From contig NC_135172.1 of assembly GCF_041146795.1 (NCBI RefSeq), forward strand, positions 12,204,137 to 12,268,136: DNA of 64,000 bases, given 5' to 3'. Origin of the DNA: Maylandia zebra. Taxonomy: Eukaryota; Chordata; Actinopteri; Cichliformes; Cichlidae. The translations under genes were made by a program, and so were the position numbers. The stretch's first letter is position 1. Each line of letters starts with the position of its first letter. Under the pieces are notes generated by a model. That model was not told the origin of the DNA and did no database searches. It saw only the letters and a list, made by a program, of their open reading frames with translations. This document shows, piece by piece, positions 1 through 64,000 of the stretch.

Positions 1-302
1 TTACGGCGCTGTGGCTGCTGTCTTTTTCTATTCTTTTTTTCACTTAAATGACATCGGGCAAGCAAGCCTATTTTTTCTGTTGTTCAATACTGAAGAAATT
101 TAAACTTTATATGCAGAACATTGTAGAATATTTTGAAGGTTATCTGCTATAAAAAGCCAGACAAGGAAAATCTCCTTCATGTTTTTCTGTGTTTTATTCT
201 CAGTTACTTTCACACAAAGGCATCTGCTGTGATGTTCACAATTCTGAAGAAGTCAGTACTGATAAATGATCAGAATTATAATATTTCTGACTGTCTGAGG
301 CT

Positions 303-376
303 AATTTGAATCGAATCGGGACTTTGAAAACCGGAATCGAATGGATTATAGAAATCAGTGATGATACCCAGCCCTA
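303..376. mobile_element. hAT-like transposon terminus (degenerate)
   Basis: The segment carries repeated 'GAATCGAATC'-type words and ends in ACCCAGCCCTAG. Read from the other strand this starts with the CAGGGCTGGGTA motif typical of hAT termini. No transposase is associated, so it is a fragment or a non-autonomous copy. Confidence 0.4.
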
Positions 377-574
377 GTGAGCAGCCTAGGCACGACAGAA
401 GTGGATGTAGCTGTAATAGGAAAAGAACTATTGCTAACTTTTCTGTTAAGTTAAGGCCTGATCCTTCTGAAATTCATAGCCAGTGCTCTGACACGGTGTC
501 ATCAATCTTTGAATGCTGAAAAAGCACAGTGTATCCAGAAAAACACATTATATTATATAAATTATTATAAAATT

Positions 575-654
575 TGTGTGCGCCTAACTTTTGTGCTGGT
601 ACACCTAACTTTTTAAAGTTAGGCGTACCGGCAAAAAGTTAGTCTAGAGCCCTG
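575..654. mobile_element. Foldback, hAT-like transposon end
   Basis: An imperfect inverted repeat of about 30 bp per arm (roughly 580-612 against 615-643) centres on CCTAACTTTTTAAAGTTAGG. The segment ends in TCTAGAGCCCTG, which read on the minus strand begins with CAGGGCTCTAGA, a hAT-type terminus. The bases fold directly back on themselves. Assignment to hAT is by terminus only. Confidence 0.45.
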
Positions 655-1949
655 CCTTAATGCCATTTTGGGGAGCATTTCAAGTTGCTATACATCAATA
701 TGACCATTATATCCCAAATGTTAATAATATCTATGCATTAAGTCCATAGTAACTACATAAAGTGCAAAAAAACTGCAATAAAATACAAAAAAATTTAAAT
801 TGTTTTTGTTTTGTTTTTTACACATATTTGTAGTTAGAAAATTGTATCCCTCAAAACTGTAAATTTAAAAAAGTTGCACATTGTTTCCAACCACAGGAAA
901 TTTGTTTTTGAGCATTTTTGAGGAAAAACAAAAATAAATATTATAATGCAAATTTGCAAACAAACAGCATGTGCATCAAAATAAACTATTACCAACAGTG
1001 CAGTTTGAGTTCTAAGCATCCCAGAAACAATACAGAAAAGAATAAAGTCAAACATGACTTTTAAAAACACCAGTATAGGTGTCGCTGAAGGCAGGTTTTG
1101 GCAGGTAAAGTTGGACATGTGATAGTTCGCGCTGGCATCTATTCCAACATAGGAAGTGCTATGAACAGCAAAGCGTGTTTCTGGTATATTATGTTTTTTT
1201 GCTGCAAGTGCTTTTTATGCAATTTCTGCAAATACATATGTGGAAGGAAACGTGACCTAGGGCAAGCTGATGGCATAAGATGTAAGTACAACTATTCCTA
1301 AATAAAATAATTGTGTTAGCTTAAGTGCAGTTCTACCGGGATTTTAAAATTGTTACGCAAAACGGAGCATTCCTGCTCCAATAGGCCTTAAAGGGTTAAT
1401 GGAGTATTTCTTAACACTAGTATCTGTCACCTTCTTTGTCGAACTCATTGTTTTCTCTGCAGTGGCTGAGCTGAGTCCAAGTAGCGTAAATGTTCCCCTG
1501 CTGCTCCGTCAGACTCTTCTCCTCCTGCTGATCAGCTGGGACACAAAACAGAACTTTGTTAGGCTCCACACTGCACTGAAGAGTCAAAGTGTCTCATATG
1601 TTCATCTGAGAGCACAAACAACAAATTTTAGCTTCCCTGGGTGAGCAACTTGTTTAAAACATACACAAAAGGTTTGAGCACCGATACCAAATTCAGCAGT
1701 ATGGCACACCAGTACCAGGAGAGCAATTCCTCTTTAAAAAAAGCCCTGGCAAAGAACAAAAACAGAACAATCGATGGACCTGCATAAACGAGTACAGTGT
1801 TTCCCAACCACTGTGCCGCGGCATATATACGTGTGCCGTGAGAACTGATCAGGTGTGCCGTGGAAGATTATCCTATCTGAGTGGGTGTAGAAATCTGAGC
1901 CATGATCTGAGTAACCCTCATCACTCAGTCACACTCCGATTCTCTACTT

Positions 1950-2118
1950 ATATCAAGTCCATTGCACTACTTTCAAGCATTCTGCAACCTGTCCTCTAAT
2001 TTATTCTTACTGTCTTACTATTTATATTGTTTTCCATGCACGGTTGGTGTGGAGCACCCACAATTTAGTTGAATATGTACAAAGACAATAAAAGACTATT
2101 CTATTCTATTTTAAAAAC
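1950..2118 (+). mobile_element. LINE-type retroposon 3' tail
   Basis: The segment ends in CAATAAAAGACTATTCTATT followed by a short (ATTCT)n run. This is the form of the 3' end of L2/Rex-like non-LTR retroposons and of SINEs that share their tails. No coding part is present. Confidence 0.55.
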
Positions 2119-3747
2119 TCTGCAGTACTTTTAAAACACAGATCCCCTCTTGGGGTTCGAGGCTGTATTTGTTTTAAAAATGAATCTCTGGTATCTCTGG
2201 CCTATCATTATTATTTTGCTAACAGTTAATCAGGCTCATTTACTGAATACTGATCAGAATTTATCAAATTATCTTTGAAATGATTCTAACAACAGGCCTC
2301 TCAGAGTGAGGCCAGTTTTTACAATCACATGCCCTGTGGGCTGACACAACTTTGCTGATAAGACAAAGGCAGCTGTGTTTTAGTCTGGAATACATTTATT
2401 TTTTACCTTTCTTTTAAATTGATTTCATTATAGCACTTTTACCGCCAACATATTTGGATTTTTTGGCGCTGGAAGTGACCTTATATTGATGATGGCTGGC
2501 GTTAGCTAGCTAGCTTGGATAGCATGCTGCATTCAAAAACTATGCAGGTGCCACACAGTGACAGAGATGCTAACTAGCGCTTAGTAACAGACTAATAAAA
2601 TAATAGAAACTCTGATTACACTTAGCTAATTTAAAAGCTTTCTTCTAATAATAACACTGTTTTCTTCTCTGTGTTTCATTAGCATTTGTTAATATTTTCT
2701 TGTAAATTAGTTTATAGCAGCTTGACTTGATGTAGAGGCTTTTTCTTTCAACTGGTTCACAAATAACTGACAACAGAGACCGAGGAGAGCAACAGAAAAC
2801 TTCACTCAGGAGCTAAATTCAAGATTGACTGAACTCAGATCAAAGTTACCTTAGTGCTTCACTTTAGATGAGGAAGAAAAATAAACTAAAACACAAACGC
2901 AATGAAGCGGGAACTTCGCGGCTTCTTCTTCTTTGGGGTTTTTCTTTGGCGGTTAGAGCTTTAAGGTGCATTACCGCCACCTGCTGGACTAGATGGTTCT
3001 TAAACTAAAACTAGACATTTAAAAGTATTTTAATAAACAATAAAAACAAAGACAAAATGTTTCAGTGTGTTATATTCATGAACATAAACATCAGATGGCT
3101 TCAGCTTACGCTTACCCCCATTTATTTAAGAGAATTTGCTCTCTGCAGGCAAGGATTTTTTGTTTAGAGGATCTTTGTAAGCCTGTATTTACTTTAAAAG
3201 AAGGGAAGCACTTCTTCATTCTACAGAAAAGGTGACACATTACAGATGAGTTCATAAAAAGTGTCTCTGTCACTCTTTCAAGGCTCTGTCACTTTTTCTT
3301 TTTGACTGGAACAGCATGGTAAAGTAGGCCTAGGCTGCCATCTTGTGGCAGTGTGTTGTTACTACAACATATGAAATTGTGTTTCTATTGGAAATATAAT
3401 TCAGCACCACTGAGCCGCTCTCTCAGTTACAAACTGAACCTGTTTCTTAGACATATAAATCACTAAGTACAGTGAAGCTTTTGGTTTTGTAAAAGTGTTT
3501 CTTATTCTAAATGCATGTTGATTTTTATCAGGGTGAAGAGCAGTTAGCAGTGCATTCATGGACATCTTTAAACTATTAATTGAAGAATCTTTGGTGATGA
3601 TGGCATGAACTAGAAGCGCAAGCTCCAGGTGAGACTGCACAGAACAACAAGTGTCCTTATTAAACTGCATCAACTGATGACTTCTCACAATTTTATTCCA
3701 CTGTGTGTTTTTATCATTGAACGTTTCTGTCTTCAGGTTTCTCTCAG

Positions 3748-3860
3748 ACCAAGATTGAATGTGATGACAAGGGTGATGAATGGTGTGACATGTGCTGCTG
3801 GCCCACAGAACCAGGTGAGTATGCTGTCCATGTGCTCTGCAACAATGAGGACATCCAACA
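3748..3860 (+). pseudogene. Filamin-like immunoglobulin-repeat exon fragment
   Basis: Filamins are actin cross-linkers built of about 24 Ig-like repeats. After a TTTCTCTCAG acceptor, one open frame reads [17 protein letters not shown] and then [20 protein letters not shown], matching the conserved '[22 protein letters not shown]' signature of filamin repeats. The usual GSCDVRY core is altered to EWCDMCC. After NNEDIQ the frame runs into unrelated sequence without the expected HSPF continuation, so the end is approximate. No other filamin exon lies nearby, so this is an isolated, probably dead exon. FLNA, FLNB and FLNC cannot be told apart. Confidence 0.6.
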
Positions 3861-3954
3861 CTCTCAGTTAAGATTAGTTTTCATGATTGTTGCCTCAAGG
3901 CCTGAGATCATGGTGGTGGGCTTGTGATGGACACACATGGCTGAAACCTCTCCT

Positions 3955-4215
3955 GTAGAGGCTAAGCCCAGGCTTGAAACCACTGGGGTGTTCGTTGGCA
4001 GGGGTGACGCAATGTCACTGGTATGCATGAATTTATTAAACTTGATACAGTCCAATAACTCCAGCCTTACTCATCTTGTCCTTCAGATTCTTTATTTCTA
4101 GGATTTAACAGCAGCGCAGCGGTCACAAACTGTTTGCTTCCTCCCGATCAACAACACAGCTGCTGCTAATTACGTGTGTCTACCTTAAATATCTTCACAA
4201 ACTCAAAATGTGACC
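3955..4215. repeat. Interspersed repeat, copy A
   Basis: It shares extensive diverged identity with 14212-14440 and its mirror copy. Shared words include GCTTGAAACC/GCTTGAAGCC, GGTATGCATGAATT, AGTCCAATAACTCCAGC, GCGCAGCGGTCACAAAC and a TTACGTGYGTC..CCTTAAATA block. It is an old dispersed element of unassigned class. Confidence 0.6.
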
Positions 4216-4268
4216 TCTAGCACCAAACGCTTGCTGCAGTTCTTGGTGTCAGAGGTGACACACAAGGT

Positions 4269-5536
4269 ATAGCACAGATGTCGTTATACTGCTCCAGCTG
4301 TGTATTGCTAGCTGTGGGGAGGCTTTTTATCTTGTTTACAGCATCTCTCCTGAGCAGGAAGCTCTGCCAGCCCAGCTCGGCTCTGAGCCAGACGTTATAG
4401 TATGAGTGGACCAAGATGATGGTGCTTCCCATCATACTCCACTCGCCAAATACACTCTCTGATGCACCACAGCACACCGCAACCTGGTGAGGTAACAAAT
4501 CACTGACAGTGAGGCAGAGACAGTGCTGATGCATTACATGACAGTGTTGGTTTACAGTCAGAACTTAGCAAAGAGTTGCTGTACGTGTGTGTGACACATA
4601 CCAGAAACTCCAGCAATCTGTAGGTCCCATTTACACAATATATGACTTCATCCATGTTCTCCACTGGAGCTTTATGAAACTCCTCCACCATGAAGAGAAC
4701 AACAGGTCAACAGAGTGCCAAGCACCTGGCGGTAGAGTGTTTCAGAGTTATTATGGAATTAAAAAACAAGCAAATATACATGTTTAATTATTATTGGCCT
4801 GAACTGTTTGGGTAGAGCAAGTTTAAACTATTTAATTTAATGTTTTTGCACACTGCGATGCGGTTGTGTGTTACCTGGAGAGAGGTGAGGATTGAGGAGG
4901 AGATGATGATGAGAAGCCAGAAGTCCGTGTGGAAGAACTGGCAGATCATAAAAGCCATGTACGCTGGAAAGATCAGCAGGAAGGGACAGAGAGAAACTGC
5001 ACGGAAGTGCTTCCACAAACTCCTACGGGACGGGCAGCAAAACCAGCGTATGAGAAAGCAGTCAGGTTGATAACAGGCTTTGCAAACACACATTCAGTCA
5101 GATTACATTTATTGATGTCAAAAAGACAAACTGCCTGTTTAAGAATGAAGAAAGAAGGACAGTACACCGTAGTATTACTTAACTTATGATGTTAGCATGA
5201 GTTGTACTGATGACCATAGATAATGAATTCTGTGATAATTAACTAACTGCCCATAGTTATTAATAGTTGTTTATGATCAGTAAAAAATAAAACAAACAGT
5301 GGGACACAGAGTTTTCTTAAAAATAAACACATGAAAAAAGTCTTTGGTATATTATCTTAATTGCCTCTACATGCTCCCAGGGCTAGGACTCAGCTATCTC
5401 CAGCATGGACTGCAGGATGGAAGCAACAACAATAAAGAGGATGATAGAGAGGAGGAAGGCTCTGTGGATGACCTGCAGCTCAATGAGGCCAGTTTGGACA
5501 GCAAGGATTAGCAAGGTGATCCCTTCAGTCATCCCC
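4269..5536 (-). pseudogene. RNF145-like (TRC8-family) membrane E3 ligase, partial
   Basis: Four exon-like blocks lie in order on the minus strand: about 5536-5390, 5022-4875, 4705-4602 and 4483-4269. They encode hydrophobic TRC8_N-type sequence: TEGITLLILAVQTGLIELQV, SLWKHFRAVSLCPFLLIFPA, FHTDFWLLIIISSSILTSLQ, VEEFHKAPVENMDEVIY and STIILVHSYYNVWLRAELGW. RNF145 and RNF139 are multipass ER-membrane RING ubiquitin ligases tied to sterol control. AG acceptors and some GT donors are visible (ends at 4875 and 4602). The first block runs into an in-frame stop (LEIAES then TAG) where the family continues. The last block stops at NDICAI, where the first RING cysteines should follow, without a recognisable donor. 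The N-terminus and RING are absent, so I read it as a non-functional fragment. RNF145 is preferred over RNF139 on motif resemblance only. Confidence 0.7.
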
Positions 5537-5544
5537 CTGCACAG

Positions 5545-6319
5545 AGAGGAAACAAATTAGAGCAACACACCACAATTATATGCCTTGGCTTTGCACTCAA
5601 GTTGGAGATCATATACACGTTTATCCAGACTTGACCTTTGGGTATACAATGTCAATTATTTTATCCTATTAGACAGTTGTGTGAAATGCAGACATCCTTA
5701 AAGAACAGTGTAGTAGCGGCCGGTAATAAACCAGTCCTCATAAAGGAACAGTGCTCTTTAATGAATTCAGCACAGACTTTACATCGTAGAGGTAACAGGG
5801 AGACACAACAAGTTATCAGTTAGCCATCTAACTATACTCTAACTCTAAAACTTTTCCAACTCCACTTTACTCTTATTTCACGACACCACCCTCTAGTGGT
5901 GCAATATGGTACGATCATTACAGGACAACATCTCCTCTCTCTTTATGAAAAGAGTTCACCAAATAGCGTAGTACAGAAATAAAGTAATTCACTGTTTAGC
6001 AAGTCACACATACACTTGTGAACTTAAATGTCGCAATAGTTATACCATCAGAATACTACAACTAGCAAAGTTTAATAAGCCTGAAACTATATTGCACTCC
6101 TACGTAAAATGAAAAGAAATTATTATTCCAGTTTTTCCATGACAATTTTTTCTTAGTGCATTGGTGGCAGAAAATCAGTTCTTTTTAAACTCAAGATAGA
6201 ACAAGTAATAACATTTCTCTAATGTTCTTTTTCAAGCAACCTATTATGCTACAATATAGTCTTTGTGCCAGCGAGGCTTGTACTTGACGCGTGGCAGTCT
6301 TCTGGCAGTAGGTGAGCCA
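5545..6319. other. No recognisable feature
   Basis: AT-rich sequence with no exon signature, RNA gene or clear repeat boundary that I can support. Confidence 0.5.
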
Positions 6320-6562
6320 GTCTGAGTGTGGTGCAGCCTAGCAGCTCAGTAGGTAGAGTGGTGGCCCCATGATCGGAAGGTCGGGGGTTCGACTCCACTG
6401 AACGGCTACCCTGAGGTACCCCTGAGCAAGGTACCGTCCCTACACACTGCTCCCCAGGCGCTGCACTGGTGGCTGCCCACTGCTTCACTGGGTGAATGGG
6501 TTAAATGCAGAGGAATTATTTCCCTATGGGGACTAACAAGCTCACTTTACACTTTACTTACT
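6320..6562 (+). mobile_element. tRNA-derived SINE
   Basis: The 5' part (about 6335-6410) looks like a tRNA: TAGCTCAGTAGGTAGAGTGG-type box A and GGTCGGGGGTTCGACTCC box B, the split pol III promoter of SINEs. A body follows with CTGAGGTACCCCTGAGCAAG and GGTTAAATGCAGAGG, common in fish SINEs, and then a short ACTTTAC tail. It inserted just downstream of the gypsy pol fragment. Confidence 0.75.
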
Positions 6563-6563
6563 T

Positions 6564-8795
6564 TTACACAGTGTCAGCGTTCTTTTCAGTCACTGGGCGA
6601 CAGCGTGCTAGATGAGTGGCATTCCAACTCTTTCCATCACTCAGCAAGAAGGCATTCAAGCCTTTGGCTTTTGTTACTGTTACAGGAGGGGTAAATCTGG
6701 GATGTCCTTTGGGAACATGGTGGGGTTTCCTTATCCTCACACTCTCTCCTGGTAGAAAAGAAGGTTTCCGTGCGTGACGCCTACCATCAGTGTAACGTTG
6801 CATTTTCAACTGATATTTCTGAACTGAGTGACGTGCAACGTATCCAGTGGAGACACAGCAGGAGGCAAAGGGAGTACATCCAGTATAGTACGCATCTTCC
6901 TGCCACACAGGAGTTCTTAGGGAGAGGGAAGTAGAGGGAAGTAGTTGCATGCGGTGTTGCACAGTAAACTTGAAGCCAATCCAGCACAGTCGCCTTCCAT
7001 GGTTTCGACTGCTGGATTGATGTCTGGATACAGGTGCGGAGGGCACGATGAAACCGTTCGATTGCTCCGTTTGCAGCTGGGTAGTAGACAGATGTTCTGC
7101 TGTGGGAGATGCCTCTATTCTGGAGGAATGAGGTGAACATTACAGAGGTGAACTGTGCACCATTGTCAGTTATGATAAGACAATGTTGGATAACACCTCC
7201 CACCCACTCCATGACATGTTGGTCAGTCACAGGAGCTCGTTCAGTGAGAGACTGAGATTACCGAAAAGCACCACTGAACGACACAGGAAATCATTCCTGC
7301 CTGTGGCCATCTCCCTGTACAACGCATCCACTTAACACACTGTTTGCTGCTACAACTACACATGTTTCTTTTCCAAATATTTATTTATAAGTGACGTATG
7401 TATGTATGTATATATATGTATATATTGTACTATTCTTAGTTAGCGTATTGTCTGTCTTGTCTTAATGTTGGTTTAAAATGGAGCACTGTAACAAAAAATA
7501 ATTTCCCCCAGGGATCAATAAAGTATTCTGATTCTGATTCTGATTCTGATGTTCTCTGGGTTGCCATGACGACTAAAGACAGATGAGAGGAACTGAATGA
7601 CATCATCAGTAGTAGCATAAGGTGAAAAGGCAAGCTCAGGCCATTTGGAGTAGTAGTCAGTCAATGTTATGACGTATCTACAAGCAGGTATTGCAGTATC
7701 AAAAGGCCCAACAATGTCAAGACCAAGTTTTTTCCACGGTCCATCAGGCAGTGGGACGGGTTGGAGAGGAGCAGGATTAGTATGTGCAGTTTTGTCATTG
7801 GACTGGCAAAGGAGGCATGAGGTTATGGCAGACTGAACTTGTGAGTCCATTTTTGGCCACCAGTAGAGATCTCTTAATCTTTGTTTTGTGCGCACAATGG
7901 TGACTTTCATGTGCCAGTGCAATCAGTTTAGGTCTCACTGAAAGTGGTGCAATGAGCCTTGAGCCTCTGAGAACATAATCACTTAGGGTTGAGAGTTCAT
8001 TACGGATTTTGTAGTAAGGTGCAAGCGTGACATCAAGTGCTTTGATTGAGGCAGGCCAGCCACTTTGTATTTGTGAACGCAAAGCAACCAGTTCAGGGCA
8101 AGTTGAACAGGCAGAGTCAAAGCCCGCAACTGGAAGTGAGGACATGGCAGCAGAAACTTGGGCTACCATTTCATGATCTGAATCTGATGTGGAATGGGAA
8201 GAAACGGGCAGGGGCAGGCGAGAGAGACAGTCAGCTGTATAGTTCTGAGAACCTGGGCGGCAAATAACATCATAGTCAAAACACAGGAGGCGGGCAGACC
8301 AGCGGGCGATGCGCATGCCAACCCTATTAAACCCTTTGGTGCTCAGCAGCGTTGTCAGAGCTTGGTGGTCTGTCCGCAGAGTGAAACGTCGGCCCCACAA
8401 ATACGTTCTCCATTTCTCTGCAGCCCACACACAAGCATAAGCTTCTTTTTCAACAGTTGAGTACTTTTGATCTGTTGCAGACAGTGTGCGGTAAGCAAAC
8501 GCCACAGGTTTTTCTGTGCCATCAGGTTGCACTTGAGCAAATACAGCACCAAGCCCATAGTCACTTGCATCAGTAGAGATCACAACACGCAAGGCAGGGT
8601 CAAACAGTGCCAGTGCAGGACTATTCACCAGGAGTTTTTTTACTTCTTCAAAGCTCGCTTGTGCACCTGAAGTCCATGTGAAAGTGTTCTTGTCGTTAGC
8701 ACAGCCACACATAGGGGCTACAACAGTTGCAAAGTTTGGCAAAACTTGGAGTACCATGACACCAAGCCCAGGAAGGATCTCAAACTGAGGGAACT
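6564..8795 (-). mobile_element. Ty3/gypsy retrotransposon pol fragment, broken
   Basis: Read on the minus strand from 8795 there is the end of a reverse transcriptase (SFLGLVSWYSKF), an RNase H domain (STDASDYGLGAVFAQ, STVEKEAYA, RTDHQAL), an integrase zinc-binding part (HESHH, CLLCQ), an integrase core (LGLDIVGPF, TDYYSKWPE, ITDNGAQFTS, YYPAANGAIERFHRA) and the integrase C-terminus (FLPGESVRIRKPHHVPKGH), ending at 6564. It is dead three ways. It is 5'-truncated in the RT at about 8795. The frame changes by one base in the zinc-binding region near 7898. A retroposon tail (7236-7553) sits inside the integrase core. No LTRs are recognised. Confidence 0.85.
7236..7553 (+). mobile_element. LINE-type 3' end inserted in gypsy integrase
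   Basis: The insert reads GGAAATCATTCCTGCCTGTG, CATCTCCCTGTACAACGCAT, then an AT-rich 3' UTR, GGGATCAATAAAGTATTCTG and a (ATTCTG)n tail at 7528-7552. This is the usual 3' end of fish L2/Rex-like LINEs. It is on the strand opposite to the gypsy pol it interrupts and is therefore younger than that element. Confidence 0.75.
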
Positions 8796-8819
8796 GAGGA
8801 GGATTAAAGGGGCAGCACA

Positions 8820-8969
8820 GCAGCGTTTTGGAAAATAGTGTAAAGGCTTTTCAGGAAGCTTTTAGGACGCTGTGAAAATACTGAATTTGAATAGTGGAGG
8901 CTAGAAGTAGTGAATGTATCCTTCCTCTCTATCATTAGATGGAGAGAGTGTACAAAGGCCGGCATAGTG
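8820..8969 (+). repeat. 150-bp direct repeat, copy 1
   Basis: This 150-bp segment, from GCAGCGTTTTGG to GGCCGGCATAGTG, recurs in direct orientation at 10904-11053 with about three mismatches. The pair brackets a segment of about 1.9 kb holding two tRNA genes. Confidence 0.85.
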
Positions 8970-9467
8970 GGTCTGTGGCCACTCTTGCGCTTTTGCGTGT
9001 CCGTCAGCCAGCTGTGGAGAAGAGCAAAGTTTTTACATGCAAAGAGCTGAAGTGAAAAGCAGTGTTCCAAACAATGAAATGTGTCCACTCTTTGTGCTTT
9101 TCATGCAGTAATGTTTGATGTTTGAAGCTATTTCTGCTGTTGTCCCATTCCCGGTGAAATCCGCTGTCCCTCCAATCCCGATCCTCTTGCAAAGCAATCA
9201 GCATTTGTCAGACGCATCAGTCATTGGCGGTACTCAGACAGGATCCTGGATGACTACACGTCTGGGGTGCCTAAGAGAGCAATTGAAGGATGCCATGTTT
9301 ACTGAATATGTGCCTAATTTTGTCAGGACATAGCTGGGTCCATTGCTTCTGCGTGCTCTATTTTCACAAGCAAAGGCCTGGCTCTTTCTCCTGGCACCTT
9401 CTCAGGTGATCTCCATGCCGTGGCTTCTTCTCAAATCAACGTCTGGACTGCCGCAAAACAGCTGACC

Positions 9468-9548
9468 GTTGTCGACAGGATTCGAACCTGTGCGGGGAGA
9501 CCCCAATGGATTTCGAGTCCATCGCCTTGACCGCTCGGCCACAACAAC
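9468..9548 (-). tRNA. tRNA-Ser (anticodon CGA)
   Basis: The minus strand gives an 81-nt class II tRNA. The acceptor GTTGTTG pairs with CGACAAC through one G-U wobble, the D-arm is GGCCGAGCGGTC, and the anticodon stem-loop ATGGACTCGAAATCCAT carries CGA. A long variable arm (GGGGTCTCCCC) and a T-arm with GGTTCGAATCC follow. Box A and box B are intact and no intron is seen, so it could be transcribed. The 3' CCA is not encoded, as normal for eukaryotes. Confidence 0.93.
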
Positions 9549-9571
9549 CACATTTGGTTTTGGAGCTACAT

Positions 9572-9623
9572 ACTTGAAAGACATACGTCTTCCAAGTCCT
9601 ACGCCACACGTCTTTCAAGTAGG
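9572..9623. repeat. Inverted repeat beside tRNA-Ser
   Basis: ACTTGAAAGACATACGT and ACGTCTTTCAAGT face each other across about 22 bases, just upstream of the tRNA-Ser gene. They may be the ends of a small insertion or chance. Confidence 0.4.
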
Positions 9624-10124
9624 ATGTGCACAACAACGGCCACGCTGGATTGTAAATGCGGTAGCTGCATGACTTTGGTGAGAAAGCTTGTGGTTTTGCA
9701 GTTCCGTGAGATTGGTGCAGCACAGCTGCGGTTGAAGCTAGCTGGCTGACATTAGCTTGCTTGTTTGCATGAACAGTAACACACACAGCTGATGATTTTG
9801 CCACCGCAAAGAGCTGATCAGTACATGGTTAGTAAAATGTTATCTTCATTCCAAACATTCAGCACAATATTTAAAGTGGGACTGGGTGTCTTTATGAAGA
9901 AGTAGCGTGTCCAATCCCAGTGTCATGTAAGAAGGTATAGGTATGAAGTGATGAGAACTCAAAGCCTGTGTGAACAGTGTCTTTCCACAGCAAACGGTAG
10001 CAGCGAGGCCGATGAAGAATGCACCTGGCCTGACATTGTAAGCCTTTGCAGAAAGAGCGGAGAACGTTTTTAGTGTAAAACAGTACGCAGCCCACATGCT
10101 TGAACAGCACTGCGAGAAGCAACT

Positions 10125-10195
10125 GCGATGGCCGGGAATCGAACCCGGGTCAACTGCTTGGAAGGCAGCTATGCTCGCCACTATACCACCATCGC
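10125..10195 (-). tRNA. tRNA-Gly (anticodon UCC)
   Basis: The minus strand gives a 71-nt cloverleaf. The acceptor GCGATGG pairs with CCATCGC, the D-arm is GTGGTATAGTGGCGAGCAT, and the anticodon loop CTTCCAA carries TCC between CTGC and GCAG stem bases. The T-arm CCGGGTTCGATTCCCGG is perfect. Pol III boxes are intact and there is no intron. It lies about 0.6 kb from tRNA-Ser on the same strand. Confidence 0.93.
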
Positions 10196-10574
10196 TGTGA
10201 AAAACTGCAACATCACTGATTCATTGTCCGGCTTATGAAGCTTTCAGGACAATTAACAAGGTGGGCATTGGGATTACTCGCTTGTCAGGTTCTAAACTGG
10301 TCAAAAGGTGGATCACTAAAAAGACTAGTGCTCTCATGCAACTGCACATTTAATCTCATCAGCTAAGCTTCTTTGCTACTCAAGTGTGGCCTCTCACGCA
10401 TTTAAACTCTTGTGTGATTTTTAGCACCTTGAGAGTCGCAATGGTCACGCGAGTTCTTCAGGTCACAGCAGACAAGGTGCGAATAGGTGTGAATCTGTCT
10501 TGGGACGAATCTGGGACGAGGACGTCTTTGGCTCCTCTCTCAAGTTATTGGACTTTGGCAAAAAGGTTTCACGC

Positions 10575-10900
10575 TTAATTAAAAAATGAGAGCAAGTGTC
10601 TGTGTCCCGAATACAAAGTGGGAGCTGGTTCCACAGAGAGGGGCCTGAAAAGTGATGGCTCTGCCTTCCATTGTACTTTTAAATCCCCTCGGAAGACAGC
10701 AGTCTGAGAGCAAAGCACTCTGTTGGGATGATATGGCACTGTGAGATCTTGTAGACAAAATTGGGGGTGATTATTCAAGACCTTGTGTGTGTGAGGGCAA
10801 GTATTTGGATTTTTATTTGGGATTTAATTGGGAGCCAATGAAGAGAGAAGTCCATATGGGGGAAATATACTCTCTCCTTCCAGTCCCTGACTGTGCTCTG
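10575..10900 (-). mobile_element. Degenerate LINE 3' coding fragment
   Basis: The plus strand contains GGGAGCCAATGAAGAG, the antisense of the LHWLP motif near the LINE ORF2 C-terminus. The surrounding text has the form of reverse-complemented C-terminal LINE sequence. It is highly diverged with no intact frame. The identification rests on one short motif and general resemblance. Confidence 0.35.
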
Positions 10901-10903
10901 GAT

Positions 10904-11053
10904 GCAGCGTTTTGGAAAATAGTGTAAAGGCTTTTCGGGAAGCTTTTAGGACACTGTGAAAATACTCAATTTGAATAGTGGAGGCTAGAAGTAGTGAATG
11001 TATCCTTCCTCTCTATCATTAGATGGAGAGAGTGTACAAAGGCCGGCATAGTG
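10904..11053 (+). repeat. 150-bp direct repeat, copy 2
   Basis: Partner of 8820-8969, same orientation, about 98% identical by eye. It lies immediately upstream of the HMG-box exon, so it may be intron sequence of that gene duplicated or reinserted 2.1 kb upstream. Confidence 0.85.
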
Positions 11054-11170
11054 TGTGTACCAGAGCAGGGCTGTGTGTAAAGCACAGCCAGGCAGCTGAA
11101 CACTGTATTGTTCTCTATTTTGTCCTCTTTGAGCGGGAGACGAGCCACCACAGCTGGCAACACCTGTCAG

Positions 11171-11800
11171 TGAACACATTCAGGATGAAGATGGGCCACA
11201 CGTCACGAAGCTGCCAAATGCCTTCATGCTCTATCTCAAAGAGCAGAGGCCAAAGGTCATTGCTGAACTCAACATCCCTGGAAGTGCAGCCGGAAATGCA
11301 GTGGTGGGACAGAGAGTAAGTGTGTAACTCTGCATACAGCCCTTCAGTTCCAGACAGAGGAAGCCTTTGTCGCAGACAGTGAGGAAGAACTGCTGTCAGT
11401 GCTGGAAGAGCTCGACCCCCTCCCCATCACTGCACAGTCTCAGCAGCCCTCACCCACCCCTGCCTCTCCTGTAGATGCCTCTCAAACTGCATCAGTTCAA
11501 CCCCGAGTTGAATTATTTCAAGACCGAGATGAGCCCATCTGTTTTGCTGAAATCCAAGAAGACATGTGGTCAGTGCTTGACTACCTCCCCGTCTCTCAGC
11601 AGTCTAATGTGCTCTCCTCTCCTCATTCACACAACTACTCGACTCCTAAACAAAATCTCATCTGTCCTGCTGATTCCCCTCCATCCAAACTGGCGTCCTC
11701 CCCTGTTGCATTCACTGAATTGCCGTCAACAACCCCCATCTTTTGCCAACTAATGAAAAACAATAATTTCACTATAGACGATTGGACCGATTTCAATTGA
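11171..11800 (+). CDS. HMG-box (TCF/LEF-like) protein, 3' part
   Basis: The first block (11171-11315, after a CACCTGTCAG acceptor) encodes LPNAFMLYLKEQRPKVIAEL and GSAAGNAVVGQR. This is the first half of an HMG box of TCF/LEF or SOX type, a minor-groove DNA-binding fold. After only 32 bases (GTAAGT...CTTCAG) a second block (11348-11800) encodes an acidic, Ser/Pro-rich tail from FQTEEAFVADSEEELLSVLE to FTIDDWTDFN and a stop. AATAAA occurs near 11845. The second half of the box (normally starting at a Trp after GQR) is missing, and a 32-nt intron is unusually short, so the locus may be a processed-down or damaged paralogue. The outer end of the large inverted repeat cuts this exon at 11707; only the last 28 or so codons are copied at the far end of the right arm. 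Confidence 0.55.
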
Positions 11801-14211
11801 ATTAAACTGTTACTCCTGTTATTTCAACATCTGTCTTTGTGTAAATAAATGAAAAAACAAACAAAAGATGCTTCTGTCATAAGTTACAGCAGGATGAAAC
11901 AACCTTCATGTAGTTCTTGTTTTTAACACTGCAAACCTTCTTTAGTTCTTTTGTTTCCTTTCATATTCAGCACACATCTGTCAGTGTCCACTAACTGTCA
12001 GGGAAAAGCCAGATAAAAACACTGTGGGGTCTTTTGGGACACGTGCTCGTTGGGTTTACTCATAGATATCAGAAATGATCTGTTCTGTATTCAAAGGATA
12101 CACGAAGGACGTTTGTATTAAATGCAATATAGCGACTGATCATATGCTGCTTTCTTTGGGGGCTTTTCACCACCATGTTACACAAATCCAGTTTCTAACT
12201 GAAAAGAAAATCCTTCACCATTTTCTAATCAAATTCCCTGGTTTCCCATGTCAGAGATGTCATGGCTGAAAGGATCATCGCATATTGAGCTCAAAGCTAA
12301 ACTCTTGTGTAGGGCCTCTTTCCATGTTGCACCATTCATTTTAAAAAGTCCTGGTAACAAGAGACAGAGGTGACTTGATGTATTACAGTTACTTCCCAAT
12401 TTACAGAAATGATGTGACTTCTGACATTTTCCTAGCAGGAAATGTGCTACTGTGGGACACTGAAAGAATAAACAGCAAGGCACGTTTTGTTTTAATAACT
12501 TTTCTTTACTTCATTTGTATGAACTAGGTTTACCTTACAAAATCTTATACTGTATATAATGTTTTATGTTTAATTCATGTCAATGTCAGCTCGTGTTTAC
12601 TCGGGTGAGCAGTACCGGCCCACAAAGAGAATGCTCTTGGTGGGTTTATGTCGGATGAAGAAGATGAAGGGATGGTCGGCAACAAACTCAGCGGGAATCG
12701 TTATAGAGCGGACTTCCATGTCAACCCCAGTGGCAGCAGCAGCCTCAGCTCCTTCTTCATTTACATCCACCAAAGCCTTGTGGACAACTTTGGACACTAT
12801 CAGGTCATTTGCTGGAGACATTCCTAGTAGATGAAGAGCCCAGAAATCAGTTGTGTTTTATTCTTTAACAGATGATGTTTTGCAGTTTTTGTGCTCTCAA
12901 TATAACTGTATAATTGATTCAGTGTGTCTCATTGGTGCAATATTTCTCACCAGAGAAGTCTCTCTTGTAGATGTCAAAAGCGTTCTCCATTCCCATGTTG
13001 GTCAGGATTTTCTCCAAGTCATACTTCTCCTCCATCTTAAATCGAGGGAGCTTGACATCAACCTCGTTGGGGCTCATCATGTCTGGGCGAGTCCAGTCCA
13101 CAAAGTTCTGATAGGTCAGCTCCTTCTCCAGCTGTGTGGATACAGTGTCACTAGCTTGTCTGATTGAAACTGGACATTAAAGTACTGGTAAGTGCATCTT
13201 ACCTTTTCCAAGCCTGTGGTATCATCTTCTATGTCATTAGGCAGGAATATGAGCATGCTGAGGTCATTTCCTTTATACGGCATCTCAAGAATCTGTCCAG
13301 AAACATTGTTTTTATTTATTACTCCATCAAAGATGATCTGACTTCCTAATCTAGAAATTTAGGCTGATATTTGTAAAAGACAAGTTTTAGATCATGCTGG
13401 TGAAATCCTGTAATAAGCTGAAAGTGATGGATGTTACCTTGCAGTTGGCCTCAGGAATGGTCGCAAAAGGAAATTTACTTTTCTGCTGCATCATCTTCAC
13501 CGGCTTAGTGTCGTTCTGAAAAATAGGGGAGACAAGAGAAATGTTTTTTGTGTTTAGTCTCAAAATGATCTCAAAAAGTTCTGTCATGGTTTTATTCCAG
13601 CCATTGAGTGGATTTGGATGTAGAGCACACGTCACAACACAACTTGTTCTTGTTAGCCGAAGTTTGTGATGTGCTGTTGTTTGAGATTTATTTGAGAACT
13701 TATTGGATATTACATGAATAATAAACTGCATTGCATAACTGCATAAAGTTGGAAAGTGATCGTCCTAAAAGCACGATTTTATCCCCTCAGAGCTCCAGGC
13801 TTTATGTTCTCATTCAGCAAAGTCCACAGCTCGTTTGTAGTATGACAGATCAAAGTATAACTGCACCATCCTATGCTGCCTTTCTGCACTGTTACCTTGT
13901 TCAGTCGAAAATGCACATCAGCAGTCTTCTCCTCCTTAAACTGCGTGTTCCAGCTGCCCTTGAAGTAAATGGCATTCACGAGAACCAGCTTCGTCAGGCT
14001 ACCCACTGCATCCTGGCTTAGCAAGTCCTTGATTTTATCTGGTAAAAAGAATTTATGAAAACTATTAACTATTACCAAAGATGCACTAGTTACTGTACAA
14101 CATCTTCAGCTATAAAATCAGAAAACAGGGCAACAGCAAGATGGTTTTTATTTTAAAAAAAGGGGAAAAAGCTTTATGATCAGTATAACAGGGAACAAAA
14201 AACAAAAATTC

Positions 14212-14440
14212 AAGCGTAGGCTTGAAGCCACTGAGGTGGTTGTTAGCGGGGGTGACGCGATGCTTCTGGTATGCATGAATTAATTAAACAGTCCAATAAC
14301 TCCAGCAGTACTTATCTTGTCCTTTTTGGTCTTTGTTCCAAACATTTTAAGATAAAAGCGCAGCGGTCACAAACGTTTTGCCTTCTTATGATTAACAACA
14401 CACCTGACGCTGATTACGTGCGTCCACCTTAAATACCTTA
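14212..14440. repeat. Interspersed repeat, copy B
   Basis: Related to 3955-4215 (shared GGTATGCATGAATT, CAGTCCAATAACTCCAGC, GCGCAGCGGTCACAAAC) but clearly diverged. It lies in a serpin intron next to an L1-type LINE fragment and is mirrored at about 55615-55843. Confidence 0.6.
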
Positions 14441-14639
14441 CATAAACCTACCATACAGGAACTTAAAAAGGTGGAATCCTCAGTGGTGCTTGGTGCCACA
14501 CCCTCAGGGACTTTAATGTTATATAAAAACACTGACAGCTCAATATCTGCCTCAGTCACTCTCCCTGATCCAGCTGAGTCACCAATAGGAAAAATCTGCT
14601 TTTCACAGGAACTTGGTAACAGCAATAAGAGAATACGTA

Positions 14640-15328
14640 GTTATTCCAAGAAGATATCGTCTCTCTCCCATATATAACATCTTATTGGAACCGATATGTT
14701 CCAGATATCAAGTGGAAGACAGTCTGGATGGTCCCCCATAAATATTTGATTGTAAATAAGGTGAAAGAAGTCTCATTTAAAATTCTACATAAATGTTATC
14801 CAGCCAGTCACTACATGGTCAAATGTAAAAGGGACATAAATACTAATTGTACTTTCTGTGGGGATCATCCAGAAACTGTGACGCATCTTTTTTGGTACTG
14901 TTCTTTTTCACAGAGATTCTGGAAGGAATTTAGCAGGTTTGTTATTGTCCATATTTTAAGGGAGTTTTCTTTACGATGGGAAAATGTTTTATTCTGTTTA
15001 AGTTCCCCAAGAAGTATGAGAAATGTTTTTTATGATGAATTTGTTCATACTTTTAGCTACATTTTTTATCCATAAATGTAAGTTTACTAACAAAACACCA
15101 TATTTCTGTCATTATTTTAAGGATGTGGAAATGTACATACAATCAATATCAGACTCCACCAACACAAAGGCTCTCAAAACAATACATGTATGTGAATTCT
15201 TATAATTGTTACCTTTTTCTTTTACTCTTGGCTTTTTGTGTTCATGTTCTGTTGTTTTGTATACTTCATCTGTTCGTATGTTGTATACTCATTGTTTGTT
15301 AAATAAAGTTTAAAAAAAAAAGAAAAAA
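14640..15328 (+). mobile_element. L1/Tx1-type LINE ORF2 C-terminus
   Basis: The frame encodes VSFKILHKCYPASHYMVKC, TNCTFCGDHPETVTHLFWYC and QRFWKEF, the Cys-rich C-terminal motif (FLH...C..C...ET..HLFW.C...FW) of L1/Tx1-clade LINEs. AATAAAGTTT and an A-rich tail follow at 15301-15328. It is 5'-truncated with no RT domain, in the serpin intron and antisense to it. The mirror copy carries a 4-bp duplication that shifts the frame. Confidence 0.75.
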
Positions 15329-16465
15329 CTTAAAAAGGTTACCTCTAGCGGCAACATGAGGTATCAACCCAAAAATGGCTCCTACAAAAATAATGGGATT
15401 AAGATTGTCTCATTTCCAGCAGGTGGCACCACAGTCCTATAACCCTCATAGAAAGTCCTTGTATCCTATTATTATAGATGGTAGATTTATAAATGGCCTG
15501 TATTTGTATCGCGCTTTTATAAAAACAATGAATGAATTTCCTGCTGCACTTAAGATAATATAAAGATATAGAATCAATAGCAGCCAATCCTAAATGGGCC
15601 TGAAAAATAAAAATATGTTAAAGACACAAGTGATCAAAGTAGAAGTACCCATCACATAATATAATAAGAATAGAAGAATTGGCCTGCTATTTACAGCAAC
15701 ATACTGCTGTGATGGTTTTATTAATAGCATGAAACCAAACAGTAAAACCCAGAGATAGTGCTGCTTAATACTGAATAGAAATTAGACTGGAAGAACTGGA
15801 AACAGAAAATAATGTGGACGGTGGACAATCCGGTAATAATGTCTCAACTGAACACAACACAACTGATCCCCAAGGATTTACAGTGGAGATCATTTAAAGT
15901 TACATTATGCTTACCTTGTGTCTGCTTCTCCACCCAGCTGTTGATGTGGACCCTGGCCTCCTCTGCATTTCCTTTGAAGTCCACAGACTCGAGCTCAGCG
16001 TTGTAATGCTTTTTGGTGCCTTTTAAAAATTCCTGGAATTGTGAAAATAAGTCACTCGAAACAGATTCAACAAACTACGGAGACTTCAATCAAGTTCAGT
16101 CACTGTGTTAAAACATTTTCAGTCCTTTGGATGCAGTTGAAGCTTGAACTAACCAGTCAGCCTTTGTCTAATAAAAGATTAAAGCAAATAGCTTGTTGGA
16201 TGCCAATTTAAGTAGCCAGCATAGAAAAATACACAGATTGTGGGTAAGCTGGTTTGTAACGTTTCGGTTCAGATGGCAGCAGTTTTTGCTGACAAATGTA
16301 AGTTTTAGTATTTCTAAGTATTAATAAATTACTGTTTTACTTCTTTATATATTTCTTTATACTATTTGCAAATATTTTAAAAGTTTAATCTGCTGTGATG
16401 ACTGGAACACAAAGGAGAGAAATGGTGCCTTGTCTCTTGTTATGAACTGTAAATAGCTAAGTGCT

Positions 16466-18199
16466 TAGAGCAGCTGGTCCTAGCACACTTCAAATCCTGT
16501 CTCCCCCCCACCCTGGACCCCCACCAATTTGCATACCGCCAGAACAGGAGCACAGAGGATGCAGTCTCCATCGCACTGCACTCTGTCCTCTCACACCTGG
16601 ACAACAACAACACCTACGCCAGAATGCTGTTTATAGACTTCAGTTCAGCATTCAATACAATCCACCCCTCACAACTCATCAGGAAACTGACAGACCTGGG
16701 CATCAGTTCCCTCATCTGCAAATGGTTACTGGACTTCCTGACCAACCGCCCCCAACATGTCCGGCTGGATAACCGCTGCTCATCTACCATCACAATGAAC
16801 ACCGGTGTACCACAAGGCTGTGTGATGAGCCCTTTCCTCTACTCCCTCTTCACCCACGACTGCAGACCTGCTGATGGTTCCAACACCATCATTAAGTTTG
16901 CAGATGACACCACGGTGATTGGCCTCATCAGTGACAACGATGAGGCCGCCTACAGGGAGGAGGTGGATCGTCTGGCTGAGTGGTGCGACACAAACAACCT
17001 GCTGCTTAACACCGAGAAGACCAAGGAGCTCATCGTGGACTACAGGAGGAATGCTGACCCACATCCACCCATCCACATTAAGGGGACGGCTGTGGAGCGT
17101 GTGAGCAGCTTCAAGTTCCTGGGAGTCCACATCTCCGAGGATCTCACCTGGACGACCAACTGCTCCAAGCTGGTCAAGAAGGCTCACCAGCGCCTCTTCT
17201 TCTTGAGGACTCTGAGGAAGAACCACCTGTCCTCAGACATCCTGGTGAACTTCTATCGCTGCACCATCGAGAGCATCCTGACCAACTGTATAACAGTCTG
17301 GTACGGGAACTGCTCTGCCTCGGACCGGAAGGCGTTGCAGAGGGTCGTGAAAACTGCCCAGCGCATCGCCGGAGCACCACTTCCTGCCATAAAGGACATC
17401 TACAGGAAGCGGTGTCTGAAAAGGGCTGGGAAAATCATCAAAGACCCCAGTCACCCATCACATGGACTCTTCACCCTCCTGCCCTCTGGGAGGCGCCACA
17501 GGAGCCTCCGGACTAAGACCACCAGGTACCGGAACAGCTTCTTCCCCACAGCTGTCAGACTCCTGAACTCTGCCTCCTGACATCTGACCCACGTTAACTC
17601 ATGGACTGAACATACACACACCCACAATGGACAACTGTACCCTCAAACACAATAATAACATGGACTGAACCACCACTCACAACCACTAGCACTTTATATA
17701 GCCTCTGTAGAAACTATCTACACCCTCACTTATCTTAACTGCACTACTGTATAGCTCTGTGTAAATAATCATTCTGTACATTCAATAATCTTTAATCCTA
17801 CAACTGTTTACAACTTGCATAGTTGCCGGGGATTCCCATGATGCATTGAGTTTTTCCTTTCCAGTCACCTTTCTCACTCACTATGCATTAATAGACCTCT
17901 CTGCATTGAATCATATCTGTTATTAACCTCTGTCTCTCTTCCACAGCATGTCTTTCTCCTGTTTTCCTTCTCTCACCCCAACTGGTCGCAGAAGATGGCC
18001 CCGCCCCTCCCTGAGCCTGGTTCTGCTGGAGGTTTCTTCCTGTTAAAGGGGAGTTTTTACTTCCCACTGTCGCCAAAGTGCTTGCTCATAAGGGGTCATA
18101 TGATTGTTGGGTTTTTCTCTGTATCTATGAAGCGCCTTGAGGTGACTTTTGTTGTGATTTGGCGCTATATAAATAAAATTGAATTGAATTGAATTGAAT
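16466..18199 (+). mobile_element. L2-like LINE reverse transcriptase fragment plus retroposon 3' tail
   Basis: The coding part (to 17580) holds RT motif A ([13 protein letters not shown]), motif B ([16 protein letters not shown]), motif C ([10 protein letters not shown]) and a C-terminus with [18 protein letters not shown] and [12 protein letters not shown]. The 5' end (endonuclease and N-terminal RT) is missing, and the frame changes between about 16466 and 16624. Downstream, 17583-18199 is 3' UTR ending in GGCGCTATATAAATAAAATT and (GAATT)n, a tail also seen reversed at 63948-64000. The UTR may belong to a second nested element. It lies between the KIF1 and serpin fragments. Confidence 0.85.
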
Positions 18200-18374
18200 T
18201 ATCTGAGGAAGAAGCAGAGTTGGTTTGTTTCCAGCTGAAATCATCCAGGCTCAGGAATTTGAATCGATCCACATCATTTCTGCTTGAACTAGAGAACATG
18301 AGTGTCGACTTACATTTGGTCTGTGAGACACATGTCATAGTGACAGTATTTGGGTTAATATGGCATTACTCACC

Positions 18375-19669
18375 CTGGTCGCATTTCTTCAATATCAGGC
18401 ACCAAGTTCAGGAACTCGTTCTTTGCAGCCCGCGCAAGGTAGGAGGTCTCCAGAGTGGGAACCATCGGGAAGTTTTCACAGTCTGAGCAGGAGGGACTGG
18501 AGGCACGTGAGCTGTTCTCAGGGGTCCTTTAACACAAATCACACCAAGTTAGAATCAAATAGATAACCTGTCAATAACCGTTTGCAGATCGAGGTCAATG
18601 TTCCTAAAAATATGTTTACTTCTGGCCCATGGAGCCACAGCGCGAGTCCGAGAGAGAGGGGCAGGTAGAGGAAGGGGTGAGGGTGGCACTGCTGAAGCTC
18701 GTCACGGATGGATCACGTCCGATCGGTGAGATGAGAGAAAGCTGAAGTGAAACAACAGCAGGATGAGGTAGACGTCAATATAGGAACTCCCTGATGTGAC
18801 ACAGAAAGGCTATTTTTTTTATTTCTTTGTATTATTTCTCACCTTGCAGTCACTGATGCTGTTCACCAGCTGCTTGTATTCAGTATTGAAGGTGTGTGTC
18901 AGAAGGTGCAGGCACTACAACACAACAGGAACAAGACCGATCAGCTCCGAGCAGAGAAGGAAGAAGACAGCAACAAGAACGCCCACTAAGCCCACGTTTT
19001 TCTCACCTTGGTGGCCAGCTCCTTCTCACGCTTTCAAAGGTGGTGCTGGAGATCTGCGAGGAGACGGAGGTGGATGTGGACAGAGTGCCGGAGCTCACGC
19101 TGGGGGACAGAGACTCACTCAGGGACTTGGTGGTGGGAGCTGTTCCCACGGGAGCCGCCTCTCCCAGAAGGTGACGGGTCTTTTCCACCTGGACGAAAGA
19201 TGGGGGCGAATGTGAGGTGGGGAGAAGAGGGGAGGTTAGTCATGTAAAGTCTGTACTCTAAGAAAAAACTTTTTAGAATAGCACTTTGGTCTTTGAGCTG
19301 AAAAGTCATTTTTCCCTCAATGATATTAAACAGATTTATTTCTTTATGAATCTTTTAAGGCCCCACCTCCTGCAGCTGCTCCATCTTCTCCAGCTCCCAC
19401 TGGTGCTCTAGGATGAGGCTATCTCCTCTGGGCCTCCAGCCGGCCAGGTTCTCCTCTCCACGCACATAAGCCACTGATGTGTCCAGCACCTTCCTCCTCC
19501 TCCTCTGCATCCCTGCTCAGGACATGAGCCCTCATTAGGATGAAGCTCTCCACAGAATTATGATAAAACAGCTGCCGTTCTTTAAACATGTTTCATGGCC
19601 GCTCACCTGGGCTTCCAGTGTCAGACATCTTACACAAGCTCAGCTCGTAGATCCCAGTCACTCGGTTGT
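18375..19669 (-). pseudogene. KIF1-family kinesin tail exons, left copy
   Basis: KIF1 kinesins are plus-end-directed monomeric or dimeric vesicle motors; these exons encode the region before the C-terminal PH domain. Minus-strand exons: 19669-19607 (YELSLCKMSDTGSS), 19512-19367 ([20 protein letters not shown]), 19188-19007, 18914-18843 (CLRLLTHTFNTEYK), 18742-18621 (TLTPSSTCPSLSDS) and 18527-18375 (RAAKNEFLNLVPDIEEMRPG). Splice sites look canonical. The third exon has a one-base frameshift after TTFES relative to the expected REKELATK, so the message would not read through. Motor, FHA and PH parts are absent. The fit is best to KIF1B/KIF1A, from the signature [19 protein letters not shown]. 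Confidence 0.85.
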
Positions 19670-20422
19670 TATAATGAAGCAGAAGTTTTGAACAAGGAAA
19701 CTTTGTAACGAAATGCCAACGACCGCCTGTCTGTTTTCAGGGCTGTATTTGAAGCCATGCTCCAATCAGGCAAAGTTTTAAGTGTTGCACATTTCGATGG
19801 GTTTCTTTCAGCTGACATAGTTTCCATTTGGGTCATGTGGTGTTAGATACCCCAGCGTGTGGTCAGAGGGTGAAGAGCCCGGACGATTAGTGGGATTTTA
19901 GGTGTGGTGTAAAAATGACGCTGCAACTTTAAAAACGTTGTTGCTTTAAGGATTAACGTACAACCATACTTGGGCTGAGTTTGACACTGGTTCTCTTCAG
20001 TAATTAAAATAGCTTTAACACATGATAAGATCAAATGTCAGCTACACTGTGACAGTCGAGGGGCCACACTCAGATATATTTATTCGCTTGTTCTCTTTGT
20101 GTGATAAGAGTTTCCATCTGAATTTAACCCCTGTGTGGGGCTGATCTTTCATTTCATTTTATTTCAAGCTCAGATTCTTTGCCTTTGGCACATTTTCTGT
20201 GACGAGACTTCAAACCATTCCCACCGTCCTTATTAATCAACATGGTGAAGTGATTCTTCGCAAGGTGATGGGATAGGAAGAGTTTCAGAAAATGAGGCCT
20301 TTTGTCTTTATTGGAGAGGTCAGTGCAGACAGGACGGATGGGGGGAAGGCGAGGGGGGAATGACACACAGGAAACGGTGTTGGTCAGACCCAAAGACAGG
20401 CGTGGGCAGTGAGGACTCTCAC

Positions 20423-20464
20423 CTTCAGACTCACTGTCTAATCAGTCTGACAGTGAGTCTGAAG
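20423..20464. repeat. Perfect 16-bp stem-loop
   Basis: CTTCAGACTCACTGTC, a 10-nt loop, then GACAGTGAGTCTGAAG. Perfectly self-complementary and preserved in the mirror arm (49666-49707). No known function recognised. Confidence 0.6.
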
Positions 20465-20491
20465 ACAGAGCAACCCAACACACGTTACTAT

Positions 20492-21000
20492 GTTCATCAT
20501 CATCATCATTGTTTATTTATATAGCACTTTAAAAACACACAAGGCTGACCAAACTGCTGAACAATAGAAACATAATAGATACCATAAGAATAATAAATAC
20601 GATACAATAATAAACATAGCGAAAAACAATAAAATACAAGTCAGTCAACCACTGAGTCAAAAGCCAGTGAATAAAAATGCTTTTTCAATCTGGATTTAAA
20701 AACCAGCACTGATGTCGATTGCCTAATGTGAAGAGGAAGATTATTCCAAAGCTTAGGAGCCACGATAGAGAACGCTCGGTCTCCTCTCAGTTTCAGCCGT
20801 GATTTGGGGACTGAGAGCAACAGCTGCTCAGCTGACCGGAGCGAACGAGTGGGGACATAGGGCTTCAGCAGGTGCCAGACCATTTAAAGATTTAAAAACC
20901 AATAAAAGAACTTGAAAATGAATCCTAAATTCAATTGGAAGCCAGTGCAGGGAGGCCAAGAGTGATGTTATCACTAAGCAGGACATTAAATCAAATTAAT
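20492..21000 (-). mobile_element. LINE ORF2 C-terminal fragment with 3' tail
   Basis: The minus strand encodes ASLHWLPIEFRIHFKVLLLV, then in another frame PTRSLRSAEQLLLSVPKSRL, GDRAFSIVAPKLWNNLPL and FKSRLKKHFY: the conserved C-terminus of L2/CR1-like LINEs. The 3' UTR ends in GTGCTATATAAATAAACAAT and (GAT)n near 20492. 5'-truncated and frameshifted. Confidence 0.8.
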
Positions 21001-21848
21001 GAGACACCAAAACAAGAGCTGGAGCCCAAGACAGCCATGAAGTCACAGTGTACACAAATACACAAGAAACACAGAAACCAGCTGGGTGGATGTGGCTCGG
21101 GAACCTTCTGTTACCTTGAACGTCGGTGTTTTGAACGCTGGCTGCTCCAGTCTGCTTGTATTTGTCCAAGATTTCCCCTCATATCTTGGTTATGGTTATT
21201 TTTTCTTTTATTAAACTGATCACACTCCTGTTCATGAATAGAAAAAAACCCCATCAGTGTATTTTCACTTAAACAAGCAGCTGTTTTTTTTGCATTAAAG
21301 TTATATAAAAATGTAACAGTGCAAATTCCTCGCTGACAGTTTAACCAAAAGGCATTTCCAGTGGAAAGTAGCCGACATATTCTCAGCATAACCATGTATA
21401 ATATCCACAAAACCTGAGAAGGTTGGAGAGAAGGTAGGCGAACTCTGCTGGGATCTGCGTTTAACAAAGTGTCTAAAGACGAAACAAAGAAATCTTTCTG
21501 TAAATGTTCAGATGCACAGACTGGACTGAAAAAGAGTGAAAAAGCAGCTAACGTCCAAAAATAAGAAAACTTTGAAAGAACTCCAAAAAAACCTGGAGAA
21601 CTTTTGCTCAAAAAACAGTTTTGTTTTTTTTAAATTACAAGGCAATCTGACAAAATGTCATCAAATGAGACTCAAGACTTCTGCAGGTCTCTGCCATGAC
21701 TCAATTTTTTTTTCTTAACGGCAGAAACAATTGTTCCTTTTTTACTTTGTTTCTATTTTCTCTTCTTGTTTTTATCTGTTGAACAACAAACAACATTCAT
21801 GCTGATTCACATAATATCCTGTCTCTACTCTCTGGGATTTCCTCGTAG

Positions 21849-22145
21849 CTCTTTGATGCAAAGAACATCCATCAAACGCTCCAGCTTGTGCTCAACATCA
21901 TCGTGAACGGTGAAGGTACTCTGACGAGAAAATACTCAGTCGACCTTTTGGTTGATTTGTTAAAGAACCCCAAAATAGCTGATTACCTAACAAGGTATGC
22001 AGATAATTCACAGCTCTTTTCCTGAATAGCTGCTTTAAAACTCTGCTGAAAGCCTTTGTCCATTTCCAGGTATCCCCACTTCTCGGCATGTGTGTCTCAA
22101 GTGTTAGGACTGCTGCATTGGAAAGACCCAGACCCTGCAGCCAAG
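21849..22145 (+). pseudogene. cip2a: CIP2A exon pair, left copy
   Basis: CIP2A inhibits PP2A-B56 and stabilises MYC; its N-terminal half is an armadillo-like dimerising fold. Two plus-strand exons, 21849-21994 and 22070-22145, with CTCGTAG and TTTCCAG acceptors and GTATGC and GTGAGA donors, encode [49 protein letters not shown] and YPHFSACVSQVLGLLHWKDP. The match to the CIP2A armadillo region is close, and the codon is correctly split across the intron (AG+G). No start or flanking exons are nearby. The fragment is antisense to the LRR and KIF1 fragments around it. Confidence 0.8.
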
Positions 22146-22292
22146 GTGAGAGACGACAAATATGATAACCCACACCAGCTGTGCTTAACTCTGTAAGTTC
22201 CCAGTATTCCCTGAAACCATCACGTGTGACACAGTTTACATCAGACGTGATGCAGCTGACGTCAACACTGACCTTCTTGTGGTAACAGAGAC

Positions 22293-23643
22293 TTAAAAAA
22301 ATAATAATAAAGCAACAAAGTGGGTCGCTCTTTGACAGTAAATTCCAGTGCGGTCCGCTCCAATCTCCTCAGGCTGACTCTCTTCTAGGCTCTCCTGACT
22401 GTTCCCTTTACATGCTGATGATGTGTCTTGTAAATCTGGATCCCTTTCCAGCAGGACGCTCCTCTTTTTCAGACAGTACCTCAGCTGCTCTCTCTCCTGA
22501 CAGTCAGCTGTCCACCTCTGCATGGCCAGTCGAGCCAGCGCCGGCATTTGAGGCAGAGCTCGGAGCAGAGCGGGCAGCCAGGCTGAGCACAGAGCAGAGG
22601 TTGAAGGTCGCAAACTGACATCCACGTCTTCCAGAGAGCCCAGACCTCCTGCTGCAAACAGACTGCACCAACCGTTGTCTCCCACCAAGCTGTTGTAGGA
22701 CAGATCCAGTGCACGGAGTGAGGAGAGACAGCCCCGTCTGCACACGGCAGCTGCACAGAGGAAGAGGACCCATTGATAACTGATCACTTTATGCCTGTTC
22801 ACTTTACTGTTTTGTTCACAATGTTTCTGATGGAGACAAAAATAACACCGAATAGTTTCATTGTTTTGTTTTATACGACAGCTACAGATGCTGGCAGCAT
22901 GAAATAAATGAAAGAAATATCAATTTCCTTCAGGCTTTACTTGTCTTAATATACATTTATGCAGCCTAATGATCCACTACAGACCAAAAAAGAAAAAGTA
23001 TAATGTCATTGTGTGTTAGTTACCCAGATGTTGCATGTCATCAGTGGTGAGCTCGCAGCTGCAAAGACGGAGCTCGCTGACGACTGATGGCTGCAGAGCA
23101 TCCAGCAGGAGCGCCAAGTGACCGCCAACCACTTTACACCAGGAAATATCCACCGTGCGCAGATAGGACACCGCCAGGGCTGATGCATAAACACAAAGTT
23201 TTCACCATTTCAGGCTAGAGGGTGGAAGAGGTATTCAGGGAGAATGACTTGAAGGAAAACTTCTATAAATAAACAAGTGTGTGTGTGTGTGTTACCCAGA
23301 GCAGTGAAGGACTCGTTGCTCATGTAGCAGCTGTTGAATGGCAGCCGCCTCATTTGTGTCGCAGGGAGGGCGGAGACCAGCAGGTGGACCACACCTCCCA
23401 CTTCCTTATTGGATGACACATCAAGCTCGGTCAGTGCAGTGAGAGAGGGCAGCACCTGGACTGAAAAACAACGAGTCACATGACTGCTGCAGCGAGCATG
23501 CGATTAGTGTCCGGCGTGTGAGATTGGTAGCAACTGACTCAGAGCCTCTAGATCATCTCGCGTGAGGCAACACAGGTGGAGGTCGAGTCTCTCCAGGTGT
23601 GTGACGTGAGCCAGGTGAAAGGTGAGGCGGCTCAGTCCACCAG
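22293..23643 (-). pseudogene. Leucine-rich-repeat protein exons (LRRC31-like), left copy
   Basis: Four minus-strand exons, 23643-23539, 23460-23296, 23179-23024 and 22750-22293, all with AG/GT borders and consistent phases, encode about 290 residues of ribonuclease-inhibitor-type LRRs: THLERLDLHLCCLTRDDLEA, LTALTELDVSSNKEVGGVVH, LRTVDISWCKVVGGHLALLL, VSELRLCSCELTTDDMLHLA and SSLRALDLSYNSLVGDNGWC. A charged C-terminus and stop follow. LRRC31 is my best family guess, on the GDNGW and DVSLRPST motifs, with moderate certainty. No initiating exon is present. The first LRR exon lies only about 140 bp from the second HERC exon and is phase-compatible with it. Confidence 0.7.
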
Positions 23644-23785
23644 CTAGAAGCAGCTTTACAGTATATTAATCAGAACAATGCTGCTCTCTAATGTATCTTG
23701 GTAAAGCGCAGAAAAATCTAATGTTTTATATGATACAGTGTGATTTCAGTAACATATCATAATGGAGGCTTCAGCAAGTACTTAC

Positions 23786-25200
23786 GAAGGACATCTTTCC
23801 TCTGCTCTTCAGTTAGTTCATCAAATACCTCCCAAAACATCTGTATGGTGGGGTGGCGGTCATGATATCTCCAACCATAACTTGTGTTCTGAAAACAGTG
23901 AAAATGACTGTTATAATCATAGAGTTTGTAAGGTCAGGCATACACTATGTTGCCAAAAGTATTCCCTAACACATCCAAATCATTCAATTAATGTGTTCCA
24001 ATCACTTCCATGGACACAGGTGTATTAAATCAAGCACCTAGGCATGCAGACTACTTCTACAAACATGTGTGAAAGGACGAGTCGCTCTCAGGAACTGAAT
24101 GAATTCCAGCATGGTAATGTGATAGGATGCACCAGTGCAACAAGTCCAGTCATGAAATTTCCTCGCTATTAAATATTCCATAGTCAGCTGTTAGTGATAT
24201 TATAACAAAGTGGAAGTAATTGGAAATGACAGCTAGTCAGCTGATGCTAAGGCTCATAGTGCACTTAAGTCACCAATATCTGCAGTCTGCTGTTGTTACA
24301 GATGTCCAAACTTCATTGGTTTCCATGGCTGAGCAGCTGCATCCCAGCCTTACACTGACAAACACAATGCAAAGCGTCAGATGGAGTGATTTAAGCATCT
24401 CAACACTGGACTCTAAAGCAGTGGAGATGTGTTTACTGGAGTGACGAATCACACTTCTCTGACTGGCAATTCGATGGATGTGTCAGGGTTTGGTGGTTGC
24501 CAGAAGTACTTGTCTGACTGCACTGTGCCAAGTGTAAAGTGTGGGCATGTGTGCACATGGCTGGGCACCAGTGCACAATACAAGGTCCATAAAGACATGG
24601 ATGAGTGAGTTTGGTGTAGAAGAACTGGACTAGCCTGCACAGAGTCCTGACCTCAACCTGATAGAACATCTTTGGGATGAATTAGAGCAGCAACTGTGAG
24701 CCAGGCCTTCTCCTCCAACGTCAGTGTCTGACACCACAAATGCACCTCTGGAAGAATAGTCAAAAAATTCCCATAAACACACCTAAACCTTGTGGAAAGC
24801 TTTCCCAGAAGAGTGGAAGCAGTTATAGCTGCGAAGGGTGGGCTGACTATTATATTATACTATCATACAAAAGTCTGGATTAAGACTGAGATGTGACTCA
24901 AGTTCATATTTGTGTTAAAGCAGCCGACTGAATGCTTTTGACAGTATGCAGTACACAGTTATTGTGCTACAGGACAGCTGTGAAACTACAGCCTGTGTCT
25001 GTTTGGCTGACTGTACCTGTTTGAACTTTTCCCAGTCATGCACGTCCTGGCCGACCAGCACTCCCTGCAGCTCCTCTGGTCGAAACAGCCTCACCAAATC
25101 CTGCTCACACACCAGGAAGAAGCCTCGCTTGAACTCCTGGAACAGACTCTCCACTGATGTGTTGAAGGCATGATTCACATAGGCCTCCACAAACTCCTTC
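23786..25200 (-). pseudogene. HERC3/4-like HECT domain exons, left copy
   Basis: HERC proteins are HECT ubiquitin ligases. Two minus-strand exons remain: 25200-25017 (EFVEAYVNHAFNTSVESLF, DLVRLFRPEELQGVLVGQDV) and 23888-23786 (YGWRYHDRHPTIQMFWEVFD, ELTEEQRKD), both with canonical splice sites. They cover the middle of the HECT domain. The catalytic-Cys exon and all RCC1 repeats are missing here. The left copy has Val where the right arm and spacer copies have Phe after RKD. A degenerate Tc1 element (23943-24953) occupies the intron. Confidence 0.85.
23943..24953 (+). mobile_element. Tc1-like transposon, internally deleted
   Basis: The termini are CACTATGTTGCCAAAAGTAT at the left and a decayed TGCTTTTGACAGTATG at the right. 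In between are recognisable Tc1 transposase gene words (AATTCCAGCATGGTAATGTG, TTTCCATGGCTGAGCAGCTG, GTTATAGCTGCGAAGGGTGG) but no intact frame. Both arm copies lack about 129 bp that the spacer copy keeps; the gap sits after CCAAGTGTAAAGTGTGG. Confidence 0.85.
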
Positions 25201-26141
25201 CTGTTTAGGAGGGAAAATGTTAAATTAGCAAACATTTCACAGAGACAAAGGTGCTGCAGATGAACCTCACAAACACTTCATGTTTTATATTTACCTCATA
25301 TTAAGACCTACTAAGGACCTGATTGTTTTTAATTATGTCCTGATACATAAAACCTGAGAGCTCACATAACTGCATATGCTCAGAATAGACAGCACACATG
25401 GATACAAATTACTGCCTTGCAGCAGCAATCTTCAGACCATCACTATGAGCTCCATCCAAGGTTACACTGTTCCTGTTATTAACAGCAGGGGGCACTATCA
25501 GCCACAGACTGGGAGCCAGATATGCTCTGCTGGTGCCTCATTGTTACAAAGGAAAGACTCTATAGTGAGAAACAGCTGAGGGGGAAACACTGATCTGGAA
25601 ACGTCTGAGTGTTACAGAGGATATACATAGCACTGTGGTTCAGTGTCACACAATCACAAACAAATACAGCAAAGTACTAAAAAGGGTGTTGCCTCCAAAG
25701 ATTGCTTTTACTGGTTTGGAGCTTAGGAGGCTTAATAACAACAGGCATGAATGAAGACAGATCAGAACAGCTGTTTGATCACAGCATCCAGTACCAACAC
25801 AATCATCCACACTCAAGAGCCTGTTGGCTTCAGAGTCAGCAGCTGAATGTCTAAAATATCAAATGTCATTTTTGGTCCATCAGCTACAGCATGAACTGCT
25901 TAAAGTGAGAAGCAGCCTGAAGCCCGACAGATTCATCTTTCCAGACTGAAAATATCTCAGAGTGAACCGAGTGGTGCGTTTTCAGGGTGATCTCACAAAG
26001 TCAAATCCCTTTAATGATGTTCTGTCCTGTCTTCCTCTATCAAAAGCACACAAACACTATAAAACATTGTTTCGGTGCTTTGGGGTTTTGTTTTCTACAC
26101 AGAGGTATAGCACGACTAGACCCTAAAGGCAGGCTGCTCAC

Positions 26142-26226
26142 CTACAACCAGCTCATGAACATCTTTCCAATGGAGCTCGCTGCCCTTCTCGTGGATGAGG
26201 GTCACTGTGATCCTCCGCTGGATCCC
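26142..26226 (-). pseudogene. Isolated KIF1-family exon, left copy
   Basis: An 85-bp exon with a TGCTGCAG acceptor and GTGAGC donor encodes [20 protein letters not shown] and KDVRELVVG, a well-conserved KIF1 stretch ([22 protein letters not shown] in the family). In a normal KIF1 gene it lies upstream of the exons found at 18375-19669, in the same orientation. The HERC and LRR fragments lie between the two KIF1 pieces. Confidence 0.8.
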
Positions 26227-26373
26227 CTGCAGCAAACATAACAGGAGCTCAGGATCACAGTGAGCACAGCTAGAGCAACATTACGCTTTAAAAGAAGATA
26301 TTCAACTGTGTACAAAGGAAGCAGTTACCACTGTGTGAGTAATAAGGAAACAACATGTGCACCAATCCTGTAC

Positions 26374-27313
26374 CTGGGGAGCACTTGCTGAACCTTCTTG
26401 GTACCAGCCAGGTGAGCGCTGATATCTGGACACTTCACAGCTCGAGAGCGCTCCATGAGGAGACGAGCATCCCAGCTCTGCAATGGAAAACAGACAATGA
26501 ATTCTCTGCTTTTTATCATTAGATGTATTTCTGTATTAAAAAATTCCGTTTATTGGGCCACTTTGTGCTAGAAGAATTTTTCCAGCATAAAATAGCCTCT
26601 ATCATTTCACTAACTAACTTATTTCACTGCTGCTAATGACGTTTCACAAACTGTCACAGGTTTTTTAGCTTCGTTCGTATAAACTTTCTTGTGGTTGAGA
26701 TTCTCGAGAAAACAGCCAGCACACTGAGCAGCAGAGGGTGACAACAGTTGGTTTATAATACGCTGAGATTTGACAGACAGAGACAGAAGAATGAAGGAGA
26801 ACAACACAGAGTCACGCTATCAAGGAGAACCTGGACGGTAGATTCAGCAGTTTGGCTTGAAGCTTGCAAACTGTTTTAACTTGTTATGTCCGATTAAGTT
26901 TTCCTTCCAGGATGCTCGCCAGTTTTCTTTCACTTGTTTCCTGCCAGCAGAATGCATACACAGCTGCAGTAACTACACACAATGTTGCAGAAAACATGGA
27001 GCAGCAACAAACATGTGTTGGTCTCTAATCACCCATTCAAACTCACACAGCGACAGGTCTGTGGTCACTTATATCAGCCAATCAGGGCTAGACTTGGTGT
27101 TGCTTAGCAGGGAAAGAAATAAACTCAATGATAATGACGCTCCAGTTTCTCATGAATACGAATCACTTTAAGCAAGTCTGCAGGTTTCATTTAGTGTTTT
27201 TAACTAAACTCTTTGATGTAATCATTCTGAGTGCAAATCAAAAGTTGGACCTGTTCAGAAGTGTAGTTGTCGGGCATGTAACCGTTCCTGAAACACGCCA
27301 CAGTTTGCCGTCC
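26374..27313 (-). pseudogene. gss: Glutathione synthetase exons, left copy
   Basis: Glutathione synthetase joins gamma-glutamylcysteine and glycine in the cytosol. Two minus-strand exons are present: 27313-27251 (TVECFRNGYMPDNYTSEQ, after a CACTTCAG acceptor) and 26477-26374 ([35 protein letters not shown], donor GTACAG). The exons are adjacent in the normal gene and join in phase. The first seems two residues shorter than the family consensus around VVYFRNGYMP. The remaining exons, including the ATP-grasp core, are missing. Confidence 0.85.
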
Positions 27314-27590
27314 CTGAAGTGAAAGTGACACAAAAGACACAATCCATGTCGACACACAGCGACCTCCATCTCCTCTTCATCCAGTTTGGAGGCCTTCCTT
27401 GAAGTCTCTCGTGCTGCTGTCCACTGGGAATCCCCACATGTGCCTCTTCCCCGTGTCTACGACATGTAACAAATATAATAAAATAGCAAGAAATTATAAA
27501 GTAAATGACAAGATTTTCCATTTACTCTAATTTAACAGTAGTCATCTTGCAGAAGACAGTCGTTTGGTTACTATAGTAAAAACTATTATG

Positions 27591-27809
27591 TCACACAAAC
27601 ACAAACACAAAGAACATCAACAATGAGCACCTTTCTTTTTGCTGAAAGTGATATAGCTTTCTGTTACCATCAACTGAAACCGCCAACATTTCAGGTGTGC
27701 ATGCTGGGCAGCTGAAGCTGACATCACAGCACAGCTGCTCTTCCTCATCAAGAAAGCTGTGCTGCAGTGCATCGCTTTTGGCACGCCCAGTCTGTATGTA
27801 CAGAAACAT
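27591..27809 (-). mobile_element. Possible KDZ/Zisupton transposase fragment, left copy
   Basis: The minus strand encodes DEEEQLCCDVSFSCPACTPE and MLAVSVDGNRKLYHFQ, which resembles the CPAC...DGN.K.YRF motif of KDZ (Kyakuja-Dileera-Zisupton) transposases. The assignment rests on that motif alone. Confidence 0.35.
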
Positions 27810-27888
27810 AACAGAGGAGTAAATATTTGCATCTGCTTATTGAAAAACAATATCAAAGAAATACTTCACTCAGCCTTCCCCCACACTT

Positions 27889-28323
27889 GCAGTTGCTTGC
27901 AAAAGTATTCGCCCCCCTCAGATCTGTGGCAAGATCTGAAACTGCTGTTCACAAACGCTGTCCATCTAATCTGACTGAGCTGGAGCTGTTTTGCAAAGAA
28001 GAATGGGCAAAGATTTCAGTCTCTAGATGTGCAAAGCTGGTAGAGACAGACCCTAAAAGACTGGCAGCTGTAACTGCAGCAAAAGGTGGTTCTACAAAGT
28101 ATTGAGTCAGGGGGCTGAATAATTACGCACACCCCACTTTGCAGTTATTTATTTGTAAAAAATGTTTGGAATCATGTATGATTTTCCTTCCACTTCTCAC
28201 GTGTGCACCACTTTGTGTTGGTCTTTCACGTGGAAGTCCAATAAAATTGATTCATGTTTGTGGCTGTAATGTGACAAAATGTGGAAAAGTTCAAGGGGGC
28301 CGAATACTTTTGCAAGCCACTGT
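27889..28323 (+). mobile_element. Non-autonomous Tc1-like element, left copy
   Basis: Inverted ends: GTTGCTTGCAAAAGTATTCG at the left and CGAATACTTTTGCAAGCCAC at the right. The interior keeps a transposase C-terminus (EEWAKISVSRCAKLVETDPK, RLAAVTAAKGGSTKY). Its transposase N-terminus and catalytic core are deleted. Confidence 0.85.
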
Positions 28324-28951
28324 AGTACCACGCTCCAACAGTTTTGCAAACTAGAGGCCATCCTGCTACACATAAAATATATCAGTGTCATAAATGTTAG
28401 TTTAGTCACGTGTTTGTTTATTATCCTTATTGTTTTATCTGGGACTGTTTGCAAACATCTCAGAGAGAGGAGACACCAGCATCTGAACAGAGACTCAAAC
28501 CAGCAACCTGCAGCTCCCTGCTTGGCTGCTCCAGTTTTCTCCTCTCTCATGTTGCCCACCAGTGATTTCTAGCTGCCCACCCACACAGCAGGCTAGAATA
28601 TGCACTGAGCCTCAGCACCATGGTTGCAATACTTGGACATGTTTTCTTTATTAAATAATGAACCAGACCCCAAAAAGTAAACAGCTGTTATTGCTAGGCA
28701 ACGGGAGCAGCATTTGGTGATGCAGCACCTGACATTCCTGACCATGTGGGCGGAGCATGCATGGAATGGAATGTTTTGTAGAACTGTGCAACACAAGCAC
28801 TTAGTTACAGCATTTTTCATTTTATCCAGACACAGCTAGAGACACATCTACAGCAGCATCTCTGTGCAGGACAGACGACGGTTGAAGAAAAAAACACATC
28901 GAAAACTTCACTTCTCTACAAAACTTTGGTTCCTTTGTTTAAAAGGCCAAA

Positions 28952-30019
28952 ATGAATCAAGGGAGATCGAGAAGAGGATTGGTGAGTGCGTCACCATACA
29001 GTACAGAACAGTCTGAGCTGATTAAACTACGAGAAGAATTTCAAATAATACAGGCTGAAAATGTCAAATTAAAAGAAGTGGCAGAAGAATCAAGAGGAGA
29101 AGCTGAAAATTCAAAGTTTGAAACCGAAGTAGTATTGAAGGAATTACTGCATGTGGGTCTAAAGCTTAAAGGAGAGAAGATGGGAAAACAACAAGCAGAA
29201 AATGAGAATGAAAACATCAAGAAAGAACTGTTGGAAGCTCAAAAAGCATTGCAGGAAGAGAAAAGCACAGCACAAGAAGCTAAAAATAAATATCAAACTG
29301 CAAAGAAGGAGGCAGAAAATGTGATGCAGGAATTACAGGAGGTGCAGGAAGCTTTTGAAGGGGAGAAAAGGAAAATGCAGTTGGCAGCACAAGAAGCTGA
29401 AAATGTAACGGCTGAAGCTGAAATACTCAGGAAGGAATTACTGCATGTAAAGCAACAACTTGAAGAGGAGAAAAAACGTAAACACGAGGCAGAAAATGAG
29501 ATTGAAAATATGAAGAAAGAATTGTTGGAAGCTCAAAAAGTGTTGGAGGAAGAGAAATTTAAAATACAGGAAGCAAAGAAAGAAATGGAAAATACAAAGA
29601 GTTTCACTCAAAACATGAGGAAGAAGTTGCTGGAAACAGAGGAAGAAATAGAAAAAGAGACACATGGAAAATGGGAGGCAAAACAGGAAAGTGAAACTCT
29701 GAAGAAGAAACTGATGAAAGTGCAAGAAGAACTTGCAGAAGAGAAAATTGAGTTGAAGGTATTCAAGAAAGAAACGACAGCCTCTGAGGTGACCAAGAAA
29801 GGCTGCAAAGATGCACTTAAAGAAATGCAAAAGCACAAAAAGGAAGCTAAAGAGCTCCTGAAACAGAAAGTCAAACTGGCCAAACAGCAGCTGAAAGAAG
29901 CATTTAAAGACGCCGAGGAGCAGCTAAACAAAACTTTAAAAGAGCTGAAGGCAAAAGAAAAAGAAAAGAAAGCCGAGGACAGGAGTGGATTCTGGAGCAG
30001 ACTGCTGAGAAAAAACTGA
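28952..30019 (+). CDS. Uncharacterised intronless coiled-coil protein, left copy
   Basis: A complete 355-residue ORF with start context CCAAAATGA. After a short basic Ser-rich head (MNQGRSRRGLVSASPYS) almost the whole protein is Glu/Lys/Leu-rich heptad sequence expected to form a long coiled coil, ending in a non-coiled RSGFWSRLLRKN. There is an internal duplication: KELLHV at residues 63 and 161 and KKELLEAQK at 90 and 188, a 98-residue period equal to 14 heptads. AATAAA signals lie near 30170 and 30270. I recognise no family. No signal peptide or membrane segment is visible. The mirror copy encodes an identical protein. It could be a real gene or a low-complexity ORF retained by chance, but its length, codon pattern and preservation favour a gene. 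Confidence 0.65.
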   Translation: MNQGRSRRGLVSASPYSTEQSELIKLREEFQIIQAENVKLKEVAEESRGEAENSKFETEVVLKELLHVGLKLKGEKMGKQQAENENENIKKELLEAQKALQEEKSTAQEAKNKYQTAKKEAENVMQELQEVQEAFEGEKRKMQLAAQEAENVTAEAEILRKELLHVKQQLEEEKKRKHEAENEIENMKKELLEAQKVLEEEKFKIQEAKKEMENTKSFTQNMRKKLLETEEEIEKETHGKWEAKQESETLKKKLMKVQEELAEEKIELKVFKKETTASEVTKKGCKDALKEMQKHKKEAKELLKQKVKLAKQQLKEAFKDAEEQLNKTLKELKAKEKEKKAEDRSGFWSRLLRKN

Positions 30020-30479
30020 CCCAGCAGCATCAAGTTTAAGGAGAGCAATAGTTTCTTCCTCCTTCCCCCTCTCTCAACCTTTCTTTCACAAAAATCCCCC
30101 CAAACTTGACTTGGGACGTTTGTTTGTTTTTAAAAACTCTATTCTGAATACATGTACTGAAATACACAAATAAAAATGCCATAACTTGACCTCACGTTGC
30201 CGGCTTCTTTTCTTGTGTGTCTGTGGATGTAAAACAGTAACACACTTTCTGCTCTGTGTGTTTTTAATTGTAAATAAATGCAATATATCTTCATTTTAAA
30301 AACTTCTGCTCTAAATCTTTTTTTAGCAAAATGCTTTTTTTGCCCCTTCCTGATTTCTTATGTTTTAACATGTTTGTTACATTTACATGTTTCCGATTTC
30401 AAGTGTTAACACAGATGGTCAGAGACAGAGGTCTGGACAGCTCTTTCCCTTTATTTGTATTTATTCAGGTTATTTTTAT

Positions 30480-31047
30480 ACTCAAAAATCCATCCACAAG
30501 CTTCAACGCGTCCAGAACTCTGCTGCCCGTATCATCACCAGGACCCCTTCTATCCACCACATTACTCCTGTTCTGCAGCAGTTTCACTGGCTCCCGGTCA
30601 AATATCGTATCAATTTCAAAATACTCTTGTACACATTTAAGGCTATTCATCATCTCTGCCCTCCATATCTTTCTGATCTGGTTAAGATCACCGCCCCATC
30701 TCGTTGTCTCAGATCTACTTCTTCCCTTTCACTCTCCGTCCCCTCCCCCCGTCTTGCCACCATGGGGAGCAGGGCTTTCAGCTGCTCTGCTCCACGACTC
30801 TGGAATCCCCTACCTCCTGATTTAAGAAATATCTCTTCCTTCTCTCTCTTTAAGTCCCAACTCAAAACTCACTTGTTCAAAATAGCTTATCCCACATAAC
30901 CTCTCCACTCTGCTCTTTTAAATTAGTTTATGTCTTATGCTTTTACGATTGTGTAAACTGCTTGTTTTTATGTTGCTTTTTATTCTAATGTGTACAGTGA
31001 CCTTGAGTGTTTTGAAAGGCGCTTTCAAATAAAATGTATTATTATTA
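30480..31047 (+). mobile_element. LINE C-terminal fragment with 3' tail, left copy
   Basis: The plus strand encodes LQRVQNSAARIITRTPSIHH, VLQQFHWLPVKYRINFKILL, PSRCLRSTSSLSLSVPSPRL and RLWNPLPPDL, the C-terminus of an L2/Rex-like LINE ORF2. A 3' UTR ending in AGGCGCTTTCAAATAAAATG and (TATTAT)n follows. A 36-bp piece of this element (about 30511-30546) recurs at the inner right breakpoint at 38470-38507. Confidence 0.85.
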
Positions 31048-31135
31048 TCTTTGAAATATCTCAGTGTGACACTGATACTGTACATGAGTGTGGTAGGTTT
31101 TGAAAACAGCATCAGCAGAGTACACAGCAAAGGGG

Positions 31136-31155
31136 AAAGGAACAATTGTTCCTTT
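31136..31155. repeat. 20-bp perfect palindrome
   Basis: AAAGGAACAATTGTTCCTTT is self-complementary; the mirror copy is at 38975-38994. It may be the centre of a decayed element. Confidence 0.6.
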
Positions 31156-31317
31156 CAAATTTTTTACAAAACATCCAATCCTGGATCATATCCATATCCA
31201 CTTAGGATCGAGTGATCCAAATACACCACATTGTGACAATAACCATGGCATAGCAGCTGATGAGCAGCAGATAGATACTGCTCATGGCACCACTGGTGCA
31301 ACTAGACTTGCAGTCAA

Positions 31318-31436
31318 GACTGCCAAAACCAAGACCAAGACCAGAGGGTATCGAGACCAAGACAAGACTAAGAACAAGTCGAGACCAAGTCGAGACGAGA
31401 CGAAGTCGAGACGAGACGAGACCAAGACAAACAAAA
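31318..31436 (+). repeat. GAGACCAAG-type simple repeat, left copy
   Basis: Irregular tandem units of GAGACCAAGTC, GAGACGA and AAGACCAAGAC. A low-complexity tract of this kind is common in fish repeats. The mirror is at about 38694-38812. Confidence 0.75.
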
Positions 31437-31622
31437 GAGTCTTTAAACTGCAGCCAGATTCTGCTTCGTTTACGGGTGTCAGGCATATTTATGTGTTTTT
31501 GCTTTCACACAGCCCTCCTCACCACTGTCTACTGTCTCACTCACTTACTGAGAGGACAGACGCACCCTCCACTTGACTGTCGAGAAATGCAGATCCAAAA
31601 GCAACAACATGGCAGGTCAAGA

Positions 31623-32062
31623 GACAACAGCAGTATCCTGAGCAGCGAGGGGTCCAGCAGCAACAGCAGTATGTGCAAAAGGCATCAGCAAGGAGAAAAC
31701 ACCATCATCATGACTGGATGGATGGAGATGCATTTCCAACAAGCTGCAAATTCACTGTGTGTGAATGCAAATTGAGAACACTGTCTGAGTTGGACATTTG
31801 TTACGTTTGGAGTGAAACGGCAATGGAAGAGACAGTGGGCGTAGATTTCGTTTTGGCATTGGTGGGGACCAATGACCAATGATTCAGGGTTATTTTTCCT
31901 TTTTGTCTGTGCTTCTTGATAACAAAAGGAGAAATGGACTTGCCTAAATATCCTCTTCTACATGCTTTTAAACTATTTAAAATTACAATTGATAGTTTTA
32001 TATGTGAGTTATATAATGCTAAATTACAATTAAACAAATGACTAAGTATTTTAGACTTTCAG
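31623..32062. other. Spacer start, no recognised gene
   Basis: This is the first unique sequence inside the inverted repeat. It begins with CAGCAG/AACAGCAG-rich text. No coding or mobile signature could be supported. Confidence 0.4.
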
Positions 32063-32648
32063 TCAGCAAGCCGGCCTAAAAATACATCAACGTAAACACA
32101 CTGGAGACAAACTGAAATACTGCAAAGAATGTGGGAGAAGCTTCCCCACATCGGGTGACTTAAAACGACATGAACTCTTTCACAGTGGGGTCAAAAAGCA
32201 CCTCTGTGATCAGTGTGGGTCATCCATCACCACTGCAGGTCAGCTTAAAACACACAAACGAGTCCACACAGGAGAGAAACCATACAAGTGCAGACACTGT
32301 GACAAGAGCTTCTCACAGTCAGGTAATCGTAACGAGCATGAACGTACACACATGGAAGGAAACTACAGCTGTGAGCAGTGTGACAAGAGCTTCAGTAATC
32401 TCAGTTCATACTCTGCACACAAACGATCCCACGTTACTAATAAACTGTTTCACTGTTACCACTGTGCCAAAACATTCACTTCATCATCTGCTCTGTGCAA
32501 ACATCAGCGCGATCACGCAGGGCTGAAACCGTTCCCATCACAGGACGACAGCGAATCTGAAGAGAGAGAAACATCCTCTTCTGGTTTCAGAGTCCAACTT
32601 AAAACCCTGGAGATCAGGCTCCACAGAGTTCAGGTCGGCTCTCCTTAA
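32063..32648 (+). CDS. C2H2 zinc-finger protein, 3' exon
   Basis: After a TTAGACTTTCAG acceptor the frame encodes a partial first finger (GLKIHQRKHTG) and five C2H2 fingers: YCKECGRSFPTSGDLKRHE, LCDQCGSSITTAGQLKTHKR, YKCRHCDKSFSQSGNRNEHE, YSCEQCDKSFSNLSSYSAHK and FHCYHCAKTFTSSSALCKHQ. TGEKP-type linkers are present between some fingers, and an acidic tail and stop follow at 32648. AATAAA lies at about 32819. The expected role is sequence-specific DNA binding in the nucleus. All Cys/His pairs are in place, so this exon is intact, but earlier exons (start, KRAB-like or other effector domain) are not in the spacer; upstream lies the repeat breakpoint. Confidence 0.85.
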
Positions 32649-32829
32649 AGACCTAATGAGGCTATGAATCAAACTGTTCCTGTAGTTCCATGTTAATCTT
32701 TATAAATTGTTCTTCTGTAGTGTTTGTGTTCAGTTGTTACCTTTTTTTTCAGTGGTTGGATGAAAAATCAGTTTCCTGTTGTTCAAGTTTTTATTGAATG
32801 TATTTTGTTAAAGTTCTTCAATAAAGTTT

Positions 32830-33945
32830 AAAAAAAAGTTAAATAAAGAATTGTTTGAACGACAAATATTTTGAGCCATGAAGTCATTTCCTGTATTTCA
32901 GAGTAAAGACTGAAGTGACGAATGGAAACATGTTTACAGTCATGGAATAAACACTGATGGGTCATCTGTAGGAAGTTCTATTGCTGACCTGACAGACTCG
33001 ACCTTGTTTACAAAGAAAGAAAGGAACTGATGACATGTGTCAGCAGAGGCTTTCAGGGTTGTTTAGAGTAGAGCTGATAGTCTTAAAGAACACGGCGATT
33101 ATGACAATTTAACACAATGACCTGAGAAAAATATCTGTTTCTCTCATTTTTACTGTATTCTGATCAAATTTCCAACATTCTTTTAACATTTCAACCGGAT
33201 GGCTCCCCGGCCTCAGTCGGGCGATGGGGGTATGCGGTGGGGCGTGGCCTGCGGTGCCGTGCAGGGAGGGCGGACACACCTGCACGGCATCCTTAATCAC
33301 GTCCGCCAAGAGTACAGTACTACTGTACTCTTGCTTCTTCAAATCGTGTTAAGCAAACCTCAGACTGCAGTAATTAGGGATTTACTGACACCAGGTAAGC
33401 AATGTTTAGTGTAAAATACACATTTTTATTGTTCCAACAAATAACCAATGTTACATATGTTAAAGATTTATTATTGGAAATAATTCAACCCCACCAGAAT
33501 TAAACAAAACACAAAGAATAAAGTGATAAATAATACAGAAGTGCTCTATTGGATTGTATTACATAGTCAGATGTTTATAGCAATATAGTAGTTATAAAGC
33601 AATACATTCTCCTGTTCATGTTTGTCTGAGCATAAAAATTAGATTTGATTCATAAGAATTATAATGCAGCAGTAACTTAAATTATTGGATAAATTATGAC
33701 ATATTAAGAAAAGTCAGATAATTCTAAAGTGCCTTATGATGCTGATGCTGTTACACAGCTGTCTTATGTAGGGATGTTGAATTTTTTGCATTTGCTATAG
33801 TGTAATATTATTGTAATGCACAGTGTAAATTATCCTGAGGTACCACAGGAAAAGAAGATGAGTTCCAAGAGTACAAATAAATCTCATCCCTCCTCCTCGG
33901 CTCAGACACAGTGCACGCTCCTTTAGAGCTGCATACGATCCAGCA
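32830..33945. other. Intergenic, with GC-rich repeat-like patch
   Basis: Mostly AT-rich without features. A GC-rich block at 33195-33310 (CGGCCTCAGTCGGGCGATGG, GGTGGGGCGTGGCCTGCGG) resembles a fragment of a dispersed fish repeat. It is followed by the near-palindrome AGAGTACAGTACTACTGTACT. Confidence 0.4.
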
Positions 33946-34264
33946 TCACAGTGTGAAATCTGTATCTGCTAGCAGGGCCTCTGTCAGTCTGTCTCGCATG
34001 ATCTCCTTAGTTGAGTAAAAAGGCAGATACAGATTAGAGTGACATGTCTCTGACTCAGGGAAGTGCTGCTCACAGGTGCTGCTCTGAATAGCAAAAACCT
34101 TCATCTTGACCTGGTCGATGCCAAGAATAGGAGCGCTCTCCTGTAACCAGTCAGGAACCCTGAAGAACAGCAATGGAAAGAAAATATCATTTTACTTATC
34201 TTATTTTTTTTGAAAACTTTTACATACCTATACATATACATATCATCATCACATCACAGGAAAA

Positions 34265-35524
34265 AGTAAGGTAAGGTAACTTTATTTATACCTAAAGGCA
34301 AGGTAAATTTGCTTTACAGAAAAATGACAGCATTTGACATCCCTTTAAAAACACACATACCTAGTAAATATATAAAACTCACTGTGACACATACTTTAAT
34401 ATTTCGAATCAAAAACAGTTCTTATTTAATTCAGTGACAGCAACGGGGACAAAGCTATTTTTATAACGCTTTGTCCTGCATCTCGGAAATAGAAACCTCC
34501 GTCCTGAGGGAAGAAGCTGAAATTCACCCCTTAGAGGATGGGAACCATTTTTAAGGATTGATAAAGCCATCCTCTGTACCTGCTTAGAGTACAGGGAGGC
34601 TAAACAAGACTGTGGCTCACCTATCAGACGACTGGACCATCTCACTATCTGATTTAGAGAGTTTTTCTCTGTGACAGAGGTCTGACCAAACCATGCCACC
34701 AAACAAAAGGATAAAACAGACTCAATAAAAGAACGATAAAACAAAGTTAAAATTTTTTGGTCAATGTGGAAATGAACAAGTTTCCTAAGGCAATAAAGGT
34801 GCTGGTGACCCTTTTTACAAACTGATTTGCAATTTTGATCAAAGTTCAGTTTTTCATTTATTATGGTCCCAAGATATTTATATGATTGTACTTGCTCTAT
34901 TTTCTGACCTTTAATTAAAGTAACTGCTTGCCCATTTTGTTGCTTCCTAAAATCAACAACCATGTCTTTTGTTTTAGATATGTTCAGCTGGAGATAAGAC
35001 TCCTCACACCACTGAACAAAGTCATCAATGACTGGACCGTGGTTAATTTCACCCTCTTTCAGTAAGCTGACAATAACAGAGTCATCTGCATATTTAATAA
35101 TGACCCTGTTTTCATGTCTGCCCTGACACATATTTGTATAGAGAGTGAATAATAAGGGCGATAGGACGCACCCTTGAGGAGAACCTGTGGAGGAGAACAC
35201 TGGGTCAGACAGAACCCCATTTATTCTCACTCTTTGTGACCTGTCAGTTAGAAAATCTAAAATCCAGCCCACCAGGTTTTTCCTGATTTCAAACTGTTCT
35301 AAAAGTCTTTTAATTAAAATATGGGGCTGTATTGTATTAAAAGCCGAAGAAAAATCAATGAAAAGAAGTCTTGCAAAAGTCCCTTTACTCTCTACATGTT
35401 TAAGAATTAGATTTAGTAAAGTCAAAAGTGCGTCCTCCACTCCTCTGTTGGGCCTGTATGCAAACTGCATTGGATATTTTTGCATATTTGTCACATTTAT
35501 GTGTAATAAGTAAATACAAAACAC
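34265..35524 (-). mobile_element. L2/Rex-like LINE, 5'-truncated
   Basis: A 371-codon frame (35524-34409) holds QFAYRPNRGVEDALLTLLN, motif [14 protein letters not shown], motif B GSPQGCVLSPLLFTLY, motif C IKYADDSVIVSLL and a C-terminus with LLPSGRRFLFPRCRTKRYKN, ending in NKNCF. The frame is open across the RT, so this copy is fairly young. Endonuclease and N-terminal parts are missing. The 3' UTR reaches GGTAAGGTAAC repeats near 34270. It sits in the HERC intron, on the same strand. Confidence 0.88.
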
Positions 35525-35574
35525 AATTGTTAATTTATCATTTCATTCATTAAGGGAAAAAATATTCAAGCCTA

Positions 35575-35735
35575 GCTGGCCCTATGTGAAAAAGCAATGG
35601 AGCTCTAAATGTATTAACTGGTGGAAGCATCCTGGCAGCAAGAACTGCAGTCAAGTGTTTGTGATAACTGGTAACGAATCTTTACATAGCTTTGGGAGGA
35701 ATTTCGGCCCACTTTCCTTGGCATACGTTTTTGAT
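35575..35735. mobile_element. Tc1-type MITE fragment
   Basis: TGTGAAAAAGCAATGGAGC, CCTGGCAGCAAGAACTGCAG and GGGAGGAATTTCGGCCCACT are words of a common fish Tc1-like element, here without ends or coding capacity. It abuts the HERC duplication boundary near 35752. Confidence 0.55.
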
Positions 35736-35751
35736 GACTAACTCAACCATA

Positions 35752-37523
35752 AAGCAGCTTTACAGTGTATTAATCAGAACAATGCTGCTCTCTAATGTAT
35801 CTTGGTAAAGTGCAGAAAAATCTAATGTTTTATATGATACAGTGTGATTTCAGTAACATATCATAACGGAGGCTTCAGCAAGTACTTACGAAGGAAATCT
35901 TTCCTCTGCTCTTCAGTTAGTTCATCAAATACCTCCCAAAACATCTGTATGGTGGGGTGGCGGTCATGATATCTCCAACCATAACTTGTGTTCTGAAAAC
36001 AGTGAAAATGACTGTTATAATCATAGAGTTTGTAAGGTCAGGCATACACTATGTTGCCAAAAGTATTCCCTAACACATCCAAATCATTCAATTAATGTGT
36101 TCCAATCACTTCCATGGACACAGGTGTATTAAATCAAGCACCTAGGCATGCAGACTACTTCTACAAACATGTGTGAAAGGACGAGTCGCTCTCAGGAACT
36201 GAATGAATTCCAGCATGGTAATGTGATAGGATGCACCAGTGCAACAAGTCCAGTCATGAAATTTCCTCGCTATTAAATATTCCATAGTCAGCTGTTAGTG
36301 ATATTATAACAAAGTGGAAGTAATTGGAAATGACAGCTAGTCAGCTGATGCTAAGGCTCATAGTGCACTTAAGTCACCAATATCTGCAGTCTGCTGTTGT
36401 TACAGATGTCCAAACTTCATTGGTTTCCATGGCTGAGCAGCTGCATCCCAGCCTTACACTGACAAACACAATGCAAAGCGTCAGATGGAGTGATTTAAGC
36501 ATCTCAACACTGGACTCTAAAGCAGTGGAGATGTGTTTACTGGAGTGACGAATCACACTTCTCTGACTGGCAATCCGATGGATGTGTCAGGGTTTGGTGG
36601 TTGCCAGAAGTACTTGTCTGACTGCACTGTGCCAAGTGTAAAGTGTGGTGGAGGGGCGGTTTTGTTGTGGGGCTGTTTATCGGGAGTTGGGTTCGCCCCC
36701 TTAGTGCCGATGAAAGGAACTCTTAATGCTTCAGCATATCAAGACAATTTCATGCTTCCAGTTTGGGGATGGCCACTTTCTGTTCCAACATGGCTGGGCA
36801 CCAGTGCACAATACAAGGTCCATAAAGACATGGATGAGTGAGTTTGGTGTAGAAGAACTGGACTAGCCTGCACAGAGTCCTGACCTCACCCTGATAGAAC
36901 ATATTTGGGATGAATTAGAGCAGCAACTGTGAGCCAGGCCTTCTCCTCCAACATCAGTGTCTGACACCATAAATGCACCTCTGGAAGAATAGTCAAAAAA
37001 TTCCCATAAACACACCTAAACCTTGTGGAAAGCTTTTCCAGAAGAGTGGAAGCAGTTATAGCTGCGAAGGGTGGGCTGACTATTATATTATACTATCATA
37101 CAAAAGTCTGGATTAAGACTGAGATGTGACTCAAGTTCATATTTGTGTTAAAGCAGCCGGCTGAATGCTTTTGGCAGTATGCAGTACACAGTTATTGTGC
37201 TACAGGACAGCTGTGAAACTACAGCCTGTGTCTGTTTGGCTGACTGTACCTGTTTGAACTTTTCCCAGTCATGCACGTCCTGGCCGACCAGCACTCCCTG
37301 CAGCTCCTCTGGTCGAAACAGCCTCACCAAATCCTGCTCACACACCAGGAAGAAGCCTCGCTTGAACTCCTGGAACAGACTCTCCACTGATGTGTTGAAG
37401 GCATGATTCACATAGGCCTCCACAAACTCCTTCCTGTTTAGGAGGGAAAATGTTAAATTAGCAAACATTTCACAGAGACAAAGGTGCTGCAGATGAACCT
37501 CACAAACACTTCATGTTTTATAT
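35752..37523 (+). repeat. Third copy of the HERC segment (direct to left arm)
   Basis: This segment matches left-arm 23648 to about 25290 in the same orientation, and the right arm inverted. It is 129 bp longer inside the Tc1 element. Homology starts at AAGCAGCTTTACAGT and ends at CATGTTTTATAT. Beyond both ends the spacer and arms are unrelated. Confidence 0.93.
36047..37188 (+). mobile_element. Tc1-like transposon, less deleted spacer copy
   Basis: Same element as 23943-24953 but retaining the internal GTTTTGTTGTGGGGCTG and AAGGAACTCTTAATGCTTCA blocks of the transposase gene. No intact frame. The right end reads TGCTTTTGGCAGTATG, closer to the ideal terminus than in the left arm. Confidence 0.87.
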
Positions 37524-37526
37524 GCT

Positions 37527-38469
37527 TACCGTATTTCCCGGACTACAAAGCGCACCTGAATATTAGCCGCACAAGCTAAAATCAGGGGAAAATCCTGTTT
37601 TGTACATACATTAGCCGCACCTGACCAAAAGCCGCAGGTGTTTCAATATTGACTTATCATATGTAAGAGAATATGCACAAAGCGAATTGTCAGGAAAGAG
37701 ATGGCTGTTTGGAGACACACCCCTTTTATTAATATTTTGAAAATCAAGTTATGGGTACATATTTGCACATGTGCTGTGCTTCATAAATGAGTAACAAATG
37801 TAGTACATAACAGTAACCTACAGCACACCAGAAAAATAGATTCAGACTACCTTTTAGGCTCAGGTGCAGTGACACGGCTTTAACAAGAAGAAAAGTCAGT
37901 CATTCACCACCATCTTCCTGCGCACTAAAACCACCAAAGTCCTCTTCTCCAGTGTCGGAAACGAACAGGCTCAGGATGGCTTCGTCATCCACTCTCAGCT
38001 TCTTTCCTTCGTTGTCACTTTCAAAACCAAAGATAATCCTCATTGTCATTGTCAGTGTCGGAGTCGAACACCCTCTGAAGGGCCGTGGCGGTGTCCTCCT
38101 CTTCATCATGCAGCAGTCCAGCCCTTCGAAATCCGTTGGTGATCGTGGATGTTTGCACACTTTTCCACGCTGTCAGAATCCACCGGTAGAGTTGAGCACA
38201 ACTTGCTTTTCGCAAGTTTATCGCCGCTCGTCATCCACGACTCCCGCTGAACGCATAGCGCTACTTTGAAGTTTGTTTTTCGCGCTACTTGTACGGCACT
38301 ATGTTGCCTGGCGGATGGACATGTGACCAACATACCACTCTTGAACCCCGATCCTTCCGCCAGGCAACGTAGTGCCGTACAACAGCGGAACAAACAAAAC
38401 AAATCGTCTTACGATATCACAAAAATCATGGACAATCTATAGAAAAGCCGCACCTGACTAAAAGCCGCA
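37527..38469 (-). mobile_element. Pogo/Tigger-like DNA transposon, truncated
   Basis: The left terminus TACCGTATTTCCCGGACTAC and repeated AGCCGCACCTGA words identify a dispersed fish element. The minus strand near 38200-37900 encodes WILTAWKSVQTSTITNGFRR, AGLLHDEEEDTATALQRVF and an acidic EEDFGGF tail, like the C-terminus of pogo/Tigger (DDE_1) transposases. Catalytic motifs are absent. The right end stops in AAAAGCCGCAG at 38469 without the matching terminus, where the LINE microfragment and right arm begin. Confidence 0.65.
38289..38382. repeat. 27-bp inverted repeat inside the pogo-like element
   Basis: Arms 38289-38315 and 38356-38382 (TTGTACGGCACTATGTTGCC... against its complement) have one mismatch and a 40-bp loop. 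Confidence 0.85.
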
Positions 38470-38507
38470 GGGTCCTGGTGATGATACGGGCAGCAGAGTT
38501 CTGGAGT
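38470..38507 (-). repeat. 36-bp LINE microfragment at the inner breakpoint
   Basis: GGGTCCTGGTGATGATACGG...GTTCTGGA matches 39587-39620 in the right arm and its mirror near 30511-30546. It is placed precisely between the pogo-like element and the start of the right arm, like filler DNA copied during repair. Confidence 0.8.
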
Positions 38508-38693
38508 TCTTGACCTGCCATGTTGTTGCTTTTGGATCTGCATTTCTCGACAGTCAAGTGGAGGGTGCGTCTGTCCTCTCAGTAAGTGAGTGAGACAGTA
38601 GACAGTGGTGAGGAGGGCTGTGTGAAAGCAAAAACACATAAATATGCCTGACACCCGTAAACGAAGCAGAATCTGGCTGCAGTTTAAAGACTC

Positions 38694-38812
38694 TTTTGTT
38701 TGTCTTGGTCTCGTCTCGTCTCGACTTCGTCTCGTCTCGACTTGGTCTCGACTTGTTCTTAGTCTTGTCTTGGTCTCGATACCCTCTGGTCTTGGTCTTG
38801 GTTTTGGCAGTC
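38694..38812 (-). repeat. GAGACCAAG-type simple repeat, right copy
   Basis: Mirror of 31318-31436, read as CTTGGTCTCGTCTCGTC-type units on the plus strand. Confidence 0.75.
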
Positions 38813-39082
38813 TTGACTGCAAGTCTAGTTGCACCAGTGGTGCCATGAGCAGTATCTATCTGCTGCTCATCAGCTGCTATGCCATGGTTATTGTCACAAT
38901 GTGGTGTATTTGGATCACTCGATCCTAAGTGGATATGGATATGATCCAGGATTGGATGTTTTGTAAAAAATTTGAAAGGAACAATTGTTCCTTTCCCCTT
39001 TGCTGTGTACTCTGCTGATGCTGTTTTCAAAACCTACCACACTCATGTACAGTATCAGTGTCACACTGAGATATTTCAAAGA

Positions 39083-39650
39083 TAATAATAATACATTTTA
39101 TTTGAAAGCGCCTTTCAAAACACTCAAGGTCACTGTACACATTAGAATAAAAAGCAACATAAAAACAAGCAGTTTACACAATCGTAAAAGCATAAGACAT
39201 AAACTAATTTAAAAGAGCAGAGTGGAGAGGTTATGTGGGATAAGCTATTTTGAACAAGTGAGTTTTGAGTTGGGACTTAAAGAGAGAGAAGGAAGAGATA
39301 TTTCTTAAATCAGGAGGTAGGGGATTCCAGAGTCGTGGAGCAGAGCAGCTGAAAGCCCTGCTCCCCATGGTGGCAAGACGGGGGGAGGGGACGGAGAGTG
39401 AAAGGGAAGAAGTAGATCTGAGACAACGAGATGGGGCGGTGATCTTAACCAGATCAGAAAGATATGGAGGGCAGAGATGATGAATAGCCTTAAATGTGTA
39501 CAAGAGTATTTTGAAATTGATACGATATTTGACCGGGAGCCAGTGAAACTGCTGCAGAACAGGAGTAATGTGGTGGATAGAAGGGGTCCTGGTGATGATA
39601 CGGGCAGCAGAGTTCTGGACGCGTTGAAGCTTGTGGATGGATTTTTGAGT
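39083..39650 (-). mobile_element. LINE C-terminal fragment with 3' tail, right copy
   Basis: Mirror of 30480-31047 with the same frames; donor of the 36-bp filler at 38470-38507. Confidence 0.85.
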
Positions 39651-40110
39651 ATAAAAATAACCTGAATAAATACAAATAAAGGGAAAGAGCTGTCCAGACC
39701 TCTGTCTCTGACCATCTGTGTTAACACTTGAAATCGGAAACATGTAAATGTAACAAACATGTTAAAACATAAGAAATCAGGAAGGGGCAAAAAAAGCATT
39801 TTGCTAAAAAAAGATTTAGAGCAGAAGTTTTTAAAATGAAGATATATTGCATTTATTTACAATTAAAAACACACAGAGCAGAAAGTGTGTTACTGTTTTA
39901 CATCCACAGACACACAAGAAAAGAAGCCGGCAACGTGAGGTCAAGTTATGGCATTTTTATTTGTGTATTTCAGTACATGTATTCAGAATAGAGTTTTTAA
40001 AAACAAACAAACGTCCCAAGTCAAGTTTGGGGGGATTTTTGTGAAAGAAAGGTTGAGAGAGGGGGAAGGAGGAAGAAACTATTGCTCTCCTTAAACTTGA
40101 TGCTGCTGGG

Positions 40111-41178
40111 TCAGTTTTTTCTCAGCAGTCTGCTCCAGAATCCACTCCTGTCCTCGGCTTTCTTTTCTTTTTCTTTTGCCTTCAGCTCTTTTAAAGTTTT
40201 GTTTAGCTGCTCCTCGGCGTCTTTAAATGCTTCTTTCAGCTGCTGTTTGGCCAGTTTGACTTTCTGTTTCAGGAGCTCTTTAGCTTCCTTTTTGTGCTTT
40301 TGCATTTCTTTAAGTGCATCTTTGCAGCCTTTCTTGGTCACCTCAGAGGCTGTCGTTTCTTTCTTGAATACCTTCAACTCAATTTTCTCTTCTGCAAGTT
40401 CTTCTTGCACTTTCATCAGTTTCTTCTTCAGAGTTTCACTTTCCTGTTTTGCCTCCCATTTTCCATGTGTCTCTTTTTCTATTTCTTCCTCTGTTTCCAG
40501 CAACTTCTTCCTCATGTTTTGAGTGAAACTCTTTGTATTTTCCATTTCTTTCTTTGCTTCCTGTATTTTAAATTTCTCTTCCTCCAACACTTTTTGAGCT
40601 TCCAACAATTCTTTCTTCATATTTTCAATCTCATTTTCTGCCTCGTGTTTACGTTTTTTCTCCTCTTCAAGTTGTTGCTTTACATGCAGTAATTCCTTCC
40701 TGAGTATTTCAGCTTCAGCCGTTACATTTTCAGCTTCTTGTGCTGCCAACTGCATTTTCCTTTTCTCCCCTTCAAAAGCTTCCTGCACCTCCTGTAATTC
40801 CTGCATCACATTTTCTGCCTCCTTCTTTGCAGTTTGATATTTATTTTTAGCTTCTTGTGCTGTGCTTTTCTCTTCCTGCAATGCTTTTTGAGCTTCCAAC
40901 AGTTCTTTCTTGATGTTTTCATTCTCATTTTCTGCTTGTTGTTTTCCCATCTTCTCTCCTTTAAGCTTTAGACCCACATGCAGTAATTCCTTCAATACTA
41001 CTTCGGTTTCAAACTTTGAATTTTCAGCTTCTCCTCTTGATTCTTCTGCCACTTCTTTTAATTTGACATTTTCAGCCTGTATTATTTGAAATTCTTCTCG
41101 TAGTTTAATCAGCTCAGACTGTTCTGTACTGTATGGTGACGCACTCACCAATCCTCTTCTCGATCTCCCTTGATTCAT
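40111..41178 (-). CDS. Uncharacterised intronless coiled-coil protein, right copy
   Basis: The predicted 355-residue protein is identical to that of 28952-30019, including the 98-residue internal period. The two copies point toward the spacer and are convergent, 10.1 kb apart (3' ends at 30019 and 40111). Upstream sequence is also identical for over 1 kb as far as I compared, so both copies should have the same promoter if either is expressed. Confidence 0.65.
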   Translation of the reverse strand: MNQGRSRRGLVSASPYSTEQSELIKLREEFQIIQAENVKLKEVAEESRGEAENSKFETEVVLKELLHVGLKLKGEKMGKQQAENENENIKKELLEAQKALQEEKSTAQEAKNKYQTAKKEAENVMQELQEVQEAFEGEKRKMQLAAQEAENVTAEAEILRKELLHVKQQLEEEKKRKHEAENEIENMKKELLEAQKVLEEEKFKIQEAKKEMENTKSFTQNMRKKLLETEEEIEKETHGKWEAKQESETLKKKLMKVQEELAEEKIELKVFKKETTASEVTKKGCKDALKEMQKHKKEAKELLKQKVKLAKQQLKEAFKDAEEQLNKTLKELKAKEKEKKAEDRSGFWSRLLRKN

Positions 41179-41806
41179 TTTGGCCTTTTAAACAAAGGAA
41201 CCAAAGTTTTGTAGAGAAGTGAAGTTTTCGATGTGTTTTTTTCTTCAACCGTCGTCTGTCCTGCACAGAGATGCTGCTGTAGATGTGTCTCTAGCTGTGT
41301 CTGGATAAAATGAAAAATGCTGTAACTAAGTGCTTGTGTTGCACAGTTCTACAAAACATTCCATTCCATGCATGCTCCGCCCACATGGTCAGGAATGTCA
41401 GGTGCTGCATCACCAAATGCTGCTCCCGTTGCCTAGCAATAACAGCTGTTTACTTTTTGGGGTCTGGTTCATTATTTAATAAAGAAAACATGTCCAAGTA
41501 TTGCAACCATGGTGCTGAGGCTCAGTGCATATTCTAGCCTGCTGTGTGGGTGGGCAGCTAGAAATCACTGGTGGGCAACATGAGAGAGGAGAAAACTGGA
41601 GCAGCCAAGCAGGGAGCTGCAGGTTGCTGGTTTGAGTCTCTGTTCAGATGCTGGTGTCTCCTCTCTCTGAGATGTTTGCAAACAGTCCCAGATAAAACAA
41701 TAAGGATAATAAACAAACACGTGACTAAACTAACATTTATGACACTGATATATTTTATGTGTAGCAGGATGGCCTCTAGTTTGCAAAACTGTTGGAGCGT
41801 GGTACT

Positions 41807-42241
41807 ACAGTGGCTTGCAAAAGTATTCGGCCCCCTTGAACTTTTCCACATTTTGTCACATTACAGCCACAAACATGAATCAATTTTATTGGACTTCCAC
41901 GTGAAAGACCAACACAAAGTGGTGCACACGTGAGAAGTGGAAGGAAAATCATACATGATTCCAAACATTTTTTACAAATAAATAACTGCAAAGTGGGGTG
42001 TGCGTAATTATTCAGCCCCCTGACTCAATACTTTGTAGAACCACCTTTTGCTGCAGTTACAGCTGCCAGTCTTTTAGGGTCTGTCTCTACCAGCTTTGCA
42101 CATCTAGAGACTGAAATCTTTGCCCATTCTTCTTTGCAAAACAGCTCCAGCTCAGTCAGATTAGATGGACAGCGTTTGTGAACAGCAGTTTCAGATCTTG
42201 CCACAGATCTGAGGGGGGCGAATACTTTTGCAAGCAACTGC
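41807..42241 (-). mobile_element. Non-autonomous Tc1-like element, right copy
   Basis: Mirror of 27889-28323; ends GTGGCTTGCAAAAGTATTCG and CGAATACTTTTGCAAGCAAC. Confidence 0.85.
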
Positions 42242-42320
42242 AAGTGTGGGGGAAGGCTGAGTGAAGTATTTCTTTGATATTGTTTTTCAATAAGCAGATG
42301 CAAATATTTACTCCTCTGTT

Positions 42321-42539
42321 ATGTTTCTGTACATACAGACTGGGCGTGCCAAAAGCGATGCACTGCAGCACAGCTTTCTTGATGAGGAAGAGCAGCTGTG
42401 CTGTGATGTCAGCTTCAGCTGCCCAGCATGCACACCTGAAATGTTGGCGGTTTCAGTTGATGGTAACAGAAAGCTATATCACTTTCAGCAAAAAGAAAGG
42501 TGCTCATTGTTGATGTTCTTTGTGTTTGTGTTTGTGTGA
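42321..42539 (+). mobile_element. Possible KDZ/Zisupton fragment, right copy
   Basis: Mirror of 27591-27809 with the same CPACTPEMLAVSVDGNRKLY motif. Confidence 0.35.
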
Positions 42540-42816
42540 CATAATAGTTTTTACTATAGTAACCAAACGACTGTCTTCTGCAAGATGACTACTGTTAAAT
42601 TAGAGTAAATGGAAAATCTTGTCATTTACTTTATAATTTCTTGCTATTTTATTATATTTGTTACATGTCGTAGACACGGGGAAGAGGCACATGTGGGGAT
42701 TCCCAGTGGACAGCAGCACGAGAGACTTCAAGGAAGGCCTCCAAACTGGATGAAGAGGAGATGGAGGTCGCTGTGTGTCGACATGGATTGTGTCTTTTGT
42801 GTCACTTTCACTTCAG

Positions 42817-43756
42817 GGACGGCAAACTGTGGAGTGTTTCAGGAACGGTTACATGCCCGACAACTACACTTCTGAACAGGTCCAACTTTTGATTTGCACT
42901 CAGAATGATTACATCAAAGAGTTTAGTTAAAAACACTAAATGAAACCTGCAGACTTGCTTAAAGTGATTCGTATTCATGAGAAACTGGAGCGTCATTATC
43001 ATTGAGTTTATTTCTTTCCCTGCTAAGCAACACCAAGTCTAGCCCTGATTGGCTGATATAAGTGACCACAGACCTGTCGCTGTGTGAGTTTGAATGGGTG
43101 ATTAGAGACCAACACATGTTTGTTGCTGCTCCATGTTTTCTGCAACATTGTGTGTAGTTACTGCAGCTGTGTATGCATTCTGCTGGCAGGAAACAAGTGA
43201 AAGAAAACTGGCGAGCATCCTGGAAGGAAAACTTAATCGGACATAACAAGTTAAAACAGTTTGCAAGCTTCAAGCCAAACTGCTGAATCTACCGTCCAGG
43301 TTCTCCTTGATAGCGTGACTCTGTGTTGTTCTCCTTCATTCTTCTGTCTCTGTCTGTCAAATCTCAGCGTATTATAAACCAACTGTTGTCACCCTCTGCT
43401 GCTCAGTGTGCTGGCTGTTTTCTCGAGAATCTCAACCACAAGAAAGTTTATACGAACGAAGCTAAAAAACCTGTGACAGTTTGTGAAACGTCATTAGCAG
43501 CAGTGAAATAAGTTAGTTAGTGAAATGATAGAGGCTATTTTATGCTGGAAAAATTCTTCTAGCACAAAGTGGCCCAATAAACGGAATTTTTTAATACAGA
43601 AATACATCTAATGATAAAAAGCAGAGAATTCATTGTCTGTTTTCCATTGCAGAGCTGGGATGCTCGTCTCCTCATGGAGCGCTCTCGAGCTGTGAAGTGT
43701 CCAGATATCAGCGCTCACCTGGCTGGTACCAAGAAGGTTCAGCAAGTGCTCCCCAG
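42817..43756 (+). pseudogene. gss: Glutathione synthetase exons, right copy
   Basis: Exons 42817-42879 and 43653-43756, mirror of the left copy and joined in phase. The second exon ends with two bases of a codon (CCCAG), a phase that fits the first base of the downstream HERC exon at 44930 but not the KIF1 exon between them. No other GSS exon precedes or follows. Confidence 0.85.
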
Positions 43757-43903
43757 GTACAGGATTGGTGCACATGTTGTTTCCTTATTACTCACACAGT
43801 GGTAACTGCTTCCTTTGTACACAGTTGAATATCTTCTTTTAAAGCGTAATGTTGCTCTAGCTGTGCTCACTGTGATCCTGAGCTCCTGTTATGTTTGCTG
43901 CAG

Positions 43904-43988
43904 GGGATCCAGCGGAGGATCACAGTGACCCTCATCCACGAGAAGGGCAGCGAGCTCCATTGGAAAGATGTTCGTGAGCTGGTTGTAG
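43904..43988 (+). pseudogene. Isolated KIF1-family exon, right copy
   Basis: Mirror of 26142-26226. It lies 147 bp after the GSS exon and 0.94 kb before the HERC exon. Its phases (0 in, 1 out) match neither neighbour, so including it would break a GSS-HERC chimera. The matching KIF1 tail exons resume 6.5 kb downstream. Confidence 0.8.
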
Positions 43989-44929
43989 GTGAGCAGCCTG
44001 CCTTTAGGGTCTAGTCGTGCTATACCTCTGTGTAGAAAACAAAACCCCAAAGCACCGAAACAATGTTTTATAGTGTTTGTGTGCTTTTGATAGAGGAAGA
44101 CAGGACAGAACATCATTAAAGGGATTTGACTTTGTGAGATCACCCTGAAAACGCACCACTCGGTTCACTCTGAGATATTTTCAGTCTGGAAAGATGAATC
44201 TGTCGGGCTTCAGGCTGCTTCTCACTTTAAGCAGTTCATGCTGTAGCTGATGGACCAAAAATGACATTTGATATTTTAGACATTCAGCTGCTGACTCTGA
44301 AGCCAACAGGCTCTTGAGTGTGGATGATTGTGTTGGTACTGGATGCTGTGATCAAACAGCTGTTCTGATCTGTCTTCATTCATGCCTGTTGTTATTAAGC
44401 CTCCTAAGCTCCAAACCAGTAAAAGCAATCTTTGGAGGCAACACCCTTTTTAGTACTTTGCTGTATTTGTTTGTGATTGTGTGACACTGAACCACAGTGC
44501 TATGTATATCCTCTGTAACACTCAGACGTTTCCAGATCAGTGTTTCCCCCTCAGCTGTTTCTCACTATAGAGTCTTTCCTTTGTAACAATGAGGCACCAG
44601 CAGAGCATATCTGGCTCCCAGTCTGTGGCTGATAGTGCCCCCTGCTGTTAATAACAGGAACAGTGTAACCTTGGATGGAGCTCATAGTGATGGTCTGAAG
44701 ATTGCTGCTGCAAGGCAGTAATTTGTATCCATGTGTGCTGTCTATTCTGAGCATATGCAGTTATGTGAGCTCTCAGGTTTTATGTATCAGGACATAATTA
44801 AAAACAATCAGGTCCTTAGTAGGTCTTAATATGAGGTAAATATAAAACATGAAGTGTTTGTGAGGTTCATCTGCAGCACCTTTGTCTCTGTGAAATGTTT
44901 GCTAATTTAACATTTTCCCTCCTAAACAG

Positions 44930-46344
44930 GAAGGAGTTTGTGGAGGCCTATGTGAATCATGCCTTCAACACATCAGTGGAGAGTCTGTTCCAGGAGTTCA
45001 AGCGAGGCTTCTTCCTGGTGTGTGAGCAGGATTTGGTGAGGCTGTTTCGACCAGAGGAGCTGCAGGGAGTGCTGGTCGGCCAGGACGTGCATGACTGGGA
45101 AAAGTTCAAACAGGTACAGTCAGCCAAACAGACACAGGCTGTAGTTTCACAGCTGTCCTGTAGCACAATAACTGTGTACTGCATACTGTCAAAAGCATTC
45201 AGCCGGCTGCTTTAACACAAATATGAACTTGAGTCACATCTCAGTCTTAATCCAGACTTTTGTATGATAGTATAATATAATAGTCAGCCCACCCTTCGCA
45301 GCTATAACTGCTTCCACTCTTCTGGGAAAGCTTTCCACAAGGTTTAGGTGTGTTTATGGGAATTTTTTGACTATTCTTCCAGAGGTGCATTTGTGGTGTC
45401 AGACACTGACGTTGGAGGAGAAGGCCTGGCTCACAGTTGCTGCTCTAATTCATCCCAAAGATGTTCTATCAGGTTGAGGTCAGGACTCTGTGCAGGCTAG
45501 TCCAGTTCTTCTACACCAAACTCACTCATCCATGTCTTTATGGACCTTGTATTGTGCACTGGTGCCCAGCCATGTGCACACATGCCCACACTTTACACTT
45601 GGCACAGTGCAGTCAGACAAGTACTTCTGGCAACCACCAAACCCTGACACATCCATCGGATTGCCAGTCAGAGAAGTGTGATTCGTCACTCCAGTAAACA
45701 CATCTCCACTGCTTTAGAGTCCAGTGTTGAGATGCTTAAATCACTCCATCTGACGCTTTGCATTGTGTTTGTCAGTGTAAGGCTGGGATGCAGCTGCTCA
45801 GCCATGGAAACCAATGAAGTTTGGACATCTGTAACAACAGCAGACTGCAGATATTGGTGACTTAAGTGCACTATGAGCCTTAGCATCAGCTGACTCGCTG
45901 TCATTTCCAATTACTTCCACTTTGTTATAATATCACTAACAGCTGACTATGGAATATTTAATAGCGAGGAAATTTCATGACTGGACTTGTTGCACTGGTG
46001 CATCCTATCACATTACCATGCTGGAATTCATTCAGTTCCTGAGAGCGACTTGTCCTTTCACACATGTTTGTAGAAGTAGTCTGCATGCCTAGGTGCTTGA
46101 TTTAATACACCTGTGTCCATGGAAGTGATTGGAACACATTAATTGAATGATTTGGATGTGTTAGGGAATACTTTTGGCAACATAGTGTATGCCTGACCTT
46201 ACAAACTCTATGATTATAACAGTCATTTTCACTGTTTTCAGAACACAAGTTATGGTTGGAGATATCATGACCGCCACCCCACCATACAGATGTTTTGGGA
46301 GGTATTTGATGAACTAACTGAAGAGCAGAGGAAAGATTTCCTTC
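44930..46344 (+). pseudogene. HERC3/4-like HECT domain exons, right copy
   Basis: Exons 44930-45113 (184 bp) and 46242-46344 (103 bp) join in phase and cover the mid-HECT region. The second ends one base into a codon. The next acceptor (46485-46486) belongs to the LRR exon, which supplies the two bases needed. The catalytic-Cys exon is absent from the arm. Confidence 0.85.
45177..46187 (-). mobile_element. Tc1-like transposon, internally deleted, right copy
   Basis: Mirror of 23943-24953, with the same 129-bp internal loss relative to the spacer copy. Confidence 0.85.
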
Positions 46345-46486
46345 GTAAGTACTTGCTGAAGCCTCCATTATGATATGTTACTGAAATCACACTGTATCAT
46401 ATAAAACATTAGATTTTTCTGCACTTTACCAAGATACATTAGAGAGCAGCATTGTTCTGATTAATATACTGTAAAGCTGCTTCTAG

Positions 46487-47837
46487 CTGGTGGACTGAGC
46501 CGCCTCACCTTTCACCTGGCTCACGTCACACACCTGGAGAGACTCGACCTCCACCTGTGTTGCCTCACGCGAGATGATCTAGAGGCTCTGAGTCAGTTGC
46601 TACCAATCTCACACGCCGGACACTAATCGCATGCTCGCTGCAGCAGTCATGTGACTCGTTGTTTTTCAGTCCAGGTGCTGCCCTCTCTCACTGCACTGAC
46701 CGAGCTTGATGTGTCATCCAATAAGGAAGTGGGAGGTGTGGTCCACCTGCTGGTCTCCGCCCTCCCTGCGACACAAATGAGGCGGCTGCCATTCAACAGC
46801 TGCTACATGAGCAACGAGTCCTTCACTGCTCTGGGTAACACACACACACACACTTGTTTATTTATAGAAGTTTTCCTTCAAGTCATTCTCCCTGAATACC
46901 TCTTCCACCCTCTAGCCTGAAATGGTGAAAACTTTGTGTTTATGCATCAGCCCTGGCGGTGTCCTATCTGCGCACGGTGGATATTTCCTGGTGTAAAGTG
47001 GTTGGCGGTCACTTGGCGCTCCTGCTGGATGCTCTGCAGCCATCAGTCGTCAGCGAGCTCCGTCTTTGCAGCTGCGAGCTCACCACTGATGACATGCTAC
47101 ATCTGGGTAACTAACACACAATGACATTATACTTTTTCTTTTTTGGTCTGTAGTGGATCATTAGGCTGCATAAATGTATATTAAGACAAGTAAAGCCTGA
47201 AGGAAATTGATATTTCTTTCATTTATTTCATGCTGCCAGCATCTGTAGCTGTCGTATAAAACAAAACAATGAAACTATTCGGTGTTATTTTTGTCTCCAT
47301 CAGAAACATTGTGAACAAAACAGTAAAGTGAACAGGCATAAAGTGATCAGTTATCAATGGGTCCTCTTCCTCTGTGCAGCTGCCGTGTGCAGACGGGGCT
47401 GTCTCTCCTCACTCCGTGCACTGGATCTGTCCTACAACAGCTTGGTGGGAGACAACGGTTGGTGCAGTCTGTTTGCAGCAGGAGGTCTGGGCTCTCTGGA
47501 AGACGTGGATGTCAGTTTGCGACCTTCAACCTCTGCTCCGTGCTCAGCCTGGCTGCCCGCTCTGCTCCGAGCTCTGCCTCAAATGCCGGCGCTGGCTCGA
47601 CTGGCCATGCAGAGGTGGACAGCTGACTGTCAGGAGAGAGAGCAGCTGAGGTACTGTCTGAAAAAGAGGAGCGTCCTGCTGGAAAGGGATCCAGATTTAC
47701 AAGACACATCATCAACATGTAAAGGGAACAGTCAGGAGAGCCTAGAAGAGAGTCAGCCTGAGGAGATTGGAGCGGACCGCACTGGAATTTACTGTCAAAG
47801 AGCGACCCACTTTGTTGCTTTATTATTATTTTTTTAA
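46487..47837 (+). pseudogene. Leucine-rich-repeat protein exons (LRRC31-like), right copy
   Basis: Exons 46487-46591, 46670-46834, 46951-47106 and 47380-47837, with consistent phases. Differences from the left copy include Pro for Leu after RPSTSA and Thr for Ala near the C-terminus. There is no start exon of its own, but it is in frame with the upstream HERC exons. Confidence 0.7.
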
Positions 47838-47984
47838 GTCTCTGTTACCACAAGAAGGTCAGTGTTGACGTCAGCTGCATCACGTCTGATGTAAACTGTG
47901 TCACACGTGATGGTTTCAGGGAATACTGGGAACTTACAGAGTTAAGCACAGCTGGTGTGGGTTATCATATTTGTCGTCTCTCAC

Positions 47985-48281
47985 CTTGGCTGCAGGGTCT
48001 GGGTCTTTCCAATGCAGCAGTCCTAACACTTGAGACACACATGCCGAGAAGTGGGGATACCTGGAAATGGACAAAGGCTTTCAGCAGAGTTTTAAAGCAG
48101 CTATTCAGGAAAAGAGCTGTGAATTATCTGCATACCTTGTTAGGTAATCAGCTATTTTGGGGTTCTTTAACAAATCAACCAAAAGGTCGACTGAGTATTT
48201 TCTCGTCAGAGTACCATCACCGTTCACGATGATGTTGAGCACAAGCTGGAGCGTTTGATGGATGTTCTTTGCATCAAAGAG
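47985..48281 (-). pseudogene. cip2a: CIP2A exon pair, right copy
   Basis: Mirror of 21849-22145: exons 48281-48136 and 48060-47985 on the minus strand. It is antisense to the surrounding LRR and KIF1 fragments. Confidence 0.8.
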
Positions 48282-49129
48282 CTACGAGGAAATCCCAGAG
48301 ATTAGAGACAGGATATTATGTGAATCAGCATGAATGTTGTTTGTTGTTCAACAGATAAAAACAAGAAGAGAAAATAGAAACAAAGTAAAAAAGGAACAAT
48401 TGTTTCTGCCGTTAAGAAAAAAAAATTGAGTCATGGCAGAGACCTGCAGAAGTCTTGAGTCTCATTTGATGACATTTTGTCAGATTGCCTTGTAATTTAA
48501 AAAAAACAAAACTGTTTTTTGAGCAAAAGTTCTCCAGGTTTTTTTGGAGTTCTTTCAAAGTTTTCTTATTTTTGGACGTTAGCTGCTTTTTCACTCTTTT
48601 TCAGTCCAGTCTGTGCATCTGAACATTTACAGAAAGATTTCTTTGTTTCGTCTTTAGACACTTTGTTAAACGCAGATCCCAGCAGAGTTCGCCTACCTTC
48701 TCTCCAACCTTCTCAGGTTTTGTGGATATTATACATGGTTATGCTGAGGATATGTCGGCTACTTTCCACTGGAAATGCCTTTTGGTTAAACTGTCAGCGA
48801 GGAATTTGCACTGTTACATTTTTATATAACTTTAATGCAAAAAAAACAGCTGCTTGTTTAAGTGAAAATACACTGATGGGGTTTTTTTCTATTCATGAAC
48901 AGGAGTGTGATCAGTTTAATAAAAGAAAAAATAACCATAACCAAGATATGAGGGGAAATCTTGGACAAATACAAGCAGACTGGAGCAGCCAGCGTTCAAA
49001 ACACCGACGTTCAAGGTAACAGAAGGTTCCCGAGCCACATCCACCCAGCTGGTTTCTGTGTTTCTTGTGTATTTGTGTACACTGTGACTTCATGGCTGTC
49101 TTGGGCTCCAGCTCTTGTTTTGGTGTCTC

Positions 49130-49638
49130 ATTAATTTGATTTAATGTCCTGCTTAGTGATAACATCACTCTTGGCCTCCCTGCACTGGCTTCCAATTGAA
49201 TTTAGGATTCATTTTAAAGTTCTTTTATTGGTTTTTAAATCTTTAAATGGTCTGGCACCTGCTGAAGCCCTATGTCCCCACTCGTTCGCTCCGGTCAGCT
49301 GAGCAGCTGTTGCTCTCAGTCCCCAAATCACGGCTGAAACTGAGAGGAGACCGAGCGTTCTCTATCGTGGCTCCTAAGCTTTGGAATAATCTTCCTCTTC
49401 ACATTAGGCAATCGACATCAGTGCTGGTTTTTAAATCCAGATTGAAAAAGCATTTTTATTCACTGGCTTTTGACTCAGTGGTTGACTGACTTGTATTTTA
49501 TTGTTTTTCGCTATGTTTATTATTGTATCGTATTTATTATTCTTATGGTATCTATTATGTTTCTATTGTTCAGCAGTTTGGTCAGCCTTGTGTGTTTTTA
49601 AAGTGCTATATAAATAAACAATGATGATGATGATGAAC
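49130..49638 (+). mobile_element. LINE ORF2 C-terminal fragment, right copy
   Basis: Mirror of 20492-21000, ending in (GAT)n. Confidence 0.8.
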
Positions 49639-49665
49639 ATAGTAACGTGTGTTGGGTTGCTCTGT

Positions 49666-49707
49666 CTTCAGACTCACTGTCAGACTGATTAGACAGTGAG
49701 TCTGAAG
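49666..49707. repeat. Perfect 16-bp stem-loop, right copy
   Basis: Mirror of 20423-20464 with an unchanged stem and loop. Confidence 0.6.
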
Positions 49708-50460
49708 GTGAGAGTCCTCACTGCCCACGCCTGTCTTTGGGTCTGACCAACACCGTTTCCTGTGTGTCATTCCCCCCTCGCCTTCCCCCCATCTGTCCTG
49801 TCTGCACTGACCTCTCCAATAAAGACAAAAGGCCTCATTTTCTGAAACTCTTCCTATCCCATCACCTTGCGAAGAATCACTTCACCATGTTGATTAATAA
49901 GGACGGTGGGAATGGTTTGAAGTCTCGTCACAGAAAATGTGCCAAAGGCAAAGAATCTGAGCTTGAAATAAAATGAAATGAAAGATCAGCCCCACACAGG
50001 GGTTAAATTCAGATGGAAACTCTTATCACACAAAGAGAACAAGCGAATAAATATATCGGAGTGTGGCCCCTCGACTGTCACAGTGTAGCTGACATTTGAT
50101 CTTATCATGTGTTAAAGCTATTTTAATTACTGAAGAGAACCAGTGTCAAACTCAGCCCAAGTATGGTTGTACGTTAATCCTTAAAGCAACAACGTTTTTA
50201 AAGTTGCAGCGTCATTTTTACACCACACCTAAAATCCCACTAATCGTCCGGGCTCTTCACCCTATGACCACACGCTGGGGTATCTAACACCACATGACCC
50301 AAATGGAAACTATGTCAGCTGAAAGAAACCCATCGAAATGTGCAACACTTAAAACTTTGCCTGATTGGAGCATGGCTTCAAATACAGCCCTGAAAACAGA
50401 CAGGCGGTCGTTGGCATTTCGTTACAAAGTTTCCTTGTTCAAAACTTCTGCTTCATTATA

Positions 50461-51755
50461 ACAACCGAGTGACTGGGATCTACGAGCTGAGCTTGTGTAA
50501 GATGTCTGACACTGGAAGCTCAGGTGAGCGGCCATGAAACATGTTTAAAGAACGGCAGCTGTTTTATCATAATTCTGTGGAGAGCTTCATCCTAATGAGG
50601 GCTCATGTCCTGAGCAGGGATGCAGAGGAGGAGGAGGAAGGTCCTGGACACATCAGTGGCTTATGTGCGTGGAGAGGAGAACCTGGCCGGCTGGAGGCCC
50701 AGAGGAGATAGCCTCATCCTAGAGCACCAGTGGGAGCTGGAGAAGATGGAGCAGCTGCAGGAGGTGGGGCCTTAAAAGATTCATAAAGAAATAAATCTGT
50801 TTAATATCATTGAGGGAAAAATGACTTTTCAGCTCAAAGACCAAAGTGCTATTCTAAAAAGTTTTTTCTTAGAGTACAGACTTTACATGACTAACCTCCC
50901 CTCTTCTCCCCACCTCACATTCGCCCCCATCTTTCGTCCAGGTGGAAAAGACCCGTCACCTTCTGGGAGAGGCGGCTCCCGTGGGAACAGCTCCCACCAC
51001 CAAGTCCCTGAGTGAGTCTCTGTCCCCCAGCGTGAGCTCCGGCACTCTGTCCACATCCACCTCCGTCTCCTCGCAGATCTCCAGCACCACCTTTGAAAGC
51101 GTGAGAAGGAGCTGGCCACCAAGGTGAGAAAAACGTGGGCTTAGTGGGCGTTCTTGTTGCTGCCTTCTTCCTTCTCTGCTCGGAGCTGATCGGTCTTGTT
51201 CCTGTTGTGTTGTAGTGCCTGCGCCTTCTGACACACACCTTCAATACTGAATACAAGCAGCTGGTGAACAGCATCAGTGACTGCAAGGTGAGAAATAATA
51301 CAAAGAAATAAAAAAATAGCCTTTCTGTGTCACATCAGGGAGTTCCTATATTGACGTCTACCTCATCCTGCTGTTGTTTCACTTCAGCTTTCTCTCATCT
51401 CACCGATCGGACGTGATCCATCCGTGACGAGCTTCAGCAGTGCCACCCTCACCCCTTCCTCTACCTGCCCCTCTCTCTCGGACTCGCGCTGTGGCTCCAT
51501 GGGCCAGAAGTAAACATATTTTTAGGAACATTGACCTCGATCTGCAAACGGTTATTGACAGGTTATCTATTTGATTCTAACTTGGTGTGATTTGTGTTAA
51601 AGGACCCCTGAGAACAGCTCACGTGCCTCCAGTCCCTCCTGCTCAGACTGTGAAAACTTCCCGATGGTTCCCACTCTGGAGACCTCCTACCTTGCGCGGG
51701 CTGCAAAGAACGAGTTCCTGAACTTGGTGCCTGATATTGAAGAAATGCGACCAGG
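50461..51755 (+). pseudogene. KIF1-family kinesin tail exons, right copy
   Basis: Exons about 50461-50523, 50618-50763, 50942-51123, 51216-51287, 51388-51509 and 51603-51755 with canonical splice sites. It shares the one-base frameshift in the third exon with the left copy, so that lesion arose before the arms duplicated or was homogenised. The PH-domain exons expected next are replaced by a LINE tail from 51931. Confidence 0.85.
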
Positions 51756-51930
51756 GTGAGTAATGCCATATTAACCCAAATACTGTCACTATGACATGTG
51801 TCTCACAGACCAAATGTAAGTCGACACTCATGTTCTCTAGTTCAAGCAGAAATGATGTGGATCGATTCAAATTCCTGAGCCTGGATGATTTCAGCTGGAA
51901 ACAAACCAACTCTGCTTCTTCCTCAGATAA

Positions 51931-53664
51931 TTCAATTCAATTCAATTCAATTTTATTTATATAGCGCCAAATCACAACAAAAGTCACCTCAAGGCGCTTC
52001 ATAGATACAGAGAAAAACCCAACAATCATATGACCCCTTATGAGCAAGCACTTTGGCGACAGTGGGAAGTAAAAACTCCCCTTTAACAGGAAGAAACCTC
52101 CAGCAGAACCAGGCTCAGGGAGGGGCGGGGCCATCTTCTGCGACCAGTTGGGGTGAGAGAAGGAAAACAGGAGAAAGACATGCTGTGGAAGAGAGACAGA
52201 GGTTAATAACAGATATGATTCAATGCAGAGAGGTCTATTAATGCATAGTGAGTGAGAAAGGTGACTGGAAAGGAAAAACTCAATGCATCATGGGAATCCC
52301 CGGCAACTATGCAAGTTGTAAACAGTTGTAGGATTAAAGATTATTGAATGTACAGAATGATTATTTACACAGAGCTATACAGTAGTGCAGTTAAGATAAG
52401 TGAGGGTGTAGATAGTTTCTACAGAGGCTATATAAAGTGCTAGTGGTTGTGAGTGGTGGTTCAGTCCATGTTATTATTGTGTTTGAGGGTACAGTTGTCC
52501 ATTGTGGGGGTGTGTATGTTCAGTCCATGAGTTAACGTGGGTCAGATGTCAGGAGGCAGAGTTCAGGAGTCTGACAGCTGTGGGGAAGAAGCTGTTCCGG
52601 TACCTGGTGGTCTTAGTCCGGAGGCTCCTGTGGCGCCTCCCAGAGGGCAGGAGGGTGAAGAGTCCATGTGATGGGTGACTGGGGTCTTTGATGATTTTCC
52701 CAGCCCTTTTCAGACACCGCTTCCTGTAGATGTCCTTTATGGCAGGAAGTGGTGCTCCGGCGATGCGCTGGGCAGTTTTCACGACCCTCTGCAACGCCTT
52801 CCGGTCCGAGGCAGAGCAGTTCCCGTACCAGACTGTTATACAGTTGGTCAGGATGCTCTCGATGGTGCAGCGATAGAAGTTCACCAGGATGTCTGAGGAC
52901 AGGTGGTTCTTCCTCAGAGTCCTCAAGAAGAAGAGGCGCTGGTGAGCCTTCTTGACCAGCTTGGAGCAGTTGGTCGTCCAGGTGAGATCCTCGGAGATGT
53001 GGACTCCCAGGAACTTGAAGCTGCTCACACGCTCCACAGCCGTCCCCTTAATGTGGATGGGTGGATGTGGGTCAGCATTCCTCCTGTAGTCCACGATGAG
53101 CTCCTTGGTCTTCTCGGTGTTAAGCAGCAGGTTGTTTGTGTCGCACCACTCAGCCAGACGATCCACCTCCTCCCTGTAGGCGGCCTCATCGTTGTCACTG
53201 ATGAGGCCAATCACCGTGGTGTCATCTGCAAACTTAATGATGGTGTTGGAACCATCAGCAGGTCTGCAGTCGTGGGTGAAGAGGGAGTAGAGGAAAGGGC
53301 TCATCACACAGCCTTGTGGTACACCGGCGTTCATTGTGATGGTAGATGAGCAGCGGTTATCCAGCCGGACATGTTGGGGGCGGTTGGTCAGGAAGTCCAG
53401 TAACCATTTGCAGATGAGGGAACTGATGCCCAGGTCTGTCAGTTTCCTGATGAGTTGTGAGGGGTGGATTGTATTGAATGCTGAACTGAAGTCTATAAAC
53501 AGCATTCTGGCGTAGGTGTTGTTGTTGTCCAGGTGTGAGAGGACAGAGTGCAGTGCGATGGAGACTGCATCCTCTGTGCTCCTGTTCTGGCGGTATGCAA
53601 ATTGGTGGGGGTCCAGGGTGGGGGGGGAGACAGGATTTGAAGTGTGCTAGGACCAGCTGCTCTA
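51931..53664 (-). mobile_element. L2-like LINE RT fragment, right copy
   Basis: Mirror of 16466-18199; motif B region carries Ala instead of Thr before GVPQG. Confidence 0.85.
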
Positions 53665-54801
53665 AGCACTTAGCTATTTACAGTTCATAACAAGAGACAA
53701 GGCACCATTTCTCTCCTTTGTGTTCCAGTCATCACAGCAGATTAAACTTTTAAAATATTTGCAAATAGTATAAAGAAATATATAAAGAAGTAAAACAATA
53801 ATTTATTAATACTTAGAAATACTAAAACTTACATTTGTCAGCAAAAACTGCTGCCATCTGAACCGAAACGTTACAAACCAGCTTACCCACAATCTGTGTA
53901 TTTTTCTATGCTGGCTACTTAAATTGGCATCCAACAAGCTATTTGCTTTAATCTTTTATTAGACAAAGGCTGACTGGTTAGTTCAAGCTTCAACTGCATC
54001 CAAAGGACTGAAAATGTTTTAACACAGTGACTGAACTTGATTGAAGTCTCCGTAGTTTGTTGAATCTGTTTCGAGTGACTTATTTTCACAATTCCAGGAA
54101 TTTTTAAAAGGCACCAAAAAGCATTACAACGCTGAGCTCGAGTCTGTGGACTTCAAAGGAAATGCAGAGGAGGCCAGGGTCCACATCAACAGCTGGGTGG
54201 AGAAGCAGACACAAGGTAAGCATAATGTAACTTTAAATGATCTCCACTGTAAATCCTTGGGGATCAGTTGTGTTGTGTTCAGTTGAGACATTATTACCGG
54301 ATTGTCCACCGTCCACATTATTTTCTGTTTCCAGTTCTTCCAGTCTAATTTCTATTCAGTATTAAGCAGCACTATCTCTGGGTTTTACTGTTTGGTTTCA
54401 TGCTATTAATAAAACCATCACAGCAGTATGTTGCTGTAAATAGCAGGCCAATTCTTCTATTCTTATTATATTATGTGATGGGTACTTCTACTTTGATCAC
54501 TTGTGTCTTTAACATATTTTTATTTTTCAGGCCCATTTAGGATTGGCTGCTATTGATTCTATATCTTTATATTATCTTAAGTGCAGCAGGAAATTCATTC
54601 ATTGTTTTTATAAAAGCGCGATACAAATACAGGCCATTTATAAATCTACCATCTATAATAATAGGATACAAGGACTTTCTATGAGGGTTATAGGACTGTG
54701 GTGCCACCTGCTGGAAATGAGACAATCTTAATCCCATTATTTTTGTAGGAGCCATTTTTGGGTTGATACCTCATGTTGCCGCTAGAGGTAACCTTTTTAA
54801 G

Positions 54802-55492
54802 TTTTTTCTTTTTTTTTTAAACTTTATTTAACAAACAATGAGTATACAACATACGAACAGATGAAGTATACAAAACAACAGAACATGAACACAAAAAGCC
54901 AAGAGTAAAAGAAAAAGGTAACAATTATAAGAATTCACATACATGTATTGTTTTGAGAGCCTTTGTGTTGGTGGAGTCTGATATTGATTGTATGTACATT
55001 TCCACATCCTTAAAATAATGACAGAAATATGGTGTTTTGTTAGTAAACTTACATTTATGGATAAAAAATGTAGCTAAAAGTATGAACAAATTCATCATAA
55101 AAAACATTTCTCATACTTCTTGGGGAACTTAAACAAACAGAATAAAACATTTTCCCATCGTAAAGAAAACTCCCTTAAAATATGGACAATAACAAACCTG
55201 CTAAATTCCTTCCAGAATCTCTGTGTAAAAGAACAGTACCAAAAAAGATGCGTCACAGTTTCTGGATGATCCCCACAGAAAGTACAATTAGTATTTATGT
55301 CCCTTTTACATTTGACCATGTAGTGACTGGCTGGATAACATTTATGTAGAATTTTAAATGAGACTTCTTTCACCTTATTTACAATCAAATATTTATGGGG
55401 GACCATCCAGACTGTCTTCCACTTGATATCTGGAACATATCGGTTCCAATAAGATGTTATATATGGGAGAGAGACGATATCTTCTTGGAATA
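54802..55492 (-). mobile_element. L1/Tx1-type LINE C-terminus, right copy
   Basis: Mirror of 14640-15328, with a 4-bp GTTT duplication that shifts the frame after LRWENVLFCL. Confidence 0.75.
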
Positions 55493-55614
55493 ACTACGTA
55501 TTCTCTTATTGCTGTTACCAAGTTCCTGTGAAAAGCAGATTTTTCCTATTGGTGACTCAGCTGGATCAGGGAGAGTGACTGAGGCAGATATTGAGCTGTA
55601 TGGTAGGTTTATGT

Positions 55615-55843
55615 AAGGTATTTAAGGTGGACGCACGTAATCAGCGTCAGGTGTGTTGTTAATCATAAGAAGGCAAAACGTTTGTGACCGCTGCGCTTTT
55701 ATCTTAAAATGTTTGGAACAAAGACCAAAAAGGACAAGATAAGTACTGCTGGAGTTATTGGACTGTTTAATTAATTCATGCATACCAGAAGCATCGCGTC
55801 ACCCCCGCTAACAACCACCTCAGTGGCTTCAAGCCTACGCTTG
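55615..55843. repeat. Interspersed repeat, copy B mirror
   Basis: Mirror of 14212-14440, next to the 80-bp deletion point. Confidence 0.6.
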
Positions 55844-58254
55844 AATTTTTGTTTTTTGTTCCCTGTTATACTGATCATAAAGCTTTTTCCCCCTTTTTTT
55901 AAAATAAAAACCTTCTTGCTGTTGCCCTGTTTTCTGATTTTATAGCTGAAGATGTTGTACAGTAACTAGTGCATCTTTGGTAATAGTTAATAGTTTTCAT
56001 AAATCCTTTTTACCAGATAAAATCAAGGACTTGCTAAGCCAGGATGCAGTGGGTAGCCTGACGAAGCTGGTTCTCGTGAATGCCATTTACTTCAAGGGCA
56101 GCTGGAACACGCAGTTTAAGGAGGAGAAGACTGCTGATGTGCATTTTCGACTGAACAAGGTAACAGTGCAGAAAGGCAGCATAGGATGGTGCAGTTATAC
56201 TTTGATCTGTCATACTACAAACGAGCTGTGGACTTTGCTGAATGAGAACATAAAGCCTGGAGCTCTGAGGGGATAAAATCGTGCTTTTAGGACGATCACT
56301 TTCCAACTTTATGCAGTTATGCAATGCAGTTTATTATTCATGTAATATCCAATAAGTTCTCAAATAAATCTCAAACAACAGCACATCACAAACTTCGGCT
56401 AACAAGAACAAGTTGTGTTGTGACGTGTGCTCTACATCCAAATCCACTCAATGGCTGGAATAAAACCATGACAGAACTTTTTGAGATCATTTTGAGACTA
56501 AACACAAAAAACATTTCTCTTGTCTCCCCTATTTTTCAGAACGACACTAAGCCGGTGAAGATGATGCAGCAGAAAAGTAAATTTCCTTTTGCGACCATTC
56601 CTGAGGCCAACTGCAAGGTAACATCCATCACTTTCAGCTTATTACAGGATTTCACCAGCATGATCTAAAACTTGTCTTTTACAAATATCAGCCTAAATTT
56701 CTAGATTAGGAAGTCAGATCATCTTTGATGGAGTAATAAATAAAAACAATGTTTCTGGACAGATTCTTGAGATGCCGTATAAAGGAAATGACCTCAGCAT
56801 GCTCATATTCCTGCCTAATGACATAGAAGATGATACCACAGGCTTGGAAAAGGTAAGATGCACTTACCAGTACTTTAATGTCCAGTTTCAATCAGACAAG
56901 CTAGTGACACTGTATCCACACAGCTGGAGAAGGAGCTGACCTATCAGAACTTTGTGGACTGGACTCGCCCAGACATGATGAGCCCCAACGAGGTTGATGT
57001 CAAGCTCCCTCGATTTAAGATGGAGGAGAAGTATGACTTGGAGAAAATCCTGACCAACATGGGAATGGAGAACGCTTTTGACATCTACAAGAGAGACTTC
57101 TCTGGTGAGAAATATTGCACCAATGAGACACACTGAATCAATTATACAGTTATATTGAGAGCACAAAAACTGCAAAACATCATCTGGTAAAGAAAAAAAC
57201 ACAACTGATTTCTGGGCTCTTCATCTACTAGGAATGTCTCCAGCAAATGACCTGATAGTGTCCAAAGTTGTCCACAAGGCTTTGGTGGATGTAAATGAAG
57301 AAGGAGCTGAGGCTGCTGCTGCCACTGGGGTTGACATGGAAGTCCGCTCTATAACGATTCCCGCTGAGTTTGTTGCCGACCATCCCTTCATCTTCTTCAT
57401 CCGACATAAACCCACCAAGAGCATTCTCTTTGTGGGCCGGTACTGCTCACCCGAGTAAACACGAGCTGACATTGACATGAATTAAACATAAAACATTATA
57501 TACAGTATAAGATTTTGTAAGGTAAACCTAGTTCATACAAATGAAGTAAACAAAAGTTATTAAAACAAAACGTGCCTTGCTGTTTATTCTTTCAGTGTCC
57601 CACAGTAGCACATTTCCTGCTAGGAAAATGTCAGAAGTCACATCATTTCTGTAAATTGGGAAGTAACTGTAATACATCAAGTCACCTCTGTCTCTTGTTA
57701 CCAGGACTTTTTAAAATGAATGGTGCAACATGGAAAGAGGCCCTACACAAGAGTTTAGCTTTGAGCTCAATATGCGATGATCCTTTCAGCCATGACATCT
57801 CTGACATGGGAAACCAGGGAATTTGATTAGAAAATGGTGAAGGATTTTCTTTTCAGTTAGAAACTGGATTTGTGTAACATGGTGGTGAAAAGCCCCCAAA
57901 GAAAGCAGCATATGATCAGTCGCTATATTGCATTTAATACAAACGTCCTTCGTGTATCCTTTGAATACAGAACAGATCATTTCTGATATCTATGAGTAAA
58001 CCCAACGAGCACGTGTCCCAAAAGACCCCACAGTGTTTTTATCTGGCTTTTCCCTGACAGTTAGTGGACACTGACAGATGTGTGCTGAATATGAAAGGAA
58101 ACAAAAGAACTAAAGAAGGTTTGCAGTGTTAAAAACAAGAACTACATGAAGGTTGTTTCATCCTGCTGTAACTTATGACAGAAGCATCTTTTGTTTGTTT
58201 TTTCATTTATTTACACAAAGACAGATGTTGAAATAACAGGAGTAACAGTTTAAT

Positions 58255-58348
58255 TCAATTGAAATCGGTCCAATCGTCTATAGTGAAATTATTGTTTTTC
58301 ATTAGTTGGCAAAAGATGGGGGTTGTTGACGGCAATTCAGTGAATGCA
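58255..58348 (-). pseudogene. Truncated end of the HMG-box gene's last exon
   Basis: The minus strand encodes FTELPSTTPIFCQLMKNNNF and TIDDWTDFN with a stop, identical to the end of the gene at 11171-11800. Upstream of codon AFTEL the sequence is unrelated, marking the outer breakpoint. Confidence 0.9.
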
Positions 58349-58558
58349 CTTTCTTTTTCTTCAGGAATAAAACACAGAGTAAGAGCACATGTTAGCACTG
58401 TGTACAACTGTGAGGGAAGCAGTTCAAAAACACGAGACAAGCTGTAAAACTGAATGAAATCAGGCACCATTAATGGATCATTACAATAATTCCTGCAGAC
58501 ATCTGCAAACAAATGACAGATACTTGCAGATCAGTGAACCAAAGCAGCCGAGCAAACT

Positions 58559-59442
58559 TAGTTTGGAGTGGAGGTGTTAGGTGGAGGAGCAGGAGTGACA
58601 TACTCATACATCTGTACACCGTTCCTACACAGATGAAGGGAGACAGATATGAGATAACAGGAAGAAGTTATGAATATAGAGATGTTCAGCAGCTGTGTTC
58701 ACTCCAGTGTTTGTGTGTTTTACGTACAGTACTCCAACAGGACGCAGGTTCTGGAGCACACAAAACACACAACAGGTGACGAGACAAGCTGCAATACTAT
58801 CATCTATCCACTAGGTGGAAGAATTGATCAGTAGAAAGAGGAGATGTGCTCAAAACGACATTCATACATAGATTTATTCTTCTTAGTTAGTCTTAAGAAT
58901 TAGGATTCACTGACAGTGAAGAAGTTTACTGGTCAGCAAAGTTATTTAAGGGTCAAATACAAGAAAGGTGACAGCAGATTGATTTTACATTCAAACAAAA
59001 CAGTTTTTCCTTCAGTTGGCCTGAAGCATGCAAAAGTTTTAAGCACTTTTATCAATTAAACTCTAATGACACCTGCCACTACCTCTGGTTGTCTCAGCGG
59101 TCCCTGGTTATCTGTCCCTGGCTCTCTGTACAAGTAAGCTGGCCTCATAATGATGGGAGTAACAGCGAGTGGAACTTGCTGCTGAGATACAGGAAGACAA
59201 GATCCCGGGAAGGTGTTGTTAACAAACCACCCAGTCTCTGCTGCTGGCTGAGGGGGGAAAGGTGTTCCAGTGGGCAAAGGAGGAGGAGGTGGAGGGTTGG
59301 GTGTTTGCCCAAACATCACATCGTCAAGCCTGCAAGGAACATCATGTTCCAGATCTTCCCTGTTGTCCATTTTCGTGATGTTTTTGTCTGAACTCATCCA
59401 GAAGAATTTCGAACCGATTCTGTCTGGGATCCTGTGGCACAA
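58559..59442 (-). CDS. Uncharacterised proline-rich protein exons
   Basis: The minus strand has an open block about 59442-59060 encoding MDNREDLEHDVPCRLDDVMF, a PPPPPPLPTGTPFPP tract and VTPIIMRPAYLYREPGTDN. Further on there is a tiny possible exon (LRPVGVLY, about 58757-58735) and a last exon (58630-58559, acceptor TCTGTGTAG) encoding GVQMYEYVTPAPPPNTSTPN with a stop. I do not recognise the protein. The low-complexity Pro tract and Tyr motifs could suit a cytoplasmic adaptor or an RNA-binding tail. Exon joins are guesses; the main block may also be chance. Confidence 0.4.
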
Positions 59443-59459
59443 AAGGAGGGTTTGATCCT

Positions 59460-60757
59460 CTTAGACTGGGACTGACATCTTATATAATACAGAACTATAC
59501 AAAGGACGAGTACTATGAGGGAACAAAGTGACTTATCAGTGAAAAAACTGGTAAGTCACACTTGAAAATATGACATTTATTTTACAAAGAAGTTTAAAAA
59601 GGACATTTAAAGTGCTGCATTTGCAAACTAATTGAAACAAAACTGAAAACTATGAAAAATCAACAGTAATTAATACCCCAAACTATGAATTCTGTTAGCT
59701 CAAGACTTCACTGCATTTATATTGTAATTGTTCGAATGTGACACAATCAGAGTTTAAAACATAATGCACTGTTACACATGCAGTTACCCACTTCTGCATA
59801 ATATAGTGAACGGATTTCAGTTGTTCTTTACTTTTAGTTCAGCTTCAGCTCAGCCAGTTACAGCATTAAAGTACTGACCTCTGAACTGTGCTGCAGTGGG
59901 ATACGGTGTAGATTCAATACTTGCAGATTCAAGTTTTACAGGCGCTCCTGTGATAAACTAGTACAATATGATGAATTGTTAGAGATGAAAGCATCCCAAA
60001 ATTCGATTCATCTGTACCAATCCACAGAAAGGTTCATGTTTGTCTCTGTTTTGAGCTTGTGGGTTGAATGTATTTAATATTTCTGATACAATTTGCAATA
60101 AAATCCTTCAGTTATTGAAGAAAACAACTGTCAGTTGTTGTGTCGCTGCTCTTTTATAAAGTCCTACAGTTGCTATACACATCAAACACACAATGATACT
60201 TCATTAATCAACCCTTACAACAAATATCATCTAAAGAAAAAGTAGTTCAATTGGATTATGACTCAAACCACGGAGCACATAAAGTGGCAGCTATTTTACA
60301 CATACAGCCTGCTACAGCTTTCAATAAAAAGAGTAAACATGCTTGTTTAGAAGTGTTTCACAAGAGCCCTACAGTACCCTATTAACATTTTCTAATATTG
60401 TATTTTATCCAGTTGTTTGAACTGACAGGACTCACTGCCTTCTTAGAGCTTTAGCTTGATCATGTTTTTGTGTTTTTTGCATCTTGTATCTTGTAAATTA
60501 TTCTTTTTTTTTTTTTTTTATTGATATTTTTCTGTGTTTGTCAGGTTTCCTGTATTATTATTTTCAAAGTCCCCCCTTGTTCTTTGTCAGAGTGTCTGCT
60601 CATCTAGCCTCATGTCTCTCAGGTTGCATGTTCTCTGTTCCCAGTGTTTCCCAGTTTAACATTTCTGTTGTAGTTTCTTATTGCATCTTGGACACTATGG
60701 GGCTGTATAAAATGTGTCAGTGTCCAATTACAGTTAAGTGTATGAATATGTATGTGT
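59460..60757. other. AT-rich non-coding stretch
   Basis: No exon or RNA gene supported. There is a long T-run at 60503-60519. Confidence 0.5.
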
Positions 60758-60882
60758 GTTAGCCCTGCGACAGACTGGCGACCTGTGCAGGGTGTACCCC
60801 ACCTCTTGCCCTATGACAGCTGGGATAGGCTCCAGCACGACCCTGAAAAGGATAAGCGGAAGCAAATGGATGGATGGATGAT
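60758..60882 (+). mobile_element. Retroposon 3' tail with (ATGG)n
   Basis: GCGACAGACTGGCGACCTGT, GACAGCTGGGATAGGCTCCA and GATAAGCGGAAG followed by ATGGATGGATGGATG. This is a widespread fish non-LTR/SINE tail, with no coding part. Confidence 0.75.
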
Positions 60883-63020
60883 TATAATAAAGTACTTCTA
60901 ACTGAGAGTTTTTGATTGAGAGCAGAATATGTCCATGCATGCCTTCTAATCTGCCAAATACTTTAATTACTAAAATTACCACAGAGGTGAAATGTGTGCC
61001 CCCAATCCTCCATATTTAACCTCAAATTTGAGACTTTTGTTATGTGGATTGTTTTTTCATATCTCAAAGGAAAGCAGGTCAGCACAGAATGTCTGCTCAA
61101 ACATATTTATATCCAACTAGCATTGGTATGCGTTCACATATTCACACAGAAATACAGAAGATATTTGCAGGAGAAACTACAGATGCACTTCTGACACAGT
61201 GCATGCACGTGACAGCTAATTTAATGTTTTAAAAAAAAAAAAAACTAAAGCAAACAGAAAACATTTAAAGCAATCGCAGAGCATCACTGTCATCACTGTT
61301 GCTCTGAAGTGTTTGAAGTGGAATGTTTACTTCCTGTTTAGCTCAGGTTTGGTCTCCATCACTGCCCGAGTCATACCAAAAACTCAGATTTGTTTTGCAT
61401 GTGCAACATCCCCCCCCACCCCAAACCCACGTTTCTTCCTTCCCTTCCCTTTCACAGTAAAAGTCCTGGAAACTAAACTTCTGGACTCTTAGATCAGGAG
61501 AGACAACTCCTGTAAAATAGCAACTAAATAAAAACCAAACCAATAAGGTCGATTCTGGAATTTAGAGAAAATCCTGTTTTTGGTTTGACTACTGATGCAA
61601 CAGAACAGTTTATTTTCTTTCTTCTTATTAAATTATTCTTTAGATATACAAATACATATACAAAACGAAAAAGGAGAATCATTTTTTCTTGTCAAATACA
61701 CACGTTAGCGTCGTCTATGAAGCTGAATCCAACAAGTGTGAATGATATTGCATTGTCGAAAATGTAATTCTTCATTAAATTAAGAAAGTTTCAATTAATC
61801 AATTAATTAAAGAATTAATCATGAGATAAAAATGATCATCTGAATAAATCTATTTTGTTCACTTTTGCTTTTCTTTTGTCCTTTGCTACAAATCAAATGC
61901 AGCCCAGATGTTTAGATCAATAAGATCTATCTGGAGGAAGTTGGTGGCAAGTTCTTTCTGCAGGTGAACCTGTGGAACGGTTATTAACAGCTGTATCAGC
62001 ACAAAACTGAGGCGACTGCTGATCATCAGCTTCATACAAGCCAGCAAGCCACGCCGGTCTGCTGCCTCCTGAGCTTCTTCCTTCTCCATCTACACCTGCA
62101 TAGGAAGCTCAAGGCCAGGCTATTGAGGACCCAAATGGGAAATCTCCATTAAAAAGATCATCTCTTAAAAAGTTCAGTGTCAGTCATTTTTGTATCTGGG
62201 TAAAGTTGAGTCACAAATCTTAAAAATGGTTCAAGCTTCGCTCAGGTTAGAAGGAGCTGATTTCTACGTCCAGTGCCAGTTAAAATCAAAAACTCAAAGA
62301 TCACATGACAAGAGCAGCGTTCTATGCCAGTTGTTTTGCTGAAAGGTCAAGTTCAGCAAAATAAAGGAAAAACAAAAAAAAGCTCCCTAGGGTGTTGGCC
62401 GTGAGTGCATGCAGATCAAAAACCAACACAAACAGCGGCCAAAAAGCTACCCGGGGTGCATCTGAGCCATCTTTTTATAGGGTCAGTGACCCCTCCTACT
62501 GCTGGTGGGTATTTTTACATTCCTTGCTTTTTCCCTGTTCCATATTAAAATTAAACTAATAAGTATTTTCTTAAGTCTACAAATGTCAATATTAACCCCA
62601 ACTACTGATAGAATATGGTTGTCTATACTTTTCCCCAGTCATTTGTCAATTTGCACTTTGTTCTTCTTAAATCTCCGACTCTTGTGCAAAATTCGTTTAT
62701 TTCAAGGGTTAGAGATGGGTGATTAACCGCTTGCTGGCAGGAGAGAGTCTCCTATCGGTGCAGCTTAGCGGGGCCAAGTTTATTTAACCTTTTGTTTGGA
62801 CTAGTTACCATTGGCCATAATACAATAAAGGATCCTAATCACTACATTTCAGACAGCATGGATCACATGTGCTCATTCAACAAGTGAAACAAACTTCATT
62901 AATATGCTTGTGAATAATATTTGACCTAAAGATGTGAGTCACAAAGAACAAAAAATGCTGGGTCAGGAGACCCAGGATCCTGACAGGAAGAGGGCCATGT
63001 GACACATCAAACTTATTAGT
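60883..63020. other. AT-rich non-coding stretch
   Basis: No gene supported. Short ORFs (for example a 67-codon one at 61886-62089, minus strand) lack family signature or splice context. The CCCTAGGG- and GGTGTTGGCC-containing patch at 62380-62480 may be repeat-derived. Confidence 0.45.
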
Positions 63021-63947
63021 AATGTCACAAGAAAAACAATGGTGTGCTCGGTTTCAACGTAACTTTATTCTTTCATGAGTTATTTACAAGTTTCTCTTTG
63101 TTCACAGCCATTGACATGTCAAAGAAGTTAACATGTGAGGAACGGATCGAAATATGTTGATATCTGGTGAACGCAGCAACTGTGTCATTGCAGCAGATTT
63201 CAATGCAAGACACCCTACAAGACCACCCATCTCCCATGCTACAGTCAGCAACCTGCTTGCTAAGTTTCATGAAACGGGTTCAGTGTTGGGTTTGCCAAAA
63301 TGTGGACGCAAGAAAACTGTCACTAATGAAGAAACATCAGCTTCATTCAGCAAGAGCCCACAGCATAGCACTCACCGCATGTCACTGGAGAGTGGCATTA
63401 GTCGAACATCCCTTCGGCGGATATTAGCTACTCACAAATGGCACCCTTACAAACTCCAGCTGCTGCAGCATCTCAACGAGGATGACCCAGATCGGCGCAC
63501 AGAATTTGCAGAATGGGCAAAACAAAAATTGGAACAGGACCCTCAGTTCATGCAGAAGATTTTGTTCAGTGATGAGGCAAACTTTTATGTGAATGGTGAA
63601 GTTAACAAACAAAACCACCGCTATTGGTCTGACACTAACCCACATTGGATGGATCCCTCCAAGACTGTTGGAACAACAGAAGTGATGGTTTGGTGTGGTT
63701 TAAGGGGTACAACGATAGTGGGTCCATTCTTCATCAATGGAAACCTCAAGGCCACTGGATATTTGAAATTGCCACATGATGATGTGTTTCCCTCTTTATG
63801 CACTGAAGCTGGCACGTTCCCTGAGTTTTTCCAGCAAGATGGTGCACCGCCACATTATGGGTGCCAGGTCCGAGCATTCCTAGATGAGCAGTTTCCTGGA
63901 AAGTGGATTGGTCGTCGTGGGCCAGTTGAATGGCCCCCAAGGTCTCC
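63020..63947 (+). mobile_element. Mariner/IS630-family transposon, 3'-truncated
   Basis: An ATG at 63115 starts MSKKLTCEERIEI. After a one-base shift near 63152 the frame stays open to 63947: ISGERSNCVIAADFN, HATVSNLLAKFHETGSV (helix-turn-helix), the first catalytic Asp in KILFSDEANFYVNGEV, NHRYWSDTNPHW, the second Asp in FFQQDGAPPHYG, and WIGRRGPVEWPPRSP. The third acidic residue, expected just after PRSPD, is lost where the sequence changes to a LINE tail at 63948. It has the shape of insect- and fish-type DDE_3 transposases and is inactive as it stands. Confidence 0.8.
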
Positions 63948-64000
63948 GGCAGAACCAGGCTCAGTGAGGGGCGGCCAGCTGCTGCGACCGGTTGGGGAGA
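63948..64000 (-). mobile_element. Retroposon 3' UTR fragment (window edge)
   Basis: GGCAGAACCAGGCTCAGTGA and GCTGCGACCGGTTGGGGAGA are the reverse of the 3' UTR at about 17980-18035. It continues past the window. Confidence 0.75.

What the first reader, a model, noticed from the sequence alone, without database searches (positions are those of the whole stretch)
11707..58348. Giant, nearly identical inverted repeat: 19.9-kb arms around a 6.9-kb spacer
Every feature of 11.7-31.6 kb recurs in reverse order and orientation at 38.5-58.3 kb, with coordinate sums constant at 70130 (inner) or 70055 (outer). The arms have separate indels and point differences, so they are two real copies rather than one sequence entered twice. 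Such palindromes are known from sex chromosomes, B chromosomes and amplified loci.
Basis: partly seen in the sequence, partly recalled or inferred. Interest (0 to 1): 0.85.

Follow-up and report, generated by a model that had tools for sequence, protein, structure and literature searches.

The report
Array of nested giant DNA palindromes
A 47-kb stretch of what looks like a fish chromosome is a near-perfect mirror image of itself, and it is one of about eight such mirrors packed into 1.2 million bases; this kind of recombination-prone amplified DNA is known, but this cluster lets its rearrangements be read directly.

Summary
In detail: 11707-31622 and 38508-58348 are inverted copies, 31 substitutions and 5 indels apart, around a 6.9-kb spacer. 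It is not alone. The window is C6:12.204-12.268 Mb of a 962-Mb genome; C6:11.90-13.10 Mb holds 8 full spacers and 18 inner-arm copies of at least 5.2 kb. A 5.8-kb flank repeats three times at 169,532-bp steps and once reversed. Beside one of these flanks the spacer is inverted, which I read as recombination between arms. Arms of the palindromes compared are, overall, no closer to their partners than to other arms. A C3 relative runs straight across the left boundary; the right boundary is the new joint, in two forms. Content is mostly gene fragments and transposons plus an intact 355-aa coiled-coil ORF, one of a large family in tandem units. Sex- or B-linkage is untested. Verdict: a new member of a known kind, a palindromic segmental-duplication array. 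Assembly error in the identical tandem units is not excluded.

The parts
11707..31622 (+). left arm of the palindrome
31623..38507 (+). spacer; 8 full copies (query 31700-38400) on C6, 3 in + and 5 in - orientation on the contig
38508..58348 (-). right arm of the palindrome
14455..14534 (+). 80 bp missing from the right arm; the same gap is seen in the arms at C6:12.427-12.432 and 12.978-12.982 Mb, which adjoin the same outer flank
28952..30016 (+). intact single-exon 355-aa coiled-coil ORF, left arm copy
   Evidence: no Pfam match at E 0.01; 'coiled-coil' is my reading of the sequence
40114..41178 (-). the same 355-aa ORF, right arm copy
   Evidence: C6:12244250-12245314 -
32055..32645 (+). 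197-aa open frame with C2H2 zinc fingers in the spacer, open in 8 of 8 full spacer copies and in the C3 relative
23648..25290 (-). HECT-domain gene fragment (two exon-like pieces; no HECT C-lobe cysteine motif seen by one loose motif search)
35752..37530 (-). third copy of the HECT fragment, inside the spacer
44840..46482 (+). HECT fragment, right arm copy
26374..27593 (-). stretch from a glutathione-synthetase gene region, joined in antisense at a breakpoint at 26377 (4 bp shared); 10 of 10 fetched loci outside the palindromes lack this join
   Evidence: gene named from the matching locus L040, sent in another frame, gave 0 hits
42537..43756 (+). the same stretch in the right arm
   Evidence: L040 match
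30511..30546 (+). 36 bp that reappear, reversed, at the right spacer-arm joint (38470-38505)
38300..38473 (+). end of a dispersed repeat (listed 99-100% copies on 9 contigs besides C6 stop here) forming the right end of the spacer
38470..38507 (-). new inverted joint between spacer and right arm, longer form (3 of 8 full-spacer palindromes); 5 of 8 have the shorter form
58349..64000 (+). right outer flank, recurring at C6:12092804, 12262336 (the window) and 12431868, 169,532 bp apart, and reversed at 12972230
16453..17577 (+). reverse transcriptase fragment in the left arm
34412..35542 (-). reverse transcriptase fragment in the spacer, within a repeat found on many contigs

Best explanation
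This is one unit of a young, palindromic segmental-duplication (ampliconic) array of about 1.2 Mb. Step 1 (inferred): an inverted copy of an already mosaic ~20-kb duplicon was joined to the far end of a spacer, where the end of a dispersed repeat meets antisense LINE-like sequence with 4 shared bases, as expected of template switching or fold-back repair. Step 2 (shown in the assembly): the whole palindrome was multiplied, partly as 169.5-kb tandem units and partly as a mirrored copy. Step 3 (pattern shown, mechanism inferred): homologous recombination between copies now turns spacers round and mixes variants across the array. The arms carry mostly gene fragments and transposons. Any function would rest on the coiled-coil ORF or the zinc-finger ORF, and this is unproven.
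For: Arms 99.8% identical with private differences. 8 full spacers and 18 arm copies of at least 5.2 kb on C6. A 5.8-kb outer flank lies at 12092804, 12262336 and 12431868, exactly 169,532 bp apart, and reversed at 12972230. Beside the first of these the spacer is '-', beside the next two '+', and beside the reversed one '-', so the first palindrome is inverted inside a conserved flank. A short left-type flank (339 bp) suggests the same at 12.585 and 12.662 Mb. Of ten 2:2 sites (8 in P1/P6 over 7.6 kb, 2 in P1/P3 over 6.3 kb) three pair the arms of one palindrome, and all three possible splits occur among P1/P6. C3:53.035-53.039 Mb is colinear with 29700-33194 at 94.7% across the left boundary, so only the right boundary is new. 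Two joint forms share the repeat-end/LINE seam.
Against: No reads were available: tandem units identical in the stretches compared (equal scores) could be an assembly duplication. Spacer orientation could also reflect rearrangement of whole blocks with new flanks. The inverted palindrome also has the other joint form and lacks the 80-bp gap in its flank-side arm, so its history is not a single step. In the inner segment both 2:2 sites (2 of 2) do pair partner arms, and the inner 4.3 kb of the window's arms are identical, which fits some partner-to-partner conversion there. Mixed splits could include recurrent mutation, though this is unlikely at about 0.2% divergence.
Confidence: 0.75

Rival explanations
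1. Partial assembly artefact: palindromes are real, but the exact 169.5-kb tandem units and some orientations come from mis-resolved repeats or haplotype duplication.
For: The window palindrome and its +169,532-bp copy show zero differences over the stretches compared (9.7 kb, 7.6 kb) and equal bit scores.
Against: The third in-register unit differs (inverted spacer, 99.4% over the 8.3-kb spacer region, other joint form), and the other palindromes compared differ at several sites, so most copies are not echoes of one sequence.
Confidence: 0.2
2. Sex-linked or B-derived ampliconic region, where palindromes preserve fertility genes by arm-to-arm gene conversion.
For: Architecture resembles mammalian sex-chromosome palindromes; an intact ORF is kept in the arms; the inner 4.3 kb of the arms are identical.
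Against: Arms are not preferentially alike within a palindrome over the outer segment. The sequence lies inside a 45.27-Mb contig, with related blocks on C1, C2, C7, C9, C18, C20 and C22. Neither point excludes sex-linkage; sex and karyotype are unknown.
Confidence: 0.1
3. A very large mobile element whose copies carry the arms to many chromosomes.
For: Blocks 99-100% identical on several contigs share apparent ends at window 26377 and 11759.
Against: The shared end at 26377 is not an element end: 9 of 10 fetched loci outside the palindromes (7 on other contigs, 3 on C6) hold the same sequence beyond it, and the tenth (L039, C20) aligns with them past it. Beyond 11759, six of the copies pick up the same sequence again within about 230 bp. 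I did not compare the far ends of the whole blocks.
Confidence: 0.07

Closest known systems
Human Y palindrome P6 (PMC3723533; abstract and section list seen)
   Same: Large inverted repeats, arms over 99% identical, spacer inversions by recombination between arms
   Different: By that abstract human Y palindrome arms exceed 99.9% through gene conversion and inversions are rare; here arms are 99.8% alike, overall not closest to their partners in the palindromes compared, and one (perhaps three) of eight spacers are inverted; sex-linkage unknown
[quoted passage not shown] PMC10766183; abstract and section list seen)
   Same: Inverted joints at short shared sequence, followed by amplification
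   Different: Shown in yeast for inverted triplications; here origins and intermediates are unknown and the joint is between a repeat end and LINE-like sequence with 4 shared bases
Segmental duplications / low-copy-repeat hubs with inverted blocks (recalled general knowledge)
   Same: Mosaic duplicons, gene fragments, intra- and interchromosomal copies, recombination-prone
   Different: The palindrome itself is the repeated unit, nested in tandem and mirrored larger units
Willow sex-chromosome palindromes (PMC7023750; search listing with start of abstract only)
   Same: Complex palindromic repeats outside mammals
   Different: That case is a plant sex chromosome; here linkage is unknown

Membership tests
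Segmental-duplication (ampliconic) array | Blocks of at least 1 kb at 90% identity or more, in several copies | tested here: met
   8 full spacer and 18 arm copies on C6, further blocks on other contigs
Segmental-duplication (ampliconic) array | Mosaic of segments from different places | tested here: met
   breakpoint at 26377, C3-colinear centre, repeat-end joint
Sex-chromosome-type palindrome | Arms over 99% identical around a spacer | tested here: met
   99.8%
Sex-chromosome-type palindrome | Arms kept alike by exchange with their own partner | tested here: not met
   3 of 10 two-two sites pair arms of one palindrome (1 of 8 in the outer segment, 2 of 2 in the inner, so the inner part is undecided); P1R is closest to P6L; 3 of 8 palindromes compared
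Sex-chromosome-type palindrome | Spacer inversions between copies | tested here: met
   inverted at 12.066 Mb against an in-register 5.8-kb flank; weaker evidence (339-bp flank) at 12.585 and 12.662 Mb
Sex-chromosome-type palindrome | Linkage to a sex chromosome | not testable with these tools
   no sexes, reads or organism name
Sex-chromosome-type palindrome | Intact germline-expressed genes in the arms | tested here: inconclusive
   coiled-coil ORF open in 19 of 19 listed C6-array copies (a protein search, which favours intact copies); expression unknown
B chromosome | Sequence on a dispensable extra chromosome | not testable with these tools
   no karyotype or depth; the contig is 45.27 Mb long

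The most novel reading that the evidence does not exclude
The array is amplified because of the coiled-coil gene. A family of open frames (114 candidates scored, on at least 14 contigs), often in 2.6-2.9-kb gene-bearing tandem repeats, may be a selfish or strongly dosage-selected gene family. In the C6 palindromes it would have acquired an amplification machine, with inverted arms, that keeps its copies both numerous and intact.
Probability: 0.12. Interest if true: 0.75.

Novelty: new member of a known kind. Interest (0 to 1): 0.42.

Why it matters
The best-studied large palindromes lie on mammalian sex chromosomes (general knowledge). Here eight related palindromes lie in one contig with both joint forms, in-register tandem copies, an inverted spacer and an unrearranged relative of the centre on another contig. 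Formation, spacer inversion and spread of variants can therefore be ordered from sequence, and tested by typing individuals. It also ties such an amplicon to a large family of open coiled-coil frames of unknown role.

Tried and rejected
A mobile-element reading of the shared end at 26377 was dropped when copies outside the palindromes proved to continue past it. A simple 'arms converge by arm-to-arm conversion' reading was dropped for the outer segment; the inner segment is undecided. Literature searches for cichlid or fish palindromic amplicons, for palindrome inversions and for coding macrosatellites in fish listed no paper that by title or start of abstract describes this array or the coiled-coil repeat; only the top 10-20 rows of each were shown, and only two papers were opened (abstract and section list). 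A PDB search with one relative of the coiled-coil protein (from L044) gave 0 hits. The frame sent was the wrong one for the glutathione-synthetase piece and gave 0 hits. The LRR reading of 22296-23503 (-) stays weak: Pfam scores are below cut-off or absent. Purifying selection on the coiled-coil ORF is not firm: for the 10 closest pairs omega is 0.80, Fisher p = 0.24; the mean over 21 sequences is 0.59 (L058 was cut short at its 5' end and kept in); the window type gives 0.35-0.46 against L043-L049 and 0.57 against its near twin L050. These sequences came from a protein search, which favours intact copies. The organism group (teleost, perhaps a cichlid) is my guess from contig sizes and gene content, recalled, from no call.
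Full report
OBSERVATION. Self-comparison of the window gives two long inverted matches: 14535-31622 with 55599-38508 (99.813%) and 11707-14458 with 58348-55596 (99.782%). Aligned arm to arm there are 31 substitutions and 5 indels, the largest an 80-bp gap in the right arm. The last substitution is at 27297, so the inner 4.3 kb are identical.

SETTING. The window is C6:12204137-12268136 of a genome of 962,127,851 bases in 63 contigs. Querying pieces of the window against that genome shows 8 full spacer copies and 18 copies (at least 5.2 kb) of the inner arm 25300-31600, all within C6:11.90-13.10 Mb. The 89 hits in that span that I transcribed cover 401,586 bases of 1.20 Mb. This is a lower bound: only the best candidates are scored by the tool, and 16401-17699, 31601-31699 and 38401-58199 were not in these queries. 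Matches under about 300 bp, the hits, hits on C6 outside the span (for example 7.17 and 15.17-15.22 Mb) and hits on other contigs were left out of the count.

ORDER IN THE ARRAY. The right outer flank 58200-64000 recurs complete at 12092804, 12262336 (the window) and 12431868, each 169,532 bp from the next, and reversed at 12972230. The palindrome beside 12431868 is identical to the window's in what was compared: 0 differences in 9.7 kb and in 7.6 kb, with equal scores. The reversed one mirrors the window about C6 ~12.620 Mb: sums of 25,240,366, 25,240,370 and 25,240,429 come from three separate segments (hits; centre). Because any two palindromes share an inversion centre, it is these outer segments, not the arms, that carry the point.

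SPACER INVERSION. Relative to that flank the spacer has one orientation in the palindromes at 12.236, 12.405 and 12.997 Mb and the opposite at 12.066 Mb. The last is the in-register partner of the window palindrome in the neighbouring tandem unit. Using the short left-type flank (11000-11338) instead, the palindromes at 12.585 and 12.662 Mb are also inverted, and those at 11.959 and 12.744 Mb are not. Recombination between the arms is the simplest cause. Against it, the 12.066-Mb palindrome also has the other joint form and lacks the 80-bp gap in its flank-side arm, so more than one event separates it from the window's.

EXCHANGE BETWEEN COPIES. For 17700-25300 I compared both arms of the window palindrome (P1) and of the one at 12.997 Mb (P6): substitutions P1L-P1R 20, P6L-P6R 18, P1R-P6L 11, P1L-P6L 17, P1R-P6R 17, P1L-P6R 21. 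Of 8 two-two sites, 1 pairs the arms of one palindrome, 4 pair P1L with P6R and 3 pair P1L with P6L. No single tree fits without exchange or recurrent mutation. For 25300-31600 (P1 and the palindrome at 12.744 Mb, P3) 2 of 2 such sites pair arms of one palindrome (gapped columns left out). So there is no overall excess of arm-to-partner likeness, but the inner segment may behave differently.

THE JOINTS. A relative on C3 (53.035-53.039 Mb) is colinear with 29700-33194 at 94.7%, passing through the left arm-spacer boundary at 31622. The left boundary is therefore old and the right boundary (38508) is the new inverted joint. The spacer ends there with the end of a repeat whose listed 99-100% copies on 9 other contigs stop at 38473, overlapping by 4 bases (38470-38473) with the reverse of LINE-like arm sequence that starts at 30546. 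In 5 of 8 palindromes (L004-L008) the arm simply runs on from there. In 3 of 8 (L001-L003) 36 bp follow before the sequence restarts at 31622. Whether the longer form gained 1.1 kb or the shorter lost it through the 36-bp direct repeat is open. A further breakpoint inside the arms, at 26377, joins a stretch of a glutathione-synthetase gene region in antisense. In loci outside the palindromes (9 of 10 fetched with an identical continuation, the tenth, L039, aligning past it) the sequence continues otherwise, and at C6:7.17 Mb the same stretch lies about 4 kb downstream in the opposite orientation (gene identity from L040).

CONTENT. Arms and spacer hold reverse-transcriptase fragments, HECT-domain exons without a visible catalytic C-lobe (one loose motif search), possible LRR pieces (below Pfam cut-offs), a 197-aa C2H2 open frame open in 8 of 8 full spacers, and a 355-aa coiled-coil ORF open in the 19 copies listed for the C6 array and in 4 on C9.

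THE COILED-COIL FAMILY. The protein search reported 205 matches from 114 scored of 766 candidates, and not all matches were listed. Listed places lie on at least 14 contigs, and listed rows show stops at two places only (C12:29306023 and C17:10247322). Many lie in tandem arrays of 2.6-2.9 kb (3.2 kb at C9:12.54 Mb). Of the fetched array units, L048 is 92-97% alike to L046, L047 and L049 in pieces that span the unit, outside the ORF too; the palindrome's own type matches these at 79-95% in pieces and L050 at about 99%. Selection on the frame is suggested between the palindrome type and seven others (omega 0.35-0.46) but not for closest pairs (0.80, p = 0.24), and the sample was chosen by protein similarity.

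JUDGEMENT. The mechanism that best fits is inverted joining at repeat sequence, then amplification of the palindrome, then recombination among copies. Inversion and conversion between palindrome arms, and inverted amplification by template switching, are each known (PMC3723533 and PMC10766183, abstracts seen). The combination in one contig is unusually readable. Function is unproven; most content looks like debris.

Noticed in passing
window 28952-30016; relatives e.g. L043-L050, L054-L065: A large family of open single-exon coiled-coil ORFs of about 320-355 aa, often in tandem units of 2.6-2.9 kb, on at least 14 contigs; no Pfam match for the window member and no PDB match for one relative.
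   Followed up: partly
window 9467-9548 and 10124-10195 (-): tRNA-Ser and tRNA-Gly genes in the left flank.
   Followed up: no
window 1-11706; C1:32.94-33.03, C9:9.68-9.77 and 11.75-12.16, C22:22.156 Mb: Parts of the left flank recur at 99-100% on C1, C9 and C22, so the duplicon family links several contigs (12 candidates scored of 11165).
   Followed up: partly
window 7798-8850 (-): Retroelement RNase H domain in the left flank; described only.
   Followed up: no
L053 (C3:53034001-53040800): Unrearranged relative of the palindrome centre; its zinc-finger frame is open, but one cysteine of the palindrome version reads glycine.
   Followed up: partly
C6:12.046-12.061 Mb and 12.730-12.738 Mb: Left arms interrupted relative to the window: an insertion of about 665 bp with a 5-bp overlap at 12.735 Mb, and about 10 kb between listed arm pieces at 12.051-12.061 Mb.
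   Followed up: no
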